Below, in pieces: positions 1 to 64,000 of a stretch of DNA of 64,000 nucleotides. A program made the translations under genes and the position numbers. The stretch comes from Gavia stellata (taxonomy: Eukaryota > Chordata > Aves > Gaviiformes > Gaviidae). The notes beneath the pieces are model-generated. The model ran no database searches. It was not told the origin of the DNA and was given only the letters and a program-made list of their open reading frames with translations. Every line of letters starts with the position of its first letter. Position 1 is the first letter of the stretch. The stretch covers positions 8,187,208 to 8,251,207 of the forward strand of contig NC_082619.1 in the NCBI RefSeq assembly GCF_030936135.1. The letters run 5' to 3'.

Positions 1-604
1 GGAGGCGAGACCTGGTCTAAAAAAAAATAGGATTAGGAGAAGCGAGCATTGCTCCCTTGCATTTATCATTTTAAATGAAGTGCTTTTTGGCTCCCCAAAG
101 TTTGCCACCTCTCTTGATACTTCCTGAAATTAAGTTAACATGTTACAAAATCGAAACTTCCTCCCATCAAAAGCAAGTTTTCACACAAACCTTAGACCTC
201 TGCATCCTTGTGGAGGGGAGATTTTAATTTGCCCGTTTTGGCATTACTCGACGCGTTGTTCCCTCCCCACTCCAAAGCCTCAGGTTTCCAGTCAGCCTGG
301 AAACAAACCTCCTCTTGATCCTCTGATTTTAGGGAACAGGGATTACTCCCCTGTTTCAAATCCCTCATCAAACGAAACCAGATCATTCAGCTCCTTCCTG
401 GGAATGCTGCAGGAAGGCTGAACAGTGCCAATTACAGAGACAACAGAGGAGTAAACAGCCACAGGGACTGTCCCCAATGATCCACAACCACACGCTGAAT
501 TTCCAAAAATCCCCACGTCTGCCATGAGAAGAGGCGGTTTTCAAAGACACGGTCACCAAAGGGCGGCAGAAGGTGGTGTTCCTGGAGAATAAATAAAGAC
601 GGAG
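1..604 (+). other. Unique sequence, possible 3' end of a convergent gene
   Basis: No coding exon is recognisable here. The stretch is ordinary mixed-composition DNA that ends in two overlapping AATAAA hexamers on the plus strand (588-593 and 592-597). These lie about 30 bp from the opposing poly(A) signal of TMEM218. In human the gene converging on TMEM218 is SLC37A2, so this may be the end of its 3' untranslated region. That assignment rests on remembered gene order and not on any sequence match I can see. Confidence 0.3.
588..597 (+). terminator. Plus-strand poly(A) signal pair
   Basis: Two overlapping AATAAA hexamers read on the plus strand at 588-593 and 592-597. They would end a transcript entering from the left, tail-to-tail with TMEM218. 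Their position beside an opposing signal makes function plausible, but an AATAAA pair alone is weak evidence. Confidence 0.35.
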
Positions 605-624
605 GCAGGGGTTTCTCAGAGAGT

Positions 625-630
625 TTTATT
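625..630 (-). terminator. TMEM218: TMEM218 poly(A) signal
   Basis: The plus strand reads TTTATT here, which is AATAAA on the minus strand. It sits about 400 bases past the TMEM218 stop codon and is the best candidate end of the transcript. Confidence 0.5.
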
Positions 631-969
631 GAACTAAGGTGAAAAAGGAACAGTAACAAACCATCTCTTGCAGATAACGATAAAAAACCATCTCGGCTCA
701 GTTCAATTCATTGAATCAAGCGTAGTGCAAAGTGCATGGATTTCAACTCTCCTGTAAAAGAGAAGAGAAGAGAGAGGTTAAAGCACCTTTGCAGTCTGCA
801 GAGTCCCTGGAGAGGAAGGCGCTCATGCTCAGTCCAAACTTCGCTTTTAAAGATGAAAGACGCAGCGCTGGGTGCAAGCAACACACTTTGCTTGCTTCGA
901 CAGCTCTTTCCGAGCTCGGAAAAACCGACGCGTTCACCTCCGGTACAGTCTCCTGGTCTCCCTTCCTGG

Positions 970-975
970 TTTATT
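970..975 (-). terminator. TMEM218: Proximal TMEM218 poly(A) signal candidate
   Basis: A minus-strand AATAAA lies about 50 bases downstream of the TMEM218 stop. It could serve a short alternative 3' end. There is no strong downstream GU-rich element that I can point to. Confidence 0.3.
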
Positions 976-1026
976 GCCATGAAATTGGGATTTCCTCTTC
1001 GCAGGGATTGCTGCCTCTGGCTGCTG

Positions 1027-4700
<3,674 letters not shown>

Positions 4701-7700
4701 CCTGGGAGGTGCACCCGGTGGAACGGGAATTTCCTCCGCCCCAGCTCCCGTTGCAGACGGATCCGTGCTTAATTAATTAACCCAGCGTTTGCTGGTTGCA
4801 TAGGCTGTGCCCCAAGCCGTAGCCGCCAGCCAGCTCCTGCCCGCCCCGCTGCAGGGAGCATCTCTGTTGGAATAAGGTTTCGACCCCCAAACCCCAGAAT
4901 TTTAGCTCTCAAAATATTTAGGACCAAAATCAGGCTTGGTTAATACACGGCTGGGTTCAGCGAGGTTTTGCACTGCTGTGGGGCAGCCGCACCGGGGGGT
5001 GGAGGGCCTCCAAGCCGAGCCAAGAAGGTTCGTCAATGCGCCGAGCATCTCTTAATACCAATTCCATTTTTACATCCACTTTTTTGCCTGGCTTTAAATC
5101 CCGTTTCTTCCCCATCCCATCTTGCCCATCGGACTCTGGCCGGTGATGACTTTATGCCGGTACCCGCAGCTCGTCTCCCAGTTAACCCAAAAAAAGTAAA
5201 TACTTTGATATATTCAGTTTTTCCTCTCGACTACCTGAAGTCTGATGATACTTTGACTGCATAAAATGTCACGTAACTGCTGTTTTCTTTCTGTCATTTC
5301 TTTCAATGGGAGGAATAAACCGGTGATTAATTAAGCTGCGTAGCACCGACCTGCCTTTTCCTGCGATGAAATCAAAGTCGCCGGCGTGACATCAACCGGT
5401 TCAGCAAGCAGAGCGCAAACTGTCTCCGACACCTGCCTTTATTTGGCATCGAGTAGGAACCGCCTGCCAACATATTAAAAGCGTATGTTTGATAGTAAAC
5501 TCCTTCCTGCACCGTCTCGTGCCGTTAATCCCACCGGAGAGGTTTTTTTTTTTCCCCTGCAAACCCCACGTTGGCGATGTCCGTCTTCGCCATCGTTCTC
5601 CCAACCTTTCTTTTCCGTTATTTCCTGTGCTTCCTGCTCCTGCTGGCAATCAGGAATGATAAATTTGCTCCTGTTGTTTGAGAATCTCCCTTTACTTTTC
5701 TCTGTTTTCCCATTTATTTGCATTTTTGGACCCCGGTAGTTTGTAAAACCCCCAATTTCTTCATAGCCCTGTTTTCGTAGACCCTTCTCTTTCTGCCATT
5801 CCTCTTCCAACCTTTGGCTTTCTATCTAAACGTGATAATTTTTCCCCATCAGCCAACAAGGCTTTTCCTTTACTGAATTTTCCCTTCTACCTTGCATCTG
5901 CGGCTTTTACAACGGCATCTTTAATCCGTTCCCGTATCTACCGGGTCTTTTCACTGTTTATTATCTCCTTCATCTCCTCTTGTTGCTGCTTGGTAGTTTC
6001 TTGATGCCGGTGATGATGATGTTAAGCAAGTCCAAGAGGTTGCAGCGGAGAGCTTCAATTATCCAGCTATTGAACCCGCTGCTGGACCACGCCACATCCC
6101 AGATATTTGGCCAGAGGTCGAAGAATAAATCTGATATATGCCTCAGCAGCCACATCCAGCGGCCAGGTTTTAGCCATGTTGCTTGTTGGTTTTAATCCCG
6201 TCTGTTATTTCCAGCATAGTTGGGCTGATGGTAACTCAAGTGCTAAGATTTGGAGATGAAATGACAGCCAGCATCCCAAGACACTCCAAAATATCCCTAT
6301 AATATTTATTTATATGGCACATAGGGTGTTGCAGCAGGGCTGTGGGTTTCTTTGAGCACGACGGAGGCAAGCTGTAAATCCACAGCTAAGGAATTGGGAG
6401 AAGGTACCCGGGAAAACAAACCTCCTTGGTGGGATATTTCCAAGCACAACCTTCCTTAGAAATTTCCTCAATCCATCTGCAATGAAACACGTCATCCTAA
6501 ACACCCTCTTCTTTATCTCAGCCTCCCCCCTGGCATCAGAAATGCCTCGACAGGGATTTGCCTTACAGGACTGCTCTGGCAGCTGGTCAGTTGAACGCAA
6601 AGATTAGATTTTATGGCCAAAGAATAATTTATTGCTGTCCTAAAATGAAGATTTTTTCCGGCTTTTACCTGCTAGGATTTGGCATCAATTGATGCTTGTG
6701 TCAGAGTTGCATTGCACCTGTAAAAAAAAAAGAAACCAGAAAGGGGGGGAAAAGCAATACTGAATACAAAATGTGAATTAAAAAATGTAGGAAAGCAGCA
6801 GAAATGGAGGATTTTTGCATTGTTTGCAGAGACTGCTTGACTCCGGGAGAAACTTCATTTTTGTGGTGGTTTTTTCCAGGATAACAGCTGATGTGGGGAT
6901 GTCTGCTGATATCGCAGATCTCAGTTTCTCCGAGACTTTTGACTTGCACCACGTGGCATTTGCATCCAAACCCTTGTGCTGGGGACAGGACACATCAAAC
7001 CTATGACAAACAATGCGGTAATGATTAATTCCAGGCCCAACATATTTGATATCAATAATCTAGGTACCGTAAAGCCTTTACTGGCAAGGCTCTTGAGCAA
7101 TACCGTGCCTTACGTGGTAAATAAGGAGAAGTGGAATCATCTGGATGCTGTTCACGGTCCAGCAAAACCCAACACAAAGTATTTATTTGGACACAAATAA
7201 TTCAGGTGGTCGCCAATGGATGGGAGATGCTGTCCTGTCCCGGAGCGATTCGAAGGATGCTTCATCGTCACGGGTAGGTTTTCCCAAAGAAAAGATCAGG
7301 GGATTGCGGCATTTCTTGGCAAAGGCATGAAAAAGATCCTGATGCTGGAATTGGACAAAATGGGCTTGGCAGGGAGATGCAATTAGCACCGAGGTTAATC
7401 AAATGCTTGGCCCAGGGGGACGGAGAGGTCACCTTACTTCAAGGGCTGCAAGGCAGGATCAGATGGATCAAAGCTCTTTTGTAAGACGCCGCTCAAGGAG
7501 CAGGCCCCGGAAAGGGGGTGGGTTTGGGTCAAGGTGGCCTTTTTTGAGTTAAAAACTGCAAATCCACCATGCCCGGCTCATCCCGGTGGCCAACATGGCC
7601 AACATGGTCTAATATCAAATGATATTAAACGGTCAAACTCTTGGTGACGGAGTTGGAAGCGCTGGGGGAATTGATTTAAAACTCTTCGTGCAGTCGTAAA

Positions 7701-8820
7701 ATTTGCAGTTTTACGGCTGGAGCTCCCCGACGCTCCAATATTAGAATTAAAAGGAAACAGGCGTTGATGCAAGCAAGGAAATATTCTGCTCCTGATTTAA
7801 AGACTAGCGAATTGCTAAATATTTTTATTAGCGGCAAATTTGCAGCTTGCTGGAACTAATTTCACGCCCGGTAGATATGGAGCTTAAGCTGAGGATGGCG
7901 TTAAATTACTCTCTTGTAAAGTTATTTAAGCCTTCTGATGGGGATGCCGTTAGATGGTGGGGACCTGGCTGGGGACCCCCTTTTTGGGGTGGCTTCTCAT
8001 GGGTTGGGAGCCCGGGGATGGCGGCTGGGGAAAGCCGAGCTCTTGCAGTGATGGTACAAACCCATCATTTCCTCTCAGGTGCGATAGGAACTGCCAGACC
8101 TCCTCATTTGCATAAATTTGCTTACGGAGGTTTGCTGCAAAGCCGCGCAGGAGTGGGATGGTCACAGGGCCCCGGGATCTGCCAACCTGGAAGGATGCTA
8201 TTTGTATTTTTGGGGTGGTTTTGGCATATTTCAGAGATTATTTAGGATATTCAGGGTTTAATTGATTTAATTAAATGTTTCATTCATTTAATTGATTTTT
8301 TAAATTTATGTAATTGATTGTCATTATCTTAATCAAATTTTTTGTTTAGGCTATTCTGGGTTTAATTGATTTAAGAGAGGGGTAAAGGTGGGCACAGCTG
8401 GATCCCCGAGTGCTGCTCATCCTCCATGCCCATTATTTCCACATCTTCTTTGTTGGCCCGAGGTTTTATGCCTTGGAGATGGTTTTCAAACCCAAATCCC
8501 TCCATCCTCCTTCTGCAAAGCCTCCGGGTGCACTGGGAACCACCCAGCATAATGCAATGGGAAAAAACTATCCCGTTTCGGTTTGCCCGGATACAAACCG
8601 GGACAGGTGCAGGGATGGGGTCGGAGGATGCGGAGCCCGAGAAAGCAAAGCGAAGGCGTCAGGAGGATCCGATTACCCCTCTAAAAATACCTCCGGGAGG
8701 GTGGCGGTGGTAAACAAGAGCTATTTAAATCCCCCGTCCACTTTCTGCGATGGAAATACATGAGGTTAAATAGTTCTCCCCGACTTCTTGGAGGACGCGT
8801 ATGGCCAAGAAGTGCTAAGT
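4701..8820. other. Unique intergenic DNA
   Basis: No gene is supported. The sequence is of ordinary complexity, with short AT-rich patches such as TTAATTGA-type words at about 8235-8375. Open frames are short and overlap on both strands as expected by chance. I see no splice-site-bounded conserved peptide, RNA gene or transposon. Confidence 0.5.
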
Positions 8821-11800
8821 TGCCCTTCTCCGAAGAGAAATCCCTAAGAAAAGAAAGTTAAAATAATAGGAGTGTGTTTGTAATGGCTCCGGTGGGGATA
8901 TGTCTCTCTCTCGCAGGAACCCACTTTGGATTATCTTTCTCTAGCTGATGGCGGAAACCAATTTTAATCGTCCTGACGGGAAATGAGGATGTAAGACTTC
9001 AAACAGAACAAATCCTGCAACGTTCAAAAAATAATAAAATGGGATATGAAGTCACTTTTAAAATAAAGAAATCCCATCCCAGTAAGAGGAGATGCCTCTG
9101 AAAGCCCAAAAATGCCCCGGTGGGTGGGAGTGGAGGAGCAAAAGCATTTCCCATGGTGGGACGAGTCCGACCCCAACCAAGAAGCACTTGGAGGAGGTGG
9201 ATGGAGGAAGACAGTATGTCTCTGTCATCACCCATTAAGGTTCAAAATGCTCCCGAGTGGGAGGAAGTTGGTTGTTTTTTGGTTTTGCTGACTTTTTATA
9301 CTAAATGCAATTTTAATTCAGTCCAGTAAATTTGTACATCGGTACAAATAAGGCTTTTTGATACTCAGCTCTCCGAAGTTAAAGCAACTGCTTTAACTTA
9401 ACTAAAAACCCTACAAAAAAAGGTCCTATACTTGTCTTCTGGGGATGTTTGAATGTCATCATGCCCACATGGGGTGATGTTTCCCCATGGGATCAAAGCC
9501 CCTGGGTGGTATCGCGGCAAAATCTGACCCTCGTATTGACAACCTGGACACATCTGAGTAGAGAAAGGAGAAACTTTCCGAGAGACTTAAGTTGGGTTGT
9601 AGAGAGCCCTCCCTGGGTGCTGCAAGTGATGGAGCAGAGGCAAAGCTAAAGGAAGGACTGAAAGAACTGATGGAAAATGAATATAAGAAGGTTGAGGGGA
9701 GAAAGGAAGGCAAGAGCAGGGTCTGGGGAGATGCTAAACATTATAATTTGCTTTTATAATGGCATTCCAAAGGTGCTAAAGCCCATGGTGAGATGTTTTT
9801 CCAAGGAACTTCTATTTCTCATACGTTTCTCCAAGAAACATTATTTCCTGTCAATCTTATCCTTAAAAGAGTATCAGTATGGGACCTCCTTGTGTCATTG
9901 CTTCCGGAAACCTCTCGCCTTTACCCGTGTCAACGTCTTCCTCCTTCCAACCCAAGAGTTTTTAGGCGAGAAACCAAGGAGTCATCGATAATAAAACCCT
10001 CGACACTTCACTTTAAGTGGCTCATCATCATTAGTTCTTTTGGTATTCCTCGTAATGGAATTAATCACCGGCCGCTCATTAGACTTTAATGTGCCCGTAA
10101 TATGTTCATCCGTAGTAATTCAATCGCAATTGAGCGGTCGATAATGTCTCCTTATTGGAAAGGGTTGGGTGACGCCAACGTCCATCCATAGTGGGATGTT
10201 GGGTGATCGTGAGCAACCAGCATCTGCTGAGATGGCCCGAATTTGTTGCCGCAGACCCCAAGACTTTCAGGAAGGCTCTTTTTTTGGCAGCCAAACCTGT
10301 TTTCAGTTTTAATTATGGTTTTATTCCCCGCAACACCTTGCTCTCACCCTTTTTCATTTGACATATATCAATGTTTTCCCCCTGTTCCTCAGGCAGCAGC
10401 TTGGAAATGATGCGGCTGTTGTTGTTGTCGTTTTGGTTTTTTTTTTTTAATTTAATTTCCTTCCTTATTTGTGTGTGGCAGCGGGGAAATTAGTCGTGGT
10501 GGGAACCATCTGGGCCTGGAGCAGCAAGGTCAAAGTGCCGTGTGGCTCCTGGGAGCTTCCTTCAAAAGTCGCAGCGTCGCCCTTAACATCTATTCTCCCC
10601 AAGTCCTGAGCACGTGGGATGTGGCTTTTATACGGCAAAATTAAATTTTGTATTTTCCCACACCTCAGGGTCATTGGTAAAAAGGATGTTCTTGTGTATC
10701 CGGCCGCCACGGCGCTCGATCAACTCGTAGCTTCATCCCACCACCTGTGGACAACCCGAGGATGGATATCGCCCACCTCTCAGGGGCTTCCCCAGGCTGC
10801 ACCGACCTCCCTGGCCAGGCATTTCTCCTCGCCCCCAACTTGATTTTTTTAATTGCTGGTGGGCAGCCAAAAAAAATAGGAGATGAGTCCTTTCCGCTGC
10901 ATCATGACTCCACGGTCCTCCCAAAACCACGCAGCGGTTGCCCAGTGTTCTCCAAGGGCATCATTTTATTTCAGCCCTAGGGTTTTGGTCTCGGACCCGG
11001 GGAGCTTTTGCATCTCAATGGATGCATAAAACTTATTTTGTCTTCCTTTGCCTGCGGAGGAGATGTTATGTAGTGCTTTGGTTTTCTCAGGTCCATCAGC
11101 AAGTCTCTGAGATAACTCCGGCAGCCAGAGGTATGAATCATTTAGATGGTATTTAAGATCCTTTTGGGTAACTTGTGCAAAAAAGAAATATTAAAAGGCG
11201 GCTAAACAAATGGCTTTGAGGGCTGTAAAAAAAGCAGAATTCAATCCCTGCAAACTTTCCTAGCTGTAATTTCAGGAGGGATCAAAGATGACACTAACCT
11301 AAGGAAGTAAAGCTACTCAAAATTCAAAGTTTATAGTCCATCTGTCTCTTTGCTTCAGGGAGCCGGTATTAAATTTATTGCTAAATAAAACAAATAAGCC
11401 CAGGAAAAGTCGGCGTCGAAATCTGCATACTTGTAAGAGAATTAACAGAGCTCTCTTGTTATGATGGCTGCTTCTCAATTTGCATCTTTAAAGAGTTGTG
11501 ACCATCTCTCCGCTTCTCCCTTCGCCGACTCCTCCGAAGCCCGGTGCCGGCGCCGGCGGTTGGTGCCGCACTGCATTGCTCGGTAAAGAGATGCTGCAGG
11601 TGAAGGTTGAACTCCCATCGCGGACCAAAGCGAAACGAGGGCGGGGAGGGGATGCTGAAGCCCAGCCAAGGTGAAGAAACAGCTCAGGTGGAGCCAAAAT
11701 TTAAAAGGGCAGGATTCAGCATCTTCACGTCGCTTTTGCCGGCTGCCTGGTACCCAACTACCCCAGATAGCCAAGTGAAAAATAATTTTGGGGGGGGTTT

Positions 11801-13429
11801 ATTGCTTTTCCTGGCTTATCCCACCAATCAACCCCAGGGTTTTTTTTACGGTATTTGTACAAGGTGTAGTTTGACGATTATTTGGATTTTTTATCCCCCC
11901 TCGGCGCATATCCCTCCAGCCCATCCCTATCTCAACCAGCCGATACCGCCTCCGGAAAACAGGCTCCAAAGCTTGCCCAAGTGCTGGAGGTAAGTCACTT
12001 TAAACATCCAGATCCTCCTTTTTTTTTTGTCTTTTTTAATCCTGGAAATGCTTGGGAGAGGATCAGTCAATCGGATGCTCGCAGTAACTTTGCATGGGAG
12101 AGCCTGAAGGAGCAGCAAGAACCAGCCGCGGACTTATTACACCTTGAAATTAAACATTTAAAAGGAGTAAGTTGGCAGCGGGGATTTTCTAATCAAAATA
12201 TATATAACCTGCCATTTATCCAGCGTTTTTCCTCCGGAAGGACCCCAAAGAGCTTTCCCGGCTCAACGAGCCATCGTTAACCCCCGCTCAGCCGGCGCGG
12301 GGAGGGGAGAAATCCCACTTTTTCCAGGTATTTTCCCACTCGCTCCCGGCTGCTTCGTGGAGGGAAAAATCCTTTCTTTTGGCTTTAGCTTTCTTTATTA
12401 CCGACCCATCAATCCCGCACGAGAAATGAGCTTTATTCTTATTTAATCTTGCATGGGGAAACCTCCGGGAGTATCAAGCCATCCCGGCATCGATCACTTA
12501 TCCTTAATACATCCTCCTTCTGCCTATGGATTATCGATAAAGCCTCTAATTATATTCTCCCGGGTATTTATCTATTAATAGTTGTCAAATCTGTGTAGCA
12601 TCACTTGCTCTTATTTGTGTGTCTGAGACTATTTAAAATGCAGAGTGGCTTCAAAAATCGTGCTGTCGCCTCGGTGCCGTAAATCTTTTTGGGTTCACGC
12701 TCTTCTTATTCCCAGGAAAACCAGGTGTGGAGGTAAAAAATAAACGTGTTTAAGAAGAGGAGTTGTCCTGTGGGTATCTGAAGCATTGCAAACCGAGGGG
12801 AATCGGTGGTAATAGAAATCCTCCATGAGCTAAATAGCTAAAATTTGGGGAATCCCTTAACTTCAGCCCGGACTCGGTGCAAGCATCATTGGGTTCGGAC
12901 AGACAGCTGTCCCTACGTCCCCTCCCGGGTTAATGATGTTGCTTTCAAGGCTGCGTTGGATGACGCTGGTTTTTTTTTTTTTCCTCTCTTCTTGAAACTC
13001 CTCACTGGAGCGGGTTTTGAAAGGCGTGGGAAAATACCTGGATCCTAAACGTTGTCTAAAAATCCAACCGAGATTTTAAGGGGCGATTTGTATTAAGCGT
13101 CGTCCCTCCGTCGCAGCGCCGTGCCCGAGCCAGAGGGGCGAAGGACTGGTGGGTACCAGCCAGCTGAGCTGGGACACTTTGGAGCAGCATCGGATCCGAA
13201 AGGCGTCCTAAATTTCCTTTAGGGATCCCGTCGCAGCATCCTTTAACTCCCAAGGGGGTCGGACATCCTCCCAGGGAGCGAGCTTGTCATTTGGAGGGGA
13301 TATCTTACATCCTCTAACCCACCGCGGTACTTAAGCCAGGCTCAGCCGTAAAGCTCAGCCTCAGGAGCCCGGCCCCGAACGCATCCTAAACCCCCGTCTT
13401 GTTTTTAACGTCTGTCGTTGAATAATTTA
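8821..13429. other. Unique intergenic DNA with possible regulatory islands
   Basis: No gene is supported. Patches near 10000-10160 and 12420-12700 are AT-richer and rich in homeobox-type ATTA and TAAT words. That is the texture of developmental enhancers, but conservation cannot be judged from one sequence. Homopolymer T runs occur at about 10437-10448 and 12970-12981. Confidence 0.4.
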
Positions 13430-13765
13430 CTCGGCTTCGCTCTTATCTATTTTTCAGAGTATCCCGTCACAGTTTTCTTAGAGAACTCCGACATGAGCAA
13501 TAATGCAATCTTGGAAAGAGAATTGAATTATTTATGGAGGAGCAGTCAAACGACGGAGACTAAACTGCTATATTTTATGTAATTTGTTTTCTCCTGAAGC
13601 CTGTTATGAAAAAATGTAAATATTGCTGGTTATATATGTCGCCGCTCTTGCCAAGTGTTTAATATTTCAGCAAACTCCCTCCGAGCGCTCATCGCTTTTG
13701 AGAAGGAACTGTCCGCCTGCTCTTGAATAAGCGCCGATTAGTTCGCGGTAATTATATATTTACAA
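13430..13765. promoter_or_regulatory. Candidate conserved noncoding element
   Basis: This 330-bp stretch is AT-rich but not repetitive. It contains words such as GAATTATTTATGG, GTAATTATATATTTAC and AATATTTCAGC, and has no open reading frame of note. It lies between TMEM218 and the 17.5-kb CpG island. The texture resembles vertebrate conserved noncoding elements, but that is only an impression. Confidence 0.3.
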
Positions 13766-14495
13766 CGCCGACTTCGGCTGCGCAAAAGAAGCCGGCCCTC
13801 CGAGACGCCCGCGCCCCACCTTCGGGGCAGGGAAACGCCACAACCCCCAAATTTTGGGGGACCGCTGAGTGAAGAGGGTTTGATTTCAGGGAGGTTTCCC
13901 AGTGGTCCGCACCTCGGCTTGGGATGGGGATGTGGAATAAGGTGTTTGACGGCGGTTTTGTGGGTTTGGGGGGTTTGGATGTCTCTCCCGGCGGGGTACC
14001 GCCTGCAGCAGGCACCGGGGGGGTCCAGGGTTGGTGCCCGCCGGAGCCCCGCCGGGAGCCGGGCTCTGCATCCCAGCACGGATGCTGCCGAGCATCCCCG
14101 GTCCTGCAGATGTGGGAGGGCTGAGGGCTGGCAGGATGAGATCCAGTCGAAAAAAGACCATCCGGGGGTGACCTGTTACGGTGGAAAGATGCTTTTCTGG
14201 GGGGAAACCCCCAGGGTTGAGTGCAGGAGACTTTTAATTTACCGCCGAAAAAATTCGGCACGATCCCGTGGGTAGGTGTTGAAGGGGAGCCAATTCAGCT
14301 GGGAAATCGGGCGCCGGGTTTTTAAGCAGGGATGATAATTAACCTCCGGAAAAAAAACTCCCTGGGGAAAAAGCGGCTTTTGAATTTGCGGAGGAAAAAT
14401 CCCGGCCTGGCTACTTTTCCTGGAGGCTGAGCGGGAGTTTCCGAAAGCAGCGGAGGAGTCGCTTTGGTGAGCAGCAACAGGAGTCCGGGAAGAGG
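13766..14495. other. Unique GC-moderate sequence
   Basis: Mixed sequence with many short G or C runs. No exon is recognised. Its last 100 bp already contain GATGCTC-like words that lead into the 22-bp array. Confidence 0.4.
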
Positions 14496-15236
14496 AATGA
14501 GATGCTCGAGGAGCGAACATGGGATGCTCAAGGAGTGAACTCAGGATGCTCAGGGAGCGAACGTGGGATGCTCCAGGAATAAAATCGGGATGCTCAGGGA
14601 GTAAACACGGGATGCTTCAGGAATGAACTTGGGATGCTCAGGGAGCAAACATGGGATGCTCAAGGAATGAGCCTGGAATGCTCAGGGAGCAAACCTGGGA
14701 TATTCAGGGAGCAAACATGGGATACTCAAGGAATGAGCTTGGGATGCTCAAGGAGCGAATATGGGATGCTCCAGGAATTAACTTGGGATGCTCAAGAAGC
14801 AAACATGGGATACTCAAGGAGCAAACATGGGATGCTGGAGGAATGAACATGGGATGCTCAAGGAATGAACATGGGATGCTCAGGGAACAAACATGGGATG
14901 TTCCAGGAATGAACATGGGATGCTCAAGGAATGAACATGGGATGCTCAAGGAGCAAACATGGGATGCTCAAGGAATGAACTTGGGATGCTCAAGGAGCAA
15001 ACGTGGGATGCTCAAGGAATGAACTTGGGATGCTCAAGGAGCAAACATGGGATGCTCAAGGAATGAACTTGGGATGCTCAAGGAGCAAACATGGGATACT
15101 CAAGGAGCAAACATGGGATGCTGGAGGAATGAACATGGGATGCTCAAGGAATGAACATGGGATGCTCAGGGAACAAACATGGGATGCTCAAGGAATGAAC
15201 TTGGGATCCTCAGGGAGCAAACATGGGATGCTCGCT
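14496..15236. repeat. 22-bp minisatellite (GGGATGCTCAAGGA core)
   Basis: About 33 head-to-tail units start GGGATGCTCAAGGA and end alternately in ATGAAC-type or GCAAAC-type tails, giving a loose 44-bp dimer. Spacing is exactly 22 bp in the homogeneous part (GATGCT at 15007 and 15029). A block of several monomers at 14807 recurs at 15093. That 286-bp offset is exactly 13 monomers and marks a segmental duplication within the array. Open frames on both strands are products of the period. Confidence 0.93.
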
Positions 15237-16784
15237 GCTGCTGGCGCCAGAAGAAGCAGCCCTGTGTCAGGGGAACCCTAAAATATTGGGCACTTGGATG
15301 TTTTTGGTGATGGTGGGGCTTAAAATACGCCCCCCGTGTGCCTGCCCTCCTTTCTTCTCTCTTTTTCAAGACGAGCCGCCGAGCGCGGATGATCCCGTGG
15401 TCCTTTGATACCGAGACGATGGGGTTTCCATCCACCTCCCCTTGTCTCTCTCATTCCAATTCTCCAGCTTCTGAAAAATCCAAAATATTTTTTGCCCGGC
15501 ATCCCCAGCCGGCTGAAACAACCGGCGACAGCTTTATGGCTCCTTGTCTTCGCTCCCGTGGAATAGTAATGAGGGACGGGGAGGGGGGAATCCATCCCGT
15601 CGGCTGATTTACAAGGCAAGAAATTCTTGTAAATCATTGCCCCAACGTCTCCAAAGGATCGGGGGGACGCTCCGTGTTCCCGCTGGTTGTCCCGATGCAG
15701 TGATCCTTTTTTTTTTTGGGGGGGGGGACACAGGGATGCATCCCCACCGCCCGCTGCATCTCTCCGTTATTTTATCGATGGAGCCCAACCGCCTCTTCGG
15801 TTGCTTTCCCAACGGCCGACCCAAAGGAGGTCAACGTATTTTAGAGGCTGCTTTCAAGTACGAGGCACGAACGTCCGACCAAATATTTTCCGGATGTTTT
15901 TTTTGTTTGTTTGGTTTTTTTGTTTTGTTTTTTTGGGGATAAGCTAGAAGGAGGGATTTAGAACGGGGGTTTTGCAAGCGGTCGCTCACCCCGGGAAACT
16001 CAAGAGGGGAAATTGGGGGGGGTTGGGTTCCCAGCCTTAAATTTAAGCTCGTTTTTCCGCCTTTCCCGTCGCAACCCTGACCCTAGGGCCATCCCGTACG
16101 CCTCATTTACCGCCGCTGGCTCGTACCTCCTGCTGTAACTCTTCAGAGCCGATTTCAATCCATCCTGAAAGAATTCCGGGGCTGTTTCAAGTGATTCCCA
16201 CTCCCACCCAATATTCCTTAGGAGACGGGGAGAAATTCAGCGTTTCTTACCGAAGCCGGTTCTGATGGTATTTTTTATTGGGGAAGGGGATGGAAAATGG
16301 GGAAAAACCAAACTGTGGCCAGGCTGATCCGGAAAAATCCATCCCTGAGGCTTTTTCAATAAAAAGTGGGAAAATTTGGCTGCAGGACCCAGTGCTCCCA
16401 GTGCTCCCAGTGGAAGCGACACCAGGGAAACCTCATCTCCAGGTCATTAGGAGAAGGAAGGGGGGTGTTAATGTCTCATCCGGCCAAAATCTGGGGGGGG
16501 GGGGGGGGAGCCAGACTGCTCCCCCCTGACCCCGAATTAATAATAATTAATAGATGCTCCCAAAATGTGAGCGTTTCGCCTCGGATAATCCCGCAGGAAG
16601 GGCCTGGGGTGGGAAGCGTCCCAGGGAGGGATTTTTTTTGGGTGCCCTAAATTTCAGGGGGGTGAAAGGTTGTGCTGGGGGGGGTGGTGGTGGTGACGTT
16701 GATGGGGGGGGGTGACACCCAGGGGGGTGTCTGTGGTTGGAGTGGGGGGGGGTCAAATACCACCAGGGCTGGTGCTGAATGTGG
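15237..16784. other. Unique sequence with G and T homopolymer runs
   Basis: No gene is supported. There are notable homopolymers: T and G runs at about 15708-15728, a T-rich stretch at about 15896-15935, and G runs of 10 or more near 16493-16508. Local G-richness rises after 16660 and grades into the next array. Confidence 0.4.
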
Positions 16785-17442
16785 GTGGGGGGGCCAAATG
16801 TGTTTGGGGGGGCAAATATGGTTGGGGGGCAAATGTTTTTTTGGAGGGGAGACGCTGCTGGGGGGGCAAATATGTTTGGGGGGGCAAATGCGTTTGGGGG
16901 GGCAAATGTGGTTGGGGGGCAGATGCTGCTGGGGGTGCAAATATGGTTGGGGGGGCAAATGTTTTTTTGGAGGGGAGATGCTGCTTGGGGGGCAAATATG
17001 TTGGGGGGAAAATGCGTTTGGGGGGGCAAATGTGGTTGGGGGGGTAAATATGGTTGGGGGGTCAAATGTAGTTGGGGGGCAGATGCTGCTGGGGGTGCAA
17101 ATGTGTTTGGGGGGCAAATGTGGTTGGGGGAGCAAATATGGGGGGGCAAATATGGTTTGGGGGGTCAAATGTGGTTGGGGGGCAAATATGGTTGTGGGGG
17201 GCAAATGCGGTTGGGGGGCAAATGCTGTTGGGGGGGCAAATGTGTTTGGGGGGGCAAATGTGGTTGGGGGTAAATATGGTTGGGGGGTCAAATGTAGTTG
17301 GGGGGCAAATGTGGTTGGGGGAGCAAATGTGGGGGGGCAAATATGGGGGGGCAAATATGGTTTGGGGGGTCAAATGTGGTTGGGGGGGCAAATATGGTTG
17401 TGGGGGCAAATGTGGTTGGGGGGGCAAATGCAGCCGGGGGGG
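16785..17442. repeat. 18-bp G-rich array upstream of the CpG island
   Basis: About 35 units of the form GGGGGGCAAATGTGGTTG run on the plus strand, with variants CAAATATG, CAAATGCG and CAGATGCTGCTG. Each unit has a run of 5-7 G, so the plus strand holds dozens of closely spaced G-runs and should form G-quadruplexes readily. Translated frames (GGANVVGG-like on plus, PPQPHLPP-like on minus) are low-complexity by-products. Confidence 0.92.
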
Positions 17443-17449
17443 GTCTGAG

Positions 17450-18300
17450 CGATGCCCTGGGGGGCACCCAGGTGCTGGGGGCTCCGAAGGCTCCTGGGGG
17501 GGGGTCCGTTTGGGGGTGCCCGGGGGGGGGGGGGGCTCAGCACTGCCTGGGGAGGGGGCGGGACGGGAGGAGGGGGGGGGGGAGTGTGCGCGGGGAGTGG
17601 CGCCGGCCAGCAGGGGGCGCCCGGCGGCGTGGCGAGGGGGCGTGGCCTGAGGGGCGTGGCCTCGGGGGCGCGGCGGCGGCAGCAGCGGCGGCGGGGGGGG
17701 GCGTGGCTCGCCGCCGGGGGCGTGTCGGCGGATGGGGAGGCGTGGCGGCGGCGGCGGGGAGGCGTGTCCCGGCGGCGGGGCGGGGCGGGGCGGGGCGTGG
17801 CGGCGGCGGCGCGGCGGGGCCGGGCGGGCGGGCGGGCGGCGAGCGGCGGCCGCGCTGTCAGGCCGGTGTCGGTGTGATGAAGATTGGCGGGCAGGTAGGC
17901 TGTCACTCACCGGCGGGCCGCCGCGCGGGGGCGGGCGGAGCCGCGCCGAGCGCCGCGGACAAAGCGGCCCGGGCGGCGGGGCACGTGTGGCGGTGGCGGC
18001 GGTGGCGGGGACCCCCCCCCCCCCCCACTCCCTCCCTTTCCCCTCCCCGCTCCATCCCCTCCGGTGCGGGAAGTAACTTGCCGTTCCGCACCGCCTCCCC
18101 TCCCGGTGCGGGGCCGGGGGTAGCGCGGGCCTCGGTTGCAGCGTGTGTGTCGTGTCCCCGGTGTCCGGTTCCCCCCCCCCCCCCCGCCCCAGCGCCCCCC
18201 CCCCTCCGGGCTGACCTCCAGCCGGCTGCGGTTTGGCCCCGCCGTTGCGGTTCTCTGCGGTGACCCCCCCCCCCGGCTCCGGCCAGTTGCGATGATTCCC
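17450..18300. promoter_or_regulatory. CpG island, candidate PKNOX2 promoter and first exon
   Basis: This is a dense CpG island with many GGGGCGTGGC (KLF/Sp1-type) and GGGCGG boxes, no TATA box and no TEs. At 17894-17895 the plus strand reads GGGCAG-GTAGGC, a possible first-exon donor. The minus strand has a stronger donor, CCG-GTGAGTG, with GT at 17910-17909. Two CTGTCA words (17855-17860 and 17900-17905; TGACAG on the other strand, the core bound by MEIS/PREP factors) flank these sites. In human the next gene beyond TMEM218 on this side is PKNOX2, in head-to-head orientation, so this is the natural candidate for its start. No coding exon is visible and the strand of transcription is uncertain. 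Confidence 0.55.
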
Positions 18301-18329
18301 GGGGGGGGGGGGGGGATGCAGTGATCCCG

Positions 18330-19600
18330 GGGGGGGCTGCACCGCTCCCGGCGGTTTGCAGCCCGACACCCCCCCCCCAGCCGGTTGCAGCCCCCCCCGG
18401 GGGGGGGGTTGCAATCCCCCTCGGACTGGCTGCACCCCCCCGGCCGGTTGCAGACCCCCCCCCCCAACCCGCCCCGGCCGGTTGCAATGCCCTCGGACCG
18501 GCTGCAGACCCCTAAACCAGTTGCAACGCCCCCCGGGGGGGTTGCAGCCCCCCCCCCCCAGCCATATTGCAATGCCTTCGGACTTGCTGCAGACCCCCCA
18601 GCCGGTTGCAATACTCCCTAGGAGGTTGCAAACCCCTCAACCGCTTGCAATGCCCCCCCCCCCCCCCCACCCCGGGGCGGGTTGCAATCCCCCCAGCCGG
18701 TTGCAATACTCTCTGCAGACCCCCGACCAGTTGCAATGCCCCCCGGGGGGGGTTGCAACCTCCCCCCCAACCGGTTGCAATACGCCCCGGCTGTTTGCGA
18801 CCCCCACCCCCCCCCCCCCAACAGTTGCAATGCCCCCCCGGCTGTTTGCAACCCCCCCAAACAGTTGCAATGCCCCCCAGCTCTTTGCGACCCCCCTCCC
18901 CCAAACAATTGCAATGCCCCCCAGCTGTTTGCAGACCCCCCCAAATAGTTGCAATGCCTCATGGCTGTTTGCAACCCCCCCAAAACAGTTGCAATGCCCC
19001 CCCAGCTCTTTGCAACCCCCCCCCAACAGTTGCAATGCCCCCCCGACTGTTTGCAACCCCCCCCAAACAGTTGCAATGCCCCCCCCGGCTGTTTGCAGAC
19101 CCCCCAAACAGTTGCAATGCCCCCCCAACTGTTTGCAACCCCCCCCAAACAGTTGCAATGCCCCCCCCGGCTGTTTGCAGACCCCCCAAACAGTTGCAAT
19201 GCCCCCCCAACTGTTTGCAACCCCCCCAAAAACAGTTGCAATGCCCCATGGCTGTTTGCAACCCCCCCCCCAACAGTTGCAATGCCCCCCCAACTGTTTG
19301 CAACCCCCCCCCCAAACAGTTGCAATGCCCCATGGCTGTTTGCAACCCCCCCAAAACAGTTGCAATGCCCCCCCGGCTCTTTGCAAACCCCCCCAAACAG
19401 TTGCAATGCCCCCCCGACTGTTTGCAACCCCCCCAAAAACAGTTGCAATGCCTCATGGCTGTTTGCAACCCCCCCCCAACAGTTGCAATGCCCCCGGGGG
19501 GGCTTGTAAACCCCCCAACCGGTTGCAATGCCCCCCCGGCTCTTTGCAACCCCCCCAACCAGTTGCAATGTCCCCCCCTGGGGGGGACTGCAGCCCCCAC
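18330..19600. repeat. 41-bp C-rich array downstream of the CpG island
   Basis: About 28 units, each with two halves: GTTGCAATGCCCCCCC and GGCTGTTTGCAACCCCCC followed by AAACA. The word GTTGCAATG recurs at 19029, 19070, 19111, 19152 and 19193, exactly 41 bp apart; elsewhere C-run length changes the period by a few bases. The minus strand is G-run rich. Each unit carries TTGCAAT, TTTGCAA and CAGTTG, the last being both an E-box and a Myb-type core. Very long open frames here (up to 492 codons at 18567-20045) have no recognisable domain and are by-products. Confidence 0.92.
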
Positions 19601-20870
19601 AAACTCATTGCATTTTGCAGCTGGAAAGTTGCCCCCCCCCGTGCAAAGGCGGCTGGGGGGGGGTGCAGCAGGCAGGGGGGGGCTTCTTTGTCCGCTGCCT
19701 GTCACCTTTGCAAGGCAGCCCTTTAGTTGGGGTGCCCCCCCCTTTCCCCAGCACCCACAGGGCACCCACTGGGTGGGGGGGGGGGGCACCGTACCGCCAC
19801 GCAGGGCCCCACGCGGGCTCGACGCCAGCGCCGAAACGCAGCCCTCGCCGGCGCGTCGCAGCCCGGCGCTTCACCCCCCCCCGGGAGAACCCCCACCGTG
19901 CACCCCCTTTCCTCTTGTTCACCCCGTTCTCCCGGTGCACCCCGTTTCCCCCCGCTGCACCCCGGGACGGCTCCGCGGGACACCCCCCCCCCCCACCCCA
20001 TCCCTGCGCATCCCTCCCGTGCCCGCGGGGTTGGAGAAATGCTAAAAAAAAAAATCCATTTTAGCAGCTTGGCGGCGATGCGGGGGGGGGGGCTTTTTAA
20101 AAATATTAATAATAATATTAATAATTTTTAATTTATTTCTGAATTTTTTAGCGCCTTTACATCCGCGGGAGGGTGGCTCCGCCGGCGGCATCGCGCAGCT
20201 CGGGAAGTTTTGCCGAGGGATGGGGGTGTCCCCCCCGTCATTCCCCCCCCCCCCCCCCCACTTCATCCCGCTCCTCGCCGGGCGTCGAAGCTCAACTTGG
20301 GCTCTGGCCCCGGCCCTTTGTTTGGGCTCTTCCCGGTTTTTCTCGCTTCCAAGGATCTTTTTCCCACTATCTCACCGCCCGCCGGGTAACGGGAAACCCT
20401 AAACCCGGCAGGATATTTTCAAACTCCCAGCCGGAGAGATTAGATTAAGGGAAAGGGGGGGGGGTGGATTATTTTTGGCCGGGATGCAGGGGCAGCTGTC
20501 TGCCGGGGAGTCGCAAAAACCAGGCGGGGAAACGGCTTCGTTTCGCTTTTTTAAACTTATTTTCCCTTTAAATCCTAAAATGGGGGGCGGGGGGGAGCGG
20601 AAAAAACGGGCGCTCGGTAGACCCGGCGAAACTTTTGGGCGGCGCGGTCGTCGAAAGTGCTGACTCGGCGCGTTTGGCATCTTCCCCGCGTGGCGAAAAG
20701 GGGTGCCCCCTGAAAAAACAAACTCCCAAACCTTTGGGGGGTCGATGGTCGGGGGGCTGTTTTTGGCGCCGTGTGGATGGGGAGAAGGTTTTGCGGTGAA
20801 TGAATGGGATTTGGGTTAAAGGATAACACCTTTTTTTGGGGGGGGGTTAAGCCGTACGGAGCAGATGGAC
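19601..20870. other. GC-rich unique sequence right of the C-rich array
   Basis: CpG-rich and C-run-rich DNA, with a short AT patch at about 20095-20145 (AATATTAATAATA). No conserved peptide bounded by splice sites is recognised. It may be the shore of the CpG island. Confidence 0.4.
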
Positions 20871-21817
20871 GACGGGATCAACGTGGTTGAGGGGATTGAC
20901 GGGGTCGAGGGGATCAATGTGGTCGAGGGGATCAATGGGGTTGAGGGGATCGATGGGGTTGAGGGGATCAACGTGGTTGAGGGGATCAACGTGGTTGAGG
21001 GGATTAATGTGGTCGAGGGGATCAATGTGGTCGAGGGGATCAATGGGGTTGAGGGGATCGATGGGGTTGAGGGGATCAACGTGGTTGAGGGGATTAACGT
21101 GGTCGAGGGGATCGACGGGGTCGAGGGGTTCGATGGGCTTTAGAGGATCAATGGGCTTTAGGGGATCGATGGGGTTGAGGGGATCAACGTGGTCAAGGGG
21201 ATCAATGGGGTTGAGGGGTTCGATAGGGTTGAGGGGATAGATGGGGTTGAGGGGATAAATGGGGTTGAGGGGATAGATGGGGTCGAGGGGATCAACATGG
21301 TCGAGGGGATCAACATGGTTGAGGGATCGACGTGGTCGAGGGGATCAACGGGGTTGAGGGGATCAATGGGGTTGAGGGGTTCGATGGGCTTGAGGGGATC
21401 AATGGGGTTGAGGGGTTCGATGGGCTTGAGGGGATCAATGGGGTTGAGGGGATCGATGGGGTTGAGGGGATCAACGTGGTCAAGGGGATCAACATCATCG
21501 AGGGGATCGACGGGGTCGAGGGGATCGATGGGGTGGAGGGGATCAACGTGGTCAAGGGGATTGACGTGGTCGAGGGGATTGACGGGGTTGAGGGGATCGA
21601 TGGGGTTGAGGGGATCGATGGCGTTGAGGGGATAGATGGGATCCAGGGGATCGACGTGGTCGAGGGGATCAACGGGGTCAAGGGGATCGATGGAGTCGAG
21701 TGGATCAGTTGGGTTGAGGGGATCGACGGGGTCGAGGGGATCAGTTGGGTCGAGGGGATCGACGGGGTCGAGGGGATTGATGGGGTCAAGGGGATCGACG
21801 GGGTCGAGGGGATCGGG
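20871..21817. repeat. 18-bp array (GGTTGAGGGGATCAATGG)
   Basis: About 53 tandem units, with GGGGAT at 20945 and 20963 showing the 18-bp step. Because 18 is divisible by 3, frames on both strands remain open for long distances. The plus strand reads VEGIDG/VEGINV hexapeptides and the minus strand LDPVDP or PSTPSI repeats (236 codons at 21158-21868). No start context, splice site or domain supports expression. The main variation is GATCAA/GATCGA/GATTGA and GGGG/CGTGG. Confidence 0.93.
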
Positions 21818-22235
21818 ATTCCCCCTTATTTTTTTCCCCCTCCCTCCTATTTTATTTATCTCCTGCACTGAGATTCCTTCGTTAGGGGCAGAAGTTAATC
21901 GCTGGAGGCTAATTACGGCAGAGGTTCATAGGGGAGCTGGCGGTGGCGGGCGGGGAAGAAGACACCGCGCTCCCCATCCTCCAAAATCGGGCTTTTGAAG
22001 GGAATTTGCAGCCCCGGCCCCCCAAACCCAGCGTCGGGGGGGGTCCCCCAACCCCCTTAATTTTAGCGTGATGTCTCTATACCCTTATAGGCAGAACACG
22101 CCACATAGAGACGACATTAAACGCCCCCCCGCGATCACGGGGAGCGGGAAAAAGGGGGATAAAAGTGATGCTCAGCATCCCCGCCGGGCGTGCGGGAATG
22201 TTTTCCCTTCTCCCGCCAACATTTTCGGGAGGGGG
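21818..22235. other. Unique spacer with a short inverted repeat
   Basis: Mixed sequence. It contains GTCTCTAT (22073-22080) and ATAGAGAC (about 22106-22113), which could pair across a loop of about 25 bases. No gene is recognised. Confidence 0.4.
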
Positions 22236-22795
22236 AGGTAAAGGAAATTGCCTTTTTTTTTAGGAAATCACCTTTTTTTTTTACAGAAATCCCCTTTTTT
22301 TTAAAGGAAATCGCCTTTTTTTTTAAGGAAATCGCCTTTTTTTTAAGGAAATCGCCTTTTTTTTAAGGAAATTGCCTTTTTTTAAGGAAATGGCCTATTT
22401 TTTTTTAGGAAATCTTTTTTTTTTAAGGAAATCACCTTTTTTTTAAGGAAGTTCCTTTTTTTTTACAGAAATGTCCTTTTTCGCTAAGGAAATCACCTCT
22501 TTTTTAAGGAAATCACCTTTTTCTTAAGGAAATCACCTTTTTTTTAAGGAAAATCTCCTTTTTCTCTAAGGAAATCACCTTTTTTTTTTAAGGAAATCAC
22601 CTTTTTTTTCAGGAAATCACCTTTTTTTTAAGGGAAATCTCCTTTTTCTTAAGGAAATCTCCTTTTTTCTAAGGAAATATCTTTTTTCTTAAGAAAATCT
22701 CCTTTTTTCCCAAGGGAAATAGCCTATTTTTTTAAGGAAATCTCCTTTTTTCACAGAAATTCTTTTTTTTTTTTAAGGAAATCTCCTTTTCTTAA
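22236..22795. repeat. Phased T-tract array, 20-21 bp
   Basis: About 26 units of AAGGAAATCACC or AAGGAAATCGCC followed by 6-10 T. The T-tracts recur every 20-21 bp, close to two turns of B-DNA, so their bends would add up. Variants include CTCC for CACC and occasional ACAGAAAT. Confidence 0.9.
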
Positions 22796-24355
22796 GTAAA
22801 CGCAGAAAGTTGTGTTGGGAGGGGAAGCTTTTATCCCACTGGAGCATCAGGGAATAACCTTTTCTCCCCAACTCTCCGACGGAACAAGTCCCTGCACTGG
22901 GGCAGCTTTGGATTTCGGGTGATTTTTTGCTTTTCCAGTGAACTTTTAAAATTCCTTCCTGTTTTTTTTTTCACGTTGCTCGCCAGCATCCCTAAGTCTC
23001 CGAGCGATAATAAGGGTTTCTTTTTTTTTTCCTCCCGGGAAACTTAAATAGGGGCGCGGTCCCGCCGAGAAGAGCATCCTTCACCCTTCCATCCTCATCC
23101 GCCGGGATACCGGGGCTGGTCCGCGCCTCCGGCTACCATCCGCGTCCCGCTTCCCCTGCGCCGTTGGGTTTGAGATGCGCGATGGATACCCGGGATGGAT
23201 ATTTCCTGAGGCCGTGGAGAAAAATAACCCCGGGGTGCTGGGACACCCCCAATTTTGCCGAATTTATTTTCCTGGGAGTTGCTCCGGGTTTTAAAGAATT
23301 AGTCAAATTAGTCCCAGCGATGGGGAGGGGCGGCTGGGAGTCGATGGGCGGGGACGCCGGTGGCAAGCGTGGCACAAAAGCAGGTGGGGATTAAAAAAAA
23401 TGAGGATTTTCACCCCTTCTGTAACGGGAAATACTAATTTAAAACGCTAAAGTGAGAGTTTTACTATGCTGAGCTCCCTTTTCCCCAGCTCCGGATAAAC
23501 CCCCCCCTTCGACGCCTTGCTTTTTTCCTCACGGAAATACCAAATTCGAACGACGAGCCGCGTTTCCGAAAGTCGAGAGGAAACTTTGGCCACGATTAGG
23601 GCTAAATCAGGGGAGATTTGACAGCCCCGACCCGGTGGGAAAGCCGGAGCGAGCATCAAGATCATCTTTTTTTCCGGTCCCGGCTACCCCCGACGCATCT
23701 CAGCATCCCACCCCCGATTATTTTCCGTCCTTATTTTACTCCGGGATGTGGAAAAATACTTTTTTGGGGTGTTAGCGGGATAATTTGCTGGATCCGGCCA
23801 ACTCCTGCTCGGATTTAATATCCCACGCGCTGTCAAATAACGCGATTCCCAAAGAATTTTCGCCGCCGCCAAAGAGGGGGTCATCAAATGCCCTCTAATT
23901 AGCTGAAAAAAGAAACGATTCCGCGGCATCATTAATCGTCTCGTTAAGACGCCGGCTCCAAATAATAATCCGGAGGGATGGGAATTAATCCCTGATTAAA
24001 TTTAGACCGGATTTTGATCACCCGCCCGCCTGGCAAGGAGCGAGGTGATGCTCCAGGTAGAACCAAGCCCTCCGGAGCGGGACAGAGCTGCGATCCGTCG
24101 GGATCCTCCAGTTAAATTAGCATCGGTGAAATATTGGCGAGCTTCTGGCGTATGATTTGAGGTCATTTTTTCTTTTCTAAGAGGGGGGAAAAGGGCGCTT
24201 CCGTTGGGTGGGCGCCGCTCCGGCGGGATGCTCCGTGGGGCTGGCGGGAGGCAGCCGGCGGGGCAGGGGCTGAGCGGGGGAAGAGGATGAGGCTTAGCTA
24301 AAACGCCGGCTTAGAGCCGGTGTCAGCTAGAAGGAATTTTTCCGCGACCCTCAAA
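22796..24355. other. Unique sequence, possible intronic regulatory DNA
   Basis: No coding exon is recognised. The interval 23880-24170 is richest in homeodomain-like words (CTAATTAGC, CATTAATCG, GGAATTAATCCC) and is a candidate regulatory island. The last 100 bp pass into the T-rich tract. Confidence 0.4.
23880..24170. promoter_or_regulatory. Candidate conserved noncoding element
   Basis: A nonrepetitive block with several ATTA/TAAT cores, including CTAATTAGC and GGGAATTAATCCC, the latter an almost perfect palindrome. Possible enhancer; conservation is untested. Confidence 0.28.
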
Positions 24356-25450
24356 GTTTTAGTGAATATTTTATTGAAATTTTTAATTACATTTTCATTT
24401 AATTTTTTAAATTTCATTTTTATTTACTTTTATTTGAATTTCTACTTAATTTTTCATATAATTTTATTTAATTTTTATTTTTATGTAATGTTTTATTTAT
24501 TTTTGTTAATGTTTATTTAAAATTTTAGTTAATTTTTAATTTTTTAGTTAATTTTTATTTAATTTTTCTAGTTAATGGAAATTTTTAATATTTACTTTTC
24601 CAATTAATTTTTATTTAAATTTTTAGTTAATTTTACTTTAATTTTTGATTAATTTTCTTATTTAAATTTAAAGTTAATTTTTAATTTTAATTTTTAATTT
24701 AATTTTTATTTTAAATTTTATTTTTAAATTTTTTAATTTTCATTTTTTATTGCCCCTTTTATTTTTAATTTCATTTTCTATTTTTCATTTTATTTTTTAT
24801 TTTTGTCTTCTTTCATTTCATTTTTTATTTTCCTAGACTCATAGAATCGTTTAGGTTGGAAAAGACCTTTAAGATCATCAGCTCCAACTGCCAAGTCCAC
24901 CACTAAACCATGTCCCTAAGCACCACGTCTACACGTTTATTTTTTATTAATTCTTTATTTTTTATTTTATTTTTAATTTTATTTTTATTTTCTTTTTTCT
25001 TTATATTTTTTAATTTTTCTTTTTTATTTCATTTTTTCTTTATCTTTTTAATTTAATTTTTTATTTAATTTTTCTTTTTATTATTTAATTTTTTATTTAA
25101 TTTCTTATTTAATTTTATAATTAATTATTTTTATTTTTATTATTTATTTTTATTATTTATTTTTATTACATTTTTCCTTTTCCTTTTTAATGTAATTTTT
25201 TATTTTTATTTAATCTTTTATTTTATTTTTTAATTAAGTTTTTAATTTTTAGTTCATTTTTTGTTTCATTTTTAAATTTTTTCTTTTTCTTTTTAATTTA
25301 TTTTTAAATTTTAGATTTATTTTTTATTTCCTTTTTCCTTTTTCTTTTTCATTTCATTTTGCATTTAATTTTTTCTTTTCCTTCCCTTTTTTCTTTTTCT
25401 TTTTTATTTCATTCATTATTTTTATTGTCTTCCATTTAATTTTTCATTCT
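24356..25450. repeat. T-rich TTTAATTTTTA low-complexity tract
   Basis: About 1.1 kb of TTTAATTTTTATTTAA-type sequence with strong T over A bias on the plus strand. It is interrupted only by a CR1-like fragment (24834-24936). There is no regular unit length and no gene. Confidence 0.88.
24834..24936 (-). mobile_element. CR1 LINE 3' fragment
   Basis: The plus strand reads CATAGAATCGTTTAGGTTGG, then AAAAGACCTTTAAGATCATC and GCCAAGTCCACCACTAAACC. This matches the familiar reverse complement of the 3' end of avian CR1 elements, so the element is on the minus strand. Only about 100 bp remain, and no reverse transcriptase sequence is present. It sits inside a T-rich tract. Confidence 0.85.
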
Positions 25451-25790
25451 CAATATCCTTTCCTTTTATTTAGACTGAGTTGCACTTCCCCACCCACACT
25501 TGAACCGTCTTCGAGCATCGGGTTCCTGACCCATCCCGCCTCCATCAGCTGTAATCCAGGCAGGAAAACCCCAACCATCCAGTAGCCCCACCAAAAGACC
25601 GTAAAAATTCCAACTAGAGCAGCGGCGCCGCGGACGCTCCCCAACCCCCAGATTATTTTGAGAAGGCGTTGCAAAACCGATGAAAATTCTAACCAAACCC
25701 CACATTTTTTTTCGCTCGGTTCTCCCTTTCCCCGCCCGTGACGGCTGCCTTTCTCCTCTCAATACATCCCGTAAAGCCCATTAAAAATAA
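25451..25790. other. Unique spacer
   Basis: About 340 bp of ordinary sequence between two AT-rich tracts. The short minus-strand open frames here have no recognisable homology. Confidence 0.4.
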
Positions 25791-26250
25791 TAACGAAATA
25801 ATTAGTATAATTGTAATTATTTATTATATTAAATTTTTAGATTTATAGATTTATACACTTATTTACGTAGTTATAACATATTATATATTAATGTACTTAT
25901 TTATATATTTAAATATTATTTAGATTTAATTAGATATATATTTATTTAAGTAGTTATATTTATATATTTATAATACATAATATATATTTATATATTTAAG
26001 TATTATTTAAATTTAATCATATATTTATTATATATTATTATATATTTAATTATATATTTAAACATATATTTTATATAATCATAATGTGTTATATATTTAT
26101 ACACATATATTTATAATTATAATTATAGAAATAGAATAAATATAAATATAATGAATATAAATATAATAAATATAAATTTAATAAATATAAATATAACCCA
26201 TAAATAGAAAAAATAATTATAATAAATAAATAATTAAAAAAATTTTCCCA
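25791..26250. repeat. AT-rich TATATTTA low-complexity tract
   Basis: Irregular TATATATTTA, AATATAAATA and similar words over about 460 bp, with both strands equally AT-rich. No gene. Confidence 0.85.
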
Positions 26251-26477
26251 ATTTCTGGCCGGTTTGGGCGGTTCCTATTTAATTTCGCCCCGGTTTTTAT
26301 CGTTTTGCAAGGATGTGTTTGGAACCAGGATTTGGAGCCGAAAAATCCCGTCGCCCCCCGTCAGGAAGCCCGATCGGTGCCGGCTTCCTGCGGCTGCCCC
26401 CGCGCTCAGAGCCGGGCTTTGGATTTGGGTCAGAGCTTGAACCCCCCCGGAATTTCTCCTTGATGGGAAAAGCTACT

Positions 26478-27135
26478 TTGTTTCCTTTTTGCCCCAATTT
26501 TCTTCCATTTTTTTCCTTTTTTCCCCCTTTTTTTTTCTTTTTTCTTTTTCACTTTTTCCTTTTTCCCCCTTTTTTCTTTTCCCCTTTTTTCTTTTTTCCC
26601 CCTTTTTTCTTTTTCCTTTTTTCTGTTTTCCTTTTTTCTTTTTTCTTTTCCCATTTTTCCCCTTTTTTCCTTTTTCCTTTTCCTTTTTTCCTTTCTTTCC
26701 CTTCTTTTCCTTTTTTCCTCTTTTCACCCGTTTTTCCCTTTTCCCTTTTTTCTTTTTTCCCTTTTTTCTTTCTTTTCAGTTTTTCCTCTTTTTCCTTTTT
26801 TCCCCTTTTCCCCTTTTTTTCCGTTTTTGCTTTTTCCTTTCTTTTCCTTCTTTCCTTTTTTCCCTTTTTCATTTTTTCTCCCCTTTTTTCCCCTTTTTCC
26901 CCTTTTTTGGCTTTTTTTGGGCCTTCTTTCTCCTTTTTTTTTCCTTTTTCTCCTTTTTTCCCTTTCCTTTCTGGCTTTTTTCTTTTTGCCTTTTTTCCCT
27001 TCTTTTTTCTTTTCTTTTCCTTTTTCCTTTTTTTTCTTTTTTCTTTTTCCCTTTTATTTTCCTTCTTTCTTCTTTTGGCTTTTGCTTTTCTTTCCTTTTT
27101 CCCTTTTTCCCTTTTTTTCCCCTTTTTTGCCTTCT
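26478..27135. repeat. Polypyrimidine tract (TTTTTCC)n
   Basis: About 650 bp in which the plus strand is almost purely C and T, in TTTTTTCCC-type units with very few purines. Mirror-symmetric pyrimidine stretches of this length are classic triplex (H-DNA) formers. The Phe/Ser/Leu-rich open frames (for example 26313-27263) are translations of this tract. Confidence 0.92.
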
Positions 27136-27710
27136 TTTCGGCCGCCCGCTTCAGGCCAAGACGCCGCCGTGCCCCCCAAATGCTCCCCCCTGTCCCTGCG
27201 GGGACTTCCCGATGCCAAAATACTGCCACCGATCAAGCAGCGAGTCAAAACTTTCCCAAATAATTCCAAAAAAATCAGAATATTTCATTCTGGTGGTTTC
27301 ACTTCCCGTTATCCGCTCAGCGGCGTCTCATTCCCGGGATTATTTGGCGGAGGCAGGACTGGTCTTTCACAGATCTAGTGCTTCTAGGTACGTCGGAAGG
27401 CACTTTATAGCTTTATAAAACCCTTAAAATGCTTTTTTAAACACTATTTGAAGCTTCCCCGGCAAGTTTTAGGACAGCAATTACAAGCTCCCTTATCCCC
27501 CACCAAATTCCCACTGCGGCGGTGGATGTAAACCCCGTTAGATGTTTTTAATTTCATTTAAAAGGGAATTTATTGTTGCAAACTGCTAATTTCTCCATCC
27601 GAATGCCGCTGCCTGTTGCTGGTGGCGATGCCGGGGACGGCCGGGATGCAGTTTGGTGATTTTGGTGCCTATCCCAGAAAAAAAGACTTTTACCTGCTTG
27701 AGTTTTCTGA
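27136..27710. other. Unique spacer
   Basis: About 570 bp of mixed sequence between two pyrimidine-rich arrays. No exon or element is recognised. Confidence 0.4.
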
Positions 27711-28105
27711 TTTTTTCCCCCCCTATTTTCTATTTTTTCCCCTATTTTCTATTTTTTCTCTATTTTCTATTTTTCCCCTATATTTTTTCTCTGTTTTCTA
27801 TTTTTTCCCCTATTTTCTATTTTTCCTCTATTTTCTTTTTTCCATTTTCTTTTTTTCCACTATTTTCTATTTTTTCCTCTATTTTCTATTTTTTGCCATT
27901 TTCTATTTTTCCCTTATTTCTGTTTTTTCCCATTTTCTTTTTTTCCCCATTTTCTTTTTTTTCCTCTATTTTCTATTTTCCTCCTATTTTCTACTTTCCC
28001 CCCTATTTTCGACTTTCCCCCTATTTTCGACTTTCCCCCTATTTCCTACTTTTCCCCCTATTTTCTACTTTTTCCCCTATTTTCTATTTCCCCCCCTATT
28101 TTCCA
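27711..28105. repeat. 20-bp CTATTTTCTATTTTTTCCCC array
   Basis: About 20 units of TATTTTCTATTTTTTCCCC, with T-tracts returning every 19-21 bp. It is pyrimidine-rich with periodic A. Both forward frames are open and Phe/Tyr-rich as a result. Confidence 0.9.
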
Positions 28106-28800
28106 GCATCCTTCCACTGCCTCTTTCCAAAGGGAAGACCCCCGGCGAGCGAGGTCAATGAGTCGAACCCCCCTCCAGGTCTTATATTTTATTAGCCCCT
28201 TGATCAGCTTTTAAGAAATAATTATAAATAACTGTCTCAGAGATGGCGGGTGAGGGTCTCCCCTCCGGAGCATCCTGCATCCCGCATCCTCCATCCTCTC
28301 CCTGACCTGGCTCCTCCTTATGATTCGCCCACTTTAAATAAAATTATTAAAACAAAAAACCCCAAAATCTGGATTCTGAGTACAGTAACTTTGCTGGAGG
28401 AGTTAAAGAAAAATAAAGTAAATTTTTATTATTATTTATTATCTCAATCCCAAGAAAATCCCATTTATATAAAGCGCCCGGAAAGATCTTTTAATGCATT
28501 TATGTGCGGAAAATTGGTTTCTTTATATCTCAGTGCCAGATCCAACATCTCTTAACACCAGCAATTAATTAATTGCCATAAAAAAAAAAAATCAAAAGTA
28601 GGGCATTTTGTCAGGCGTCTCGACGCCGCGGCCACCCCTTTGTTTCACCTTAAAAAATAGCGTTTTCCGTGCATTTGGAAGTTGTTTGCTAGATGGAAGA
28701 GGGCCTTTTGGCAAATATTTAGCCCCCGGACGCTGTCGTGGCTTTAAGCGAATCGGTCTGTAAATTGGGGCGCTTTGTCAGCCTGGCGACAAAGAACAAA
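28106..28800. other. Unique sequence with candidate regulatory element
   Basis: Mixed sequence, with no gene. The right part (28560-28800) is described separately. Confidence 0.4.
28560..28800. promoter_or_regulatory. Candidate conserved noncoding element
   Basis: The block starts with GCAATTAATTAATTGC, a perfect 16-bp palindrome with two homeodomain cores. It continues through nonrepetitive sequence containing CCTTTGTTTCACC (SOX/TCF-like) and GACAAAGAACAAAC (SOX-like). No open frame. Possible enhancer. Confidence 0.33.
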
Positions 28801-29755
28801 CATAACGGTAATAAATAAGTAATAAATTAATAAGAACTAATAATTAAATAAATAAATAAGAAAGAAATAATAAGAAGAAATAAATAATAAACGCTATTAA
28901 ATAAATAATAAACTCTATTGGTGGGTCGCTTTAAATAAATAAATAGATAGATAGAAATAAATAATAAACTCTGTTGGTGGTTTGATTTAAATAAATAAAA
29001 AAGAGAAATTAATAATAAGAAAAAATAAAGAATAATAATAATAAATAATAAACTATATTGGTGGGCCATAATAAATAAATAAATAGATAGATAGGTAGAT
29101 AGATAGATAGAAAGAAAGAAAGAAATAATAAACTGTATCGGTGGGTTGTTTTAAATAAATAAATAAATAAAAAATACTAAGAAGAAATAAATAATAAATA
29201 ACTCAATTGGTGGGTCATTTAAAATAAATAAATAAGTAGATAGAAATAAATAATAAGAAGAAGTAAATAAGCAGAATATATAATAAATAATCAACTGTAT
29301 CAGTGGGTTGTGTTAAATAAATAAAAGAAATAAGCAGTCGTAAGAAATGAATAATAAATAATGAACACCATCGATGGGTCATTTAAAATAAAAAAATAGA
29401 TAGAAATAAATAATAAGAAGAAATGAATAATCAGAAGATATAATAAATAATAAACTGTATCGATGGGTTGTTGTAAATAAATAAATAAAAAGAAATAAAT
29501 AATCATAAGAAATAAAAAATAATATCAGCGGGTTATGTTAAATAAATAAATAAATAAAAGAAATAAATAATAACAAGAAATAAATAATAAACTATTGGTA
29601 GGTTATGTTAAATAAATAAATAAAAGGAAACAAGTAACAATAAGAACTAAATAATAAATAATGAACTCTATTGGTGGGTTATGTTAAATAAATAAATAAA
29701 TACGTAAATGAAATAAATACTAAAAAGAAACAAATAATAAATAGTAAACTCCATC
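28801..29755. repeat. AATAAATAATAA array with TTGGTGGGT punctuation
   Basis: A/T-rich tetranucleotide-like sequence (AAATAAATAAAT, GATAGATAGATAG) is interrupted about every 80-100 bp by a conserved word of the form AAACTCTATTGGTGGGTCATTT. That gives about ten copies of a long composite unit. No gene. Confidence 0.88.
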
Positions 29756-30280
29756 AGCGGCTTATTTTCCTTTGAGGATCTGGCGCGTAACAAAACGGGC
29801 AACATAAACCAGGATTAAGAGACGGGCTTCTAGGCGGGGGCTTAACCCAATTGAAGCCGGCTCAACTTTAGTCCTGACTTTAGTTCCCGGTGCTGCCCCG
29901 TCCGCCGCGTCCCCCCCCGGGTTTCAATAGGGCGGGTGGGTTTTAAAGCTGCTGGTGAGCAATGGGGCGAGGAGACGGCTTTATCTGTGATCCTAAATTT
30001 AAGGAAAATAGTTTTTGTTTAATATTCCAGGAGATGCGCCACTTCCCTCCCCGTCCCTCGCTTTTTCTGGGATAGGACCTAGGAAATCGTTGGATACCGA
30101 CCGCCTTCCCTTCTCCCCTTCGTTAGCGGGCTCCTTTGCAGCCCGCTCCCGCCAGATTCGGGGTTCGGCTGGCTCCCCGGGGCGCAGGGGGGACGCGGCG
30201 GCCGAGAGCTGCCGGGCTGGCGATGAGCCGGTAATTCAAGGCCGCCGCTCTCCCCACCTTCCCGCCTTGTGTCGGGGAGC
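29756..30280. other. Unique spacer
   Basis: About 520 bp of mixed, moderately GC-rich sequence. No gene is recognised. Confidence 0.4.
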
Positions 30281-33200
30281 CTGCTGCAGTTTTGAGGGTC
30301 CTCGTCCAGTTTTGGGGGTGCTCATCCAATTTTGGGGAGGCTGATGCAGTTTTAGGGATGCTCGTCCGATTTTGGGGATGCTGGTGCAATTTCTAGGGAT
30401 GCTGGTGCTATTTTGGGGATTCTCGTCCAATTTTAGGGATGCTCGTGCAATTTTGGGGGTGCTTGTGCAATTTTGGGGTTGCTCATGCAATTTTGGGGAT
30501 TCTCATCCAATTTTAGGGATGCTTGTGAAATTTTAGGGACGCTGGTGCAATTTCTAGGGATGCTGGTGCAATTTTGGGGATGCTCGTGAAATTTTAGGGA
30601 TTCTCATCCAATTTTGGTGACGCTGGTGCAATTTCTAGGGATGCTGGTGCAATTTTGGGGGTGCTTATCCAATTTTGGGGGATGCTGGTGCAATTTTGGG
30701 GGATGCTGGTGCAATTTTCGGGATACTCGTCCAAATTTAGGGATGCTCGTGAAATTTTGGGGATGCTGGTGCAATTTCTAGGGATGGTGGTGTAATTTTG
30801 GGGATTCTCGTCCAATTTTAGGGATGCTCGTGCAATTTTTGGGGACGCTGGCGCAATTTTTAGGGATACTGGTGCCATTTTGGGGGTGCTTATCCAATTT
30901 TGGGGGTGCTCATGCAATTTTGGGGATTCTTGTCCAATTTTAGGGATGCTCGTCCAATTTTGTGGATGCTGGTGCAATTTCTAGGGATGGTGGTGTAATT
31001 TTGGGGATTCTCGTCCAATTTTAGGGATGCTCGTGCAATTTTTGGGGACGCTGGCGCAATTTTTAGGGATACTGGTGCCATTTTGGGGGTGCTTGTCCAA
31101 TTTTGGGGGATGCTGGTGCAATTTTGGGGGATGCTGGTGCAATTTTCGGGATGCTCGTCCAAATTTAGGGATGCTCGTGAAATTTTGGGGATGCTGGTGC
31201 AATTTATAGGGAATGGTGGTGCAATTTTTGAGGTGCTTGTCCAATTTTGGGGATGCCGGTGCAATTTTTGGGATTCTCGTCCAATTTTAGGGATGCTTGT
31301 GCAATTTTGGGGACGCTGGTGCAATTTCTAGGGATGCTAGTGCAATTTATGGGTGCTGGCATGATTTTGGTGATGCTCGTCAAATTTTGGGGGTGCTTGT
31401 GCAATTTTGGGGATGCTCGTCCAATTTTGATGATGCTTGTCTGATTTTGGGGATGCTCGTCCAGTTCTGGGGATGCTGCAGTTCTAGGGATGCTGGTGCA
31501 GTTTTAGTGATGCCGGTGCAATTTTGGGGATGCTCATTCAATTTTGGGGATTCTCGTCCGATTTTGGGGATGCCCCTGCAATTTGGGGGATGCTCGTGCA
31601 ATTTGGGGGATGCTGGTGCAATTTTGGGGATACTCTTCCAGTTTTGGGGATGCTGCAATTCTAGGGCTGCTGGTGCAGTTTTAGGGATGCTCGTCCAATT
31701 TTGGGGATGCTGGTGCAATTTCTAGGGATGCTGGTGCCATTTTGGGGGTGCTCGAACAACTTTGGGGCTGCTCATGCAATTTTGCGGATTCTTGTTCGAT
31801 TTGGGGGATTCTTGTTTGATTTTGGGAATGCTCGTCCAATTTTGGGGATGCTCGTCCAATTTTGGGGATGCTGCAATTCTAGGGATGCTGGTGCAATTTT
31901 ATGGGTGCTGGCATGATTTTGGTGATGCTCGTCCAATTTTGGGGGGTGCTCATCCAATTTTGGGGGTGCTCGTGCAATTTTGGGTATGCTGTTGCAATTT
32001 TGGTGATGCTCATGCAATTTTTGGTGATGCTCGTGCAATTTTGGGGACGCTGGTGCAGTTTTTACAGATGCTGGTGCAATTTCTAGGGATCCTTGTGCAA
32101 TTTTGGGGATGCTCGTCCAATTTTGGGGATGCTCGTCCAATTTTGGGGACGCTGGTGCAGTTTTTACAGACGCTGATGCAATTTCTAGGGATGCTGGTGC
32201 AATTTTGGGGATGCTCGTCCAATTTTGGGGATTCTCATCTGTTTTTTGGGATGCTCGTGCAGTTTTGGGGCTGCTCGTGCAATTTTAGGGATGGTGGTGC
32301 AATTTTGGTGATGCTCGTCCAACTTTGGGGACGCTGATGCAATTTCTAGGGGTGGTGGTGCCATTTTGGAGGTGCTTGAACAACTTTGGGGCTGCTCATG
32401 CAATTTTGGTGATGCTTGTGCAATTTTGGGGATGCTCATGCTGTTTTGGGGATGCTGCAGTTCTAGGGATGCTGGTGCAATTTTATGGGTGCTGGCATGA
32501 TTTTGGTGATGCTCGTCCAATTTTGGGGGTGCTCGTCCAATTTTGGGTATGCTGTCGCAATTTTGGTGATGCTCATGCAATTTTTGGTGATGCTCGTGCA
32601 ATTTTGGGGACGCTGGTGCAGTTTTTACAGATGCTGGTGCAATTTCTAGGGATGCTGGTGCAATTTCTAGGGATGCTGGTGCAATTTTGGGGATGCTCGT
32701 CCAATTTTGGGGGTGCTCGTGCAATTTTGGGGATGCTCGTCCAATTTTGGCGATGCTTGTGCAATTTTGGGGATGCTCATGCTATTTCAGGGATGCTGCA
32801 GTTCTAGGGATGCTGGTGCAATTTTATGGGTGCTGGCATGATTTTGGTGGTGCTCGTCCAATTTTGGGGGTGCTCGTGCAATTTCTAGGGATGCTGTTGC
32901 AATTTTGGGGATGCTCTTCCAATTTTGGGGTCGCTGGTGCAGTTTTTACAGATGCTGGTGCAATTTCTAGGGATGCTGGTGCAATTTTGGGGATGCTCAT
33001 CCAATTTTGGGGGTGCTTGTGCAATTTGGGGGTGCTTATGCAATTTTGGGGATGCTTGTCCAATTTTAGGGATGCTCATCCAATTTTGGGGATGCTGGTG
33101 CAATTTCTAGGGATGCTGGTGCAAATTTGGGGATGCTCATCCAATTCTGGGCATTCTCGTCTGAATTTTGGGATGCTCGTCCCGTTCTGGGGCTGCTCGT

Positions 33201-33470
33201 GCAATTTTAGGGATGGTGGTGCAATTTTGGGGATGCTCATCCAATTTTGGGGATTCTCGTCCAATTTCCGGCATGCTCGTGCAATATTGGGGACGCTCAT
33301 CCAATTTTGGCAATGCTGCAATTCTAGGGATGCCGGTGTAGTTTTAGGGCTGCCGGTGGGATTTTAGGGATGCCGTTGCAGTTTTAGTGACGCTGGTGCA
33401 ATTTTGGGGATGCCGGTGCAGTTTTAGGGCTGCTGGTGCAATTTTGGGGCTTGCTGCTCCAATTTGCATG
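30281..33470. repeat. 20-21-bp mega-array (GATGCTCGTGCAATTTTGGG)
   Basis: The longest array in the window, about 3.2 kb and 155 units. Units are 20-21 bp of the form GATGCTGGTGCAATTTTGGG, with variants CTCGTCCAATTTT and GCAATTTCTAGG. Higher-order copies are visible: a block starting GGGATGGTGGTGTAATTTTG at 30781 recurs 203 bp later at 30984, and TGGGTGCTGGCATGATTTTG recurs near 31351, 31902, 32486 and 32829. Three 20-bp units make 60 bp, or 20 codons, so frames stay open on both strands (MLVQFWGCSSNFGD-like on plus, HPQNWTSIPKI-like on minus). Repeat frames show no start or splice signals pointing to a gene. Confidence 0.95.
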
Positions 33471-34365
33471 ACGCCGTTGCCGTTTTACCGACCCTTGTAC
33501 ATTTTTAGTCCTCCTCCTTCAGCTTTTGGGTGCGACTCCCCCCACACCAGTCCCTACCACGTCCATAATCCCCGTTTCCACTTCCCCCCCCCCGCCAACC
33601 TGTGTCCCCCCCCAATCCCACCCTTGCACCCGTCATTATCACCGCGTACCTTTCGCTCTTTTTAAGCATTTCAGCATTTTCTCCTCATCCTGGGAGCCCC
33701 CTCTTGCCCTTGGGGAGCTTTTCCTTCTATTTAACACAACCTTTTCCATTTTAATACCACCCGACGCTGCGCTAAATCATTCCCCCTTACCCAAACAACC
33801 TCAAAAATGGAGTTTGTTTTTTGTCCCCCCTTCCTCCCCTTTTAAAATTAACATCCCAGACAACTGAACTGAAGGACCCGGTGAGAATATTGATGCTAAA
33901 AACCCCAAATAAAAGGATTTAGTAGCATCTTTAACAGCAGAGCACCTGGAAAGTGGCCAAGGTTATCTCAAGGTATAGACATCAGGGGGAGCGTTATTTT
34001 CCCTGCAACCATTTATATTGGGATTTGGCTCGACGGGGAGAAGCCAGAGAAATTCCCAGCGCTGTTATCCCTGTGGGAATTAACGGGAGCTTTTTCACCC
34101 TGAATTTATTGTGCTCGGAGAGGGCCTTGGTGCAGAAGTTCTCCTGCACTCCTGTGATGAGTTGGGAAGGGCTCGGGGGTTTTTGGATTTGTTTTTTCCC
34201 TCGCTTCTTTAACGGTTACTCGCCAGGTCGTGATGGAGGCCGGCGCCGCAAGAGACTGAAACGCGCCCGAATCGGCATCCTGGCCTCTGCGTCGGGCGCG
34301 CTGAGCGTAGATCTGGGGAGCGATGGGGCTGGAAACCCCCCCAGGGTGGGATTTGCAAAACCCCC
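33471..34365. other. Unique spacer
   Basis: About 900 bp of mixed sequence between two arrays. The beginning still has GCCGTT-type remnants of the 20-bp unit. No gene is recognised. Confidence 0.4.
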
Positions 34366-35200
34366 TTAGCAAGACCCCCCTTAGCAAAACCCCCTCAGCA
34401 AAGACCCCCTTAACAAAGACCCCCTTAGCAAAGACCCCTTTAGCAAAGACCCCCTTAGCAAGGACCCCCTTAGCAAGACCCCCTTAGCAAAGACACCCTT
34501 ATCAAAGACCCCATAAGCAAGACGCTCTTAGAAAAGCCCCCTTAGCAAAGACCCCCTTAGCAAGACCCCATTAGCAAGACCCCCTTAGCAAAGACCCCTT
34601 TAGCAAGACCCCCTTAGCAAAGACCCCCTTAGCAAAGACCCCTTTAGCAAAGACCCCCTTAGCAAAGACCCCTTTAGCAAGGACCCCCTTAGCAAGGGCC
34701 CCCTTAGCAAGACCCCCTTAGTATGACCCCCTTAGCAATGACCCCGTTAGCAAAGACCCCCTTAGAAAAGCCCCTTTAGCAAAGACCCCTTAGCAAGACC
34801 CCCTTAGCAAGGACCCACTTAGCAAGACCCCCTTAGTATGACCCCCTTAGCAAAGACCCCATTAGCAAAGACCCCCTAAGCAAGACCGCCTTAGCAAGAC
34901 CCCTTAGCAAAGCCCCCTTAGCAAGACCCCCTTAGCAAGACCCCGTTAGCAAGGACCCCCTTAGCAAGACCCCCTTAGTAAAGACCCCTTAGCAGAGACC
35001 CCATTAGCAAGACCCCCTTAGCAAAGCCCCCTTAGCAGAGACCCCCCTTAGCAGAGACCCCCCCTTAGCAAGACGCCCTTAGCAAAGACCCCCTTAGCAA
35101 AGACCCCCTTAGCAAGACCCCCTTAGTAAGACTCCCTTAGCAAAGCCCCCTTAGCAGAGACCCCCCTTAGCAAGATCCCCTTCGCAACACCCCCTTCGCT
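34366..35200. repeat. 14-15-bp array (CCCCCTTAGCAAAGA)
   Basis: About 57 units of CCCCCTTAGCAAAGA or its 14-bp form lacking one A. TTAGCA recurs at 34571, 34585, 34600 and 34614. Variants include TTAGTA, TTAGAA and TTAGCAGAG. The mixed 14/15-bp length breaks long open frames, and no long frame is seen. Confidence 0.93.
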
Positions 35201-38084
35201 CATCCGCGCCACCCCAATGCCCACCTCGCCCCATCCACCCCACGTCCCGCCGCGGCCCCACGGAGTGGGGGGACTCATTTCCCACCCCGTACCATCGCTG
35301 CCCCTCTGCAGGGGGGAACCCCTGGCCCCGCTCCAGCGCCCGGCCGGGACACACAGCACCCTTCAGCCAACCAGACAGAATTCAACCCTTTGTTTCCTGT
35401 TCTCCGGCTCGACTTTGCGAGGCCGGAGACGCTCAACAAGCCCCTCTTTGTGCTAATTTAATTAATCGCCGGGGCTGAGGGCAGCGGGGATGAGACACGC
35501 CGGCTATAAATACCTGCTTTTTTTTCTGGGGGGGGGATGCACGGTGGTGTTTAGCCCGGCGGCGATCAAACCTAAATCTAATTAAATTAAATTTAATTCT
35601 AATTGACATATAATAAAACCCGATTGATTGATTGATTTGTAATAGATAATCATGTGTTGATTGCTTTTGAATATAAAATTATTGATGGATTGATTTATAA
35701 ATCACGCAGGAGAGCGGAGCGAGCGTTGGGCACGCGGCCTCTTCCCCGTCGCGTTTTTGGGGGTGGAAACCGGTCGTTGCCCCATCCGCCAGCAAGCTGC
35801 GAGCTGGCCATCGACCCGCTCGGAGACTCACAAAGAAAACAGAACTTTTCCGACGGGATTTAAACATCCCAGCGCGCCGGACGATGGCGATTTCCAGGGA
35901 AAACCACCCCTCGGATACGGGCGCGCGCTCCCGGCGCGCTTTCCGTGAGCATTCGAGGGCGCGAGCGTCGCGGTTGCTCTGATTCCTGGAAAAATCTTTG
36001 CCCTGGGGCTGGGGTTTTTTTTGGTTATAACACGGATTTCGAACTTTATGTCCCGTTTGCAAGCGAGGAAAGGAAATAACGTGGAGGTGAGTTCTCTAAA
36101 GCCGCATAAATAGAGGCAAAAAGAACTCTGAGATTTGCCGCCGAGCGAGTTTTAGCTGCCAAAAGTGACTTTTAATCTCCCGTGCGAGATGCAAACGATT
36201 TTTCCAGCTGATAAAGGATAATTTTCAATCAAGAGATGAAAATTTTAGTGAAATTCTCTTAATGTATAATGTAATTTATGTAATATGACATTATTTAAAA
36301 TAATAATAATAATAATAATAATAATTATCATCATCATCATCATCATCATCGCCAGAGAGTGGGAGGATGGGGATAATCCTAAATTAGCGATTTTTGGCCC
36401 CAAACAGCAAAAATCCCCATTGGCCTCGCTGCGGGCAGCAAATAAGAAAAAAAATAAATAAATCAGCGAACACTGATTTTTCCAACGATTTTTGCAACGT
36501 TGGCACACGGAGAAGCCCACCTTTGCCGCCGCTTTGGGTAAAAAAACCCAAAGGGGACCAATCCTGCCGGGAGAGTGATGACTTTTAGTTAGTTTTTTAT
36601 AATTTTGGTGGGAAAACTTCCCAAATCAGGGTAAAAATCCCCCCAATCCCGCTGGGATCCCAAGCTTCGGATCTCAGCAGCATCTTTGAGGTGGGTGTAC
36701 TTTTAATTAATGAGATTTCCAGATAGCTGCTGAAATCCAAAGCATTTTCACCCTCAGCACGCTTTTATTCTCCTTCCTGTGAACAACCTAAAATAAGAAA
36801 AATCGTTATTATCAATTATTTGGGTGTCTGCGTTATTCTCGTTAACGTCTGTATTTCTATTCCCTTTAAGACGGGGGAGCGGTCGCCCGGTTATTTTAGG
36901 GATGCGGGGCCGTTGTCACATGAAACGAAGGGAAATTGTGGGTGAAACGAGATCTCATCTTAAAAATAGCCGCTTTACGGCGCGGCCCTGCAATCTCCCG
37001 GCGAGGCCGGATTCTGCACCGCGAACCTCGACCGTCGTGTAGCGCGGCCGGTCCGGCGCATCCCTTGCTTCTATCCCGGCTTTATTTAACGAGCGACCGC
37101 TCGCTCCTCGGTTTTTGCGTTGGGAGGGATGAAAACAGCTTGTGGCCACGATTGCCATTGAGTTTTCCGTATGGATAGCCTGAAGCCTTGTGAGAAAAAT
37201 CCGGGAATTGAGTATATCCGTGCTTGGTGCTTATTTTTCCCTCTGTGCGCGGGGAGCTGGAGCATCCCGGACCATCCTTGGTCCAGCCCGCAATGATCCC
37301 TCATCCCCATCCTCCTCCAGCCCCAAGTGGCTCCTCAACAGCAGGAACATTTTTTAATAATTATCCCCCCCCTGGCATTTTTAGGGGAAAAAAATTGGGA
37401 TTTTCCCAGAGGAAAATCGTCGGAGGGGAGCCATCCCGAAGCTGGAGATAGGGATCACAGCCTGGTTTTGGGATGCTGTCAGGGAGCGCATTCCTGCATT
37501 ACCAGTATGATTTGGGACATGAATAAAATCCACTGGTTTTTACTGGATTTTTTGTCTCCGGGGTGGTGTAGTTTCAGTGGAAAAGACGGATTTTTTTCCT
37601 GGCACCTATTTTAGGTTTTGAAAAGCGCTGGTGACGTCCGCGGGGTTGCGGCGTCTGTGTTTATACAACTTCGTATAAATACTCTGCATCCGCTTTTAAT
37701 CCCAGTTTTCCTGGAATTAAGGCTTTTGCTCGCGCCCAAACTTTCCCGGGCAAAAGTTTTTTGCGTCGCGGGTTTTTTTTTTTTTTTTTAATCCAAAGGG
37801 AAAGTTTGGGATGCACCTCCTCCCCGTCCCTCTCCGCTGGAAACGGGGATGTTCGTACACTTGGTTTTTCATCCCAGGGTGGGCAAAAATCCTGAAATAA
37901 TGAAGTTCTTATTGGGATGAAGCAGGGCTGGGGAAAGGGTTGGATGGGAGATACTGAAAATAGGGATTGGGAATCCCTGGACGGTGTGGCTGTGGTTCTG
38001 CCGGCTCGCTGGGGTTGGCGGTGTGTTAGAGGTTCGGGTGGGGTTTTCCCCCCCGATGTGGCAGGGGAATTGTTGAGTTGTTCT
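35201..38084. other. Unique sequence with small microsatellites
   Basis: No gene is supported over about 2.9 kb. It includes TGATTGATTGATT (about 35624-35636), a compound trinucleotide repeat at 36299-36351 and T-runs near 37771-37789. The CpG-rich patch 36850-37140 has open frames on both strands but no recognisable peptide. Confidence 0.4.
36299..36351. repeat. Compound (ATA)n(ATC)n microsatellite
   Basis: About nine ATA/AAT units are followed directly by about nine ATC units on the plus strand. A single base change followed by slippage would explain the switch. Confidence 0.93.
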
Positions 38085-38930
38085 TTCTTGGGGGGGGGGG
38101 GGGGGGTGGGGGGGAGAAAAAGAGAAAAGGAAATTGGTAAAAAAAAAGGAAAGAAAGAAAAAAGAAAATGAAAAAAGGAAAGTTGGAAAAAAGAAACAAG
38201 AGAATAGAGAGGAAAAGAAAATGGGAAGAACAAGAACAAAGAAGATAAAAATTAGAAAAAGGAAAATTGTTAAAAAAAGAAAAAAGTTAAAATGATAATG
38301 AATAGAAAAAAGAAAATTGGAAAAAAGAAAAACAGAAAAATTGGGAAAAAAATTGGTAAAAAAGGAACAGAAAGAAAAAAGATAATAAAAAAGGAAAATT
38401 GGAAAAAAAGAAAAAGAAAAAAGAAAATGGGAAAAAGAAAAAAGATAAAAATAAAAAAAATTGGTAAAAAACCAAAATTGGTAAAAAAAAAAAAGTTAAG
38501 CGATAATAAATAGAAAAAAAATGGTAAAAAAAAGAAAATAAAAAGCAAAAAGAAAATAGGTAAAAAAAGGAAAAGAAAGAAAAAAGATGATAAAAAAAGG
38601 AAAATTGGAAAAAAAGAAAAAGAAAAGAAAAAAGAAAATGGGAAAAAAAAATAAAAATAAAAAAAGAATTGGTAAAAGAAAAAAGTTTAAAAGATAAGAA
38701 ATAGAAAAAAGAAAATTGGGAAAAAAAAGAAAAAGAAAAAAGAAAATGGGAAAAGAGATAAAAATTGAAAATAGAAAATTGGTAAAAAAAGAAAAAGTTT
38801 AAAAGGTAATAAATAGAAAAAAGACAATTGGAAAAAAGAAAATAAAAAGAAAAAAGAAAAATAAAAAAATTTTACATTTTAAAAAAGAAAAGAAAAAGAA
38901 AAAATAATAATAAAGCAAATGGAAAAACTA
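38085..38930. repeat. Polypurine tract (GGAAAATTGGAAAAAAG)n
   Basis: It begins with a G-run (38090-38112) and continues as almost pure A/G on the plus strand, with GGAAAATTGGAAAAAAGAAA-type units and occasional GATAATAAATAG inserts. It is the strand mirror of the polypyrimidine tract at 26.5-27.1 kb. No gene. Confidence 0.9.
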
Positions 38931-38934
38931 ATTA

Positions 38935-39585
38935 CAAAAAGAAAATACAAAGATACTCCCCCCAGCTTTGGGCAGAGCCCCAACAAGGCGTTTTCCAGTG
39001 CCTCTCCCCTCCGGCCACCTCTGCGCTTCCCGAGGCCGGCCCTGCAGAAAGGCTCCCTGCTCCCGCGGGATGCTGGCGGCTCTTCCCCCCCGGCCTCCCG
39101 GGGCAGCCACCCCTCCCTCCTCCCTCTCTCCGCTCACCTCCCCAAAATCTTCCTGCTCCAGAGGGCGGCGGGGGCTCGGGCAGAGCGCGACCCGTGCCCT
39201 GCATGATGGACGGCGCCGTAGGCGACTCCCGTATGGAGCAAACCCCCTCGGCATTCCATTATCCTATTAGTTTCAAAGCTGGTATTAAGTGGACATGATT
39301 TCTTCCCACGGACCATTAATTTTGCTTTATTACTGGCCTGATGGCCATTACCCGTTTTCTTTTTCCCCCCGCCAGCGCCTTCCCCCATTAGCTTTGTACA
39401 ATTAGCAAAACGCGAGCCGTTAACACGGCGCGGGGGGCTGCGGCGGTGATTTCGGGATGCTCCGACGCCGACGAGGCATCCCGGGAGCTGCCTTGGGTAC
39501 CCCGGCAAGGGTTTGCATCGCCTGCTCCTCGCGGGATTTCGGGGTGCGAAGCCAGAAGGTTTGCGGTGCTGCTCACCGCCCGGAT
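38935..39585. other. Unique island, GC-rich left half and AT-richer right half
   Basis: 38935-39235 is CpG-rich, with open frames on both strands but no recognised peptide. 39240-39420 is listed separately as a candidate regulatory element. 39430-39585 leads into the next array. Confidence 0.4.
39240..39420. promoter_or_regulatory. Candidate conserved noncoding element
   Basis: Dense homeodomain-type words occur within 180 bp of otherwise complex sequence: CATTATCC, CTATTAGTTT, CCATTAATTTTGC, CCATTAGC and ACAATTAGC. The texture is unlike the surrounding repeats and resembles a developmental enhancer; conservation is untested. Confidence 0.38.
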
Positions 39586-39589
39586 TGGC

Positions 39590-41285
39590 AAAGATGCTCG
39601 CGGGGCACCCGAATTGGGAATGACGCTGGCGTGACGCCTAAATTGGCAAAGACCATGGGGCGGTACCCAGGTCAGCAACGATGCTTGCGGGGCACCCAAA
39701 TTAGAGACCCCAGCAGGGCACCCAAATTAGCAAAAGATCCTGACGGGGCACCCAAATTAGCAGAGATGCTCGCAGGGCGCCCAAGTTAAAGACCCCAACA
39801 GGGCACCCAAATTAGCAAAGATACTCAAAGGGCACCCAAATTAAAGACCCCAACAGGGCACCCAAATTAGCAGAGATGCTCGCAGGGCACCCAAATTAAA
39901 GACCCCATCAGGGCATCCAAATTAGCAAAGATACTCAAAGGGCACCCAAATTAAAGACCCCAACAGGGCACCCAAATTAGCAGAGACGCTCGCAGGGCAC
40001 CCAAATTAAAGACCCCGTCAGGACACCCAAATTAGCAAAGACCATGGGGTGGTACTCAAATCAGCAAAGATGCTTGCAAGCCACCCTAGTTAAAGACCTC
40101 AGCAGGGCACCCAAATTAGCAATGGTCCTTGCAGGGCACCCTAATTAGCAAAGACCCTTGCAGGGCACCCAAATTAGAGACCCCAGAAGGGCACCCAAAT
40201 TTGGAAAGACCCTTGCAGGGCACCCAAATTAGAGACCCTTGCGGGGCACCCAAATTAAGAAAGACCCTTACAGGGCACTCAAATTAGAGAGCCCAGAAGG
40301 GCACCCAAGTTAGCAAAGACCCCAGAAGGGCACCCAAATTTGGAAAGACCCTTGCAGGGCACCCAAATTAGACACCCTTGCAGGGCACCCAAATTAGAGA
40401 CACCAGCAGGGCACCCAAATGAGGAAAGACCCTTGCAGGGCACCCAAATTAGAGACCCTTGCAGGGCACCCAAAAGGAAGACCCCATCAAGGCACCCAAA
40501 TCAGCAAAGATGCTCGCAGGGCACCCAAATTAGCAACAAACCCCAGAAGGGCACCCAAAGACCTTTGCAGGGCACCCACATCAGCAAAGACCCTTGCAAG
40601 GCTCCCAAATTCCAGACCCCAGAAGGGCACCCGAGTTAGCAAAGACCCTTGCAGGGCACCCAAATTAGGAAAGACCCTTGCAGGGCACCCAAAAGAAAGA
40701 CCCCAGCAAGGCACCCAAATTAGGAGAGACCCTTGCAGGGCACCCAAATTAGAGACCCCAGAAGGGCACCCAAATTAGGAAAGACCCTTGCAGGGCACCC
40801 AAATTAGGAAAGACCCCAGCAAGGCACCCAAATTAGGAGAGACCCTTGCAGGGCACCCAAATTAGAGATCCCAGAAGGGCACCCAAATTAGGAGAGACCC
40901 TTGCAGGGCACCCGAAAGAAAGACCCCAGCAAGGCACCCAAATCAGCAAAGATGCTCGCAGGGCACCCAAATTAGCAACAAACCCAATGGGGCACCCAAA
41001 GACCTTTGCAGGGCACCCAAATCAGCAAAGACCCTTGCAGGGCTCCCAAATTCCAGACCTCAGAAGGGCACCCAAGTTAGCAAAGACCCTTGCAGGGCAC
41101 CCAAATTAGGAAAGACCCTTGCAGGGCACCCAGAAGAAAGACCCCAGCAAGGCACCCAAATCAGCAAAGATGCTCGCAGGGCACCCAAATCAGCAACAAA
41201 CCCAATGGGACACCCAAAGACCTTTGCAGGGCACCCAAATCAGCACAGACCCTTGCGGGGCACCCAAATTCCAGACCCCAGCAGC
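39590..41285. repeat. 26-29-bp array (GCAGGGCACCCAAATTAG)
   Basis: About 58 units share GCAGGGCACCCAAATTAG, followed by GAAAGACCCTT, AGACCCCA or CAAAGATGCTC. Higher-order structure is clear. ATACTCAAAG blocks recur 110 bp apart (39821 and 39931), and a TGCTCGCAGG block recurs at 40511, 40953 and 41171. Plus-strand frames read RAPKLETPAGHPN-like peptides and are by-products. Confidence 0.93.
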
Positions 41286-41865
41286 TCCAATCTCATTTTT
41301 AGCATTAAAATTCCCAAACCCTCATCCCAAAGGCTCTTCCCTGAGAGCGTAAAACATCCCGCGCCGCCGAGCTGGTCGCTCCCGTCTCATCCCAAAAGGA
41401 ATTTCTCAGCACGTTTGATGCCCGAGGTCCCGAATTCCCATCCCCGCCTGGTGTCCCTCGATGGTTTTTGTTAAAAATGGAGTTTTTTCTGCAAAATCTG
41501 ATTTTCGGGTGAAACCAGGTTTTAAATAAAACCAAATTTTTTAATGGTTTTGGTGTCCCGAGCGTGGGACCTTGTGAGCATCGTTAAAGGATAAACCCCC
41601 TTTTCCCTGCAAATAATTAAGTGGGTTTGGCTCAAAACTCATCGTAAATTTGGGGCAGAAATCGAACGATGGCGACTTGCGCCCGAGAGGTGGAGGAGTG
41701 GCTGGATGTGGCAAAAAAAAAAAAAAAATCCAAATAATTGGGTTCATCGCAGCCGCCGAGTCGCTTCGAAACCCAAACCGGGGCGTTTCCCGGCCGTTGC
41801 AGGGAAACGGGGGGATTTTTGCTGCAGGGTTGGGTGCGATGGAGGAGATTTTATATTTACTTATT
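41286..41865. other. Unique spacer
   Basis: Mixed sequence with an A-run at 41713-41728. No gene is recognised. Confidence 0.4.
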
Positions 41866-42660
41866 CATTCATTTAATTAATTAATTAATTAATATACATA
41901 ATAATATATATTGGGGAATATATTGGGGAAATATATTTGGAATATTATTAATTATATTATATTATATTACATTATACATATATTACATTACATTATATTG
42001 CATTACATTATATTACATTATACCATATTATATTATATTATATAATAAGATACTATAAAGATATTGGGGAATATAATATATATTATATATACACACCATA
42101 TTGGGGAATATATTGAGGGAATGTATTGAGGAATATATTATAGTGGGGAATATTATAATTAATAATATTAATGATATATTGCAATATAACAATATATTAT
42201 TGTAATAACATTAATAATATTAATAATAGATGAAGACTATTAATATAATATTATACGCTACTCCCCAATATATATAGAATAATATTATACAATCTTACAG
42301 AATCATAGACTCATAGAATTGTTTCGGTTGGAAAAGACCTTTAAGATCAAGTCCAGCCTTAAACCTAACCCTGCTAAGTCCACCACAAATATATTATTAT
42401 ATAATATTCCCCATATATATAGATTAATATTATATACTATTATATTCACCATATATATTAGAGAATATAATATTTTTTAATATATAACTGTATATAGGTA
42501 TGTAATATTGGGGAATATATTGGGAGAATATATTTGGGAATCTAATATATTGGGGAATATAATACATATATATTGGGGAATCTTGAGGAAGAGAGAGACA
42601 CGGGGAATATATATTCCCTGAGATAGATAGATATATATATGGGAATATTATATATATTCC
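41866..42660. repeat. AT-rich tract with ATATTGGGGAATATA words
   Basis: Irregular AATATAT and ATTATATTAC sequence with about a dozen GGGGAATATATT words, partly spaced about 20 bp apart. It contains a CR1-like fragment at 42298-42387. Confidence 0.88.
42298..42387 (-). mobile_element. CR1 LINE 3' fragment
   Basis: The plus strand reads CAGAATCATAGACTCATAGA, then GGTTGGAAAAGACCTTTAAG, CCTTAAACCTAACCCTGCTA and AGTCCACCAC. This is the reverse complement of a CR1 3' end in the same orientation as the fragment at 24.8 kb. About 90 bp remain, and a short internal deletion relative to the first copy is suggested after AAGATCA. Confidence 0.83.
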
Positions 42661-43512
42661 CCATATGTCATGGGGGATTTGTGCCGTGCTTCAGGGCTCA
42701 GCCATTCCCTATAATTTCTCTGCTCTGCACTCCCTCGGTAGGGTATTTTATTCCGCCCCTGGGAGCAAAGAGGGATCCGGCTGGGATTTTCAGAGATGCC
42801 GTGGGGAACGGGATGCCAGGCTGGGCGTCCCCCCAGGGATGCTAACGCCTGCGGCAGCGGGAGGTAAAGGTCCTAAGGTGGGGGGGAGGCGGGTGGAATT
42901 GCTGGGATTTCCCCCCAAAATATAATGTCGGAGAGGAAAAAATATCCTGCCTGCCTTGCTCGTGGAAAAACCAGGATTATTCCTCTTCGCCTTTTAAATC
43001 GGGATGGGGAAAAGCTGTCGGCAGCGGTTTCCGGAGGAGCTGATGCGCGCCGCCCCGTGCAAGGGCTTGCCAGGGTTTTGGCCAAAACGGGCTCAACTAT
43101 GCCCAAAATTAGAGGGTGCCTGTTGACAAGGGTGTTTGCAAACCCCCTCCTGCGGCCTCAGGGCTCTGCCAGCCTGGATTGAATTGGGATTTAATTGGGA
43201 TTTCTTATTCACCCGCTGCTCCTGCTGGCATCCAGTGGGTCATTCCTCCAGCATCCATCATCGCCCTGCTCCATCATCTCGCTCCCCCAGGTACCCGACG
43301 CATTCTTTTCGGCGAGCTCGTCTTCCCGCCGTGCCTAAAAAACCCCCAGATTTCCCAATTTTTTGCGTGGTGACGGCGATATCGCGTCTTTCCTCCAGGC
43401 GTTGCGTGGGAACCGATGCCTGGGGGGGGGGGGGGAAAAAGAGCATCATTTTAGGGATGGTAAAAATTGGGAGATGGAGAATGGTGCAAGGTCCCCAGCA
43501 ATCCCTCTTGAA

Positions 43513-43513
43513 C

Positions 43514-43539
<26 letters not shown>
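43513..43539. repeat. (TA)n microsatellite
   Basis: About 13 TA dinucleotides, followed by an A-run and CATATATAAA. Confidence 0.93.
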
Positions 43540-43544
<5 letters not shown>

Positions 43545-43679
43545 AACATATATAAAAACTCCAAGCGTTCACTGGGTATCTATTTTATGAGGTTTTTGGG
43601 CTTTTTTCCCATTTTTTAAGGTATCCCGGAGCGCTTCCTGGAAAAGGGAAGGCTCCTCTTGCCCTGAATTGATGCTTTT

Positions 43680-43960
43680 TATAGGTCGCTCCATAATACA
43701 CTAATAAAGCGAAAGGTTAAAAGAACAGCGGCGTTTCTCTTCTCTTCTCTTCTCCAGCCGGTTGTTATAACCGCCGATTTTAAATCACGGGGAATTATTA
43801 AGTACAGCAGCTTGTGCTATCAGCTATTTTAGCTTTCCCTGTAGTGCCGTGCTGTCTAAACGAACGCCGTTAACGTTACGACACGTGGATGCCACGGCGC
43901 TCCCAGGCGTCATTAGGGACCAGTGTGAACACGCCCGCAGCCTCAGGGTAAAAAAACCTT
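43680..43960. promoter_or_regulatory. Candidate conserved noncoding element
   Basis: A complex nonrepetitive block with ACTAATAAAGCG, GGGAATTATTAAG, GCTATCAGCTATTTTAGC and GCCGTTAACGTTACG. The only simple stretch is TCTCTTCTCTTCTCTTC near its left end. Possible enhancer. Confidence 0.3.
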
Positions 43961-44329
43961 GAGGAAAAGCTAGAAGTAATGCTAAAATATCTTAAAATAA
44001 CTTAAAAAAAGCGCATTCGCATCACTTAGCGCTCAGCGGCATGATGCTGGCACGCAGTCCCGGCGGGTACCAATCTGATCCCCCACCTAAATTTGGGGTT
44101 TCCTGGGTGTGCGCCTCCAAAATACATTTCATATATCTATTTTTGAGGGGGGGGGGTGATGAAACTAAAAAAATATAAACGTAATGGTGGGTCGTCGCGT
44201 GCCGGCTTGCAATTTGCATGATGCAATCAAGGCGCGCTGATGAGATGCTCAAGGGCTTTTCGATGAGCACGGAGGGGTCTTGCCATTAATGCCCCCCCCT
44301 CCCCAAAATACCCCCCCCCATCCTGGAGC

Positions 44330-44530
44330 CAAGATGAGTGTTGGAGCGCCTTCCTCAATTAATGGCTTTGTTTAATCATACCCCCTGTCCAGAGGAGTAT
44401 TGTCTTACGGATAATTTCGTTTGCCTAACGAGATTTTTGCTAATTAAATCTCCTTTCGGTTGGTGCGGTTCTCCCTGCAGGATAGGGAGAAATGTTTGTG
44501 AAGCCATCACCACTGCCGGCTAAATAAACC
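44330..44530. promoter_or_regulatory. Candidate conserved noncoding element
   Basis: Complex sequence with CAATTAATGG, TTTAATCATAC and GCTAATTAAATC cores, flanked by less structured DNA. Possible homeodomain-responsive element. Confidence 0.28.
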
Positions 44531-44924
44531 TTTCCACTCGGCTACCGAAAAAAACACCCCCATGGGGATGGCGGGATGCAAACGGTGGCAAATTCATTAA
44601 TTTTTTCAAGGCTAAAAAAGCTTTTTCAGCCCCCAAAAAACGGAGGGGAGTTGCTACCTGCATCCCCTTTTTCGCGCCGGCGCGGTCGTGCAGCGGGATG
44701 CTCGTGCATCAAAAAATAGATGTATTTCTGGTTGCAAAGTACCAAATTTGGCTTATCTGGGGTTAGGTGATCGGGAAAAATCCGAGTGGGGTTTTGGGGC
44801 TCTAAAATAGCTCCGAAGTTTGTCAGCGGGGTCTTGGGATGTTGTAGCAGAACATGCATTTATTTAAGAATAAATCGGGTTTTTGCCAAAGAGCCACAGC
44901 GCTGGGATAGCGAAATCCTACAAA

Positions 44925-45440
44925 ATCAGGAAAATGAATTCAGGAAATTCAGGAAATTCTGTAAATTCAGGAAAATTAATTCAGGGAATTCCATAAATCC
45001 AGGAAAATTCATTCAGGAAATACAGTAAATTCTGTCAATTCAGGAAAATTAATTCAGGAATTTCCATAAATTCAGGAAAATGAATTCAGGAAATTCAGTA
45101 GATTCATTGAATTCAGGAAAATGAATTCAGGAAAATGAATTCAGGAAATTCTGGAAAATTTATTCAGGAAATACAGTAATTTCCATACATTCAGGAAAAT
45201 TAGTTCAGGAAATACAGTAAATGCTGTAAATTCAGGAAAATTAATTCAGGAAATTTGGGAAATTCAGGAAAATAAATTTAGGAAACACAGTAAATTCTGT
45301 AAATTTAAGAAAATGAATTAAGGAAATTCAGGAAATTCAGGAAAATAAATTCAGGAAATACAATAAATTCAAGAAAATGAATTCAGGAAATTCAGGGAAA
45401 TGAATTCAGGAAATTCAGCAAGGAAATTCTTGCAAATTCA
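44925..45440. repeat. Irregular AATTCAGGAAA array
   Basis: About 40 short words of AATTCAGGAAA or AATTCAGGAAAATGA with interspersed CAGTAAATTCTGTAAA, without one fixed period (about 10-24 bp). No gene. Confidence 0.88.
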
Positions 45441-45789
45441 GGAAAATCCTGTTCAAGCCAAAGTCGCGCATCCCTATGTCGCGGTGCTGGGTTTTGTCCT
45501 AAAAATCTCCATTTCCGCCATTTCCCGCAGCAATCTCCAAAGAAAGTCGCTTTGGATTAAAGAGAATAGAATAGCATGGAAAACATCCGTATAAATGAGA
45601 TATTCTCAAATATCTCAAATATTATTATTTCTTGATAGATCTCAATTGAGATATGGAATTGAGCTCTATTAGATCTCAGATATCTCAAATATTATGTCTA
45701 TCAAATATATGGGTGTCTTTAGGGGCTGAGCTGCGGGTTTTGACTTCAAACAGGTGTATTTTCTAGAAGAGGTGGGCTGAACCATGGCT
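45441..45789. other. Unique spacer with ATCTCAAAT words
   Basis: Contains a small cluster of ATCTCAAATAT and ATCTCAATTG words at about 45605-45695. No gene. Confidence 0.4.
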
Positions 45790-46600
45790 TTTTGCAGAAA
45801 ATACATATCATACATATAATCTATAATCTAGAATATGTGGTATATAAGATGTATGATAGATAATAGGTAATAATAGATAATATGCATAACGTGTAATATA
45901 TAATGTATAGTATATATAATATATATAGTATAGTATAATGTAGGATAATATAGGATATATAGGATAATACAGGATAACATAACAAATAACAATATAATAT
46001 GTATTATCATATAATACAATATCATATCATATCATATCATATATCATATCATATCATATCACCTTACCTTACCTTACCTTACCTTACCTTACCTTACATT
46101 ATATTATGTTCTGTTCTGTTCTATTCTATTCTATTCTATTCTATTCTATTCTATTCTATTCTATTCCTATTCTATTCTATTGCCTCCTATCCTATCCTAT
46201 CCTATCCTATCCTATCCTATCCTATCCTATCCTATCCTATCCTATCCTAACATACCATATCACGTTACCTTAACTTACATTATATGTTATGTTATGTTAT
46301 GTTATGTTATGTTATGTTATGTTATATTGCATTATAATATATATCATATGATATCATATGATATCGTATCACCTTACCTTACCTTACCTTACCTTACCTT
46401 ACCTTACCTTACAGTATATTACATTATATTACATTATTTTATATTATATTGTATTAAATTACATTATATTATATTACATTACTATATAAATATAATACAT
46501 TAATATATGAATATGATATCTGTAACTGTGGTTCTGCCCATATAAAATATATATTTGCATTATATATATGTGTGTGTGTGTGCGTAGGAAAATATATACC
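45790..46600. repeat. Compound pentanucleotide microsatellite
   Basis: From left to right: ATATAGGATAATA-type sequence, (CATAT)n, (ACCTT)n, (CTATT)n, (CCTAT)n, (GTTAT)n, CATATGATAT, a second (ACCTT)n, then (ATTAT)n with ACATT, and finally (TG)n near 46570-46580. Each block is a run of one pentamer that differs by one or two bases from the next. Confidence 0.93.
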
Positions 46601-46890
46601 AGTATCTCTATGAAACTGAGAGCGTTCCAGCCTGGGCGGGCAGTGTGGCGTTGGGCGCGCGTCGCAGAGAGGATTTTGTCCCTGTGTTGAGTTTTTTCCG
46701 TGGGGAAATTAATCAGGAGGGGGGATCGTCCGGCTCTGGTGCTGGGAGGGCTCCCTGAGCACCCCCCCCCCCCCTCCATCGGCTCCCGTGGCTCCTGCAC
46801 CCCCCGGCTGCGGATTTTGGGAACCTCCCTGCCCGCCTTGCAGCGGGACCCCTCCCAGCTCTCACTCTGACGCCCATTTAAGAAGAAACC
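46601..46890. other. GC-rich unique island
   Basis: About 290 bp of GC-rich sequence between two AT-rich tracts, with a C-run at about 46762-46774. No gene is recognised. Confidence 0.4.
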
Positions 46891-47560
46891 AGAGTAACTC
46901 TTGATACTTATATATTATATATACCTCATTAGATATACTATATTATACATAACATAACACATTCTGTAATTTAACGTATCGTTAGATATATGTTATCTAT
47001 ATAATCTGCAACAACTATATTATCTCTATCATATATATTTTATATATAATCTATATTATCTATACCATCTATTATCTCTATAATCTCTATTATGTCTATT
47101 ATCTATATAATCTATATCATCTATATTGTGTATATAATCTATATAATCTATATCATATATATCCTCTATATATCATCTATATTATCTATATCATCTATAT
47201 TATCTCTATTATTTATATTATCTTTATTATACTGTGTGAATATATAGAATAAACTATATTAACGCTGTATATTCATCATCTGTAATAACTCATATATAGA
47301 TAATACAGATATATGGATAATGTATTATCCATATTATCTATATATCTGTGTTATATGTAGTATAGTATATATATTATATAGAATAAGCTATATTAACTCT
47401 GTATGTTTATTTTATCTATAGCAGATAAGTAACATGTAATATAGATAATTATATAATATATAATAAATATGCAGAGTTATATATTATCTATACAATATGT
47501 ATAACTCTGTACATATATTTTATATATATTTTATATATCTCTCTCTATACTAGCACAGCC
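46891..47560. repeat. TATCTATATTATCTATA AT-rich tract
   Basis: Irregular TATCTATAT and ATCTCTATTAT words with about 10-bp spacing in the middle part (about 47035-47225), then longer ATTATCTATATATC segments. No gene. Confidence 0.88.
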
Positions 47561-48200
47561 TTTTTCACATTATGCCAGTTCACGTGCACCTTGCTTGGAG
47601 CTGATAGCCCAGCGCGCCGACAGCAGCGGGGCCAAGTCACTCCAAATGGTCACACCCAAATTACCCCCAAATAACGGAATTAAATTAATAATATTTTAAA
47701 TTTCAATTTTAATGTAAATTTCATTTTCAATTTTAATTTTAATGTCAATTTCAATATTAATTTCAATTTTAATTTTAATTTTAATTCGGGGGGGGCGGCT
47801 CACTGCTGTAGCATCGCCACAAATGCAAAAGCGATGCCAAGTCCTCTGCAAAAGTGTCGCCGGCTGGCTGGTGGATGCAGTAACGCCGTGAATTTTCCCA
47901 ATTCTGGCAAATCCGACGGGATTTTGGGTGGGTGCCTAGAGAACCCCTAGGGCAGGAGGTGCTGAGGAGTGGAATTTCAGATTTCAGCAGCAAAATTTGT
48001 GGGCGGCTTGAGCATTCGGCGGTGGCTTGGATGGGTACTTGTAGTTTTTCACTCACCTGCATCAAAAGTGGCTTTGGCTTTTGCTCCTTCCCAGAAGGAA
48101 AAAAAAGACAATTTCCCCCAAACCAACTTTTTACACATTTCCCACAAGTTTCTTTTTCTGTTTGTGTCGTTTCTGGCTGCAGTTACGCGCTTGGAGCGTC
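47561..48200. other. Unique spacer
   Basis: Includes an (AATTTTAATTTC)-type patch at about 47695-47785. The rest is mixed sequence. A plus-strand open frame runs from 47932 into the next array but resembles no known protein. Confidence 0.4.
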
Positions 48201-49345
48201 TCCTACACGTGTTCCGTGCATGCTCGCTGCACACATGCCGCTGTGCTCGCTCCCATGCACAGTCCCATGCACGCTCCCAGCTCCCATGCACGCTCCATGC
48301 ACGCTCCATGCACGCTCCCAGCTCCCATGCACGCTACATGCACACTCCATGCATGCTCCATGCATGCGCCCAGCTCCCATGCACACTCCATGCATGCTCC
48401 ATGCATGCTCCCAGCTCCCATGCACGCTCCATGCACACTCCCAGCTCCCATGCACACTACTGTGCACGCTCCCATGCATGCTCCATGCATGCTCCCAGGC
48501 ATGTTCCTTGGCACTTTCCCATGCACACTCCCCGCTCCCATGCGCACCTGTGCATGCTCCATGCACCCTGCCATGCACACTCCTTTTCCCGCTCCCATAC
48601 CTACTCCCAGCTCCCATGTACGCTTCCTTGCACACCTCGAGCTCCCATGCACGCTCCATGTATGCTTCTTGTAAGCTCCCAGGCATGTTCCTTGGCACTT
48701 TTCCATGCACCTTCCCAGCTCCCTGCATGCTCCCTTGCACGCTTCCTTGCACACCTCCAGCTCCCATTCACCCTCCCATGCATGCTCCCATGCATGTTTC
48801 CTGTACGCTCCCTGCATGCTCCCTTGAACGCTGCCTTGCACACTTCCTCCCATACCTCCAGGTCCCATTCATCCTCCCATGCGTGCTCCCTTGCACGCTC
48901 CCTGCATGCTTCCTTGCACACCTCCAGCTCCCATTCACCCTCCCATGCATGCTCCCATGCACATTCCCTGCACGCTCCCTTGAACGCTTCCTTGCACACT
49001 TCCTCGCACACCTCCAGCTCCCACTCATCCTCCCATGCACGTTCCCTGCGCACTCCCCGCACACTCCCTTGCACGCTCCCTGCATGCTCCCTTGCACACC
49101 TCCAGCTCCCATTCATCCTCCCATGCATGCTCCCATGCACGTTCCCTGCATGCTCCTTGAACGCTTCCTTGCACACTTCCTTGCATACCTCCGGCTCCCA
49201 CTCATCCTCCCATGTACGTTCCATGCACGTTCCCTGCATGCTCCCTGCACGCTCCCTTGCACACTACCTTGCATGCATCCTTGTATACCTCCAGCTCCCA
49301 CTCATCCTCCCATGCATATCCCCTGCACGCTCCCAGCAAGCACCA
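48201..49345. repeat. 10-11-bp CATGCACGCTC array with higher-order units
   Basis: The left half is short words CATGCACGCTCC and CATGCATGCTCC, often separated by CAGCTCC. The right half organises into longer blocks such as CTTGCACACCTCCAGCTCCC followed by a CATGCATGCTCC series. All three plus frames stay open (484 codons at 47932-49386), giving Cys/His/Pro/Leu-rich peptides (LPCTLHARSMHAPC-like). Much of it alternates pyrimidine and purine (CATGCATGC). Confidence 0.92.
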
Positions 49346-49534
49346 CAGCTGCGTCCCTCTTCCCTCCTCTACCATCAGTGAACTAAAAAGCTCCAAAATA
49401 GCCCGATTTTCCCCCAATTTGCAAGAGCTTTGCCCGACGTCTTCCCAGCAGCAATCTGCTGCTGGTCCCCAGCGCAGCCCGGGAGCGGAGGCATTTTGCA
49501 GCTCCCAAATGTTTGTGCATGCAGCTTTGCAGGA

Positions 49535-49715
49535 TATTTGATAATATTAAATGATATTAAATGATATTAAATAATATTTATATATAATTATTTATTTAAG
49601 ATTATGTAATACTATTTAATATCATTTAACATCAAATATAATTTAATATAATTTAATATCATTTAATATTATTAGATATCATTTAATATTATTTATTATT
49701 ATTTAATAACACAGT
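49535..49715. repeat. ATGATATTAAAT AT-rich tract
   Basis: About 180 bp of AATGATATTAAATAATATTT and its near complement ATTTAATATCATTTAA. The two halves could pair as an imperfect inverted repeat. Confidence 0.85.
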
Positions 49716-50111
49716 ATTGCGGTGTGAGCATCACCTGGCGCTTATGGAAGGCAGTAAGTCTAAAAAAGTTACGGGGAGAATTGCGATAACCCCTCTGAGA
49801 GCAAAATAATTGGTGACCGAGGAGGAATATGGAAAATTAAAATAAAACCAAATATATATATATTAATGAAAAAAATATCTATATTAACGAAACATTAACT
49901 CTCAACATGAGTTGACTTCCATGGGAGCTGGAGGGGGGGGATGTACCGCTGAAAAATCCCACCGTAAGGAAAAGAAAAGAAAATTAAAGTGTTTTATCTC
50001 CGATCTCGTTCTGTGATAATGATCTGAACGGAGTTGGGAAACGGCAAGGAAAAAACCACGCGTGGTTTTTAAATGAAAGTCGCCTTCGCTCCAGAGCGCT
50101 GGAGCTGAGAT
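49716..50111. other. Unique spacer
   Basis: Mixed sequence of about 400 bp. No gene is recognised. Confidence 0.4.
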
Positions 50112-50690
50112 TTGGGGTATTTTCTTATTTATTTGGGGTATTTCATTAATTTTGAGGGTATTTTTAGATTTAATTGGGGTAGTGTATTATTTTTTTGGGT
50201 ATTGTTATTATTTGTGGTATTGTATTATTTATTTGGGGTATTTTGTATTTTTGGGCGGCATTTTTTTATTTATTTGCAGTATTTTATTAATTTTTTTTGG
50301 TATTTTATTATTTATTTGCTGTATTTTTTTATTTTTGGGGGCTATTTTAGTATTTTTTGGGGTATTTGATTATTTATATAGGGTATTTTGTTATTTTTGG
50401 GGGGTATTTCATTATTTATTTGGGCTATTTTATTATTTATTTGGGGCATTTTATTAATTTTATGGGGTATTTTATTATTTATTTGGGGCATTTTATTTTT
50501 TTGGGGGCATTTTATTATTTTTTTGAGCAATTTATTATTTTGGGGGGCATTTTCTTTTCGGGGGGCTTTTTTGGGGGGGGTATTTTATTGTTTATTTGGG
50601 GTATTTTATTATTTATTTGGGGTATTTTATTATTTATTTGGGACATTTTATTATTTTTTAGGACTTTTTTGGGGGGACAGGGAGTATTTC
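50112..50690. repeat. 21-bp array (GGGGTATTTTATTATTTATTT)
   Basis: About 27 units. GTATTTT recurs at 50601 and 50622, exactly 21 bp apart. The G-run and the T-tracts return every two helical turns. A frame of 21 bp (7 codons) stays open and hydrophobic (YFIIYLG-like) but has no gene signature. Confidence 0.92.
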
Positions 50691-51000
50691 CTTACTTTTG
50701 GAGGTGGTTTATATTTGGGAGCATCCCGGCGAGGGCTTGGGATGCCAGCAGCATCCTTGGCGTGTCCCACCTGCCCCAGCGGGATTGCAGAGACTCCCGG
50801 CAGGAAAGCAGGTACAAGAACTCCCGTTCCCTCCACCGTATTTCAGCTCCCTCTGGGAAAACGCCATGGGACGCATACTTCACTCGGCCCTCCGGAACGC
50901 TGAGCTCAGCTGCCAGAGATGAATTTGGGGGCAAATATTGCAGGGGGGGAGAATGGGCGCAGGGAGGGAAGATGCTGGGGGGGCTTTTTGGGTGCAACCC
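50691..51000. other. Unique spacer
   Basis: About 300 bp of mixed sequence. No exon is recognised, although a long plus frame crosses from the left array into the right one. Confidence 0.4.
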
Positions 51001-51745
51001 CCTCTTTAAAGGACTTTGTTGGGATGGAAACTTCTGCTTGATTGGCTTTTTTGGGTGCATAACCCCTGTTTTAGGGGCTGTTTTGGGTGCAAAACCCCTG
51101 CTGAGAGGCCTTTTTTTGCTGCAAACCCTTTTTCCAAGGACTTTTTTTGGTGCAAAGACTTGTTTAAAGGCCTTTTTTGGGTGCAAACCCTTTTTTGAAG
51201 GACTTTTTTTGGTGCCAAACCCCTGTTTAAAGTGCTTTTTTTTAAGTGCAAACCACTGTTTGAAGGGCTTTTTTGGTACAAACTCTTTTTTGAAGAGCTT
51301 TTTTTCTGCAACGCCCCTATTTAAATTGCTTTTTTTTTGGTGCAAACCCCCTTTTTGAAGGACTTTTTTGCTGCAAACTCCTTTTTGAAGGACTTTTTTT
51401 GGTGCAAACCCCTGTTTGAAAGGCTTTTTTTGGTGCAAACCCCTGTTTGAAGGACTTTTTTTTGGTGCGAACCCCTGTTTGAAGGGCTTTTTTTTGGTGC
51501 AAACCCTTGTACGGGCTTTTTTTTGTGCAAACCCTTGTTTAAAGTGCTTTTTTTTGGTGCAAACCCTTTTTTCAAGGACTTTCTGGAGTGCAAACCCCTG
51601 CTTGAAGGGGTTTTGTGGGTGCAAACCCTATTTAAAGTCCTTTTTTTTTTTGGCAAGCCCGTGCTTGAAGGACCTTTTTTACTGCAAACTCCTGCCTGAA
51701 TGGCTTTTTTTGGTGGAAAACTCTGATTTAAAGGACTTTTTTTGC
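51001..51745. repeat. 31-bp array (GGTGCAAACCCCTGTTTGAA + T-tract)
   Basis: About 24 units of GGTGCAAACCCCTGTTTGAA followed by AGGCT or GGACT and 6-10 T, with a 31-bp step in the regular part. Minus-strand frames are Lys/Phe-rich (KKPFKQGFAPKK-like); plus frames are Phe/Cys-rich. They are judged by-products. Confidence 0.92.
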
Positions 51746-52914
51746 TGCAAACCCCCCCGGAGGAGCTGCTAAAGCAGCGTTGGGGTGGGATGAGGATGTG
51801 GACGGAGCGTGGGTGCTTGCATGGGACACAGGGCTTATTTTGGGGGAAAACCCTGGGGTTTTAGGAGCAAGGAGGGAACCCGCCGTCGGCCGCCTGTGTG
51901 GGGTTTTGGATGGGATTTAACCCGTTTTCCTTCCTTCGCCAAGCAAAAATCCCCCCCAAATCCCCATCTGTGATGCTTTTTTATTCTTAAGGATAATTAA
52001 AATAATACAGGTTTTGCTAAAATAATTGCATTTTGCATGCAAAAAAAAACCTTCTGGTGCGGAGGTATTCATGTTACCCAACGATGCTTGTCCACGCCGT
52101 CCCGCGAGCAAAACTGTCTCGTTTTTAAGGTTTTTTTCAGCTTGAATTTCAGCCCCGAGCAGGTGATGGAGGAGCAAACCCACCTGGGGGTGGGTAGCGG
52201 AGGAGCATCACCTCCACCCCCCTGGGGCAGCATCCCCCTTTCCAACCATTTTTCCCTTCTGGTAGCGTCGTACAGGTGGGAAAAGTGGGTTTTTCTTGCT
52301 GGTTTTGGGGGAAAAATGAAGTTTGCTCCACTTTTCGCCGCCGCCTCCGTGCCGAGCGCTCGCCACCCCGCTGTCTGTTTTTCCTTGCCGAGGTTCAGTT
52401 CTAATTATGTTGATTTTCTCCAGCCCACCCCCCTCCTGGCAAGCTTATTAGGGGGAATATTTTTATTTATTATCATTTCGCCCAACTCCCGCCAGCATTT
52501 CCAATTACTCTCGCCGCTTCCTTGTAATTGTCTTTCCGTAATGGCTGCGAAACAATTGCGCTAAATGAGGTGGCTCTGGCAAGATGAGGGTTTCACTTCA
52601 TTAAAGGCTAATGGATTCCCAGCTCCAGCTCTGTGGGCAAGAAAAAAAAAAGGGGGGAAAAAAAGAAAATAAAGAGATTTAAACAGCTTCTTCTATTTTA
52701 TCGGGATAACTTTCTCCGGTATAGAGGAGGTTGGGTGTGGTTTTGGCGTTGGGCGGCCGTTAACGACTGTTATATTTGCAGCGGCGTCGAGGTGCGGGCG
52801 GGTTTGCCCCGTATCCGGGCATGAACATTTTTTGGGGGATTTTTTAAAATACTTTTTCTCTCCATTCCTGCTGGTTTGCGAAAGCTGCTTTCACGCCCTT
52901 TTTTGGGATATCTA
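51746..52914. other. Unique sequence with a candidate regulatory element
   Basis: No gene is recognised over about 1.2 kb. The most structured part is 52340-52625, listed separately. A-runs lie at about 52640-52670. Confidence 0.4.
52340..52625. promoter_or_regulatory. Candidate conserved noncoding element
   Basis: A dense cluster of short motifs in complex sequence: TTCTAATTATG, CTTATTAGGG, CCAATTACTC, TTGTAATTGTC, AACAATTGCGC, CATTAAAGGCTAATGG. This is the strongest enhancer-like texture in the window by eye. It sits in the presumed first intron of PKNOX2, a TALE homeobox gene, but conservation is untested. Confidence 0.4.
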
Positions 52915-53665
52915 TAGAGCGAGATACTGTACTTATTGCTATAAATATGTATTTATACATTATAGAAATATTTGCTATATAGCAGCATATTAACATTGCT
53001 ATATAATATAACATGCAATGATATATTAATGTAATACATGCATATATTTATAAATAATTATATAGTTAGTTCAATAAAATAATATACAATAAATATATAA
53101 TACCATAAAGAATTATGTGTTATAGAAACAATGATATATTGCTTGATATAAGCAATATCCCGATATCTAATGCTTGATGTATAGCGATATAATATATGGC
53201 TAATAATGATTATATTGCTATATGTTATACAGCAATGTATTATAGATTAACAATAGATTATAGATTATTTAGGATTATATAGATTATATAATACAGATTA
53301 GCGATATATTATAGATTATTTAGGATTATATGGATTATATAATACAGATTAGCGATATATTACAGATTATTTAGGATTATATAGATTATATAATATAGAT
53401 TAGTGATATAGATTATTTAGGATTATATAGATTATATAATATAGATTAGTGATATATTACAGATTATTTAGGATTATATAGATTATATAATACAGATTAG
53501 CGATATAGATTATTTAGGTTTACATAGATTATATAATATAGATTAGCGATATATTATAGATTATTTAGGATTATATAGATTATATAATACAGATTAGCAA
53601 TATATTACAGATTATTTAGGATTATATGGATTATATAATATAGATTAGCAATATATTATCGAAAA
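52915..53665. repeat. AT-rich tract with a 51-bp unit
   Basis: The left part is irregular TATATA sequence. From about 53260 it becomes regular: AGATTATTTAGGATTATATA recurs near 53262, 53313 and 53364 (51-bp steps), then at shorter steps of about 43-47 bp. About eight copies in all. Confidence 0.9.
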
Positions 53666-54124
53666 TAATCGACCCCTTGGCCATAGTGTGATGCTCAGGG
53701 ACATTGTTAGCACAGGAACGGGGCTTCGCAGCAGAGTAAAACTCAGCTGAAAACTCCTGGAAAACCTTTTGAGAAAGGAAAATTCCCGGTTCGGTGAAAT
53801 ACTCGGAGCCAGACCCACCACCGGAATTATGGGGTGTTTGGGTAGACGGCCAAAAATGGGTAAAAGCCGGGTGGAAAAGAGCTATTTGGACGTGAGGTGC
53901 AAGGGTCACCCCGAAACGGAGGGGAAAAGGCTTTCATCAGAACAATCATCGGAGAAATTGAATTATCGCCAGTGCGGCGGAGGGAAAAATGCCAAAAACT
54001 TGAGAAAAGGGTTTTTTTTTTTGAGAAAAGGGGTTATTTTGAGAAAAGGTTTTTTTTTTTTGAGAAAAGTGGGCAAGTTTGGTAGAGGAGATGAAAACTG
54101 GCAGCAGAAAGGGTTAATGCTTCC
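53666..54124. other. Unique spacer with a small T-run repeat
   Basis: Contains three copies of TTGAGAAAAGG followed by T-rich sequence at about 54000-54070. Otherwise complex; no gene is recognised. Confidence 0.4.
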
Positions 54125-55240
54125 AGAAGGTGGGATGGATATATTGGATATATCGGCTATATCACATTGTATCCGTCCATTGGATCTATTATATTGGATA
54201 TACATTGGGTATATTGGCTATATTAGATTATATCCATGCATTGGATCTATTATGTTGGATATGTATATTGGATATTATGTGTGTATATATATATATGAGA
54301 CAGATATTGGATATATTATGTTATATCCATCCATTGGATATATTATATGTATCCATCAGATATATTATATCCATATAATATTACATCCATACTATTATAT
54401 CCGTATAATATATCCATTGACTATATATATTATAATATATCCAATATATCAATCCAATATATATTATACATGTATTTTTTTTACATACCTTCTCTCTCTT
54501 TATCTTCTCCCTCCCATATATTCTCTCTCTCTATATATATAGGATGGTTATATATAAGTCTTTATCCACATTATCCAATATTATATCCATGTAATATAGA
54601 TAATAATCCAATAATAGATATTGGATGGATTTAATTGGATAATGTGGATGAAGACATATATATCTACTATACATATAATATTTGTATAATAAACCAATAA
54701 TATATATATTGGATGGATATAAGTGGATAATGTGGATGACTATGTCTACTATATACAACATATGTATAATAATCCAATAATAGATATATTGGATGGCTGT
54801 AAGTGGATAATGTGGATGAAGATGTGTACATCTACAATGTATAATAATCCAGTAATATTTATATTGGATGGATATAAGTGGATAATGTGGATGAAGCCAT
54901 ATATATCTACTATATATATAAAATATTTGTATAATAATCCAGTAATATATATATTGGATGGATATAAGTGGATAATGTGGATTAATATATCTGCTATATA
55001 TAATATATGTATAATAATCCAATAATACAGATATTGGATGGCGATAATTGGATAATGTGGATGAAGCCATATATATCTACTTTATATATAAAATATATGT
55101 ATAATAATCCAATAATATATAGATATTGGATGGATATAAGTGGATAATGTGGATGAAGCCATATATATCTAATATGTATATAAAATATATGTATAATAAT
55201 CCAATAATGTATATGTTGGATGGATACAGGTAGATAATGT
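54125..55240. repeat. AT-rich tract with a 75-95-bp higher-order unit
   Basis: The left part is TTGGATATATTGG-type sequence. From about 54600 to 55230 a composite unit repeats about eight times. It contains ATAATCCAATAATATATATA, then TTGGATGGATATAAGTGG and ATAATGTGGATGAAG, with TATATCTACTATATATA in between. Unit length varies from about 75 to 95 bp. Confidence 0.9.
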
Positions 55241-58204
55241 GGTCGCAGACATACATTTTCTGTATGGATAAAAAGTGGACAGGTGGGTATGGCTGTTGCA
55301 GGGGGTTGCAGATTTCTGGGGGTCAGGGCCGGGTGGGAAGGACATTGTGGGGGCTCCCACCAGTCTGAACGGCGCCGGGATGCTGCTGTTCGCGTATGCA
55401 TCGCGCCGGAGAGCTTCAGCTCTTCTGGGCGTTAAACCGCTGGAATATGGCTTTACCCACCAAACCGGGGGAGCGAACCTTGCAATAGCTCAGGAAAATC
55501 CCTTTTTTTTTTCATTTAAAATGACTCGGAAAGCCGCTTGGCCTGCACGGCATCCTTCGTCAACCATTGCATCCCGCGTCCCATGGTTTCCTTTAGCACA
55601 CATCAGGTGTCTCCTCCCAAAACCTGCCTGTGGCCCATTAACAATAAAAGATTAAAATAATCATTTTTTGCCATAGGAAAAGGTTTCTCGTTGTAAACAT
55701 ATTTCTCTTTCCGTGTAATAATGGAAATATTGAACTGTGTGCATCCTTCAGGGAGCCGTGAGAAATTCCCCCATCCTATCCCCAGCCCGGGGCCACTCAC
55801 CTTTATTCCTTTGAAGAGATAAAAGGAGATAAAATGCATTAAAAAACCCCTGCAAAATTCATGTTTTTAAGAAATTAACTGCCCTTCAAGCCTTACCTTT
55901 CAGCAAGGTGCACGCAGTGGGATTTTTCCTATAAAAATGGCATTTTTTAGGCACACAAATGCGCATAGGTGCCGAACAGCTTTGCAGAATTGGGGTGACT
56001 CATGAATTTGGGAGGGGGGACGACCCTTAGATTTGCTTTAACTGGCTGGAGCTACAATTTTAGGTTTAGAAAGGAGAAAAACCTCTAAAATCGGGATGGC
56101 AGGTTTTCGGGCAGTGGCAGTGGTGGCAGTTTGCGCCGGAGGATGCCGAAGCATCCGAGACGTGGTGCAAATTCAGTCCCCCCAGCTGCAAAAAGCCGTC
56201 CCTTAAATAGATTTTGCAGGAGTTTGTGCACCCAGGACGGGGAAAAGCAACAACCAGCAACCGCCTGCGATGACTTGCAACCGTTCGCGTCCTCGCCTTG
56301 TGCCAAAAGTGTGTTTTAGCGTCTGGTTTGGGGCAAAATCCTGCATTTTTCGTGAAGGCGGCCGCCAGCTGCTGCTGCAGAGCTCCATTAACCCGGCACT
56401 AGGACGACACCAGACCTCCACTTCGTTAAGTTGATGGCTCTTGCTAATTTTCGCCGTGTCCTTTCGGGGCTCCTCGCCATCCGGCAACCGGCCGGGACGG
56501 ATGCACGCTGTTACCTTCGTCCTTATTCTGCAAGCATCCTCATCCTCATCCTATTTAGCATCCATGCTTGGGGGTTGCATCCCTCCAAGCTTTCAGCCCT
56601 CCTTATTTCCAAGGAATTTAAGAGCATCCCTCTTTTTCCACGTGCTTTTCCTTCCCTGCGACCACGAACACCAGCTCGACCAGCAGAGTAATTCGGGATA
56701 TTATTTGGGATTATTTCAGCGCAGAGCAAAAAGCAGCCCTGACAGTGCAAGGATGGTGCAACCCATGAGCTGAAATACTTAATTATTGCAGACGTGACCT
56801 TGCTGGGATGAGCGACCAGACGGCCAGGGATGCTCGCCTCCAAAAAAACCCAGGGCAGGCTCGACGCAGGGTCTCCTGACGAAGCCAGCGCTCCCCGACC
56901 TTAATTAGGCACCCCTCATTAAGCACAGAGCTCATATAACCGTGCGTCCAAACCTCCCTGGCTCCGGATCATGATGTTACGGCACTCAAATGCATGGAAA
57001 AAAAAAGCCCAGTGTGGTTGCAGAGCATCGCATCTCCTCATACTGGAGCCACGCCTTTATTAAAATAATTATAAAACCATTTTGCAATTCATATTTTTTT
57101 AGGAATGTTGAACGGGGGCTTTAGTGACACCCGGGGCTTAATTTATCTTAGTCCCGGGGCAGAAAAATGTAAAGCGTCTTCGTTAGTGTCAAAGCTCAGC
57201 AGAGGAATTATTTTCCATCCTGTTTGGAAACTGGGTGTAATTTGGGCGTATGGTCGGGGACTTTTTTTTCCACCGGCTGTTGCATCACTATGAGTTTTGC
57301 AGGGAAAACACCATTTTTTGCAGCTTTCTCTGTCCTGGAGTTCCTTCTGGGGGTTCAATCTAGTTCAGGTGTCCTGAGGGAGTGATGAAAAAACAGATGT
57401 TTCTGGGAAAAATCACCTTTTTAAAAAAAATCTAAATGGAAAAAAAGCAATTAATTGAATTTCAAAGCATGAGGATAATGGTTTTTTGAGGGTGGGTATA
57501 AAGGACATTCCCAGACTGAATTACTCTGCACTTGGGACAGCTGATCTACCAACGCAAACAGGTGTCAAAAAACTCCCCAAACCCCAAAAAACCCCAAATT
57601 TTGAGGTTTTCTTATGAGCTCGGGAACTAAATACAGATTTTTTTGGGGGATTTGGTTGATGTGGGGTTGCTGGAAACCTTTGCTAAAAGCCGAATATCCC
57701 TCGAAAAGCAGCAGCGCTGTTGAACAGCCAAGCCCTGCGCTTTGTGCAGAAATTATTCGCAGCCTGTGTTTTGCGAGAAATTTGGGGTAAAAAGCACCTT
57801 TTGACCGAAATATCGCCGATTTTGTGCGCTGGGGGCTGTGCGACGAGTTAAAACGGCATAGAAAAAACCACGCCGTGGTAAGGAAGAGCCCGTGGGGTTT
57901 TGAGGAGCTGAACCAACTCCCAGGCATGCCCGTACCAGGCGGCGGGATGCAGACAGCCTGAGGCTGCCCTTAGCTCCGGTGCCAGGAGCGGGACGGACCT
58001 TTTGGCATCTAAACTGTGCCAGAAAGCGTCTCTGTTTTTCCCCAGCTAGTTCAATCGGCTTCATAAAAAAAAAAAAACCTGAACCATCGCTGCCTCGCCA
58101 GAGGGGCTGCGGAGTGGCGCTGAGCCTCGCCAGGCTGCTGGCAGCCTGGGGAGCTGGAAAAATGAGCATTTTTTTAGAAGTTGGATCAAAATGGAGAGTT
58201 GCTG
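55241..58204. other. Longest unique island of the right half
   Basis: About 3 kb with no tandem array. I looked for exons with splice sites and known peptides and recognise none. A patch at 56890-57000 (TTAATTAGGCACCCC, CATTAAGCACAGAGC) has enhancer-like texture. T- and A-runs are present at 55501-55511 and 58065-58079. Confidence 0.4.
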
Positions 58205-59300
58205 AGCTTTGCTTTTGGCCAGTGTTTTTGCTTTGGTCCTAGCCAGCATCTTCGGTTTGCTTTTAGCTGGTGGCCTTGGTTTGAGCCTAGCCAGAATCCC
58301 TGGTTTGAGTTCAGCTAGTATCCGTGGTTCGGTCCTAGCCAGCATCCCTGCATTGTTCCTAGCCAGCATCCTTGGCATCTTCAGTTTTATTTTAACCAGC
58401 ACCCTCAGTTGAATCCGAGCAAGCATCGTTGGCTTGATTCTAGCTTACATCAATCCTAGCCGGCATTTTCAGCTTGCTGCTGGGTAGCGTCCTTGGTGCG
58501 ACCTTAGCCAGCATCCTTGCTTTGACCCTCATGAGCATCCTCAGTTCATATTTAGCTAGCAGCCTTGGTTTGATAAGCGCCAGCACCCGTGGCTGAATTC
58601 TAGCATCCTTGAGTGACTCCTACCCAGCATCCTTGCTTTGGTCCTAGCCAGCATCCCTCGTCTGATTTTAGCTGATGTCCTTGGTTCAGTCCTACAGAGC
58701 ATATTTTCTCCAGCCTTCACCAGCAGCTTCAGTTTGATTTTATCTACCATCCTTGGTTCAATCCTGGCCAGCATCCTTGGCTTGATCCTGGCCAGCGTCC
58801 TTGACTTGATCCTGACCAGTATTATTGGTTCGATCCTGACCAGCATCCTTGGTTCAGTCCTGACCAGCATCCTTGGTTTCATCCTGACCAGCATCCTTGG
58901 TTCAGTCCTGACCAGCATCCTTGGTTTGATCCTGACCAGCATCCTTGGCTTGATCCTGGCCAACATCCTTCCATTCCTCCTGACCAGCATCCTTGGCTTG
59001 ATCCTGGCCAACATCCTTCCATTCCTCCTGACCAGCATCTTTGGTTTGATCGTGGCCAGCATCCTTGTTTGATCCTGACCAGCATCCGTGGTTCAGTCCT
59101 GACCAGCATCCTTGACTTGATCCTGGCCAGTGTCCTTGGTTCGATCCTGACCAGCATCCTTGGCTTGATCCTGGCCAGCATCTTTGCTTCGATCCTGACC
59201 AACCTCCTTGGTTTGATCCTGGCCAGTCCCCATGCTTCGAGCTTAAACCTCGCTTTGCTCCTAGCCAACATCCCCACCAGCATCCTCGCTTTCAATTTAA
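58205..59300. repeat. 24-bp array (GACCAGCATCCTTGGTTTGA)
   Basis: About 45 units. The regular core has GACCAG at 58814, 58838, 58862, 58886 and 58910, exactly 24 bp apart; the edges are more diverged. As 24 is divisible by 3, a plus frame (58638-59072) reads SILGLILT-type octapeptides, all hydrophobic, and the minus frame reads basic RMLVRIKP-type octapeptides. No domain or start context supports translation. Confidence 0.93.
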
Positions 59301-60705
59301 CTCCATTTCCAGCATATCTATGTAAATATATCAATATATACGTATAAACATCTGCTTCCGACTGCTGCCGGGGGGCCGGTGCAGCCCGCTGTGCCCAGCA
59401 CCCTCTGAGCAGCTCTTGCACCAAGCAAGCCCTTGCAAAAAACCAAGCGCTCCTTCCCCAGTCCGCCGCGGCGTGGCATCGTCCGGCTTTTGATCTGGTT
59501 TTGGCCGGGTATTTTATCTTTAGCTGATGCAAAAGTGAAGTGAAGGTGGGGTTTGTGCTTCGTAAAAGACTCGCTCCGTATCTGGAGTTTCTAGAGCGTG
59601 AGGTAAAGAGCTGAATTTAGGCGGTTTTATTGCCCGTTCCTATTTTTTTCAGCAATTTTTCACGGTGGATCCTCCTGGCGAGTGCTGGGTGGCAAATCCC
59701 CGGCGGGTTTTAATGCAGGGGGGGATGGCGGCTGCATGTACGGTGAGACCTGCCCAAGTTCAAGCCAAGTATTTGCTTTTCTTGCCCTAATGAGATACAA
59801 AACCTGAGCAACAAAATTACCAACGAGCTGCGTTTCGCGCCGGTGAGTGAGAAATCACGACGAGCATTCCCCGCGCCACGACAGAGCTTGCCGTGCTTAA
59901 CGAATTTACTTAAAATTCCAGTTCAACTCCACAAACCAGCTTTTTTCCGGGACGTTGGGGCTTCGGTGCAGCATCCTGCTCCTGCATCCCTCGAAAGCGG
60001 CAGCAGCCGGTTGCGCGCTCCGCTCGCAAAGATAATTGAGTTGCGTTTCTGCGCCTTGTTTACCGTTCCTCCGAGCCAACTGTTCCCCAGTGATTTCAGC
60101 TCAGGGTTTGGTGGGGTTTGGGTTTTTTTTTGTCGCAAACCTCCTTGCAAGCGCGTTCTTCATTACGCTCCGGTAATAATTTTAATTTTACTATTATTAA
60201 ACCATCCCAGCCGCTGCCTTATTATGTGCCCCGGAGCTGAAATTCCTGAATTGGGGAGGGGGGGGAATGACTCACATCTGGGCTTGTTCTGCAGATGTTT
60301 GCTGTATGAAGGAGCAGACATAAAAGCCCGACGTCGAAATGATTTTGCCCCGGGATGGGTTTGCGCAGGTCGGCGCGGGATGGGAATGGCCTTGGCACAA
60401 AGAGGAGCCCGACAATTTGTTTCATCCTGGGCAGGGGCCGGTTGCGAAAAGGCCTCATCGCCGCTTGGCTTTTTTGGAAAAAATGATGATTTTCACCCTG
60501 GAAAAAAAAGAATAATTAAAAAAAAATGAATAGGAAGGATCAGCACTGGTAACCCGGCAAGCCAAAACCCTGAATTTCCGCAAACAAACCCTATTTTGCA
60601 CTTTTTTCTCCCATCGCGGGAGCAAAAGCGTCACCCCAGACATCTGGGAGGATCGCTGCGGGGCCTGGCGAGTTTAGCCTGCGAAAGAGGTAGATGCTTT
60701 GCTAC
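59301..60705. other. Unique sequence
   Basis: About 1.4 kb of mixed sequence. The plus frame 59843-60529 (228 codons) has no recognisable domain and lies in non-conserved-looking DNA. No gene is called. Confidence 0.4.
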
Positions 60706-61395
60706 GAGGACTCCTGTGCACATGCATCTGCAGGCGCGTGTTTGCCCGTGCCTGTTTGCACGTGCATTTGCACATCTGCAGGTGTGCATGTTTGCACGTG
60801 CATTTGCCTGTTCGCATGTGTGCTTGCATGCTCGCACGTGCATGCTTGCATGTGCACGCTAGCATGTGCACGCTAGGATGTGCATTTGCATGCTTGCACG
60901 TGCACTTGCATGTTTGTGTGTGCGTGCGCATGCTTGCACTTGCAGGCCTGCACGCACGTTTGCATGTTTGCATGTGCATGTTTGCATTTGCATGTCCATG
61001 TGCATATGCATGTTTGCATGTGTGGTTGCATGTTTGCCTGTGCGTGCGCATGTTTGCATTTGCATGTGCATGCTTGCATGTGCATGTTTGCACATGCACG
61101 TGCATGATTGCACATCCACGCGCATGACTGAATGTGCACGGGCATGTTTGCATGTGCGTTTGCCTGTTTGCACACCCGTTTGCAAGTCTGCATGTGAATG
61201 TTTAAGCTTGCATGTGTGTTTGCGTGTTTGCACAAGCATGTTTGCACGTGCATTTGCAAGCTTGCACGTGCGTTTGCACGTTTGCAGCTGCATGTCTGCA
61301 CGTGCACGCGCATTTGCAAGCTTGCACGTGCGTTTGCTCGTTTGCACCTGCGCACACACATATTTGCATACATGCAAGCGCATACATATGCACAA
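60706..61395. repeat. 10-bp GCATGTTTGCACGTGCATTT array
   Basis: About 68 ten-base words such as TTTGCATGTG, TTTGCACGTG and CTTGCACGTG. Much of the sequence alternates pyrimidine and purine. CACGTG E-boxes recur, for example at 60759-60764, 60795-60800, 60835-60840 and 60897-60902. Frames on both strands are open and rich in Cys, His and Ala or in Lys, Thr and His; they are by-products of the period. Confidence 0.92.
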
Positions 61396-62310
61396 AAGTC
61401 CTTGTAGCAAAATAGCCGCGGGTTTTGGATGCGAAGAGCCCTGCCCGAGCGGGGCGAGACAGGGATCGAGCAGCACGTGGGGCTATAGCCCCCCATACAC
61501 CGCTCTCCTGATTTACACCCCCCCGTAACTTACTTTTCTTCCCATCAGCGCTAACCCATGTCCTCCAGGAAGTTTAATTTCTTCTCGCTAGTAATCACCA
61601 TTAAATAGAAATTGTCTTTTTCTGTGTAAACACGTCATTAGCGAAGCTGGTTTCTGCAGGGTCCAGATTTCATTTTTATTAAAATGAAACATTTTTCGGC
61701 TCCTTACTGTGTCCGGAGATGAAGAGGATAATTTGAACCCGTTGGGTTGGCCACAGATAATTGCGCCGGCGTTTGATTGGGGCGATTAGGGAAATCTCCT
61801 CTTTTCATGCAGAGGAATTTACATTTTCCCCCCTTACTTCTCCGGAGCGGAGTCCTGCTTTCCTACGCAGCCAGTTTTAACGAGCGTTATCAATCCTAAG
61901 GAATATATTTTCAGCTTCACTGTATCGCCTTGGTTTTGAGTAGGTAAGGGCTGGAAAACTGGGTCCAGGTGGAAAGTCCGGGTGGGAAGAGGTGCTGAAT
62001 TGCAGCCCCTTCCCACGGGATGATGCTCGATCAGGGGAACCTCCTTTTTCTCCCGCCCTCGGGAGCGTCTGAATGATTTCGGAGCACCAATAGCACCCCT
62101 GGAATGATGCAATGGGTTTTTTTTTGGGGGGGAAACCAGCTGGTTTTGGTGCCAGGGGTTGCAACCGGCCACCGGCATCGGCCTTTGCCGCCGTGCGAGG
62201 GCCCTCTCCCCCCAAACTGCACGGCTCCCGGCGTCTTGCTGCCGCCTCGCTGTCAAAAGACCTTTTCCCTCCAAATACCCAAGAAAAATAACCAAGCTCA
62301 CACATATATG
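61396..62310. other. Unique sequence with candidate regulatory element
   Basis: No gene is recognised. The left-centre part (61540-61930) has enhancer-like texture and is listed separately. Confidence 0.4.
61540..61930. promoter_or_regulatory. Candidate conserved noncoding element
   Basis: Complex, AT-leaning sequence with GCTAGTAATCACCATTAAAT, CACGTCATTAGCG, TTTTTATTAAAATG, CAGATAATTGCG and ACGAGCGTTATCAATCC. No repeat and no good open frame. Possible enhancer in the presumed PKNOX2 intron. Confidence 0.38.
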
Positions 62311-63175
62311 TATATAAAAAATATATAGTATTTTCTGTATGAGTCCCATTATATTAGATATATATCCCATATAGATGAGATTAATATATATTATTTATTG
62401 CGCCATATATGTCATATCATAGATCATCATATCGTATCATGTCGTATCATATCGTATCATGTCGTATCATATGGTATCATCTCATATCATATCATATCTT
62501 GTCATATCATACCATACCATGCCATGCCATGCCATATATATAATATGTAATGAAATTTAATGTAATATAATGTAAAATAATGTAATATAATGTAATATAA
62601 CATAACATAACATAACATAACATAACATAACATAACATAACATAATATAATATGCAATACAAGACAATATAATACAATATAATTTATGGGAATAATAGAT
62701 AATATATACTGGACTAATATATAATTTATTCTATATTATTCCCATCATATCATAAATATTACCATATATGGGAATAATAGAGAATAACTGATTAAGTGTT
62801 CCTATATGTTATAATATATCATAACATACCACACCATATTTATAACACATGGGGATAATATATAATATATTATTGGAATAATATTGGAATAATAATTATA
62901 TTATATTATATTATATTATATTATGTTATGTTATGTTATGTTATGTTATGTTATGTTACGTTACGTTACGTTACGTTACGTTACTTACATTACATTACAT
63001 TACATTACGTTATTATATATTATTCCCATATAATATACAACATATATAACACATATAACATATATAACACATATAACACATGTAACACATTTAACATATA
63101 TAACATGTATAACATATATAACACATATAACGTATAATGTCTATAACATATATATAACATGTAACACAGAACATA
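62311..63175. repeat. Second compound pentanucleotide and AT-rich tract
   Basis: From left to right: TATATATCCCATA sequence, (TCATA/TCGTA)n, (CCATG)n, (TAATG)n, (ACATA)n, irregular AATATATA sequence, (TATTA)n, (TGTTA)n, (CGTTA)n, (CATTA)n, then ACATATATAAC words about 10-12 bp apart. The organisation is like 45.8-46.6 kb. Confidence 0.92.
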
Positions 63176-63655
63176 TAATATATAGTGGAATGAGGTGACC
63201 TTGTGGCCTCTCCCCTCTCTCTCTCTCGGCCATACCCAGACCTTGAATTTTCTGGCCGCGTTACTAAAAAGGTGGCAAATGAATTCCGAATATACCGTAT
63301 AGCCTATATGATGCCTTCGCAACGCTCGCTTTGGCTTCGAACGCAGAGTTGCCCCTTCCCATCCTACATGGAAAAGCGTCTTTTCAGACGCAGGGGAGCA
63401 CCAGATCCCCCCAAATCCGCCCCTCAGCAGCCCCAAATCCCCATCTGCTGCCGGGGTGAGGGCCCCGGGTGGATTTAAGCTATTTATGGAAAATCCCAGC
63501 CCAGAGGAGCGTGGCCGGAGACTGGCCGCTCCCTGCTCCGATGCTGTTGGATCAAGCCCATGGGAGGACAGCGAGGGATTCGGGGCGATGGGAAGGCGGC
63601 TTGGCCAAGCAGATTGCAACCGGGTTTGCCCCAAACTGCTCCCATCAGCTTGCTT
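63176..63655. other. Unique spacer
   Basis: Mixed sequence with a short CT-rich run at about 63209-63228. No gene is recognised. Confidence 0.4.
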
Positions 63656-63840
63656 TTTCCTCGCTGTTTTTGCTTTTCCTTACCTTTTTTTTGCTTTTCC
63701 TTACCTTTTTTTTGCTTTTCCTTGCCTTTTTTGCTTTTCCTTGCCTTTTTTTTTTTGCTTTTCCTTGCCTGTTTTTGCTTTTCCTTGCCTTTTTTTGCTT
63801 TCTTCTCTTCTGCTCTTCCTTGGTTTTTTTTTCCGCAAAG
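63656..63840. repeat. TTTTGCTTTTCCTTGCC pyrimidine-rich array
   Basis: About seven or eight units of TTTTGCTTTTCCTTGCC with variable T-runs, period about 18-24 bp. The plus frame is Phe/Cys-rich; the minus frame is Lys-rich. Confidence 0.88.
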
Positions 63841-64000
63841 GCATGCAAGCAGCCAAGCCTCCTCTCCCAGCTAAGAATTCGGGGTGAAAAATGTCCTTCT
63901 TGGGCACGGAGGCTCGTTTCTCCCCCAAATCAGTTTTTTTTTGGGGGGAGGATATTGCTGCAAAAGGAAAGCATCACCTGGGTACTTAAATTCCTGCCAT
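63841..64000. other. Unique sequence to the window edge
   Basis: Nothing is recognised in the last 160 bp. Confidence 0.4.

Follow-up and report, generated by a model that had tools for sequence, protein, structure and literature searches.

The interval 14,496-63,840 of the 64-kb window (the whole stretch of Gavia stellata DNA that was analysed) is crowded with tandem arrays of largely unrelated units. We lean slightly towards the explanation that these are minisatellite-type arrays that were born independently and are clustered around the promoter and first intron(s) of the probable PKNOX2 gene on a non-dot bird microchromosome. The original prediction of more than twenty tandem arrays in 50 kb was borne out, as 29 arrays were merged by eye in the interval (24.2 kb in total, or 49%, with borders somewhat wider than those of TRF), and TRF (settings 2 5 7 80 10 50) returned 240 rows that merged into 54 intervals, 52 of them inside 14,496-63,840. 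TRF arrays made up 44.2% of this interval and 8.9% of positions 1-14,495. Over the whole window the figure was 36.1%; the coverage of about 40 percent that had been predicted for the window is therefore 36% there, and 44% applies to the interval. All 13 quoted unit lengths have a TRF array, namely 10 (49.5 kb), 14-15 (34.4), 18 (16.8), 18 (20.9), 20 (22.2), 20 (30.3), 21 (50.1), 22 (14.5), 24 (58.7), 29 (39.7), 31 (51.0), 41 (18.8) and 51 bp (53.2). The AT-rich, polypurine and pentamer tracts are also present, together with polypyrimidine tracts. Ten Markov controls built in local 2-kb blocks over 14,001-64,000 were covered to 0.5-1.1% (five of order 2) and 1.5-2.9% (five of order 3), compared with 43.6% of the real DNA, and the highest TRF score was 118 in the controls versus 2,856 in the real DNA. 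The hand list below, in which arrays carry no strand, omits short runs such as those at 15,895, 16,388, 17,626-17,854, 19,920, 35,623, 36,299, 43,514, 47,693, 49,850 and 54,000.

14497..15233, 22-bp array, 33 units, 13% divergence (TRF)
16778..17442, 18-bp G-rich array (TRF)
18180..19600, C-rich array of 20/41 bp, the units up to ~18,800 degenerate as judged by eye and followed by 41-bp units (TRF 18,812-19,578)
20874..21815, 18-bp array, ~52 units (TRF)
22241..22790, 20-bp array (TRF)
24357..25460, AT-rich array, split by CR1-like sequence at ~24,834-24,935 (TRF)
25805..26240, AT-rich array, 7% GC (TRF)
26484..27139, polypyrimidine array (TRF)
27717..28103, 19-bp pyrimidine-rich array (TRF)
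28808..29745, A-rich array in which the word GGTGGGT is interspersed (TRF)
30285..33470, 20-bp array of 158 units that diverge by 13%, with an exact copy of 131 bp at offset 203 (TRF)
34355..35196, 15-bp array, TTAGCAAAGACCC in common with the 29-bp array
38115..38935, polypurine array (TRF)
39590..41284, 29-bp array, 58 units, copied multi-unit tracts (TRF from 39,684)
41860..42660, AT-rich array, TTGGGGAATAT flanking a CR1-like fragment (~42,299-42,391) on both sides
44912..45450, 73-bp array (TRF)
45840..46520, pentamer arrays, several motifs in succession (TRF)
46910..47545, 9-bp AT-rich array (TRF 46,989-47,230)
48180..49340, 12-bp array with a longer period of 89 bp (TRF)
49540..49708, 10-bp AT-rich array (TRF)
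50110..50690, 21-bp array (TRF)
50981..51755, 31-bp array (TRF)
52960..53660, 51/148-bp AT-rich array (TRF 53,241-53,659)
54130..54470, 61-bp and 27-bp AT-rich arrays (TRF)
54590..55242, 80/245-bp AT-rich array (TRF)
58210..59290, 24-bp array, divergence 26, 21 and 12% by thirds and 19% overall, alignment-based (TRF)
60720..61390, 20-bp array, in part alternating purine-pyrimidine (TRF)
62290..63185, pentamer and 9-bp arrays, including a ladder at 62,895-63,008 (TRF)
63650..63830, 21-bp pyrimidine-rich array (TRF)

The left-hand gene is TMEM218 (Pfam TMEM218_N, E 7.2e-20), the protein of which is a 94% match to Calonectris borealis TMEM218 among the matches listed. Its second intron harbors a further array, which occupies 1,228 of 2,889 bp and contains a core at 3157-3601 of 8 nearly identical units (0.5% divergence), the rest of the array being more diverged.

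1027..4341, minus strand, TMEM218 coding exons 4341-4232, 4153-4051 and 1161-1027, GT/AG introns
2786..4013, no strand, 52-bp array in TMEM218 intron 2, outside 14,496-63,840 (TRF)
17501..18000, plus strand (presumed), CpG island and candidate PKNOX2 promoter, GC 0.85, CpG o/e 1.08, identity assigned via synteny

The predicted microchromosomal location fits, as chicken TMEM218 is on chromosome 24 and the longest contig measured 7.3-9.7 Mb in 19 of the 25 best TMEM218 matches. The gene order that places PKNOX2 beside TMEM218 is presumed from human, and the PKNOX2 label for the right-hand DNA is based on this order, synteny and the CpG island. In chicken, TMEM218 and PKNOX2 are both listed within chr24:0.0-1.0 Mb (table, PMC6678660). 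As both lie in the first megabase of that chromosome, the arrays of 14,496-63,840 are probably situated around and inside the PKNOX2 5' end and first intron(s). The 52-bp array is the one shown to lie in an intron, and we infer from synteny that the others are intronic as well. A search with a partial human PKNOX2 protein as query found no PKNOX2 coding exon (best E 0.2), and scans of this DNA for tRNA genes and for Rfam families at gathering scores were negative.

The units were predicted to be unrelated, which mostly held. Among 19 unit consensi (171 pairs; those simple or AT-rich arrays in which no unit stood out clearly are omitted), 2 pairs reached p<=0.01 and 5 reached p<=0.05 against dinucleotide shuffles, for which 1.7 and 8.6 were expected. 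Some sharing of short words between units is indicated, as plain letter shuffles gave 4 pairs at p<=0.01 and 17 at p<=0.05 (8.6 expected), a 13-bp core is common to the arrays at 34.4 kb (14 exact sites) and 39.6 kb (4 exact sites) and appeared in 0 of 100 shuffles, and GATGCT occurs at >=4 copies in four arrays. These observations could be read as traces of one satellite, or of a transposon-derived unit, that spread and then diverged past easy recognition. However, the 2 pairs at p<=0.01 against dinucleotide shuffles compare with 1.7 expected, GATGCT also ranks first in over-representation among the four-letter hexamers of the array-free DNA, and the islands between the arrays hold a single dispersed pair, so that such a spread, already disfavoured, is highly improbable. 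This pair (24,839-24,906 versus 42,311-42,389, 76% identical), which looks like CR1 3' ends, emerged from an array-masked comparison of the DNA with itself at E<=0.01 with the low-complexity filter on, a search that old degraded elements could escape. The pair agrees with the ~200 bp of transposon predicted, and both fragments sit between AT-rich array stretches.

An unlikely alternative, of greater weight than the spread of one satellite, is that the arrays are old static minisatellites, each the product of one ancient burst that has decayed since, with no present creation. Divergence from the consensus in ten arrays of 14,496-63,840 was 5, 6, 10, 10, 11, 13, 13, 13, 13 and 19%, and unit identity, judged by eye, was flat with unit distance in 8 of the 11 arrays profiled, dropping mildly in the 20-bp array at 22.2 kb, the 31-bp array and the 52-bp core; both patterns would suit static arrays, as would the CR1-like fragments contained in two of them, and all three also count in favour of independently born arrays. 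On the other hand, the best copied tract exceeded all 60 column-permuted controls in 7 of 11 arrays that were picked for a clean unit from the 29 of the interval. The clearest is the 131-bp exact copy in the 20-bp array, at offset 203 and against 13% unit divergence. The nearly identical core of the 52-bp array (outside the interval) and perfect pentamer blocks also speak against static arrays. The remaining four arrays did not exceed the control, among them the 22-bp array despite a 103-bp exact copy, which is in line with decay. A divergence range of 5-19% is what births, or turnover, staggered in time would produce. Together with the copied multi-unit tracts, it favours local birth at different times, combined with copying inside arrays. 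A common step of 205 bp (nucleosome length), which was considered because the longest exact copies of four arrays lie at offsets 203-206, was dropped, since a scan of all lags gave best values of 203 and 206 in two arrays but 44, 52, 82, 160, 234 and 441 elsewhere.

The proposed local process that makes new arrays from ordinary sequence fared unevenly: unrelated units, the near absence of dispersed repeats and the spread of divergence agree with it, and the evidence for seeds was weak. Unit words were concentrated near their own array (near/far ratio >2) in 7 of 29 arrays, with a pooled ratio of 1.6; four of the seven are AT-rich and several depend on a handful of matches. Seeds in ordinary sequence were thus mostly not caught. 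At each of three thresholds, the right-hand islands held more low-copy tandems than any of the 15 Markov controls, but by only about twofold (19 versus 8.8 at score 36). The one-step pentamer ladder at 62,895-63,008 fits a mutate-and-expand course, and its block order was not significant (7.9% of order permutations). Array birth from ordinary sequence is therefore only weakly visible in these letters. The sharing of words between arrays and islands gave a rank correlation of 0.04 (p 0.29, 792 words); yet the top 20 island words by over-representation are each present in a mean of 1.10 arrays, compared with 0.35 for words ranked below 150, and a link between island words and arrays may exist. 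A count of over-represented 7-mers contributed nothing more. Non-B motifs occupy 30% of the right-hand array DNA, 9% of the right-hand islands and 4% of those on the left. A shared origin of the arrays in non-B DNA was rejected, as 7 of the 35 listed arrays contain no motif.

It is also conceivable, if rather improbable, that nothing here is local, the introns of this bird's microchromosomes all having this appearance and the window being typical of the genome. Bird microchromosomes and chromosome ends recombine strongly, which would suit such a typical window. So would the 21-fold enrichment of human VNTRs (GC >60%, units >15 bp) within 5 Mb of chromosome-arm ends (PMC7608644). In contrast, the 8.9% coverage of positions 1-14,495 comes entirely from two arrays, and 9.9 kb of the same stretch hold none at TRF score 50. 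The probability of this array-free run next to the zone was 0.001 with single arrays and 0.07 with neighbours merged, and because of the latter value a sharp zone is not proven. Reported chicken values outside dot chromosomes are also far lower, with a median intron coverage by simple repeats of about zero (PMC12954441) and TRF repeats at 3.73% of the assembled chromosomes even though the minimum score there was set lower, at 25 (PMC4992247). An assembly artefact, with repeats collapsed or inflated by long-read errors, would be in keeping with the difficulty of reading such regions that is described for GC-rich avian genes (PMC6792250). However, units lie 5-19% off their consensus with variants common to several units, and because variants recur across units, random read errors are an unlikely source; such an artefact is the least credible account of the arrays.

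The nearest published kind is "sequence stuttering", reported mainly for introns on the dot chromosomes of chicken, which is described as locally expanded imperfect tandem blocks in introns with extensive intraspecies length variation, occasional inclusion of exon fragments, a strong, non-absolute preference for dot chromosomes and an association with high GC, and which has been proposed to be a novel type of genetic instability tied to both (PMC12954441). Stuttering introns carry one or several such blocks, each spanning tens of bases or more, and most of them are detected by TRF (PMC12954441); the present arrays resemble them in this and in the scarcity of interspersed repeats. Judged by the marks of stuttering, the DNA here is highly repetitive (TRF 44% versus 0.5-2.9% in controls), whereas high GC is absent, as 18 of 29 arrays fall below 40% (islands 51.6%, window 46.6%, interval 45.3%); AT-rich arrays thus stand here beside GC-rich ones, in contrast to the GC-rich stuttering introns (PMC12954441). 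A blastn search with queries limited to the three TMEM218 exon regions and a candidate first exon found no exon fragments, the matches elsewhere being A-rich, CpG-island or short. Furthermore, 190 of 236 exon-stuttering introns were on dots, 10 on other microchromosomes and 36 on macrochromosomes (PMC12954441), whereas the counterpart gene here maps to chicken chr24, which is absent from the dot chromosomes as listed in that source (16, 29-32 and 34-38). The likeness, as drawn from one haplotype, is offered as a resemblance, and class membership is not claimed. Introns of "hidden" GC-rich avian genes such as leptin and TNF-alpha are likewise largely short tandem repeats, some quadruplex-capable, although TNF-alpha has 69.6% GC over 1,680 bp (PMC6792250), compared with 45% GC, 49 kb and many AT-rich arrays here. 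Human minisatellites similarly cluster toward chromosome ends, but the enriched class exceeds 60% GC (PMC7608644), and the distance to the chromosome end here is known via chicken synteny alone. Among the open-licence papers listed, no report of arrays at this locus was found, as judged by titles and abstract openings.

For independently born, clustered arrays, the following course may be proposed. Short local duplications would appear in intronic DNA under little constraint, perhaps by polymerase slippage, template switching or break repair, and would then grow into arrays. Once present, an array would be remodelled as groups of its units are copied to other places inside it, a step that the copied tracts demonstrate and that gene conversion, unequal exchange or template switching may bring about. 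The islands would be DNA that has escaped being overrun, and because birth and reworking act together, arrays of differing apparent age would come to lie side by side. These workings would resemble chicken intron stuttering, seemingly without the need for a dot chromosome or GC-rich DNA.

A more tentative suggestion, for which the case is still doubtful, is that arrays are born and remodelled on ordinary microchromosomes too, at a scale so far tied to GC-rich dot chromosomes and in AT- and GC-rich introns alike, with a feature of the locus as the cause. If true, neither quadruplexes nor GC-biased conversion could be the sole cause, and the causal feature would be the presence of a long, transcribed intron close to the end of a chromosome. 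A dense example off the dots and without high GC would help to separate GC and quadruplexes, end recombination and long-intron transcription as causes, and the readable unique islands between the arrays would allow orthologues to be aligned across birds and each array to be dated.

The clustering of tandem arrays is real and far above chance. Tandem repeats, called by TRF at standard settings, covered 44.2% of positions 14,496-63,840 (the array zone) and 36.1% of the window, compared with 0.5-1.1% in order-2 and 1.5-2.9% in order-3 Markov controls (five sets each, built in local 2-kb blocks), in which the highest score was at most 118. The merged TRF rows formed 54 intervals, 52 of them inside the array zone, and joining by eye, with short runs excluded, gave a hand-made list of 29 larger arrays totaling 24.2 kb. 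All 13 unit lengths that the original prediction had named were found by TRF. Units of 18-24 bp occurred in 10 of the 25 arrays of the zone that were assigned a unit length. In the left 14.5 kb TRF found two arrays, one with a 52-bp unit and the other a run of GGTCCC, and 4.6-14.5 kb contained no array at TRF score 50. This gap had a P of 0.001 when 35 arrays were placed randomly, and of 0.07 once neighbors less than 600 bp apart were merged (14 clusters).

The original prediction also considered the units to be unrelated, which agreed with dinucleotide shuffles but only in part with plain ones. Nineteen consensi (18 from the array zone, and the 52-bp array) were compared as 171 pairs on both strands, with about 1,000 shuffles each. 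Against dinucleotide shuffles, two pairs reached p ≤ 0.01 (1.7 expected) and five reached p ≤ 0.05 (8.6 expected); plain shuffles left four and 17 pairs, respectively, thus indicating some excess of short words in common between units. The top pair, the 15-bp array at 34.4 kb and the 29-bp array at 39.6 kb, contained exact TTAGCAAAGACCC at 14 and 4 sites, and these two arrays are probably related. In the second-best pair, the 22-bp array at 14.5 kb and the 20-bp array at 30.3 kb had GGGATGCTC in common. GATGCT occurred 211 times in the window vs. 26 in shuffles, and GATGCT/AGCATC was present at four or more copies in four arrays (14.5, 30.3, 39.6, and 58.2 kb). Because it was also the most over-represented four-letter hexamer in array-free DNA (73 vs. 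19.3 expected), GATGCT is a local word and no proof of descent.

Unit divergence from the consensus was measured in 11 arrays. The 52-bp array, which lies outside the array zone, showed 0.5% across a chosen core of 8 units. Divergence was 5% in the 15-bp array, 6% in the 41-bp array, 10% each in the 18-bp array at 16.8 kb and the 20-bp array at 22.2 kb, 11% in the 29-bp array, 12-13% in the 18-bp array at 20.9 kb, 13% each in the 20-bp array at 30.3 kb and the 31- and 22-bp arrays, and 19% in the 24-bp array. By eye, adjacent units were not more similar than distant ones in 8 of the 11, and identity dropped mildly with unit distance in the other three. The best copied tract exceeded all 60 column permutations, which kept the variants of each position and broke their linkage, in seven of 11 arrays tested (41-bp, 18-bp at 20.9 kb, 20-bp at 22.2 and 30.3 kb, 29-, 31-, and 24-bp); the 20-bp array at 30.3 kb harbored an exact copy of 131 bp at an offset of 203. 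These tracts indicate multi-unit copying within at least some arrays. The remaining four (22-bp, 18-bp at 16.8 kb, 15-bp, and 21-bp) were not above this control, and the 103-bp exact copy in the 22-bp array (offset 286) was within its reach. Divergence in the 24-bp array (58232-59226) was 26, 21, and 12% by thirds, highest left and lowest right, as if the array had grown from left to right. At 62,895-63,008, four consecutive pentamer blocks each differed by one base from the predecessor; the six-block cluster containing them was matched by 0.8% of letter shuffles and 7.9% of order permutations. The pentamer cluster at 46 kb was unremarkable, with 20 and 41%, respectively, doing equally well.

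The left gene of the window was as follows:

TMEM218; minus strand; three exons, the introns bounded by GT/AG

Its product of 115 residues matched Pfam TMEM218_N at 7.2e-20, and among the best 120 of 131 protein matches Calonectris borealis was closest (94%), followed by penguin, ibis, stork, and cormorant. For this single short protein, the ranking points to a bird close to the core waterbirds. The core of the 52-bp array (3157-3601; 8 units, the least diverged of the 11) was located in TMEM218 intron 2, and some 40 bp, by eye, separated the array edge from the splice donor of exon 2. Going by the human gene order, PKNOX2 would lie on the right side of TMEM218; it would then start at the CpG island at 17.5-18.0 kb and run rightwards. 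A partial human PKNOX2 protein detected no coding exon in the window (best E 0.2), which is expected if the window has 5' introns alone, but is no proof. A table of one chicken paper places PKNOX2 on chromosome 24 (24:0.1-1.9), and a table in PMC6678660 lists both PKNOX2 and TMEM218 at 24:0.0-1.0. Rfam (gathering scores) and tRNA searches of the window gave no match. The G-rich strand flipped across the CpG island (16778-19600), the upstream array being G-rich on the plus strand (skew +0.74) and the downstream one C-rich (skew -0.35). CpG o/e was also high (0.85-1.17) at 20,001-22,000, which contained an 18-bp array, and a CpG-island-like stretch (39001-39500; GC 0.63, o/e 0.84) lay immediately ahead of the 29-bp array. 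By eye, 39240-39400, 52490-52620, and 61560-61800 resembled conserved non-coding elements in the islands, i.e., the array-free DNA between arrays.

The birth of new arrays is only weakly visible. Recurrent 9-mers of the arrays were, when pooled, 1.6-fold denser within 1.5 kb than beyond, and this ratio exceeded 2 in 7 of the 29 arrays. Islands of the array zone contained 26, 19, and 8 low-copy tandems (about two to four copies) at minimum scores of 30, 36, and 44, more than any of 15 order-3 Markov sets at each score (15.0, 8.8, and 3.3), although a few of these (e.g., 54,000-54,069) were counted elsewhere as small arrays. Islands to the left contained 6, 4, and 0 (controls 2.7, 1.5, and 0.5), inside the control range. 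Such an excess over a Markov model may occur in any real genome. No copies of TMEM218 exons or the candidate first exon were found in arrays, except A-rich, CpG-island, or short matches.

The masked islands contained one dispersed repeat pair, presumably CR1 3' ends, and both copies were flanked by AT-rich array stretches. Exact TTGGGGAATAT occurred three times on the left side of the second copy and twice on the right; with at most one mismatch it occurred at ten sites, all within 41,911-42,664, a total also reached by 3 of 100 shuffles. These AT-rich arrays either predate the insertions or grew later on both sides.

In PMC12954441, the passages on “sequence stuttering” of chicken introns describe imperfect repeats that have expanded locally, one or several to an intron. 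Their length varies from one individual to another and also inside a single one, exon edges are sometimes included, and related species carried different repeats in orthologous introns; the causes discussed are high GC, quadruplexes, and conversion at meiosis. The window shows the same type of repetitiveness. In contrast to stuttering, exon copies were not found (TMEM218 exon regions and candidate first exon), 18 of the 29 arrays had less than 40% GC (45.3% in the array zone), and the chromosome class probably differs. Length variation is a feature of stuttering, and the window is one haplotype. Quadruplex, polypurine, alternating, AT-rich, and palindromic motifs jointly accounted for 30% of the DNA in arrays and for 9% of that in adjoining islands, and 7 of 35 listed arrays had none of them. 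The arrays would behave like stuttering by analogy, with no claim to membership of that class. The array zone is best read as repeated birth of arrays, each of which would have arisen independently, and subsequent copying inside them.
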